Assembly (NCBI GenBank): GCA_002887195.1
Contig: PJAB01000313.1
Coordinates: 1-29,943, forward strand
Reading direction: 5' to 3'
DNA length: 29,943 nucleotides
Origin: Chrysochromulina parva
Taxonomy: Eukaryota; Haptophyta; Prymnesiales; Chrysochromulinaceae
In this document: positions 1 through 29,943 of the stretch, piece after piece
Position numbering within the stretch: the stretch's first letter is position 1
Layout: the number at the start of each line of letters is the position of its first letter
The notes under the pieces: generated by a model
What the model saw: the letters and a program-made list of their open reading frames with translations, nothing else
The model's database searches: none
What the model was told of the DNA's origin: nothing
Translations under genes and position numbers: made by a program

Positions 1-120
1 TCAGAGGCCATCAGAGGCCATCAGAGGCCATCAGAGGCCATCAGAGGCCATCAGAGGCCATCAGAGGCCATCAGAGGCCATCAGAGGCCATCAGAGGCCA
101 TCAGAGGCCATCAGAGGCCA
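1..120. repeat. Perfect decamer tandem array, 12 copies of TCAGAGGCCA
   Basis: Twelve identical head-to-tail 10-bp units run from the first base of the window, so the true array may be longer. Degenerate relatives (CCGAGGCCAT, CAGTGGTCAT) continue at 150-200. The array lies inside the second dehydrogenase intron. In gene sense the unit reads TGGCCTCTGA, which puts a TGA into every frame over 30 bases, so it cannot be coding. Confidence 0.97.
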
Positions 121-214
121 CGTCGACTAATTGCAGTTGAGCACAGCAGAGGCCATCAGAGGCCATCCGAGGCCATCAGTGGTCATCAGTGGTCATCCGG
201 CCTTGACCTCTCAC
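1..214 (-). other. Intron 2 of the aldehyde dehydrogenase gene, incomplete at the window edge
   Basis: The donor in gene sense is AATCAG|GTGAGA, with the exon ending at 215. The intron continues past base 1, so its acceptor is not visible. It is made largely of decamer repeats (perfect at 1-120, degenerate at 150-200). It also holds a copy at 130-142 of the 13-bp exon sequence at 218-230; in gene sense that copy ends in AATTAG, which looks like an acceptor. What would follow it is the repeat array, which has stops in every frame, so I do not treat it as an exon. Confidence 0.75.
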
Positions 215-1739
215 CTGATTGCAGTTGAGCCACACAGTGCCCGCCTCAAGCTGGGCTCCCACACGTTCACACCGCTCTGGGTCAGCGGAGAGGACGGCAT
301 GCGCGAGGCCGTAGGGCGAGTCGTTAGCGAGCGCGACAGCCTGTTCCTCGCTCTCAAAGCTCTGCACGCATAGCACCGGGCCGAAGAGCTCCGCCTGCCA
401 CGCGGATGAACTCCGAGGGACGTCCGCAAGCACTGTCGGCTGCACGTAGTAACCGCCGGCTAGGGCAGCCGGTAACGCGCCCGCCGCGACGCGCCCGCCG
501 CCACAGACGAGGATGCTGCCTTCGGCGCGCGCCTGTGCCACCGCTCCGACGAGGCGCAAGGCAGCCTCCTCCGTGATGACGGCACCCATTTGGGTCGTCT
601 CGTCGAGAGGGTCGCCCATCCGCACCGCCGCCGCGCTCGCCCGCAGCGCCTCAAGCACTTCGTCCTTGCGCGAGACGTGTATGAGCAGGCGCGAGGTCGC
701 GCAGCACACCTGACCCGACGTCATGAAGATCCCCATCATCGCCCAATCGACGAGCGCCGTCATGGGCGCGTCCTCGAGGACGATGAGTGCGCCCTTGCCG
801 CCAAGCTCCAGGCCGGTACGGCGCACGTGCGGCGCGCTCGCGCCGAGCATCTGGACAGCGCCCACGAAAGCGCCGAGGATCAGACGCAATCAGACGCAAT
901 CAGACGCAATCAGGGGGCGCTCGGGGGGCCATCAAAGGCCATCAAGACCGGTAGGGCGCGCACCTGGACGCCATCAGACGCCATCAGACGCAATCAGGGC
1001 CATCAGGACCGGAAGGGCGCACCTGGACGCCGGCGCGCGTCGAGCCGGTAAACGAGAGATAGTCGATGCGAGGGTGCTCAATGAGGCGCGAGGCGCCGTC
1101 GGAGGTGCCCACGGGCGGGCCGCCGGTGAGCACGCTCAGCGCACCCTCGGGCAGCCCCGCCTCGGCCTGAGCCAGCTTGCCCAGCTCGAGGCATGTGAGC
1201 GATGCGAGCGGAGACGGTTTGAGCAGCGTCGCGCATCCGGCGGCGAGCGCGGGCGCCACCTTGCAGGAGGCCTGCAGGAGTGGGAAGTTCCACGGTGTGA
1301 CGCATGCGACAACACCGGCCGCGGATGCGACCACGCGCGACCTGAAGGCTTCGTCGGGCAGCGCGAGCGGCTGCGGCGTGAGCTCCTCCGCCGCGATCTC
1401 CGCATAGTACTCGAAGCAAGCGGCGCTCGCGGTCATGTCGCTTACGCTCTCCCGGATGGGTTTGCCGCAATCGCGCGTTTCGAGCTCGGCGAGTCGCGAT
1501 GTCTCGCGCCGAATCGCCGCCGCCAGCGCCCGCAGCGACGCGGAGCGTACGTCGACCGACTCCGGCCGTGCCCATGGTGAGCGCGCGCAGGTGGCAGCAC
1601 GGCTGACGGCCGCATCCACCTCTGCGGCCGATGCATCGGCGATCTCGGCGAACACACGACCATCACGCGGCGATATCACGGCGATCGCGCGGCTCGAGAG
1701 CGAGCGAGCGAGAGCGCGGCGCATGGGCGTTCTCCTCAT
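1..1739 (-). CDS. Aldehyde dehydrogenase (NAD(P)+-dependent, betaine-aldehyde-dehydrogenase-like), 3' end off the window
   Basis: Oxidises an aldehyde to the acid using NAD(P)+; the substrate cannot be told from sequence. Exon 1 is 1023-1739 and exon 2 is 215-850 (minus strand), both phase 0, giving 451 residues with no stop in the window. Seen: the PWNFP oxyanion-hole segment, FTGST, general-base Glu254 in LELGGK, and catalytic Cys288 in GQVCC. The join at residues 239/240 restores ordinary ALDH spacing between FTGST and LELGGK without gaps. The protein stops at LNCNQ, so roughly the last 50 residues (PFGG and SG.GRE.G motifs) lie beyond an intron that runs off the left edge. I chose the ATG at 1739, which gives an Arg/Ser-rich N-terminus resembling a mitochondrial presequence; ATGs at 1766 and 1724 are alternatives. 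It is divergent from the AP2/J-domain gene, 177 bp away. Confidence 0.9.
851..1022 (-). other. Intron 1 of the aldehyde dehydrogenase gene (172 bp)
   Basis: In gene sense the donor is CAG|GTGCGC (exon ends at 1023) and the acceptor is GTCCAG|ATG (exon resumes at 850). Both edges are phase 0, and removal restores the ALDH fold. GTCCAG occurs immediately before both splice points. The interior holds three decamers TCAGACGCAA (880-909) and related units at 972-997. The donor region (1001-1031) is also present as a second, slightly diverged copy at 940-972. Confidence 0.88.
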
Positions 1740-1916
1740 TACTTCCAAGTCAAGACAAGTCAGCATGCCAACCGACACGAGCCAGCTGCGCAGCCCGTTG
1801 AGGCGGCGGAACTATAGTCACGTCAAGTCCTTTCCAAGTGACAAGTGAACTTGAACTTTACTCGCTCGAGCCTCGACTGTGAATTTCCGCGACACCTTTC
1901 CCTCCGCTCACGTGGC
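1740..1916. promoter_or_regulatory. Divergent intergenic spacer, likely bidirectional promoter (ALDH / AP2-J gene)
   Basis: 177 bp separate the two chosen ATG codons, so both promoters must lie here or overlap the genes. The spacer holds ACTATAG at 1811-1817 and GTCACGTCAAGTCC at 1817-1830, plus AAGTCAAGACAAGTC near 1747. The 14-mer recurs in the other short divergent spacer at 26140-26153. No transcription start can be seen directly. Confidence 0.5.
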
Positions 1917-2855
1917 ATGCAAGCCGCGAGGAGCCGCGTGCTCAACACGTCGAGCGGCCGATGGATAACGCCGACGTTGCGGTACATGGTCGAAGAGGAC
2001 GGCGTGCGTGATCGCAGCCGTGCAGCGTCCGAGTGCGAGCCGCAGCTCATCAAAGGCACGAAGCGGCGGCGTAGGAGGATTCGCCTACCGGAGGGGACGA
2101 GCCGGGCGCTCATGGCAGGCGATGTCGTCGCGATCGAGGCTCTCGCTTTGGGGCAGCAGTGGGCCCAGGCTACGCATCCGAAATCGTGGCGGTCGGCCCT
2201 CGTCCATGGCCGCGTCATTGGGAAGGATTCCGATGGGTTCAGGGATTGTGACTTTGGTCACGAGCCCGTCAAGTTTGAGCGCAGAGCGTTTGTCGAGCGG
2301 CCGGGCGAGACGATAAGCGAGCGGCGAAATTCAGACGCGAGGTCAGATGATGCATGTCTGGAAGAGGCAGAGGAGGAGGAGGAGGAGGAGGAGGAGGAGG
2401 AGGAGGAGGAGGACGAGGGCGAGGAGGAGGAAGAGGAGGACAGCGAAAGGTACACTGAGGAGGAGACAGGTGACCAGCACCGGCGCAAGCATCACCCTTG
2501 GCTGATGGCCGAGACCAAGCAGGTCGCTGTGGCCCCTGGCAAGCGATCCGGAAGCCGTCCTCGTGAGAGCGAGCAACACATGGATGAGCTCACACACGCC
2601 TGCCCCGTCTGTGGGAAGGCGTCCATATCGAATGGAGGGCTCTATAGGCATGAGTGCGCGCATCAGCCTGAGCTGTTCGATGACGAGGCAGACGCGGTCG
2701 AAGAGAGCGAGGTTTGCCAAGGGATGTGCCCAGGGCCAGCGCCGTCGCCCACGCCCTGCACTGCTCAGCCCGACTCCACCGCAGCCACCGCACCCGTCGC
2801 AGTGGCCCCGCCACAACCAGAGTCTGTACCGCCGCCGCCGCCGCCGCCGCCTCAT

Positions 2856-2889
<34 letters not shown>

Positions 2890-3983
2890 TGCCGGGTGGA
2901 TGGACTGCCGCGCCGCCGCCGCCGCCCAAGCCGGCGCCGAGTTGGGCACCGGATCGACCCACGGCTGCCGCCCCCGCGCCCCAGCGACCTCCGTACCCGC
3001 AGCCCAAGCCGAAGAAACAGCCCAAGCCGCAGCCCCTCACGGTGGAGGAGGTGAGGGCGGCCGCGGCGGCCGAGGGGCTCGAGCTGGAACCGTCGTGGAA
3101 CAGCCAGTCCGGCTACAAGGGCGTGCGCACAGGTATACATAAGGGCAGGTATACAGTCGAGCTGCGCAGGTATGGCACGCATCCCGAGAAGAGGTACCTC
3201 GGCAGCTTCGCGACGGCCGAGGAGGCCGCCTTGCAGTACGCGAGGTACATGGGCGCGGAGCGAGCGAGGGCCCCCTCGGAGGGCGCCGTCGCGGGCACCC
3301 CATTCCTGCATACGATGGGTTTGGGCTGTGCGCGGGGGCCGGCGGCTCAACGGCTCCCAAGCACGCTCGGAGGTACCTCATTTGAGAAGCCCTCCCGAGG
3401 GCTGCTGCATGCCCTCGAGGAGCTCACGAAGTACAAGGAGGCCGCAAGCCCGGGGAGGGGCGTGCCGCCGCCGAGCGTACCGTCGACAGCCCCACTGCCT
3501 GCACGCACCTTTTCGTCCGCCTCCACCGCCTCCACCGTCTCCACCGCCTCCGCCGCCTCCACCGCCTCCGCCGCCTCGGACGACACTCAGGTGGGCGCTG
3601 GCCGGCCGTCGCGGCCGCGGCGGACTGATCAGCTGCTTGAGCCACTCGTCGAGACACTGCGCGAGCTCGAGCGCCGTCTCGAGCGCGAGCGCCACGCGCC
3701 AGTTGAGGGCGGCGCGTCCGGGGCGAGGGGCGTGGCGGAGGCGTCTGCGGACTTGCCTACCGAGGCTGCGGACTTGATCGAGTCCGTGCTGGGCGCGACC
3801 TGTGAATGGCGCTGTCTCGGGCTCGACCCAGCAGTGCCGGCGGCGCGCGCGGCAGTCCGCAAGCGCTTCCTGGCCCTTGCCAAGCGGCTGCACCCGGACA
3901 AGTGTGCCGACCCGCGCGCCCGAGAAGCCTTCCAGCGGCTGCAGCAGGCATTCAGCCGCGTCGAGCCGCTCGGCTTTGATTAG
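1917..3983 (+). CDS. C2H2 zinc finger / AP2 / J-domain protein
   Basis: A 688-residue intronless protein with three domains. From the ATG at 1917: an acidic Glu tract (about 148-177); a zinc-finger pattern CX2CX12HX3H starting at Cys229; poly-proline (about 304-330); an AP2/ERF-like DNA-binding domain (about 398-446, with YKGVR, YTVELR, LGSFATAEEAA); a Ser/Thr/Ala-rich spacer (about 533-560); and a C-terminal J domain (about 629-688) with HPD at 659-661. AP2 domains bind DNA, and the HPD motif stimulates Hsp70 ATPase. Together they suggest a nuclear regulator able to recruit Hsp70, which is inference. The reading frame is open upstream to a GTG at 1845; the first ATG is 1917, and 1986 is an alternative. 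The gap to the next gene is only 123 bp. Confidence 0.85.
2365..2450 (+). repeat. GAG trinucleotide tract encoding poly-Glu
   Basis: A near-pure GAG/GAA run encodes an uninterrupted acidic segment in the AP2/J protein. A related CCG tract at about 2826-2910 encodes its poly-proline. Both are in frame and are likely to vary in length between strains. Confidence 0.85.
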
Positions 3984-4106
3984 AGTGTTGTCAGTGAATT
4001 TTCGGCGCGTCGTACCGGCACGGCGCCAACGAGCTTTTGCTCAAAAGAAGAGGGGAGAGGCGCTCGCTGAGCGAGAGGCAGCCGTCGAACTCGCCGCCCG
4101 ACCGCA

Positions 4107-5915
4107 ATGGCCGGCAAGAAGAAGAAGAAGAAGCAGCAGCGGCCTGTGCCAGCGGACCATGCACTCGTCAAGCTGCTGCCCTCGCTCAAGGAGGCCGAGC
4201 GCAAGGTGCGCGCCAAGTTTGAGTCGGTCTCGGGCTTCCAGATCAGCCGGCCGCGCGAGGACGAGGAGACCTTCGGCGAGCTGATGGAGAAGCTGCAGGC
4301 GATCGAGGAGCAGGTGGTTCAAATGATTGACGGGCTCTCGCAATTTGAGGTCGGCGAGCTCGTCACGTGGATCATCCCGCTGCTCGATGCGGGGAGCGTC
4401 GACTTCCTTGCGGGCACACGCCGGCAGGAGGGTCTGCAGGTGCGCACGGCGGCGCGCAAAGCGCTCTGCCGCAGGGACTCGTGGGATGACGAGGAGGAGG
4501 AGGAGGAACACAGCGACGGCTCGAGTGAGAATGGCTCGTCGCGCAGCCAGGACGCCTCCCCTTCGACGGCCAAGGAGCCGAAGAAGATGACGGAGAAGGA
4601 GTCCCAATACACAATCGGCCACTTGGTGGCGGCCTACGCGGACGCGGGGCTGATCGTGATGCGCTCGCAGCTGTGGGGTCCGGCGCGCGATGGCGACCAC
4701 CTCGCCCTCACCGCCCTCCTCGCCCTCGATCCCTGGACGGTGGACGAGCCTGGCCGCGTGGGCGAGGGCTTCACGTCAGCGCTGCAGGTGGCGTGCGCGG
4801 GCGGCCATGTTGAGTGCGTCGAGGTGCTGCTGAAGCACCGCGCGATCTTCCGGGACAAGGACTGGCAGTCGACGCCGCGCCCCTTTGTTTGCGCCTCCAT
4901 GCTCACTGGCGCCGGCTACTACGACGGCGGCAAGCCCCCAGGAGGCATCCTCCACTTTCAGTCGTCGTCGCTGCCGAAGCGGCGGGTCGCTCGCGAAACG
5001 TACGTGTACATCATCGACCGGTTGCTCGAGGAGGCAACCTTCTGCGAGCCGGGCGACCGCGAGATGCTCTGCAACACGCGCTTCGCCATGCTCAACGTGG
5101 ATCCACCGCCCCTGGTGGAGGGATCGGGCACGCTCGTCTGCCCCCCGTACACGCCGCCCCTGCCTCCGCCCGTGCCCGACGCACCGAGGGTGGCGGCGGC
5201 GACGCCGCGCTACATGGCGGGCACGGGGGCGCATGTGGGCTCCGCTGTGGGGTCCGCTGTGGGCTCCGCTGTGGCGGGTGCCACCCCGCGCGATGGCGGC
5301 GTCGGGCGTGCGACGCCCCGAGGCCCTGGATTCAACCCCCTAGGCCGAGGCGTCTCGCCACCTATGCGCGGGGCCAACGTTGGCGGGTCGACGCCGCGAG
5401 AGGGGCGCATGTCGGCCGGCGTTGGTCGGGTTGGGCATGCGACACCGCGCGAGGGGGGTGGAGGCGTCGGACACAGGACCCCGCGTGAGGTGACGGTCAG
5501 CAGCGGGGCGGTCGGTAGCCGAACCCCGCGCGACCTGATCTCGAGTGCGACGCCGCGACTAGGCAGGGGGGTGTCCACGCCCGTCGTCGGTGGCTCGGCC
5601 TCGTCGCCGGCGCTGCTTCACTCGATCTCGGCGTCCAGGGTAGCGGCTGCCACGCCACGTGAGGCCAGCAAGGTGGGCGGTGCGACGCCACGCCATGACG
5701 TTCGCGGCCAGCTGCTCCAACGCAACGGACCAGGACCGAACGTGACGAGCTCGCCCACGGTCCTCGGCGCGGCGCCTGGCATGCCGACCTTCGACAAGCC
5801 TCCGGTGGTCATCGCGAACAAGGGGAGTGGCAAGGTGAGCAGCGCGACCCCGCGTGATAAGGCGGCGTCGCGCGGCGTGGCATCGGGGCTGAATGGCCTG
5901 CTGATCGCGCGCTGA
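4107..5915 (+). CDS. Ankyrin-like protein with TPR-tripeptide repeats (unknown function)
   Basis: 602 residues with an ATG at 4107 directly followed by a Lys run (KKKKKK). One clear ankyrin-like unit is visible at about 221-253 (ALQVACAGGHVECVEVLLKH); neighbouring helices may be degenerate repeats. Residues 128-165 are acidic and Ser-rich. From residue 366 to the end the protein is Gly/Ala/Val-rich and carries eleven copies of the tripeptide Thr-Pro-Arg, usually followed by Asp or Glu and preceded by Ala, Ser or Arg. Such Thr-Pro sites are typical targets of proline-directed kinases (inference). Residues about 377-388 include a short (VGSA)n repeat. I do not recognise a named family. The stop is at 5913-5915. 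Confidence 0.8.
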   Translation: MAGKKKKKKQQRPVPADHALVKLLPSLKEAERKVRAKFESVSGFQISRPREDEETFGELMEKLQAIEEQVVQMIDGLSQFEVGELVTWIIPLLDAGSVDFLAGTRRQEGLQVRTAARKALCRRDSWDDEEEEEEHSDGSSENGSSRSQDASPSTAKEPKKMTEKESQYTIGHLVAAYADAGLIVMRSQLWGPARDGDHLALTALLALDPWTVDEPGRVGEGFTSALQVACAGGHVECVEVLLKHRAIFRDKDWQSTPRPFVCASMLTGAGYYDGGKPPGGILHFQSSSLPKRRVARETYVYIIDRLLEEATFCEPGDREMLCNTRFAMLNVDPPPLVEGSGTLVCPPYTPPLPPPVPDAPRVAAATPRYMAGTGAHVGSAVGSAVGSAVAGATPRDGGVGRATPRGPGFNPLGRGVSPPMRGANVGGSTPREGRMSAGVGRVGHATPREGGGGVGHRTPREVTVSSGAVGSRTPRDLISSATPRLGRGVSTPVVGGSASSPALLHSISASRVAAATPREASKVGGATPRHDVRGQLLQRNGPGPNVTSSPTVLGAAPGMPTFDKPPVVIANKGSGKVSSATPRDKAASRGVASGLNGLLIAR

Positions 5916-5954
5916 GCCGGGCACGCCACGTGGCCTGCTGATCGCGCGCTGAGC
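5894..5954 (+). repeat. 24-bp direct repeat spanning the stop codon
   Basis: The last bases of the ankyrin-like gene, including its TGA (5894-5917), are repeated exactly at 5931-5954, 13 bp further on. The second copy lies in the 3' untranslated region, so it looks like a recent small tandem duplication. Confidence 0.95.
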
Positions 5955-6110
5955 GTGCCGCCATGGCGCCGCCGCCTACCCGCCGCCTTCCCGCCGACCC
6001 GCCGCCCGTGGGCCGCCTACCCGCCGCCCATGGGGCGCCTACCTGCCGCCCATGCGCGAGGAGTGAGCTCGCACGATGGAGGAGTGAGCTCCCACGATGT
6101 TGCGCATAAA
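5955..6110 (+). repeat. GCCGCC-type tandem repeats and 21-bp duplication in the 3' flank
   Basis: 5960-6055 is built from imperfect CGCCGCCTACC / CCGCCGCCCATG units. It is followed by two adjacent 21-bp copies at 6058-6078 and 6079-6099 that differ at one base (GAGGAGTGAGCTC then G or C). No conserved coding potential is seen. Confidence 0.85.
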
Positions 6111-7354
6111 CAACGCGAGAAATTGAGAGAGGGCATGCTAGAGCACGGCACCCTAGGATGGTGATGGCGGATGCAATTTGTACATGTGTCATGGAGGATT
6201 CCAGGCGCTGGAGGACATATCTTATGCGTGCGTTCCGGGTCAGTGTCCGTCATACAGTATCTCGTGAGTCACGTGTTATTAGGTTCTTAGTGATGTCGGT
6301 GCATCTGCATGGCGGCGATGTCTGCTCAGCGCGTCTGATGTGTCGTGTCAACCACGTGTGTGAGGCTGAGGACGGATTACAGCTCTCAGCCTCGAGCCTG
6401 TAACTCGCTGTACCTGTAGCTGGAACCGTGGAAGCTGCTAGCTCCAAGCTCGAAAGCTCGCGCGCGCCCCGCGGTACGGCGGTACGGCCTATCGGACTTC
6501 GGAGTACGCGAACTCGGGAGTCGGGTCTTGGCCGGTCGACCCACAACAGTACTCTCTTGTCTGACTCTACCGGTTACGTGGACGCGCACCGGGTCGAGGA
6601 AGCAGCAGGGACGAGGCGTGCGCGCGCCGCGGGGCCGCCCCGCGTCCCGCGGTGAAGTCTGGTGACGAGACGCGACTGTCGCACTGTAGAGCGATACAAG
6701 GAGAGCGAGGGTCGCGAGGCGGTTAGGTACGGCATACGGCGCGCGTGTTACGCTTATGGCGTTACTCCGGAGCCGTCCCGCTCCCGGCCGGGGCTTGCCC
6801 TTGCGTCGATGCGACAGTGCGTCCGGCGCGCCGGACCCGCCCTCGCACAGCGTCCCGACGGGATGTCGGTTGTCGCGGCGCGGGGATTTCCGGAACGCGA
6901 GTCGTCCGCGGGCGGCAGGCGGGATACGTGCGACGGACGGGAGATGCGAGATCCGATCCCCCCGGACGGCGGGCCGCGGGACCGGAGAACATGCAACATC
7001 GAAGATCCTTCGCGCGAGACGGTCACCATATAAGTCACCAGATACCCCTCCACGCCTGTTTTAGCTCGTTACTGCCATTTACCGATACGCGTACACGTGT
7101 CACGTCGAGGCGTTCACCGTAAAGATGAGACACACGCACCGCCCGGTGTCTCAAAACCCTCACGTCTCACCCAACTCTCAGTCCTCACAGTACCGACACG
7201 CATCTGTTAGATCTCACCGTTTGCCGCATGCCCTTGGGGTTACCGACAACGTGACATACGCGCCGAGATTATGTAGCCAAGATCACTGGATATGGTACCG
7301 CCACCCGCCGCCGACCTGCATGGACAGCCCACGCACTTGAGGTCGACGCCTGGC
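6111..7354. other. Gene-poor stretch between convergent genes
   Basis: About 1.2 kb with only short overlapping ORFs on both strands, none carrying a recognisable motif. No tRNA cloverleaf, rRNA segment or transposon ends were seen. Composition changes at about 6650-7030 (many CGCG and TCGCG words), followed by a TATA-like ATATAAG at 7027-7033. The longest plus ORF with an ATG here (6662 region to 7033) has no domain. It could hold 3' UTRs, a non-coding RNA or relic sequence; I cannot decide. Confidence 0.4.
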
Positions 7355-8365
7355 TCAGACGCGCCGCGTGATATCGAAATGCTCGTATAGCAGGACAACC
7401 TCATCTGCGAGCCCATCGTACCGAGCCTGCTGCTCGCGCCCCTGGGCAGCTCCCTGTGGCACCTCACGCAGCGCTGCTGTGAATGGATCCTCGAGACCCC
7501 GGAGGAGGTCGACCACCGTCCGAGCCATCTGGCGCGCCTGGGTGGACTCAAACGGCTCTACACCCCGGCTAAAGTTGGCTCGAAGGCTCTCCTCGAGACC
7601 GTGCTCGAGCGCTCTGCCCTGGGCGAGGGTGTTCAGGCTGCTCTGGAAGGCGCCTTGCTTCTTCTTGTTTTCGAGGCTGCCGCAGACCACGAGAAACTCG
7701 GGGCGGTTGTGCACTTCGCGTGCGTGGGCGAGCGCATTTTGGACGACCATGGGCTGCCCCTCAAACTTCTTCGCCGCCCAGTCCAACTGGCGCAGCACCG
7801 GCCGCAGCGCGTCCACGCGGAAGAGAAGGTCGCCCATTGCTTGACATTCGAAGATGTGGTCAACCTCGGGCGCATTGGTCGTGTGGGCCGCGCCGCCCAG
7901 AGGCCGCAGCGAGTATGCACCGTTGCCACGCTGCATAGCAAGCAGCCTGTCGCAGTGGCCGTGCACGTCGCCGCGAGCCAGATCCTTGAGTTTCGAGCGC
8001 CATTCGCCGTGGTTGTGCTGTTGAAACATTCTGTCGACAGCACGGGGAGCACGGCGCTTGCTGGGAGCACCTCGCGAGCTGGCCGATGCCGGTGCCGTCA
8101 CGGTAGCCTCCGTAGGTGCGGCCGCTGCTCCGGAATCAGCACCGTCACTGCCGTCAGGTGGGTCAGGCGTTGGCGCGCTCATTCGGGTGGAATGTGCTCC
8201 GTCCTTGAGCTCCTGCTTCCACTGGAGCAGTCGCTCTACACACGACTCCTTCGTACCGCCTGGTGTGATGGAGCGTGCAGTGCACAATCTGCACAGCTCC
8301 TCAAGCTGGCGTCTTTCGAGGCGCTCCTTGGCATAACCATTGAGGTCCCACGGGATGTCCTTCAT
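7355..8365 (-). CDS. SAP-like domain protein with possible HNH-type motif
   Basis: 336 residues from the ATG at 8365. Residues about 16-50 resemble a SAP helix-turn-helix module, which usually binds DNA (LEELCRLC, GGTKESCVERLLQW). A low-complexity Ala/Pro/Asp/Thr linker follows (about 62-108), then a basic patch. The C-terminal region holds VDHIFECQ (about 168-175) and later LENKKKQGAF. The D-H...N...K order is compatible with a beta-beta-alpha-metal (HNH-like) nuclease core, but it is incomplete and this call is tentative. Neighbours give no further clue. It lies in the same orientation as the co-chaperone gene, 425 bp downstream of that gene's stop. Confidence 0.65.
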   Translation of the reverse strand: MKDIPWDLNGYAKERLERRQLEELCRLCTARSITPGGTKESCVERLLQWKQELKDGAHSTRMSAPTPDPPDGSDGADSGAAAAPTEATVTAPASASSRGAPSKRRAPRAVDRMFQQHNHGEWRSKLKDLARGDVHGHCDRLLAMQRGNGAYSLRPLGGAAHTTNAPEVDHIFECQAMGDLLFRVDALRPVLRQLDWAAKKFEGQPMVVQNALAHAREVHNRPEFLVVCGSLENKKKQGAFQSSLNTLAQGRALEHGLEESLRANFSRGVEPFESTQARQMARTVVDLLRGLEDPFTAALREVPQGAAQGREQQARYDGLADEVVLLYEHFDITRRV

Positions 8366-8790
8366 GAGCAACGCGCTCGCAAGAGAACAAAGCGAGCGAG
8401 AGGCCGTTCCAGGATAACCGTTTCTTTAGAATTCCTAAAAGTGCCCGGGTTGAGTGCATGGGACAGATTCACAGAGTTCGACCCCAATACACCGATTCAC
8501 ACCTCGACCTGGGTTCCATGCGCGGGAGTGGGTGTGTGCGTGAAACACCTTGCCGCACCTCTACTCCATGCTCTACTCGCACGCGCGGACCGCGGTCTCG
8601 CTGAGCTAGCGCGCTCGGATCGTCCGCCATGGCTGATTCGAAGCTGATTCGCGGCACGAGCTCTATATTCGACTCTAGAACCCCAGACCCTCACCCTGTC
8701 AGTCTATCTCTAATCCGTCTAGAGCGTTGCGTCGCCGTTTGCGGTATGACTCAAAAACGGTTCTCGAACCTAACCTTAGCCCGTCTATCT
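8366..8790. other. Intergenic region upstream of the SAP-like gene
   Basis: About 425 bp holding the 3' flank of the co-chaperone gene and the presumed promoter of the SAP-like gene. GTCTATCTCTA occurs twice (near 8700 and near 8780). No gene or structured RNA was recognised. Confidence 0.4.
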
Positions 8791-10437
8791 CTACCTGACG
8801 AGCTGCCCCTTGGATTGGACTGCGGGCACGAAGCGGGAGGTGACGAGGGTGGCCACCATTTCAAAGAGTTCGGCCGCCTCCTCACGCACCCGCGCGGCCC
8901 AGGGCGGCACGTCCGCCCTGTGAAACTGAGGAGGGAAGCCGAGCTCGTACATGTAGCACGTCTCCTTATCGCCTCCGAGCTCGAAGCGCGTGTCCTGCGC
9001 CACATTGTACAGCTTGAGCACCCCGTACATCTCGCCCGAAGTACCCGCGGCCTCGCTGGAGGCGCTCCACTTGAGTTGCATCGAGAGGTCGTAGAAGAGT
9101 GAGCGCTTGCCACGCTTCTCCTTGATGGATGCATGTATCTCCGACTTGTCGAGCTCGAGCGCCGTGATGGTCACCTTCCCCTCGACCTTCCCCTCGATCC
9201 CCTTGTCGGCGGGCTCCGTGCGGCGCCAGCGATGCGAGAGGCCGGCAACCTCCCTCGCGAGCCACTCGGCCGCGTAAGGGCTCAGGTCAATGTCTCGTAT
9301 GTAGCCCGTCGTGGGCAAGCCCACCCGGCCCTCTCGCGCGACCAGAGCGCTCGACGCAGCGCTCGCCGCCGGCGCCGTCGAGGAGGCATGCTCGTCAGTC
9401 GGCATGCTCCTCAGCGCTGTCGTGGGCATGCTCACGTCGACGCCTTTCGCTCGTCGGGCCGCCGCGTCCGCCTCTCGCTTCGCCTGGGCCTGGACTGCCT
9501 CGCAGCGCTCCCTGGCGGCCTTGGCCTCGTCCTTGAGTCGGCCCACCTCGCGCTGCATATTGCGCACCGTCGCCGCCACCATGTTCCTACCGCCTCCGCC
9601 ACCGCCGCTGCTTCCGCTGCTTCCGCTGCTTCCGCCAACAGCGACCAGCTCGGCCTCCTTGGCAGCGGTGAGGGCCATGCGCGCACTCTCGAGCGCGCGC
9701 TCCCAGTGCTGCGCCGCGCTCTCCGCCGCCACATTCGCCAGGTTCGTGCGTGCGAGCGCCTCGTGCGCCAGGCTCGCCCTGTGGTGCGTCTTCGTCAAGT
9801 CGAAGCCGACAGGCGCCATGCGCACGGCCTCGGCGACGGAGGCGAGGGCGTCCTTAGGCCGCTCGAGCTTGAGGAGCACGGCGGCGCAGTTCGCATGCAC
9901 GGTTGCGGGCAGGCTCGGCTCGAAGCTCGCCTTTCCCTCCGGCTGCGCTGTCGCGATCAGCTGCAGTACCTTGAGGTAGCACGCGAGCGCGCGGGAGTTC
10001 TCGCCGTCCTTGAAGCAACGGTTGCCGGCCTCCTTGGCCTCGAGCGGCGTGGTGTACGCGTTCGCGTACCGATAGTCTTCAAATTGCACCGCATCGCGCT
10101 TGGGCATGTCGCCCACGCGCTCTGCCTTCCGAAGCTCGTCCTCGGTCACTGAGAGTCCCCAGCCCTGCAGCGCGCCCATCGTCTGCGTGAGGCGCGGGTC
10201 GCCGAGAACGCGAGAGGCGAGCGCCTGGTCGTCCTTGATGGTCCGCACCTCCTCGATTGACTTGATGAAGCCTGTGTCAAAGGCATAGCTTCGCGTCGTC
10301 GGGTGGAAGCGCAGCTGCTCGAAGATATCGGGACGCTTGAAGCAGTCAAAGGGCCCCTCCATGGCATACGGATTTGCCGTCGCCGCGGGCTCGTGCTCCG
10401 CACCCGTCGCGGGTGGCGATGGCGGAGGCAAAATCAT
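8791..10437 (-). CDS. STI1/HOP-like co-chaperone fused to an Aha1 N-terminal domain
   Basis: 548 residues from the ATG at 10437. Order of domains: an STI1/DP-like helical module (about 30-97; hydrophobic helices with LGDPRLTQTMGALQGWG); a TPR array (about 132-243; EAKEAGNRCFKDGENSRALACY); a Ser/Gly linker; a coiled coil (about 290-330); and an Aha1_N domain (about 375-535; DLSPYAAEWL, GKVTITALELDKSEIHAS, FYDLSMQLKW, LKLYNVAQDTRFE). TPR/STI1 modules dock on Hsp70/Hsp90, and Aha1_N binds the Hsp90 middle domain and raises its ATPase. One polypeptide combining both would couple client loading with Hsp90 activation (inference). The ATG at 10533 adds 32 residues and is an alternative start. The C-terminal Aha1_C (START-like) domain of canonical Aha1 is absent. 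It is divergent from the oxygenase gene. Confidence 0.85.
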   Translation of the reverse strand: MILPPPSPPATGAEHEPAATANPYAMEGPFDCFKRPDIFEQLRFHPTTRSYAFDTGFIKSIEEVRTIKDDQALASRVLGDPRLTQTMGALQGWGLSVTEDELRKAERVGDMPKRDAVQFEDYRYANAYTTPLEAKEAGNRCFKDGENSRALACYLKVLQLIATAQPEGKASFEPSLPATVHANCAAVLLKLERPKDALASVAEAVRMAPVGFDLTKTHHRASLAHEALARTNLANVAAESAAQHWERALESARMALTAAKEAELVAVGGSSGSSGSSGGGGGGRNMVAATVRNMQREVGRLKDEAKAARERCEAVQAQAKREADAAARRAKGVDVSMPTTALRSMPTDEHASSTAPAASAASSALVAREGRVGLPTTGYIRDIDLSPYAAEWLAREVAGLSHRWRRTEPADKGIEGKVEGKVTITALELDKSEIHASIKEKRGKRSLFYDLSMQLKWSASSEAAGTSGEMYGVLKLYNVAQDTRFELGGDKETCYMYELGFPPQFHRADVPPWAARVREEAAELFEMVATLVTSRFVPAVQSKGQLVR

Positions 10438-10635
10438 CGGGCCCACGGACCCCACGTCGATTTTGCCTTCGGCCGACACCTCACCGCACAAAGTTCGCAA
10501 ATGTACTCGACGAAACCGGATTGCGAAGAACATTTTCTCTCGAAAATCGATCTCTAACAGATACTTCGACAATCTTCCATACAAAAGAAGAGCACCCGGT
10601 ATGAATTCATTTTGGGGGGTCCCGCCGCGGCGGCG
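10438..10635. promoter_or_regulatory. Divergent spacer (co-chaperone / oxygenase)
   Basis: 198 bp between the two chosen start codons; it shrinks to about 100 bp if the co-chaperone starts at 10533. It must hold both promoters. It lacks the 14-mer found in the other short divergent spacers. Confidence 0.4.
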
Positions 10636-12042
10636 ATGGTGCCATCACCACCGCCTCAGCCGCCGCCTCAGCCGCCGCCGCTACCGCCGCCGCCGCCGCC
10701 GCTACCTCCGCCGCCGCCGCCACCGCCACTACCTCCGCCGCCGCCGCCACTACCTCCGCCGCCGCCGCAGCCACCACCACCAGTGTCACAGCGCCATCCG
10801 ATGCAGATCCTTTCGGCGTACTGCACCTCCCATCTGGCTCGATGGTGCGAGAAAAATTGCCCACACTCTTCCGCGCACGGACCTCTGGTAGCCCTGCTCG
10901 ATGCCAGCACGAACGGGGCGGACGATCTGGCGTGGCGGTGCTACGCACCTTCGACGCTGGATGCTGCGCGGACAAGGTACGTCTCAGGCAATACGTACTG
11001 CACACGCCACGAGAAGATCAAGCTGGAGCTCGCGCGATGCCAGCAGGAGGACATCTCTGTTGAGCTGCCGCCGCAGCTTCTGCGGTCGCCGCGCGCCATC
11101 GCCGCCAACCACCCGTGGCACAGAAACTGGCCAGAGGCACGCATACTGAGCCTTCGGCCGCTCGTCGCAGAGGTGCCGAACTTTCTGAGCGCGGCCGAGT
11201 GCGACGGGCTGATCAGGGCGACGGCCGGGTTGCACGACGAAAAGGGATGCCTCGAATGTGGCACGTACTGGCTCAAGGGCCGTGAGCATGGCCGCCGCGG
11301 CCAGAACGGGTTGACGGACGAGGCGGTGGATCTCGTCACCTCAGTGGAAGAGCGCATCGGCGACCTGGTCGGCATGAGGACGCACGAGCACGAGAATGTG
11401 ATCAAGGTGACGAGCTACAAGCCGACCTCGGCGCGCGCGGCGTACAACTTGCACCACGAGAAGATTGGGCGCCCGAATCGCGTCGCGACGGTGCTCGTGT
11501 ACTTGAGCAGCCTGATAGGAGCGCGACACGGCGGTGCGACAATCTTCCCCGCCGCCTCCCCCAATGCGTCGGTCGTGCGCAGTTTTCGGGCGATCACGCC
11601 GCCACGTGGCACTTTCTGGCGTGTGGACGAGAGGGCGAGCGACTCGCGCTATGGCAGCGTGGGCCTCTTCTCCCCACAAGCCACCGACGACGTGCGCGCC
11701 GCCCAGGCTGCGGCAGACGCCACGTGCACCGACCCAAACGGAGCGAGCGCCGGCGTGTCGGTCGAGCCGATGCGCGGCAAGGCGCTGGTATGGTATCACG
11801 AGCGGCCCGATGGCGTGGGTACCAGCGAGGAGGAGCACCTGCGCGATGCCGAGCCGCTCGCGTGGCACTGCGGCTGTCGGGTCTTGGAGGGCGGCGGCGA
11901 GCGCTGGGCCCTCCAAAAGTTCAAGGAGCACCCACGAGGGGGGCGCGCGCCCGAGCGCTTCTATGAGGTGATGGCAGCACACCACGAGAAGCTCGCGCCG
12001 GAGCAGGACGGTGTCGCCGTGCATCAGGAGTGCGAGGCGTAG
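10636..12042 (+). CDS. Prolyl-4-hydroxylase-like 2-oxoglutarate/Fe(II) dioxygenase
   Basis: 468 residues from the ATG at 10636. After a poly-proline N-terminus (CCG runs, about 4-50) and a Cys-containing region (about 56-150) comes a P4H-type double-stranded beta-helix (about 175-440). Visible marks: FLSAAECDGLI, VTSYKPTSARAAYNLHHEK, TVLVYLSS, GGATIFP, RGKALVWYHE, and HCGCRVLEGGGERW. The expected metal ligands are His273, Glu275 and His411, so the usual HxD is HxE here. The usual 2-oxoglutarate Lys after the distal His appears to be Arg423. It probably hydroxylates prolyl or related residues. The poly-proline start is odd for an enzyme usually sent to the ER; translation from the ATG at 10801 would remove it. 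Confidence 0.85.
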   Translation: MVPSPPPQPPPQPPPLPPPPPPLPPPPPPPPLPPPPPPLPPPPPQPPPPVSQRHPMQILSAYCTSHLARWCEKNCPHSSAHGPLVALLDASTNGADDLAWRCYAPSTLDAARTRYVSGNTYCTRHEKIKLELARCQQEDISVELPPQLLRSPRAIAANHPWHRNWPEARILSLRPLVAEVPNFLSAAECDGLIRATAGLHDEKGCLECGTYWLKGREHGRRGQNGLTDEAVDLVTSVEERIGDLVGMRTHEHENVIKVTSYKPTSARAAYNLHHEKIGRPNRVATVLVYLSSLIGARHGGATIFPAASPNASVVRSFRAITPPRGTFWRVDERASDSRYGSVGLFSPQATDDVRAAQAAADATCTDPNGASAGVSVEPMRGKALVWYHERPDGVGTSEEEHLRDAEPLAWHCGCRVLEGGGERWALQKFKEHPRGGRAPERFYEVMAAHHEKLAPEQDGVAVHQECEA

Positions 12043-12458
12043 TTTACTTCACGTTAGGATTCGGGGTAGGACGGGGCGGGTGCGGCTGTAGTTATCTTGA
12101 CAAGCCGTTCAGAGGTGTTCACCTCTTGACCGGGGCGCGCACAGCGGAAGGCGCCGCTGTTTTTCCGTCCCACTTTTCCCTCGTTTAAAACCGTTTACGT
12201 GCTAATGCTATTTCCGAAAGAAACCTCAAATAAGTGAACAGGGGTCCTTCGCAGCATCTCACTCCTACTATGAATGCTGTTTCGACGTGTGGTGTGTATT
12301 CATCATGAACATTGCGTTGTACGCGTTGGTGTCATGGTGTGTTGTGAACGAACAGTGTTTACGTGTGGTTCTGCCCGGCGGCTGATCGAGGATGGCTGTG
12401 ATAAGGGGGTCCAGGTGTCCCTGAGCTAGTGGTAACCGCCCATTGGCTGTGAATTCAT
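12043..12458. other. Intergenic region
   Basis: About 416 bp, less GC-rich than the genes around it, between two plus-strand genes. It includes the self-complementary stretch GTTCAGAGGTGTTCACCTCTTGAC near 12106-12129, with arms AGAGGTG / CACCTCT. No coding or RNA gene was recognised. Confidence 0.4.
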
Positions 12459-14386
12459 ATGAACAGTCGGGGAGTAGGCTTTTCAGGACTTTCCGCAGAT
12501 CCTTCCGCACCTCAAGGCCAGCCGCGCGCCATGCAAGCCGCGCCGCGCCGCCGCGCCGCGGTCTCACCCGCACGTGCGCGCCCGGCCGCGGCCGAGGCGG
12601 CGTCGCCCGCATCTTCAGCCCTTGCTTTACCACCACGACCCGTGCCGCTCCGCCGTTCGGCGACCGAGGATGGCTTCTGCTGCCCCATGTGCCTCGATAT
12701 CTTCATCGACCCGGTGACGCTCATGTGCGGCCACACGGCGTGCCGCAGCTGCCTCATCCGCCACTTTGAGAGCATCGATGCCAACCGCGCACATCGCGAG
12801 CAGCTGCGCGACTCGGGCTTCGCCACGTGCCCCCTCGCGCGCTGCCCGATCCCGTTCATCATGCCCGAGGTGAACTTCGTGCTGCGATCAACGGTCCTGC
12901 AGTCGCACCCCGAGCGCGTTGCCGCGCGCCTGCAGGGCGACGAGCCCGCTCCCGACGCACTCCAGGCGCGCATCAACTACCTGCACGCGCGCGCGGCCGC
13001 CTCAGGCTTCGGCGGCTTGTCGCTCGAGGACCGGCGGGTGGTGCAGCGCGAGCGGCTACGCAATCTGTACGCGCAGGGGATCCGGCTGCTCGTGGCGCGG
13101 CTGCCACAGATCACGCGCCGCTGGTTCTGTCGTGAGAGCGCCCTCCTCGTGCACCGCTGCGTGCGCGCGGCTGTGGCCGTCTATGCACTGACGCTCTGCT
13201 TCTGGGCGCTCGGCTGTCCGCTGTGGGACTTGATGAGGCAGGCCATCCGAGCCCCAGAAGCGCAGCTGCCGCAATCGGACTCGTTTTGCACGCGCCGTCA
13301 GGACGCGGCGCACGTGCTGGCGGAGACGACGATCGCGTGGCTCGTGGTCGTTCGCCTGCTCGTCGACTGGGCCGTGCTCGGGCTGTGCATCACTCTCACT
13401 AAGATTGGACAGCGTGCCCTCCTCTCCCGAGCGTCTCGCGGCTGGCTCGGGCTCAAGTGAGTGTCGTCGATCGGGGCTGAATGCGAGCGATGGCGTCCGA
13501 TGGCGTCCGATGGCGTCCGATTGCGAGTGATTGCGAGAGATTGCGAGCGGCTCACAGCTGGCTCAAGTGATCTGCTCCATGCCTCTGAGGACCTCTGATT
13601 GCGTGCCTCGTCAGCTTGGGGGGCTCTGATTGCGTGCCTCATCAGGTTCGGGCTCTGATTGCGTGCCTCATCAGGTTCGGTCTCTCAGAGCACACTCGGT
13701 TGCTCGATGCGACGATCATCGGGACGATCTTCGTCGGAACGGCGGTACGCTACCACGTGCACCTAGGCCACGTCGACGGCGCCGCGGCACTCGTGTGGCA
13801 AGACAGCCCGCACGCGTGGCGGCTGAGCTTGGCGACGGCGCTTGGGCTTTGCTTGGCGGCGTACCACGGGGGCCTGCTCGTGCTGCGCTCTGTACCGCGC
13901 TGGATGGTCCATTTGACCCTCGCGTATACCGGCCGTCATCTCATTAAGGAGCTTCCTGCAGAGTACGGGCCGCGCTGGTGGACTATCAAGCTCCTCCTCT
14001 GCCCGTCGCTCATGATCCATCTCGACCTGTTTGGGCTCGCGGCGGATGGGTCCCGCGCGGCCATGGCGTACGCCGCGCACGCGCTACCGTGGGCGTCGCT
14101 CCGGGCGCTCACGACGGCGGCCCGATGCGTGGTCGAGCGCCATGTCGAGCGCCAGCCGGCCTCTCTCTACGGCCGTACCCTGGATGAGCCCGCCGCAGAC
14201 AGTCTGCGCCCCCTTGGTCTGATCGCTCGCGGACTGTCGCCTCTAGTTTCGTGGATGGCTCTGATGATGCGTTGGCAAGGCGGTGCGTTAGACAACCCTC
14301 TCGGCGGCGCTCACGGCGGCGCGCGTGCCTCGCACGAGGTGAGCTTCGTCTGCTCATACTGGCTGAACATGACGCAGGGCTACTGA
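12459..14386 (+). CDS. RING-finger multipass membrane protein, probable E3 ubiquitin ligase
   Basis: Two exons, 12459-13456 and 13675-14386, joined in phase 2, give 569 residues. A C3HC4 RING lies at residues 75-129 (Cys75, Cys78, Cys90, His92, Cys95, Cys98, Cys124, Cys129), with the PVTLMCGH core typical of E3 RINGs. The rest holds about five hydrophobic segments (AAVAVYALTLCFWALG; IAWLVVVRLLVDWAVLGL; TIIGTIFVGTAV; ATALGLCLAAYHGGLLVL; LLLCPSLMIHLDLFG). This suggests a membrane-anchored ligase with the RING in the cytosol. The ATG at 12531 is an alternative start. Without splicing, exon 1 would end six bases past the junction in a TGA, so the membrane part depends on correct splicing. Confidence 0.83.
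13457..13674 (+). other. Intron of the RING gene (218 bp) with tandem repeats
   Basis: Donor CAA|GTGAGT, acceptor ATCAG|GTTCGG. Inside are three GATGGCGTCC decamers followed by three GATTGCGAGN decamers (about 13487-13548). At 13557-13570 is a copy of the exon-intron junction 13441-13460 lacking six bases. The 3' end has about three 29-31-bp units (CTCTGATTGCGTGCCTCRTCAG...), the last two of which both end in a usable ATCAG acceptor. The first of these acceptors (13645) would give an immediate TGA, so 13674 is the productive one. Confidence 0.85.
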
Positions 14387-14782
14387 GATGCGCTGCGACT
14401 GCTCGAGCATGCAGCACGCATCGCATGCGACCTGTCAGCGGTAGGTCCCTACACAACTGTACTGTGCGTAGACAGTACAATGTCAAGGCCGCAAGGGCTA
14501 TAACGCAATAATACAATTGTAAAGTGTAAAGGCGGGGACGACGACGAGCGGCTGAGGAACCGGGTCGCGGGCGCGGCGCTGTTTTGCGGAACGATTGCGC
14601 CCTCAAGTTCAACATCGGGCTGTTGGTTTGTCAGGAGAATGACATCCGGAAAAAGTCCATGAGGCTGCATGTTGCATGCCAGCCTTGCACGATTTTATGC
14701 ATATTTTATTCAGAAAAACTTCAACTTGCACGATCAGGCTCGTCTCTGACGACCGCCGCCGCTGCACTCATTAACAAGGCGA
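14387..14782. other. Intergenic region with a short hairpin
   Basis: About 396 bp between the RING and PDZ genes, locally AT-richer. A perfect inverted repeat TGTACTGT / ACAGTACA (14458-14479, 6-nt loop) is present. There is no T-run that would suggest a Pol III terminator nearby. No gene was recognised. Confidence 0.45.
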
Positions 14783-16000
14783 ATGCAAGCTCAACGATCG
14801 GCGTATGTGCTGCGCGTGACGCTCGAGCGGGCCCCGCACGAAGGCTTCGGATTCGGTGTTCTCTTCGATGGCGATGCGGGTGTGCTGGCAGTCATTCGAG
14901 AGGACACACCGGCCTGGCGCTGTGGGCAGCTGCGCAATGGTGATCGCGTAGTGGCAATCAACGGGCAGCGAGTCCGTGTCGCGTCCGACTTGAACACGCT
15001 CATGCCCGCAGATGTCACCACTGTCACACTCGAGCTCATGCGCGGAGGGGTCACGAGCGCTGCCGCCACCTCCGCCGCCGGGGACGCCAAGGTCAAAGGA
15101 ATGAGCCCGGGCGGCGGCACAAACGGCGGCACCCCCGGAGATGCGAAGGTCAAAGCCTTGGGACCGGTCACCAGATGGGTCAACAGTCGAAGATGCAAGT
15201 CGCTCGTGCACGAGCGCGACTCGTTCAAGGCGAAAGCACAGGCCGACTCGGAGGCCGCCCAACAGTACAAGGCGCAAGCCGAGCGCCTCGAGAGGCAGTT
15301 GGATGAGGTCCTTTCGGCGCAAGAGAAGCTGCAGCACCAGATACAGCAGGTGAGCTCCAAGATTGCGGAGGTCAAGGGCGGTGGCCCAAGGGGCTCGCCA
15401 CGGCGCGTCTTCGTCGGACGGGCGGTGAGCGTCATCGTCCCAAGGCCAAGCTCGCCGACGGCAACCATCCTCGACCCTGCGGTGACGAAACCCATCGACC
15501 CTGCGGTGACGAAACCCAGCCCCATCATCCTCGACCGCTCATGGTCACCGCTCCCTTGCTTGCCGCGTGGCGGGTCCTCGCCACGCATGCAACGTATGAG
15601 TCCGCCTGAGGAGGTTGGTAAGGTGAAGCGCCTCTCGCGAGAGCTGGCCGCCGCTCTCAACCCCGAGAACCTGATTCCCAGACCTCTTTCTCCCTCCGCC
15701 GGCCTCAGCCGCGATGGTGCGCGGGTCGCGGCTGGGCATGCGAGCTCCGTGAGCTCGAGCCACGCGAGCCATGGAGGTGTGAGCTCGGGCGCCGCCGACG
15801 CCACACCGTCGCGTCGGCCGCCTGCCTCGCCCCGCCCCGCAAATAACAGCGTGCTCTCACCGGAAGACATGAACTATACGCAACTCAAGCTATTCCTGAC
15901 CTCGAATGACAAGGTCCCGCGCGACGAGGTGTCTCGGGCGGTGAGCCACAATGCACTGCTGGCCCTTCACGACAGGTATTACGGCACCCTGGTCATTTAG
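14783..16000 (+). CDS. PDZ-domain protein with coiled coil
   Basis: 405 residues, ATG at 14783, no intron. An N-terminal PDZ domain (about 9-90) shows the carboxylate-binding loop GFGF, then VIREDTPAWRCGQLRNGDRVVAINGQRV. A coiled coil follows (about 140-200; QAERLERQLDEVLSAQEKLQHQIQQVSSKI). After that comes a Pro/Ser-rich disordered region and a small helical C-terminal segment (about 360-405; MNYTQLKLFL, DEVSRAVSHNALLALHDRY). The protein ends in TLVI, which fits a class II PDZ ligand (hydrophobic-x-hydrophobic), so self-association is possible (inference). A 24-bp direct repeat at about 15470-15518 encodes two copies of DPAVTKP. It is probably a scaffold protein; the partners are unknown. 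Confidence 0.8.
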   Translation: MQAQRSAYVLRVTLERAPHEGFGFGVLFDGDAGVLAVIREDTPAWRCGQLRNGDRVVAINGQRVRVASDLNTLMPADVTTVTLELMRGGVTSAAATSAAGDAKVKGMSPGGGTNGGTPGDAKVKALGPVTRWVNSRRCKSLVHERDSFKAKAQADSEAAQQYKAQAERLERQLDEVLSAQEKLQHQIQQVSSKIAEVKGGGPRGSPRRVFVGRAVSVIVPRPSSPTATILDPAVTKPIDPAVTKPSPIILDRSWSPLPCLPRGGSSPRMQRMSPPEEVGKVKRLSRELAAALNPENLIPRPLSPSAGLSRDGARVAAGHASSVSSSHASHGGVSSGAADATPSRRPPASPRPANNSVLSPEDMNYTQLKLFLTSNDKVPRDEVSRAVSHNALLALHDRYYGTLVI

Positions 16001-16075
16001 GAACTCGCCGTGTTGAGCATATCCGCATCTCATCAGCCTTACATCTCGGGGGATAACTGTGCTTTATGAATGTTC

Positions 16076-16157
16076 AGTTCAGTTCAGTTACTACATAAAC
16101 AACAGACAACCTCATGGAAGCCTGACCCTAATGGAAGCAGACAAACTGAACTGAACT
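16076..16157 (+). repeat. 14-bp inverted repeat flanking the 5' leader of the EF-hand gene
   Basis: AGTTCAGTTCAGTT (16076-16089) is perfectly complementary to AACTGAACTGAACT (16144-16157), with a 54-base loop. The second arm ends one base before the ATG at 16159. If transcribed, it would form a stem abutting the start codon. TTATGAATG also occurs on both sides (about 16064 and 16157). Confidence 0.85.
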
Positions 16158-16158
16158 T

Positions 16159-18652
16159 ATGAATGGTGGTTGCCTTGTGCATGCCAACTGTTTGCGAGGT
16201 GAGAAGACTGTTTCAAAAATGGGATCTTCCCCATGCGGGTCGCCTGAGGGACACGGATACGTCTGGCTGGACGAGCGAGTGCATCTCAAGGCCTTAGTCA
16301 CCTTGCCACCTATCCCCCAGGTCAGCCCTCGGCCCAAGCGCAAGCCGGTTCCGAGCTTCATTAGAGCCGCTTACATGCCCCAGCAACCGGCGCCACCATC
16401 TCGCGACCTCGGCACCACTTCCCTGAAGAGCCACTGCTCGAAAAGCATGCCGCTGCTCCCGACCATGGCGGATGCTACAAAGCTGCACGACCTGAAGACG
16501 GTGCCGGACGAGCCCCCCGCCGAGACATCGAACACTGCGGCTGAAGCCTCAGCGGTGCGATTGCGATCACCGGTGCGATTCCAGCGTCCGAAAGCCCAGG
16601 TGGCGGCGCGGCCGACGGTGACGCTCGCGCCCATCAGCCCGGGGATGCGCAGCCCGAGGATGCGCGTGGCCACCGAGGACCTCCATACAGTCGGGATGCG
16701 GCTGGTGATGGAGCTGATGCCTCACCTGGCGTTGGTGGGCGCGACAGAGGCGGCCTCACCATCAGGACAGAACCAACTTCAGATACCCACGGAGGATGCG
16801 CTGCTCCCCTCGCAGCATGTGCAGCTGCAGCAGAGCCTGAGCCGCGAGCTGTGTGCGCACGTGGCAGACCTCATGCCAACCCTTGCAATCGGACTGGCCG
16901 ATCGCCCGCTGCCCCGCAAGACGTTTGAGCAGCAGGTGGCGAGGTTACTCGGGCTACGGGCAAGGGATGTGGGTCGGCCAGCGGCACGCGCGCTTCGCCG
17001 AGCGACATTCGCTCTGTTTGACTCTTGGGACTTGGAGGGAATGGGCGAGCTCGAGCTCGGAGAGGTCCTCAAGGTGCTCCGTCACGGCGGGAGTGTGCCC
17101 CGGAGGCCACGTCGAGATCGTCGAGATAGCATCTGCCAAGCCGAGATTGCGATGGCCGACCCGAAGGCGAAGCAGCCGAAGCGCAAGAAGCGCACGGCCA
17201 TGAGCGTGGCCAAAGAGGCACTGCAGGGGCTCGCCATCCAGAGCCCGAGCGAGCAGCTCCACTCGCGTGCCGAGAAGGTCTCACCTATCCAGCTCGAGGC
17301 ACTCCTCGCCGCCATGTGCGAGTCCGCGTACCTCGACCTCTTCAGGCGCTGGGACAGGGACGGCGACTGCACTATCAGTCCAGACGAGTTCAACGCGGCC
17401 ATCGCGAGGCTCGGCTTCCAGTTCAGCCAGAAGGTGTGCCGCGAGCTCTTTGACTTCTTCGACAAGGACCGCTCTGGCACGATCACGCTCGATGAGCTCG
17501 AAGCGACCCTGCTCTGGGCCAGCGAGCGCAAGAGGAAGCTACGCCCCTTGCTCGCCGGCTGGCGGCAGCTCTCTCTCGACCTCCTCGCCCATGAGGGGGG
17601 GCAGACATTGATCGAGCGGCTGCTGGAGCTGCTCCACACAAACGGGCTGCATCCAAAGGACGTCTTTCCAAATTGGGACGACGATGGCGGGGGTTGGCTC
17701 GGTCGAGAGGAGCTTGCAGACCTCATCTTCATGCTCGGGGGTATGCCTATCTCAACGGCCGAGTGCGATGCTCTCTTTGCGAGCTTCAACCTCGACGGCT
17801 CGGGACGCGTGACTTTCGCTGCGTTGAGCGCTGCGTTGAGCGCCGAGGCGCCCGTCGCGCAGCTCATGGCTGCCCTCGCCACGCCGAAGGTGATGGGGAG
17901 CCTCGCCACCCTCTTCAGTGACCGTTGGGACGTCGACGGCGACGGCGTGCTCACGCGCCAGGAGTTTGGGGCGGTGATGGACTCCATCGGCCTCCACTTC
18001 GCTGAGCCAGCCGCGCTGCCCGACCTCTTCGCGATGCTCGACAGCGACGGCTCAGGCGCGATCTCCCTTCAGGAGCTCGAGCATGCGCTCCGTTGGGTCC
18101 GCTCATGCGACGCGTGCCAGCAGCTGCGTGTGGAGGCGTACACGTTCACGGGCACCCTCTCTATCCAGGCCCAGATCCAGCGAGCGCTCGCTGCGCACTC
18201 CAGGGGCGTCCTGGAACTCTTCCAAGAATGGGATGTCGACCACGACTGCGTCATCACACACGCAGAGTTTGTACGAGCCATGCCTGTGCTCCAGCATGCA
18301 AGTGCTCACTGCGGCGCATCACCCTTCCCCACAGGTGCGAGCCATGCCAGTGCTTGGCATCAAAGCGTCGGCGGATGAGCTCTCGCAACTCTTCGACATG
18401 TTCGACCAGGATGGTGACACTTTCATCACCTACCGCGAGTTCAACCGTATCATGCGCAAGGTCTCCGAGGCCGAAGCCAAAGGAGAGACCCTCGAGAGCC
18501 CCAGCTGGCGGCCGCGCTTGCCCCCTGTGGCCGTCGTCGATCTCAAGACGCTTCGGCGTGACGTCAAGACGGAGTACCGGCTGAGGGGCCTCGACCACAC
18601 GGAGCTCGAAGGGCAAGTCACGCCCCTATTGTCACGCTCCAGTCCCTCATGA
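16159..18652 (+). CDS. Multi-EF-hand calcium-binding protein
   Basis: Two exons, 16159-18270 and 18335-18652 (phase 0), give 809 residues. The first 280 residues are basic and low-complexity. Nine EF-hand-like units follow, with loops at about residues 290, 398, 434, 508, 546, 592, 628, 692 and 728. Those starting DRDGDCTI, DKDRSGTI, DVDGDGVL, DSDGSGAI, DVDHDCVI and DQDGDTFI look able to bind calcium. DLEGMGEL is degenerate, DDDGGGWL has Gly at the fifth loop position, and NLDGSGRV lacks the position-12 acidic residue. This suggests a calcium sensor or buffer; no kinase or other catalytic domain was found. Without splicing, the frame ends at 18378 and the ninth hand is lost. The ATG at 16159 follows a potential leader hairpin. 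Confidence 0.85.
18271..18334 (+). other. 64-bp intron of the EF-hand gene, beginning with a copy of the next exon
   Basis: Donor TTT|GTACGA, acceptor CACAG|GTGCGA. The first 20 intron bases (18271-18290) match the first 20 bases of exon 2 (18335-18354) at 18 positions. Both would be read as VRAMPVL if translated, and weaker similarity continues beyond. The intron is therefore a 64-bp tandem duplication unit in which the upstream copy has become intron. Confidence 0.85.
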
Positions 18653-19027
18653 GGCCACAGCAGGCCGCCGCGGCTGCTGCCGCTCCGCCGGGCAAGTAAG
18701 TACTACTACACGTCAAGAGAGGCTTACCTTTTGGTTGTTTCTCTACTGCTGTGAATTGATATTGCTACATGGTTCTCGAACTCGATTCTCGTGTGCGGGC
18801 GATACACGTGGGGCCAGGGGCGTGCTGGGGCGAAAGTGGCTGCGGGCGCGCCAGTGTGCCTGTATACCGCGATCAGACTGGAGCGTACAGCTACAGGACC
18901 GGACCGGTGGTGCGGACTTTTGTGCGGTCTAAGTTAAAACCTCTCATCTCGGTTACTTTTTCTGGGGCTTCAGTAGTAAATCTCCATGATATCATAGTAA
19001 CAATGCCCAAGATGTAACAGGAAATCC
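18653..19027. other. Intergenic region
   Basis: About 375 bp between two plus-strand genes. A short Ala/Gly-coding GC run is followed by AT-richer sequence. No gene, repeat array or RNA was recognised. Confidence 0.4.
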
Positions 19028-21262
19028 ATGTATTCGCTCATGCCTCTCCCTTATCCGCGAGGCTGCTGGCTCTGTACTCTCTTCAACGTCGCGATGCTGG
19101 AGGCGCTGCGCACGCCAATGCTGCCACGGATGGCGGTCACGCCAGGCAGCAAGTTCACCATCTACGGTTTCGATGCCGATCAGATGGATGCCCTCGTTCG
19201 GCGCGGTGAGCTTGAGGCAGAGTTAATGCGTGAGGCGTTGCCGCTTGAGGCCCCTGCTGTGGAAGCGCCGACGGCAAACGGCGGTGCAGTTGCCAAGGGG
19301 AGCGGCACCAAAAAGGGCCGCACCAAAGCCATTAAGCCCACATCCATCCAAGCACGCTCTCGCCAGGCGCTCCTGGATGACGGCGTGGTCAGGATCAACA
19401 ACGTGCTCTCTGCAGCAACAGCGGGCCGGCTGCGGTCGGAGCTGCTCATCCGACGCGACAAGGCGTATGCCGCCATTGAAGACGAGGGTGCCGACTGGCG
19501 TGAGGACTTTGCTGACGTACTTCTCAAATCGAATCGGTGCGATCTACTGCTCCCTCTGAAGGGCTCGCCCACAGTGCAACGCGCATTGCGAGAGCTCTTG
19601 TTCGGAACCGCCGCGGCGCCTCGCAACCTTGAGAGCACGGGCCGCCGCCGCGGCAACGGCAGTAGCAGCAGTAGCAGCAGTAGCAGCACAAGCACCGTGA
19701 GCAGCAGCAGCAGCAGCAGCACCCTCTACGCGGTCCTTTGCGCGGCCTTCGGTGAGGATGCGATCTTGTATGAGCTTGCGGCCCTCATCTCGACGCCCGG
19801 CGCGCCACGGCAGCCTGTCCATCCCGACAACCCGCACCAAGATCAGCCCCCTCTCCTGACCTGCTTCGTGGCCCTGCAGGTACTCTCGCGAAGGGCCTCG
19901 GATGGCCTCTCTGCTGTGATGGCCTCGGATGGCCTTTATGCTGTGATGGCCTCGGATGGCCTCTCTGCTGTGATGGCCTCGGATGGCCTTTATGCTGTGA
20001 TGGCCTCGGATGGCCTCCCTGCTGTGATGGCTGATCTGATGGCTGGCCTGCCCTCCTTCCCTCCCCTCGCCCCTTCCATCTGCTCTCCCCTCTGCCTCAT
20101 CTCCCCTCATTTGCCCTCCCCTCTCCGCCTACTTTCCACCTGCTTCGTGGCGCTGCAGCCGATCAACGCGACGATGGGCGCGACACTCTTCCTGCCTCGC
20201 ACGCACACGGCGCAAGCCCACGCCGCATTTGGCGGAGGCGGCTCGGGCGGCCAGATGACCATCTCGAGCCGAGATGCGATGCTCCGAGATTGCGAGAGCA
20301 GCGTGGCCTTGCTCGGAACCGGCGATGCTGTCCTCTTCGACTCGCGCACGATGCACTGCGGCGGCAAGAACGAGGTCGTCGAGCAAGGCGGCGCGACGAG
20401 GGCGCTTTTCTGTATGCGACGAGGCTGAGGATCCCTCGAACCGAAGCGTGCGAGCATACCGCCTTACTTTCGGCCCGAGCCTCTACCGCTGCGCTCCGTG
20501 CGGCGCTGATCGCGCAGAGGAGCCATGATGCCCTTGGCGCTCTCTGAGCTTGCCCCATGACGCCCTTCCCATATGGCGCAAACGTCTCCTTGACTTGACT
20601 TGACTTGACTTGACTTCCCATGTGGCGCAGACGTCTCCTTCCGCAACCCTCGCATTGAGCAGCCTGTGGGGAATGTGGGCTCAGCTCGGGCCGACGTGGC
20701 GCGCCGCCAGTACACGCTGCGTGAGCTGCGTGCCAGGCTGGCTTCGCTCTGCTGGGACGACGACGACTTCGCTGCCGACGAGCAGGATGGCGCCGTCAAG
20801 TGCGATCCGTTTGACGAGACGCCCGAGGAGACGGCGGCAATCGCCTCGCTGCGGGGCGCCGCCGAGGCCGGTCAGAGCGAGGCGCAATTCAACTTGGGGC
20901 TGTGCTACAAGCGCGGTGAGGGCGTCGAGCGCGACGCGGCGGCCGCAGTGCACTGGTTCTCACGCGCGGCGCGTGAAGGGCACGAGCCACTCGCACAGAC
21001 CAACCTGGGCGTCAGTTACTACTTTGGCGAGGGGGTCGAGCAGAACGCGACCGAGGCCGTTGGCTGGTTTGGGCTGGCGGCCGAGCAGGGTGAGCCGAAT
21101 GCGATGCACAATCTGGGCATGTGCTACGCGCAAGGGGTAGGCGTGCCTCGCGCCGACAAGCTGCGGGCTCTCGAGCTGCTCGCGCGAGCCGCTCAGAAAG
21201 GGCACGGAGGAGCGCGCGCTGCCTACGAGATGCTCGCCGCGGAGCGCGAGACGCGGGCATGA
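19028..21262 (+). CDS. Phytanoyl-CoA-dioxygenase-like oxygenase fused to Sel1-like repeats
   Basis: Three exons (19028-19879, 20159-20411, 20631-21262) give 578 residues. An N-terminal region and a Ser run (AGC repeats, 19660-19722) surround and interrupt a PhyH-type 2-oxoglutarate/Fe(II) oxygenase. Metal ligands are His270, Asp272 and His350, with Arg365 as the likely 2-oxoglutarate anchor (TRALFYVSFRNPR). The second join creates that last motif, and the first restores FVALQPINATMGATLFLPRTHT. The C-terminal part (about 430-565) holds at least three Sel1-like repeats (AQFNLGLCYKRGEGVERD, TNLGVSYYFGEGVEQN, HNLGMCYAQGVGV), usually protein-interaction scaffolds. It is likely a hydroxylase recruited to partners; the substrate is unknown. 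Confidence 0.85.
19880..20158 (+). other. Intron 1 of the PhyH-Sel1 gene: stop-free, length divisible by three
   Basis: Donor CTGCAG|GTACTC, acceptor CTGCAG|CCGATC. It is 279 bp (93 codons) with no in-frame stop, so retention would add 93 residues, including a repeated ASDGL-AVM motif, in the middle of the catalytic domain. The 21 bases ending at each splice point (19859-19879 and 20138-20158) are the same apart from one mismatch, and both encode TCFVALQ. Confidence 0.8.
19894..20030 (+). repeat. 27-bp minisatellite, five units, alternating subtypes
   Basis: The unit is GGCCTCGGATGGCCT followed by CTCTG or TTATG and CTGTGAT. It is made of two GATGGCCTCK decamers plus seven bases. Subtypes alternate (CTCTCTG, CTTTATG, CTCTCTG, CTTTATG, CTCCCTG), implying growth by a 54-bp dimer. 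It lies wholly within the first PhyH-Sel1 intron. Confidence 0.88.
20412..20630 (+). other. Intron 2 of the PhyH-Sel1 gene with duplicated acceptor
   Basis: Donor TTCT|GTATGC, acceptor GGCGCAG|ACGTC, phase 1, 219 bp. The 27-bp acceptor region (20614-20640) has an upstream copy at 20565-20591 with two differences. One of these changes the acceptor GCAG to GCAA, which would disable it. The copies are separated by TTGAC pentamers, about five in a row, at 20590-20615. Confidence 0.83.
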
Positions 21263-21577
21263 GCCTTGCTGCCTTGGGACATGACTGGCGGACCCCCAGT
21301 AGTGAGCGTGACGACCTGCCCACGACGGCGCCAAAAAAGCGTCGTGCCGGGACACTGGAATCGGAATTGCTCCCGGGCGCGGTAGCAAGTTTCGTTCGGC
21401 TAAAAGACACCTAAAAGACACCCGGGTTAAAAGACACAAGTCAAAGGACTGTACCAGCGTCGGGGCCAAAGCTGAGCTGGACCGGACCGCCCCGGCCCAT
21501 GCTGTGGGGAGGCTTTCGCGGAGATACCAGTCGATGCATGCAATTTTCCAGCACTCACTTGATCTCATCACATCGTC
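21263..21577. other. Intergenic region with three TAAAAGACAC decamers
   Basis: About 315 bp. TAAAAGACAC occurs at 21401-21410, 21412-21421 and 21428-21437. These differ from the GC-rich intron decamers and lie between the PhyH-Sel1 stop and the F-box start. No gene was seen. Confidence 0.6.
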
Positions 21578-22231
21578 ATGGCGCCACGGACGAGAGCGGC
21601 GACGCGGGCGGAGCGTGTGCACTTGACCGACCTTCCCGCGGAGATTCTGGAGGACTTGGCGCGTCAGCTGAGCACGGCCGACCACGCCAGCCTCGCGCTC
21701 ACCTGCCGCCCACTGGCGGCGGCGGTGGCCAACGTGGCCAAGCCAGTTGCGCAGATGCTCAACGAGCTCGGTTTGGGTGGCGTTCCCATCCACGAGAGCC
21801 TCCAGCGCAACACGACGATCGTGCGCGCGCTGAAGATGGTTCTCAAGCGGAAGCGGAGATGGTGCGGAATGGACGGCAACGATCACGCTGCCGAAGCTGA
21901 GGCTCTCTCATTAATCATCGCGTGCGAGCACCAAGCCGCGCGCGCGCAGCTTGTCCAAGACTTACTCTACCTGGGCTTCTCTACCTGGCCGCCCGAAGGG
22001 TGCGTGTTCGACCTTTCCCTCCTCCCGCCTCCGCTCGAGGCCCTCAAGGCCTACGACACCTTCGAGCCAGGCGAATGGGACGACATGTTCGAGGCCCTAG
22101 CTGAGCATGGGGAAAACAACATGGTGCGACGCTGGGGACCGGGTCTCGTCGATGCATGCACCGCCTACTACAAAAAGTTTGGCGAGAGCCATTATACCGC
22201 CGACCTCGACCTACCGGGTAAGTACATGTAG
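21578..22231 (+). CDS. F-box-like protein
   Basis: 217 residues from the ATG at 21578. An N-terminal F-box-like motif (about 14-50; HLTDLPAEILEDLARQLSTADHASLALTCRPLAAAV) suggests an SCF ubiquitin-ligase adaptor binding Skp1. The remainder shows no LRR, Kelch or WD repeats, so the substrate-binding part is unknown. The C-terminus reads DLPGKYM then stop, and it overlaps CCGG|GTAAGTAC, a strong-looking donor. The true gene may therefore splice at about 22217 into a downstream exon across the 12-bp repeat array. I could not find a convincing second exon. Confidence 0.7.
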   Translation: MAPRTRAATRAERVHLTDLPAEILEDLARQLSTADHASLALTCRPLAAAVANVAKPVAQMLNELGLGGVPIHESLQRNTTIVRALKMVLKRKRRWCGMDGNDHAAEAEALSLIIACEHQAARAQLVQDLLYLGFSTWPPEGCVFDLSLLPPPLEALKAYDTFEPGEWDDMFEALAEHGENNMVRRWGPGLVDACTAYYKKFGESHYTADLDLPGKYM

Positions 22232-22946
22232 GACCGCCGAGCGGAATGATGACGGGCCGGTGACGAGGGGACTCAAGAGGGGACGCAGCCAAGGACGCAG
22301 CTGTCCCCAGGGGCTGTCCCAAGGGCTGTCCCAAGGGCTGTCCCAAGGGCTGTCCCAAGGGCTGTCCCAAGGGCTGTCCCCAGCTGTCCCAAGGGCTGTC
22401 GGGCCGCAGGGACCAGCGACCAGGGAGTTCGACGATCGGAGCGAGAGGGCAGACGTGAGCACTGCCGCAGCGGAGGCGAAAGCAGACGTGTCCAGATCGT
22501 TCCTCATCCGTCACCTGCGTACGGTAGACCCGGTACTTTCCACGGGCCACCTCCGTGTCGCCTCGTGTGCGTCCCCGTGCGTCGGTCGACGGTTACTGTC
22601 CACCCAGCACGGCTCATCATGTACGCACGCCAGCCGGGGGACACACGCACTTCACACTTACATGCATCCCTGAGCGCAAATCTCCAGCAGGTCCAGAACC
22701 TAACCGACTCACTCATTTTCACGTTTACAGTGAGTGTATTACTTACGAAAGCGCACGGCCACTCGACCTTTTCGCGTTTTCGGTAGAATACTCTAACTTA
22801 CCACGGCGGAAAGTCTGCGCGCGCGCGCGCGCTCCGCGAGTGTCTCCACGGGGCCGGCAGTCGTGGGTGCGTAGATACTTTCCACGGCGGCGCGGGGCTT
22901 CATTACATGCACATGCACAGTACTCATATGTGAAGCGGCCATTAAA
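22232..22946. other. Gene-free stretch with a 12-bp tandem array
   Basis: 715 bp between the F-box and LENG8-like genes. Apart from the array at 22300-22402 it holds a GC dinucleotide run at about 22816-22831 and the presumed LENG8-like promoter. The short ORFs here carry no motif. Part may be an intron of the F-box gene. Confidence 0.5.
22300..22402 (+). repeat. 12-bp tandem array, unit GGGCTGTCCCAA
   Basis: About seven to eight head-to-tail copies, mostly perfect, with variant CTGTCCCC units at the ends. The unit contains GGGCTGTCCC, which is nearly palindromic. It resembles the intron arrays elsewhere in length and GC content but not in sequence. Confidence 0.92.
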
Positions 22947-24290
22947 ATGGCAGACGCTATCGACAAAAAGGCGAAGCGCGCGAAGAAGGAGGAGCACAAG
23001 AAGGAGAAGAAGCACAAGAAAGAGAAGCACAAGAAGCACCACGACGAGTCGAAGAAGAAGAAGAAGCATAAGCGCAAGCGCGAAAGTAGCAGTAGCGTCA
23101 GCGAGAGCAGCAGTAGCGAGAGCAGCGGGCTGGGCCGCAGAGAACTGCCACGCTCGACGACGAGCTTTGTTTCATGCGCCGACCTGTATCCGATGCCCAA
23201 GCGGCGTGCCTTCGGAAATGTCAGCCTCTCGATTTCGTCGAGCGAGCCGCTGACTGCGTCTGAAGTTGAGCGGCGTGCGGAGCGCACCGATCGGTTCCAG
23301 GCGACTGCGGCCGACGTCGCTCTCGCAGAGCACCGCGCGGCCGAGTTGGCGGCGGCGCGCGCGAACCCTCGACGCCCGGGCGATGCGCTGCGTGGCCAGT
23401 CGCAGGCTCTCGAGAAGGCGTACACTCGGCTGACCTCGATGCCGGTCGCGTCGGACGTGCGACCGCTGCCCGTGCTGCGGCAGGCGCTCGAGTTGGTGCA
23501 GCGCCGATGGGCGGTGGAGCGTGACTATGCTTACGCGCGCGAGCAGCTCAAGGCAATCCGGCAGGACCTGACCGTCCAGCACCTAGGCGCCGATGGCGCA
23601 CGCTCGGCGCTCGCTGTGCAGGTCTATGAGACCCACGCACGGCTAGCCCTCCGCTCGGACGATCTCGATGAGCTCAGTGCTTGCCTTGAGGCGCTCGTGC
23701 CGTTGCATGCGGCGGGTGCCCACTACGGCGCTATAAGGACTACGAACGCGGCGCGCGCCGAGTTTGGGGCATATCGGATGCTCTACGCGGGCGTTCATCG
23801 GCCGGCGGCGCTGGGGAGCGAGCTGGGTGGGATTGTGTGCGGCTGGGACGCTGCCGTTCGTGACGACCCCGCGATCCTTCAGGCATGGCGCGTCATCCTC
23901 GCTTGGCAGAGGGGTGACTGGGGGGGCGTGCTGGCCGAGTGGCCGCGGATGGCAAACGAGGGCGCAGGGCTGCTCCGTCCGAAGCTCCCTCTCCTCCGCG
24001 AGCGAGCCCTGCGGCTGCTCTGCAGGGCATACGCCCCTTCTCTGCCCATGAGCTTCCTGTGCCGCGGCCTTGGCTGGGGACCCGACCAAGCCGCGGAATG
24101 CGAGGCGTGGCTTCGCTCAGAGGGGGTTGTACCCGCTCATGTGAGCGGCAGACCCGAGCGCGAGCTCGAGACCCGCGCTGCGCTGCGCACGCTCGAGCAG
24201 CGCGCCGCACTCCGGGCGGCGGAGGAGCGCACAGACGACCGTTGGGCCGCCGAGAAGCTCGGGTTGTTTGGACCATCCGCGCCGAATTAG
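22947..24290 (+). CDS. LENG8/THP3-like SAC3/GANP-family protein
   Basis: 447 residues, ATG at 22947, no intron. The Lys/His-rich N-terminus (residues 7-46) and the Ser-rich segment that follows resemble nuclear splicing-factor tails. The conserved SAC3/GANP core then starts at about 165 with LTSMPVASDVRPLPVLRQALELVQRRW and continues with REQLKAIRQDLTVQH and VQVYETHARLAL. These blocks are the hallmark of the LENG8 (animal) / Thp3 (yeast) branch, which acts in nuclear mRNA processing and export; Thp3 pairs with Csn12 in yeast. A C-terminal winged-helix-like part (about 360-400) ends in the charged tail DRWAAEKLGLFG. Confidence 0.88.
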   Translation: MADAIDKKAKRAKKEEHKKEKKHKKEKHKKHHDESKKKKKHKRKRESSSSVSESSSSESSGLGRRELPRSTTSFVSCADLYPMPKRRAFGNVSLSISSSEPLTASEVERRAERTDRFQATAADVALAEHRAAELAAARANPRRPGDALRGQSQALEKAYTRLTSMPVASDVRPLPVLRQALELVQRRWAVERDYAYAREQLKAIRQDLTVQHLGADGARSALAVQVYETHARLALRSDDLDELSACLEALVPLHAAGAHYGAIRTTNAARAEFGAYRMLYAGVHRPAALGSELGGIVCGWDAAVRDDPAILQAWRVILAWQRGDWGGVLAEWPRMANEGAGLLRPKLPLLRERALRLLCRAYAPSLPMSFLCRGLGWGPDQAAECEAWLRSEGVVPAHVSGRPERELETRAALRTLEQRAALRAAEERTDDRWAAEKLGLFGPSAPN

Positions 24291-24495
24291 TGCACAAGAT
24301 TGAATTTCCCTTTCACAACTATAGGTACATGCCGCTCCCCCCAGCATGCAGCATGCACCATGACGTGAGATGCGGCATGACTGCCCGGCCTCTCCCGAAA
24401 TATCCAGAAGAGGTTTTCACACTGCGTGGTCACTCCGCTCAAGCTGCGCGCTCTCCATCGCATACGGTGAACTGTTGGCCCCGCCGCCCGGTTGC

Positions 24496-26061
24496 CTAAA
24501 AAGGAAGCGGGAGCCCGACCCTCTTCAGCACATTGACGGCGTAGAAGAGTGCGATGCTCGCCAGCAGCCCCTCCCCCGCACCGAAGACGAGCATCAGGCC
24601 CACGTACACAGCGTACAGGGCGAACTTGCCCTTGGATTGCGTCCACAGCTCGGCGATACGCTGCGTGTCGATGAGGTTGGACGTGGCGACCATGAGGACC
24701 GCAGCGAGCGCCGGTTTGGGCACGTGCGTGAACAAGGGTGTGAAGAAGGTGAGAATGAGCATCAACGAGATGGCGCTGCCGATCCCGCCGAGCTGCGACT
24801 TGCCGCCGGTCGACACGAAGATGGCCGAGCGCGAGAACGAGGCGGCGATGGAGTACCCTTGGAAAAAGGAGCCAGCCACGTTCGCGAGGCCGATCGCGAC
24901 GAACTCTTGCGCGCTGTTGATGCTCTGACCCGCCTTGGCCGCCAGCGATTTGCCAATCGCCAAGCTCTCGAGAAGCACGACGAAGGTGAGGACGGCGATG
25001 TCCTTGGAGCGGCCGGCGAGCGAGACGCTCAACGGCGAGCGGAGGCTCGGCAGACCGCTCGGCACGACGCCCACCTCGGCGATGCCCCGTTTCTGGGAGA
25101 GGCCGTACACGGAGTTGAGAAGCGTGGAGAGGACCATGACCGTGAATGGACCCAGCGTGCCAAAAATGGACTTGGGCACCGACGCGCTAAGCTTGAGCCA
25201 CGCGTGCAGAGGGAGCTTCTTGAGCATGAGGAGCGCGGCGATCGCGGCCGCGGAGAAGCCGGTCGTGAACGTGTGCAGCGTGGGCAGCGCCACCAGCGCG
25301 TTCTTGAGCATCACAATGGGCATATGCGAGGTGGCCACCTTGATCCCAAAGATGGGGCCCAGCTGCGTGAACATGAGGTTGAAGGCCGCGCCGGTAGTGA
25401 AGGCCGAGAGCACGTCCTTGGGCACGTAGTCGACGATGCGCGCGAGCCCGAGCACCCCTAGCACCGTGGAGAGCACGCCGCACGCGAACATGAGCGCTGA
25501 GGCCATCGCTGCGCGCGCAGGACCCTCGAGCGTCGCGACCATGCTGAAGACGGTCGTTGAGACGAGCGCTACCGGTCCGACCACGAGGAAAGAGGAGGTG
25601 CCCAGAATCGCGTACACGAGCAGCGGCACGTAGCAGTACAGCCCCACGATCGGGCTCAGACCAGCGAGCGTGGAGTATGCCATGCCCTGCGGGATCAGCA
25701 TCGTGGTCACCGTGAGGCAGGCGATGATGTCGCCGACGGCGTCAGCCGCCTTTGTCTTCGGCAGCCAGCGGAGAATGGGTGCCACCTCCAGAGAGAAAGG
25801 CGGCGGAGGTGATGCTTTCTCTCCGGGCTCCGCATCCAGTGAGAGCAGGAAATCGGACACGCGCCGCGCGCTGCTTTGCATCGACGAAAGCACACCCTCA
25901 CGCCTCCACTTCACGTCTGCATAGTCCATGCTAGCACGAACGAGCTTCTGATCAGTGCCGCCCCGAAAGCGCAGCACGGATCGTTCGATACCGTGCCCGG
26001 ATGTCGCGATGCGTGCATCGGAATAGTAGGCAGACGCGAGTAGCAGGACCGCAACCTTCAT
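24496..26061 (-). CDS. SulP/SLC26-family anion (sulfate) transporter lacking a STAS domain
   Basis: 521 residues, ATG at 26061. After a hydrophobic signal-like N-terminus and an RFRGG motif (residues 32-36) comes the SulP membrane domain (about 105-510). It includes TTMLIPQGMAYSTLAGLSPIVGLYCYVPLLVYAILGTSS (given here only as a landmark region, about 117-155), VVGPVALVS, YVPKDVLSAFTTGAAFN and the late FFQGYSIAASFSRSA. SulP proteins move sulfate, bicarbonate or other anions. Family members usually end in a cytosolic STAS domain; this one stops after the last membrane helix (KRVGLPLPF). The N-terminus suggests routing through the secretory path, possibly to the plastid envelope (inference). It is convergent with the LENG8-like gene and divergent from the DUF4396 gene. 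Confidence 0.88.
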   Translation of the reverse strand: MKVAVLLLASAYYSDARIATSGHGIERSVLRFRGGTDQKLVRASMDYADVKWRREGVLSSMQSSARRVSDFLLSLDAEPGEKASPPPPFSLEVAPILRWLPKTKAADAVGDIIACLTVTTMLIPQGMAYSTLAGLSPIVGLYCYVPLLVYAILGTSSFLVVGPVALVSTTVFSMVATLEGPARAAMASALMFACGVLSTVLGVLGLARIVDYVPKDVLSAFTTGAAFNLMFTQLGPIFGIKVATSHMPIVMLKNALVALPTLHTFTTGFSAAAIAALLMLKKLPLHAWLKLSASVPKSIFGTLGPFTVMVLSTLLNSVYGLSQKRGIAEVGVVPSGLPSLRSPLSVSLAGRSKDIAVLTFVVLLESLAIGKSLAAKAGQSINSAQEFVAIGLANVAGSFFQGYSIAASFSRSAIFVSTGGKSQLGGIGSAISLMLILTFFTPLFTHVPKPALAAVLMVATSNLIDTQRIAELWTQSKGKFALYAVYVGLMLVFGAGEGLLASIALFYAVNVLKRVGLPLPF

Positions 26062-26305
26062 GATTATCTTGGTCGGCCGACAGAGAGAGACAGCAGCCGT
26101 GACAGTAGAGCTCGGGGAGTGCCCGCGACCAAGACGCGGGTCACGTCAAGTCCGCAGATTTCGTCTCGAGTGCGTCTCGAAAGTTTCTCATATCACCAGG
26201 CCACGTGACGTGATTTACATGTACCCGGGGCATTAGAGATGGAGCGTCTGTCGCTATTGGATGTAAAAGGAAACTGACTTTTTGACTAAACTGCCCTTCG
26301 GATTG
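26062..26305. promoter_or_regulatory. Divergent spacer (SulP / DUF4396)
   Basis: 244 bp between the ATGs of two divergent genes. It contains GTCACGTCAAGTCC at 26140-26153, identical to the 14-mer in the 1740-1916 divergent spacer, and another CACGTGACGTGA block at about 26202-26213. Probably a bidirectional promoter; no start site is visible. Confidence 0.5.
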
Positions 26306-26878
26306 ATGTTTGTGGTGACTTTGTCGATCGTCAAGATGCGCATGTCTCTGAGGTGTGGCTTGGCGCTCATCCGCCCAAGCCGGTGCCTGTCAACCTGTAG
26401 CAAGTGTAGCCCGCCCCGGCAGCCGACTCCTGACGAGATGACATTCTGGACCGACGCCAGCACTTGGCAGCGCGCGGCCAGCAACACGACGAGGTGTCTC
26501 GTGGGCTGCAGCCTGGGCGATCTCTCCGCATTGTCGCTGCTTCAGGGCTACACTGATCTCGGCATTGCATTTACCGTCCCGCTCTCGTGCGTTGCGGGCG
26601 TTGCCACGTCGATGGCTCTCGAGACCGTCGTGCTGAGGAGCACGGAACAGCTCTCTTGGAGAGTCGCGTTTCGCACAGCGGCTGGCATGTCGCTGATCTC
26701 GATGGTGTCCATGGAGCTGGCGGAAAATGCAGTAGAGCTCGCGCTCACCGGCGGCGCCGTCTCGTGCACGTCGGCTGCCTTTTGGCAAGCGCTCCCTTTG
26801 GCACTGGCCGCGGGCTTTGCCACGCCGCTCCCGTACAACTACTTCATGCTGCGCCGGTACGGCCGCGGGTGTCACTGA
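26306..26878 (+). CDS. DUF4396 integral membrane protein
   Basis: 190 residues from the ATG at 26306 (an upstream in-frame TTG at 26282 is not needed). The C-terminal ~130 residues fit DUF4396: RCLVGCSLGDL, a hydrophobic middle, MVSMELAENAVELALTGG, then FWQALPLALAAGFATPLPYNYFMLRR.GRGCH. Four hydrophobic segments are expected. The family is known mainly from bacteria and fungi and its function is unknown to me. The N-terminal ~50 residues are basic with several Cys and may be an organelle-targeting segment. The glycosyltransferase gene converges on it, with 84 bp between the stops. Confidence 0.8.
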   Translation: MFVVTLSIVKMRMSLRCGLALIRPSRCLSTCSKCSPPRQPTPDEMTFWTDASTWQRAASNTTRCLVGCSLGDLSALSLLQGYTDLGIAFTVPLSCVAGVATSMALETVVLRSTEQLSWRVAFRTAAGMSLISMVSMELAENAVELALTGGAVSCTSAAFWQALPLALAAGFATPLPYNYFMLRRYGRGCH

Positions 26879-26962
26879 GGCGCGGAGGTTGGTGTACAGT
26901 ATGTCATGGGCGCGTAGTGCCGTCACTTACAAGGCGTTCCACTTTAGTTATACGCCGGATGG

Positions 26963-28135
26963 TCACTGATCGCTAGTCCTCCAACTGTTGGCACTGTCGC
27001 CCAGCCACTGCGGCCAGAGCTGAGCGCACACGGTGCAGTAGCTCGGTCGACGCCACCACGCCGCAGCCGACGCGGCCGCGGCCGAGGACTGCCCCGTGGC
27101 CGCTGCTCGCGCGGCAGGCGCCTCCTCACGGCAGGTCAGAGCCCTGCGCACTGCGCGCTGGCATCCTCCGCGGATCCTTCCAAACTGGTGTGCGATCGCG
27201 ATGGGCGGTGGCGCCGCCGCCGCGTCGACCGTCGGCGCGTAGCTGAGTCGCGAGCCGTTGAGTACGACGTCGGCGTCACAGTGCATCTCGTTGCCGTGGA
27301 AGAGCGCAGAGCGACGGCTCGGGAGCACCGTCGTCGTGGGCGCTAGCCGCGTGCGCACGAGGACGTTGTGGAGCCCCTGATCAAGCCCACGGCAGAGGTC
27401 GCGACCGTGCTTGCGCTTGAGCTCGTCCAGGCGCGCGACGCCCAGCCGAGTGGCGCTCTCAGCGACCATGTGCTCCAGATAGTTCCCCACAGCCGCGGCC
27501 GAGCCCATCGTGAGCCCGGAGCATACTACACGCTGCTGGGCAAGGCGTTGGAGGGTACCCTCTCCGAAGGTCTCCCGCACCCACATCGCGTTGGCCACGT
27601 GGCTACCGACGGTGTAGCTCGCGGCCTCCTCTGCCGTGTACAGCCGATCCTCTTTGATGAGTTCAAACGGATCCGACTGGAACACCACGTCCGACGCGTC
27701 TGCAAGCACCACTTTGGACGCGTTGGCCACCCGCCCGCCGCGGAGGAGCTCGAGGTACTCGAGATAGCGCGCGTGCTGCAAGCGTACGCCGCCACTCTGG
27801 CTCGTCGCGGGAAGTACGTGTATGCGCGAGTGGCTACCCAGATGCGCCTTCAGGAATTCGTACGTTGGCGTCGGAGAGAGGAAGAGGAAGAGGTGCGCCT
27901 CCTCGAGGGCCACAATGGAGCAGATGAACGAGCGCAGGTACGCCTGCGCACGTAGCTGCGCCGCGGAGCGCTTAGGAGCGTTTGAAGCGCCCCCGCTGAA
28001 GGCTGCAAAGACTACGTTGGCCGGGAGCTCCGATGCAGCCGTACGCAACGCAGAGCACGGAGGGGAGAGAGAGACTGGGGTCCTCTCGCGCAGCTTGGAG
28101 GTGTGAAGGGTCTCATAATAACGCGACACACGCGA
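26963..28135 (-). CDS. DxD-type (GT-A-like) glycosyltransferase, 5' end unresolved
   Basis: About 390 residues are open. Landmarks are NVVFAAFSGG, LVLADASDVVFQSDPF-like text at about 145-158 (the acidic DASD motif expected to hold a nucleotide-sugar and metal), VVCSGLTMGSAAAVGNYLEHM, GLDQGLHNVLV, ALFHGNEMHCD and IAHQFGR. This pattern fits Golgi-type transferases with a GT-A fold; donor and acceptor are unknown. There is no in-frame ATG before 27586, which lies beyond the acidic motif, and an in-frame TAG sits just upstream at about 28147. The first coding exon is therefore missing, spliced from elsewhere, or broken. An ATG at 28116 is in another frame and stops soon. I give the start as approximate. 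Confidence 0.65.
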   Translation of the reverse strand, partial: SRVSRYYETLHTSKLRERTPVSLSPPCSALRTAASELPANVVFAAFSGGASNAPKRSAAQLRAQAYLRSFICSIVALEEAHLFLFLSPTPTYEFLKAHLGSHSRIHVLPATSQSGGVRLQHARYLEYLELLRGGRVANASKVVLADASDVVFQSDPFELIKEDRLYTAEEAASYTVGSHVANAMWVRETFGEGTLQRLAQQRVVCSGLTMGSAAAVGNYLEHMVAESATRLGVARLDELKRKHGRDLCRGLDQGLHNVLVRTRLAPTTTVLPSRRSALFHGNEMHCDADVVLNGSRLSYAPTVDAAAAPPPIAIAHQFGRIRGGCQRAVRRALTCREEAPAARAAATGQSSAAAASAAAWWRRPSYCTVCAQLWPQWLGDSANSWRTSDQ

Positions 28136-28432
28136 CAACCGGTGCTACATGGTAGGGCACGCAGGATTAATGGTGTTGAGGAGGGGCTTAGGCCACCCTT
28201 TTATTGTGAATCTCTCAATCTCCTTCCAATTGCGCTGTAGTGTGCACACCGGTCCGGTTGGTTTAAAACAACGAGTGCATTTGTTTCATTGTGGTTCCAT
28301 TTCAGAGCCCCCATGGAATGATTCGAAAGCCTTCGCTGCGGTTGAGTGTGGAACCGGAGATTATCGGAGAGTTTTTCCCCTTTTACGTCGCGTCGCCACC
28401 GACGTGGCCGAAGAAAGGAGTAAGGAAGGAGT
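28136..28432. promoter_or_regulatory. Divergent region between the glycosyltransferase and cold-shock genes
   Basis: About 300 bp, AT-richer than its surroundings. It presumably holds the cold-shock-protein promoter and leader (AGGAGTAAGGAAGGAGT just before the ATG) and possibly a missing first exon of the glycosyltransferase. No ORF with a recognisable motif. Confidence 0.4.
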
Positions 28433-29149
28433 ATGGCTGGCCGCGAGCGCAGTCGCTCCCCAGAGCGCGGCGGCAAATCGACTGGCAAGGCACTGCGCTG
28501 GAATGCCAAGGGCTTCGGCTTCATCAAGCCCGATGACGGCGGCGAGGACCTTTTCTGCCACTACTCGAGCATCCTCGACGGCAAGGCGCTCAAGGAGGGA
28601 GCCACAGTGTCGTTCGTGAAAAAGTACGACGAGCGCAAGGGCAAGGACCGCGCCGAAGAGGTGACGGGTGGTTGTCCGGAAGAGGACGGGTTCGGCGGCG
28701 GCGACGGCGGCGGTGGCGGGCGCGGCTCGGGCGGCGCAGGCGGCGTGACCGGCCCTCCCCCTGCGGGCAAGGTCCAAGGAACCGTCGTGCGCTGGAATGA
28801 GAAAGGCTTTGGATTCATTTCGCCGGAAGACGGCGGCGAGGACCTCTTCTGCCACTTTTCACAGATCGAGGACGGCAACGCGCTCGCCCAGGGCACCCTC
28901 GTCCACTTTGTCAAGGCGTGGGACGACCAGAAGGGCAAGGACCGCGCGACTCAGGTCGTCGGCGGCATCACTGAGGCACGCGGCGGCGGCGGCGGCGGCG
29001 GCGGCTACGGCGGCGGCGGCGGCGGCTACGGTGGCGGCGGCTACGGCGGTGGCGGCAAAGGCGGCGGCAAAGGCGGTGGCAGCTACGGCGGCGGTGGATA
29101 CGGCGGTGGCGGTGGCGGCTACGGCGGCGGCGGCGGAGGTCGCTGGTAG
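28433..29149 (+). CDS. Double cold-shock-domain, glycine-rich RNA-binding protein
   Basis: 238 residues, ATG at 28433. Two cold-shock domains lie at about 17-80 and 113-182, each with RNP1 (KGFGFI) and RNP2-like (DLFCHY / DLFCHF) motifs. They are linked by a Gly-rich spacer and followed by a tail of GGGGYGGGG units ending in GGGRW. Cold-shock domains bind single-stranded RNA or DNA; plant and algal Gly-rich forms act as RNA chaperones. The two domains are about 70% alike by eye, suggesting internal duplication. The short [10 protein letters not shown]-terminus resembles an RS-type region. The third codon positions in the tail are mostly C. Confidence 0.93.
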
Positions 29150-29580
29150 ACTGCTGCAGGTCGAGCTTGCAGCTTGGGCCCGACGAGACGGGACGAGACG
29201 GGGGATGCGGAGAGTTCGAGAAAGGGGGTAACTGCGCCGTTTGGGCTTTGGGGGATCGGGTGTCCCTGTGGGAAAACCTTGCTGCATGCGAAAATAGCGT
29301 GCTGGTGTCGGTCCGGTCATCGCGACTCGCTTCAGTCTTCTCGGACTTCCTCTCGGACGCTGTACACTGCCCACGCAGCTGACAGACACCCCACGTGCTG
29401 ACCACGTGGCCAGCCGTGGCACTGCACATGGAACTCTCATGGGAACTCTCTTACTCTGCACCGGTATGTCAGAACGATGTCTCCAGAGCTTCGACCTGCC
29501 CGTTCCCGCAGTCAATCCATGTGCCCGAAACGGCGCCTCGTCACAGTCGGTTCGCCGTCGATCAGTCAGTCCGAAAAACA
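29150..29580. other. Intergenic region between convergent genes
   Basis: About 430 bp. It holds two GACGAGACGG decamers (29181-29201) and a near-duplicate pair TGGAACTCTCA / GGGAACTCTCT (about 29429-29450). No gene was recognised. Confidence 0.45.
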
Positions 29581-29943
29581 TCAGAGTTCGGCCCGCGGCG
29601 ACGCGCTGCGCATCCTCTTGTGGGCGCTCGAAGGCGCAGACAAGTCAGAGATCGGCGCGAACTCCAAACTCGGACCGATCTCGCCGATCTCGTCCCCTGA
29701 ACCCGATTTGCTCCGCACGCGCACCAGGCTGCCGAAGGCGTAGACCTGCGTGACGTCGTCCCCCTCGATCGTCACGCTCCGCTTGAGCGCTTTCCGATGG
29801 TTCGAGATCTCCTCCTGCTGACCTAAGGGGGCCAGCTTCGCATGCTCCATCTGCACGAGAGCCTTCGCGGGCAGCTCGCGCGAGAGCACGCGCTGACGGA
29901 GGGCGCCATTGCCCGCAAGCGCGAGATTCGCCTCGAGTAGCCG
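29581..29943 (-). CDS. Partial unidentified ORF running in from the right edge
   Basis: 121 residues are open from the window edge to the stop at 29581, with no in-window start codon needed; the GTG at 29889 is probably an internal valine. The first ~75 residues (RLLEANLALAGNGALRQRV, EISNHRKALKRSV, DDVTQVYAFGSLVRV) look like an ordered, possibly coiled-coil or helical domain. The tail is Ser-rich with KRMRS, a possible nuclear signal. I do not recognise the family. Confidence 0.5.
   Translation of the reverse strand, partial: RLLEANLALAGNGALRQRVLSRELPAKALVQMEHAKLAPLGQQEEISNHRKALKRSVTIEGDDVTQVYAFGSLVRVRSKSGSGDEIGEIGPSLEFAPISDLSAPSSAHKRMRSASPRAEL

Follow-up and report, generated by a model that had tools for sequence, protein, structure and literature searches.

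Probable introner-type intron gain with long target duplications in Chrysochromulina parva

How does an intron come to carry a second copy of its own splice junction? The window analysed here, the whole 29,943-bp contig PJAB01000313.1 of the haptophyte Chrysochromulina parva (assembly GCA_002887195.1), raises this question at six introns in four genes. A first-pass annotation had read the six as a rule for every mappable intron and as the mark of one recent process that creates or lengthens introns from local exon DNA, either by tandem duplication of a segment containing AGGT or by introner insertion with target-site duplication (TSD). The origin of introns is a question of long standing; the introner families described so far mostly resemble DNA transposons.

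Junction repeats at six introns of the window

Sequence comparison within the window showed that the six near-copy pairs are real and that each touches an intron edge.

940-972 and 1001-1031, minus strand, ALDH gene; 29 of 33 bases identical, with a 2-bp gap
130-142 and 218-230, minus strand, last ALDH intron; 13 of 13 identical
13557-13570 and 13441-13460, plus strand, RING gene; 14 of 20 identical, with a 6-bp gap
18271-18290 and 18335-18354, plus strand, EF-hand gene; 18 of 20 identical
19859-19879 and 20138-20158, plus strand, PhyH-Sel1 gene; 20 of 21 identical
20565-20591 and 20614-20640, plus strand, PhyH-Sel1 gene; 25 of 27 identical

All six introns were said to be placed by protein continuity, which holds for three through protein homology and for a fourth through an EF-hand pair spanning the junction; one of the others is placed by frame continuity alone and one runs off the contig with only its donor in view. 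The repeat lies at both intron ends, with a spacing equal to the intron length, in only two of the six cases (18271-18334 and 19880-20158), and the other four are inner copies of a single junction. The first of the two is in the EF-hand gene.

18271-18334, plus strand, class A intron of 64 bp, GTACGA...CCCCACAG, from a gene finder blind to repeats and the EF-hand pair
18271-18290, plus strand, target duplication copy 1, inside the intron, supplying the 5' splice site; the spacing of the copies is the intron length
18294-18314, plus strand, class A core with 2 mismatches to GCATGCAAGTGCTCACCACGG, which has 1829 matched sites genome-wide
18335-18354, plus strand, target duplication copy 2, opening the downstream exon

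The donor GT of this intron is the start of the duplicated target, and the EF-hand pair (282-341) in the spliced protein crosses the junction at 300. The PhyH-Sel1 gene contains two introns.

19859-19879, plus strand, target duplication copy 1, the last 21 bp of the upstream exon
19880-20158, plus strand, intron of 279 bp, placed by gap-free alignment of five homologues across the junction
19894-20031, plus strand, 27-bp tandem array of 5.1 class B-like units within this intron
20138-20158, plus strand, target duplication copy 2, the last 21 bp of the intron, supplying the 3' splice site
20412-20630, plus strand, intron joining the PhyH exon to the Sel1 exon (product ...ALFYVSFRNP...), from the repeat-blind gene finder and homologues
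20565-20640, plus strand, 27-bp direct repeat (20565-20591 and 20614-20640) around a 22-bp GACTT filler

In intron 19880-20158 the donor is within the insert and the acceptor within the second target copy. The intron lacks an in-frame stop and the open frame passes through it; the spliced protein aligns without gaps over both junctions to the five homologues, which, compared as proteins and with at least one of them a transcript, read through the site of intron 19880-20158. In a profile search the PhyH match scored 41.5 bits over 256-364 when spliced and 32.1 bits over 374-457 when unspliced. Genes with proteins 94-97% identical in the aligned part differ in their number of 27-bp array units. 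At the second intron, the downstream copy of the 27-bp direct repeat (20614-20640) spans the acceptor. The closest relatives of the SulP and PhyH proteins of the window are metagenome proteins.

The remaining repeats belong to the ALDH and RING-finger genes.

851-1022, minus strand, ALDH intron, from PF00171 and the gene finder
940-1031, minus strand, ALDH donor-junction copies, 1001-1031 at the donor and 940-972 within the intron
1-214, minus strand, last ALDH intron in view, donor GTGAGA after ...WLNCNQ, read from the sequence; the contig ends with the window
127-230, minus strand, exon end GCTCAACTGCAATCAG (215-230), copied in the intron as GCTCAACTGCAATTAG (127-142)
13457-13674, plus strand, RING-finger gene intron with the class B end CCTCATCAG joined to GTTCGG, from the repeat-blind gene finder and frame continuity only
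13441-13570, plus strand, donor junction of the RING gene (13441-13460) with an inner copy at 13557-13570
13593-13685, plus strand, 29-bp tandem repeat of 3.1 copies in the RING gene, bearing the acceptor junction

The PF00171 match reaches profile position 221 before intron 851-1022 and picks up at 224 after it. Intron 1-214 leaves the contig inside a 10-bp array (1-197), with only the donor visible; its exon-end copy is identical at 13 of 13 bases in the span first annotated and at 15 of 16 if extended by eye. No protein family was found over the junction of the RING-gene intron.

Junction duplications among introns predicted without regard to repeats

The repeat-blind gene finder, run with a fixed background, gave 161 introns from the window, 20 unselected 10-kb stretches and seven loci picked for arrays. 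A junction repeat scoring at least 12 at exactly the intron length was found in 22 of the 161, against 0.2 expected from re-paired introns. Since the gene finder also yields doubtful introns, such as window 15992-16320, which joins two genes, we used a strict set of 42 introns from the unselected stretches and the window. In this set 12 introns had a junction copy scoring at least 12 anywhere, compared with 0.7 expected, and 10 of 38 did when the window's own four introns were left out. Junction duplications in introns are therefore far above chance, in keeping with the first-pass annotation. Its count of six in six does not extend to the genome, where 12 of 42 carry a strong copy; nor is the duplication a feature of every mappable intron, as 30 of the 42 score below 12 in a set that may include wrong introns.

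Two dispersed families lie between the target copies

The core of family A, GCATGCAAGTGCTCACCACGG, matches 1829 sites with up to 3 mismatches (916 + 913; control 0 + 1), and the end of family B, CTCATCAG, matches 3201 (1637 + 1564; control 0); their intron context was checked in the samples read. A cores were fetched without regard to repeats, and 84 of 100 listed exact places were read; the remaining 16 were the final 13 rows together with three others, of which one lies at a contig end, one is on C419 and one was already in L010. For B, 20 stretches from high up the list, with several rows skipped, gave 24 ends. Direct repeats flank 69 of the 84 A cores at a score of at least 11 (2.0 in the chimera control), 39 of 84 at a score of at least 20 (0.2 in the same control), and 17 of the 24 B ends at a score of at least 12 (0.5 expected). 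A clear repeat was absent at 15 A cores and 7 B ends, where short duplications may escape the test.

Duplication statistics were taken from 62 or 59 of the 69 A sites with repeats, selected by length and identity; these cut-offs bound the resulting ranges. At the 62 sites chosen for at least 15 bp and at least 88% identity, the copies agree at 1615 of 1673 bases. The median length of the clean A repeats is 25 bp, with quartiles of 19 and 30.5 (59 sites kept at 15-49 bp), and measured from the donor the length ranges over 2-45 bp (42 GT-AG sites). Terminal inverted repeats (TIRs) were not detected in 55 repeat-delimited inserts (mean best match 3.4, against 3.5 when shuffled), and the far repeat end showed no clear target motif. 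The ends of A inserts are ragged, differing from copy to copy.

The filler that separates target copy 1 from the A core lay outside the duplication in 30 of 33 cases with gapped extension, and no source was identified for three fillers that were searched, two of the searches giving one further match each, at 2 and 3 mismatches; for these two reasons the moving unit is only partly defined. For seven insertions, a search of the same genome with the joined empty site gave no empty locus; it returned the occupied loci and a single partial copy of 66 bp, located at the start of a contig and stopping short of the upstream flank. The A core was also matched on one IMG/VR contig with phage-like open frames, where it sits at the very end; this contig is probably a chimera, and we set viral spread aside.

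In the samples read, many similar sequences lie at intron ends at unrelated sites of one genome, as expected of introners in the functional sense. One recent genome-wide process making introns, as had been suggested, is borne out in this form; its proposed source in local exon DNA is not, or not fully, as in the cases studied the inserts are mostly members of dispersed families. Between the two proposed routes, the evidence fits introner insertion with target-site duplication.

Splice-site layout, frame and orientation

Two layouts were distinguished. The first, which has its GT in copy 1 and its AG ahead of copy 2 along the repeat diagonal, accounts for 42 of the 69 A sites, against 10.2 expected by shifting. 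The joined frame of these 42 is in phase at 31 and stop-free at 24 within 150 bp on each side; among the 13 with strong coding on both sides, 12 are in phase and 11 stop-free. The second layout is that of six of the seven full-length A copies: the end of the target copy lies at most one base from GTACGT, with repeat scores, taken without a control, of 13-40 in five and 10 in one.

The length is a multiple of three in 12 of the 17 A copies that leave no space for an acceptor (p = 0.0019), and GT-AG copies are spread over the length classes modulo three (12/14/13). By coding score, copies with an acceptor are sense in 46 cases, antisense in 3 and unclear in 2; those without an acceptor are sense in 17, antisense in 11 and unclear in 5. 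These frame and orientation readings depend partly on a home-made coding model. Removal of the class B intron at L016:5716-5873, in an arogenate dehydrogenase gene, gave a gap-free alignment over the junction to prephenate dehydrogenase (E 4.8e-48). Judged by protein continuity at this intron, at PhyH intron 19880-20158 and at the class A intron of the EF-hand gene, the inserts appear to be spliced out with the coding sequence restored.

Comparison with known systems

These introns were very probably gained from introners, with target duplications that exceed those of earlier introners. Earlier introner families have TSDs of 3-9 bp, with examples of 4 and 8 bp, and 72 of 177 families have TIRs (Gozashti et al. 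2022, PMC9860276). Both layouts appear in the Fig. 2 legend of that work, with Symbiodinium introners carrying the 3' site and those of Chrysochromulina the 5' site. Shared with those introners are similar new introns dispersed genome-wide, with one splice site carried and the other taken from the target duplication; the present inserts are only a few dozen bases long and ragged at their ends, with a median duplication of 25 bp and no TIR, and their in-frame copies lie in both orientations, a contrast with the general and example TSD lengths of that work (PMC9860276). The literature searched, which did not extend to supplementary survey data, yielded no introner family with duplications above 9 bp, although this genome may already figure in a survey under a different description.

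Amoebophrya introner elements are likewise repeated introns with direct repeats over the exon/intron edges, but in those elements the repeats measure 3-5 nt, inverted repeats of 8-20 nt are present and most splice sites are non-canonical, whereas the sites here are GT-AG with long repeats and inverted repeats absent (PMC7789003). Direct repeats also flank recent Daphnia introns, attributed to break repair, and are short there, unlike here (PMC3443670). Rogers and Bendich (2025, PMC11782384) describe direct repeats of 4-30 bp (mean 11.4) near the splice sites of all 213 introns examined; the two studies share repeats at or near both intron borders, taken as traces of insertion, while those reported here are longer, mostly near-identical, confined to a minority of predicted introns, set against re-paired controls and linked to dispersed families.

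Proposed mechanism and alternatives

The introns very probably stem from very short non-autonomous mobile sequences, that is, introners in the functional sense. A member of family A or B would insert between direct copies of its target, mostly of about 20-30 bp, and the spliceosome could then excise exactly one target copy plus the insert. In layout 1 the target copy would open the intron with GT and the insert close it with AG (TTCCCCACAG or CTCATCAG); in layout 2 the insert would open it with GTACGT and the target copy close it with CAG. A copies without room for an acceptor may be unspliced in-frame insertions. Because these tend to be multiples of three and both orientations occur, insertion appears largely blind to strand and splicing, and selection would retain the inserts able to splice or to keep the frame. 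Later unequal exchange and tandem expansion may have added the inner junction copies seen in four of the six window cases. Lengthening of introns by internal 10- or 27-bp arrays is a second and separate process.

For the insertion step we favour reverse transcription (target-primed) or capture at staggered breaks over cut-and-paste transposition, because the duplications are long and variable, the ends ragged and inverted repeats absent. LINE and SINE retrotransposition by target-primed reverse transcription leaves variable TSDs, 5' truncation and junction microhomology. It is plausible, at rather less than even confidence, that a LINE-type reverse transcriptase (RT) copies excised intron RNA, or another short RNA of the same sequence, into nicked exon DNA, from which 5' truncation and long variable TSDs would be expected. 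The TSDs are indeed long and of variable length, and the 5' ends of A inserts grade, by inspection, from a full 5' end, GTACGTTGATTGCCACTGATGACCTGCCTT, to the core (104 sites match the 36-bp full end and 1829 the 21-bp core at up to 3 mismatches, counts that are not strictly comparable). An 8-bp junction microhomology is visible by eye in L137, and there are five RT loci, four with open frames above 1300 aa; a comparison of one of the five placed it nearest to R2 and L1 RTs. However, the 62 inserts inspected lack a poly-A tail and are much shorter than LINEs or SINEs, the 3' ends vary too (ragged in layout 2, as the 5' ends are in layout 1), the two of five RT loci read (6 and 8 kb) contain no A core, and the three fillers searched gave no 5' transduction. 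Selection for splicing alone would, moreover, fix the end that bears the splice site.

More tentatively, short intron-derived DNA or RNA-templated patches may be captured at staggered double-strand breaks, as proposed for Daphnia introns. Capture allows both ends to be ragged and the duplication length to vary, and it accommodates the additional non-duplicated filler and the GACTT-filled 27-bp duplication of the window. Random capture, however, predicts many unrelated fillers and not one 21-bp core at 1829 sites, and staggers of about 25 nt at many sites require a cause. The inserts of Daphnia introns are not known to form one dispersed family.

A cut-and-paste DNA transposon of the MITE-like introner kind, a mechanism put forward for some algal introners in which the transposase makes its cuts at a fixed stagger and the resulting TSD supplies a splice site, is unlikely. 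Recruitment of splice sites from the TSD is described for introners (PMC9860276), and the families here are dispersed and present in both orientations. The fixed short TSD is missing, with quartiles of 19 and 30.5 bp and a range of 2-45 bp against 3-9 bp in earlier introners; the 55 inserts have no excess of terminal inverted repeats over shuffled sequence, the insert ends vary, and the far repeat end is without a clear target motif.

Simple tandem duplication of an AGGT-containing exon segment, the other route first named, has a precedent as a mechanism (PMC3443670), and in some cases (L025:8690-8979) the repeat extends to either side of CAG/GT. As a general cause it is very improbable, and the 1829 and 3201 matched sites of the two families refute it: at the A and B sites read, the copies enclose dispersed-family sequence rather than a copy of the exon, and at the A sites only the target copy is exon-derived. 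That the junction copies are chance matches in ordinary low-complexity intron DNA with background tandem repeats, as the 10-29 bp arrays in the window's introns might suggest, is hardly credible and refuted by the re-paired and chimera controls, which preserve composition and family content and give far fewer matches.

Significance

In this compact, GC-rich genome, two very short families matched at thousands of sites provide a recent and readable record of intron birth. At the sampled sites, long near-identical target duplications mark each event, and the splice-site pair is assembled in two complementary ways. The in-frame copies in both orientations form a control class that does not need splicing and by which the insertion step can be separated from the selection step; the mechanism can therefore be tested by comparison of sister strains. 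It is possible, if doubtful at present, that these are retro-introners: excised spliceosomal introns or their fragments would be copied by reverse transcription into nicked exons, in either orientation, and duplicate about 25 bp of target. If so, introns would replicate via their own RNA by target-primed reverse transcription, and splicing would decide only which insertions survive.

Junction repeats in introns predicted without repeats

The window makes up one contig (C313) of a genome of 45.07 Mb in 2199 contigs. We sampled this genome as 20 unselected 10-kb stretches, eight loci from one array search and short stretches at listed places; the GC content was 59-70% across the loci sampled, and introns were GT-AG. 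Genes were predicted with a self-trained finder (3-periodic coding model, GT-AG only) that ignored repeats, which gave 167 candidate introns, including 161 of 40-450 bp with full flanks. Repeat matches were scored +1/-2, and a match was assigned to the diagonal when its spacing equalled the intron length. Such matches with a score of at least 12 were detected in 22 of the 161 introns, against 0.2 expected after introns were re-paired. Most of these 22 introns open with a stretch of 10-35 bases that recurs at the start of the following exon, and in a few, including L002:2729-2826 and L004:2644-2757, the exon end was repeated at the intron end.

We also scored junction copies at any position in 42 strictly selected introns, taken from the window and the unselected stretches. 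Such copies reached a score of at least 12 in 12 introns and a score of 11 in 17 (0.7 expected for each); with the window left out, 10 of 38 reached a score of 12. The first-pass annotation had proposed such copies in every mappable intron from six repeat pairs, all of which are present in the sequence as real matches. Given counts far above the re-paired expectation, the phenomenon is real, but at 12 of 42 introns "every intron" was too strong.

Two insert families with target duplications

Many introns with junction repeats have one of two motifs, class A or class B, at their end. Class A consists of the core GCATGCAAGTGCTCACCACGG, then a pyrimidine stretch, then CCCCACAG or a variant; class B is built from 10-bp units (TGATTGCCTC or TGATGACCTC, for example) and ends in CTCATCAG. 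A motif-only scan of the sampled loci revealed repeats scoring at least 12 at 11 of 20 A-type ends (0 expected) and 15 of 41 B-type ends (0.2 expected). Genome-wide searches that tolerated at most 3 mismatches matched the A core at 916 sites on the forward strand and 913 on the reverse strand, against 0 and 1 for the reversed pattern; the B end TGATTGCCTCCCTCATCAGGT had 1637 and 1564 matches (control, 0), and the full 5' end GTACGTTGATTGCCACTGATGACCTGCCTTGCATGC was found at 104 sites (55 and 49; control, 0).

As an independent test we used 80 stretches that contain exact A cores from the list, taken before their flanks were known and covering 84 of 100 listed places; each control sequence combined the upstream half of one site with the downstream half of a different site. 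Direct repeats across the A core scored at least 11 at 69 of the 84 places (2.0 expected), at least 12 at 65 (1.1) and at least 20 at 39 (0.2), and 17 of 24 class B ends had repeats of score 12 or more (0.5 expected). The A-site repeats were 15-46 bp long (median 25, quartiles 19 and 30.5) in the 59 sites that passed filters of 15-49 bp and ≥88% identity, or 2-45 bp when counted from the donor GT (42 GT-AG sites). At 62 sites selected for repeats of ≥15 bp with identity of ≥88%, 1615 of 1673 bases were identical between the two copies, an agreement by which the A insertions at these sites look young. We found no clear target motif at A sites and no inverted repeats in 55 inserts. Additional filler separates the target copy from the A core, and a search for its origin, covering three fillers, identified no source.

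Two layouts of the splice pair

In layout 1, GT starts the target copy and AG ends the insert; along the repeat diagonal, this arrangement was observed at 42 of the 69 A sites, against 10.2 in the shifted control. When these 42 sites were joined, 31 were in phase and 24 stop-free (150 bp each side); of the 13 in which both flanks scored strongly as coding, 12 were in phase and 11 stop-free. In layout 2, GTACGT starts the insert and CAG ends the target copy. A target copy ended at most 1 base away from the insert 5' end in six of the seven exact full-5'-end sites read (13-40 bp; one at score 10 only; no control), and the insert 3' end varied among the layout 2 sites read. Both layouts occur inside the window.

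Junction copies in the six introns first mapped in the window
1-214: exon-end copy in an intron running off the contig
851-1022: intron containing an internal copy of its donor junction
13457-13674: intron with an inner donor copy, a 29-bp unit three times over the acceptor, and a class B end
18271-18334: intron with layout 1
19880-20158: intron with layout 2
20412-20630: intron with a 27-bp duplication across the acceptor and a 22-bp GACTT filler

Arrays of this kind may interrupt the assembly, since the contig ends within one, the 10-bp array of an intron at window 1-197.

After splicing, the PhyH-Sel1 protein encoded in the window aligned gap-free over both junctions with five homologues (...TCFVALQ/PINATMG... 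and ...ATRALF/YVSFRNP...), and therefore 20412-20630 is an intron within a single PhyH-Sel1 gene. Window 19028-21262 is thus one gene, not two, a phytanoyl-CoA dioxygenase fused to Sel1 repeats; the fusion is also found in ~50% identical homologues. With L016:5716-5873 removed, the encoded protein aligned gap-free across the junction with a structurally characterized prephenate dehydrogenase (E 4.8e-48), and the ALDH and EF-hand junctions were bracketed or spanned by the respective protein families. The introner-rich L016 stretch (C750:1-10000) carries prephenate dehydratase, arogenate/prephenate dehydrogenase and aminotransferase pieces together, perhaps as one fused gene.

In-frame copies and orientation

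Class A insertions were considered to have no acceptor room when the second target copy began within 12 bp of the core. The lengths of 12 of these 17 insertions were multiples of three (p=0.0019); GT-AG insertions were spread 12/14/13 by length modulo three. The five exceptions, sorted post hoc after this count, were L031 (layout 2), L087 (probably layout 2), L055 and L094 (in tandem copies) and L088 (non-coding by the model). The in-frame copies likely remain unspliced. Tandem class A copies, with the unit of target copy plus core repeated, were seen at L043, L055 and L094.

Based on the coding score, the copies in which an acceptor-like YYNCAG lay no more than 36 bp away (n=51) were sense in 46 cases, antisense in 3 and unclear in 2, and A copies without this acceptor (n=33) were sense in 17, antisense in 11 and unclear in 5. 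Inserts would enter exons in either orientation, with selection acting afterwards.

Short-term change of intron arrays

Because intron 19880-20158 has no in-frame stop, nine metagenome proteins translate through or into it; they share 84-97% identity with the window PhyH over 71-76% of its length. The 27-bp unit number differed (2, 3, 4 and 5) among the three relatives at 94-97% identity and the window. Among those at 84-86% identity, P0123-P0127 have another expanded segment, and their target copy has decayed (CFVEQ in place of CFVALQ); the sixth, P0129, kept window-like units; both P0129 and P0128 stop before the second copy. These differences in unit number and segment show array change to be a second and faster process. 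Whole intron units also occur in tandem, for example at L016:6706-6863 (79 bp twice), providing extra junction copies. A 12-bp array (GCTGTCCCAAGG, 8.5 copies) is located at window 22300-22400, downstream of a weak F-box-like match.

Route of movement and relation to known introners

The inserts form dispersed families with long, variable target duplications, take one splice site from the target, include in-frame copies and occur in both orientations. We infer that they moved by a target-primed route or by break capture. The genome search detected five RT loci; the RT of L130, the one compared, was closest to R2 and L1, with no link to the inserts in the data examined. The open frames of L130 (C1434:6001-12000) and L131 (C103:27001-35000) are 1345 and at least 1879 aa, with RT as the sole Pfam domain (below the family cut-off in L131). 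The phage-like IMG/VR contig L069 (IMGVR_UViG_3300027760_000958, 4300-4554) has an exact class A core at its end and, by eye, a near-repeat of ~39 bp that flanks a 10-bp CTGACGAACC array; this contig is perhaps a chimera.

Introners that recruit one of their splice sites from the TSD have already been described in PMC9860276, which gives TSDs of 3-9 bp for earlier introner families and of 4 and 8 bp in its examples. Compared with those introners, the duplications here are long and variable, the ends are ragged and in-frame copies are present, and these features set the C. parva inserts apart as a variant of introners.
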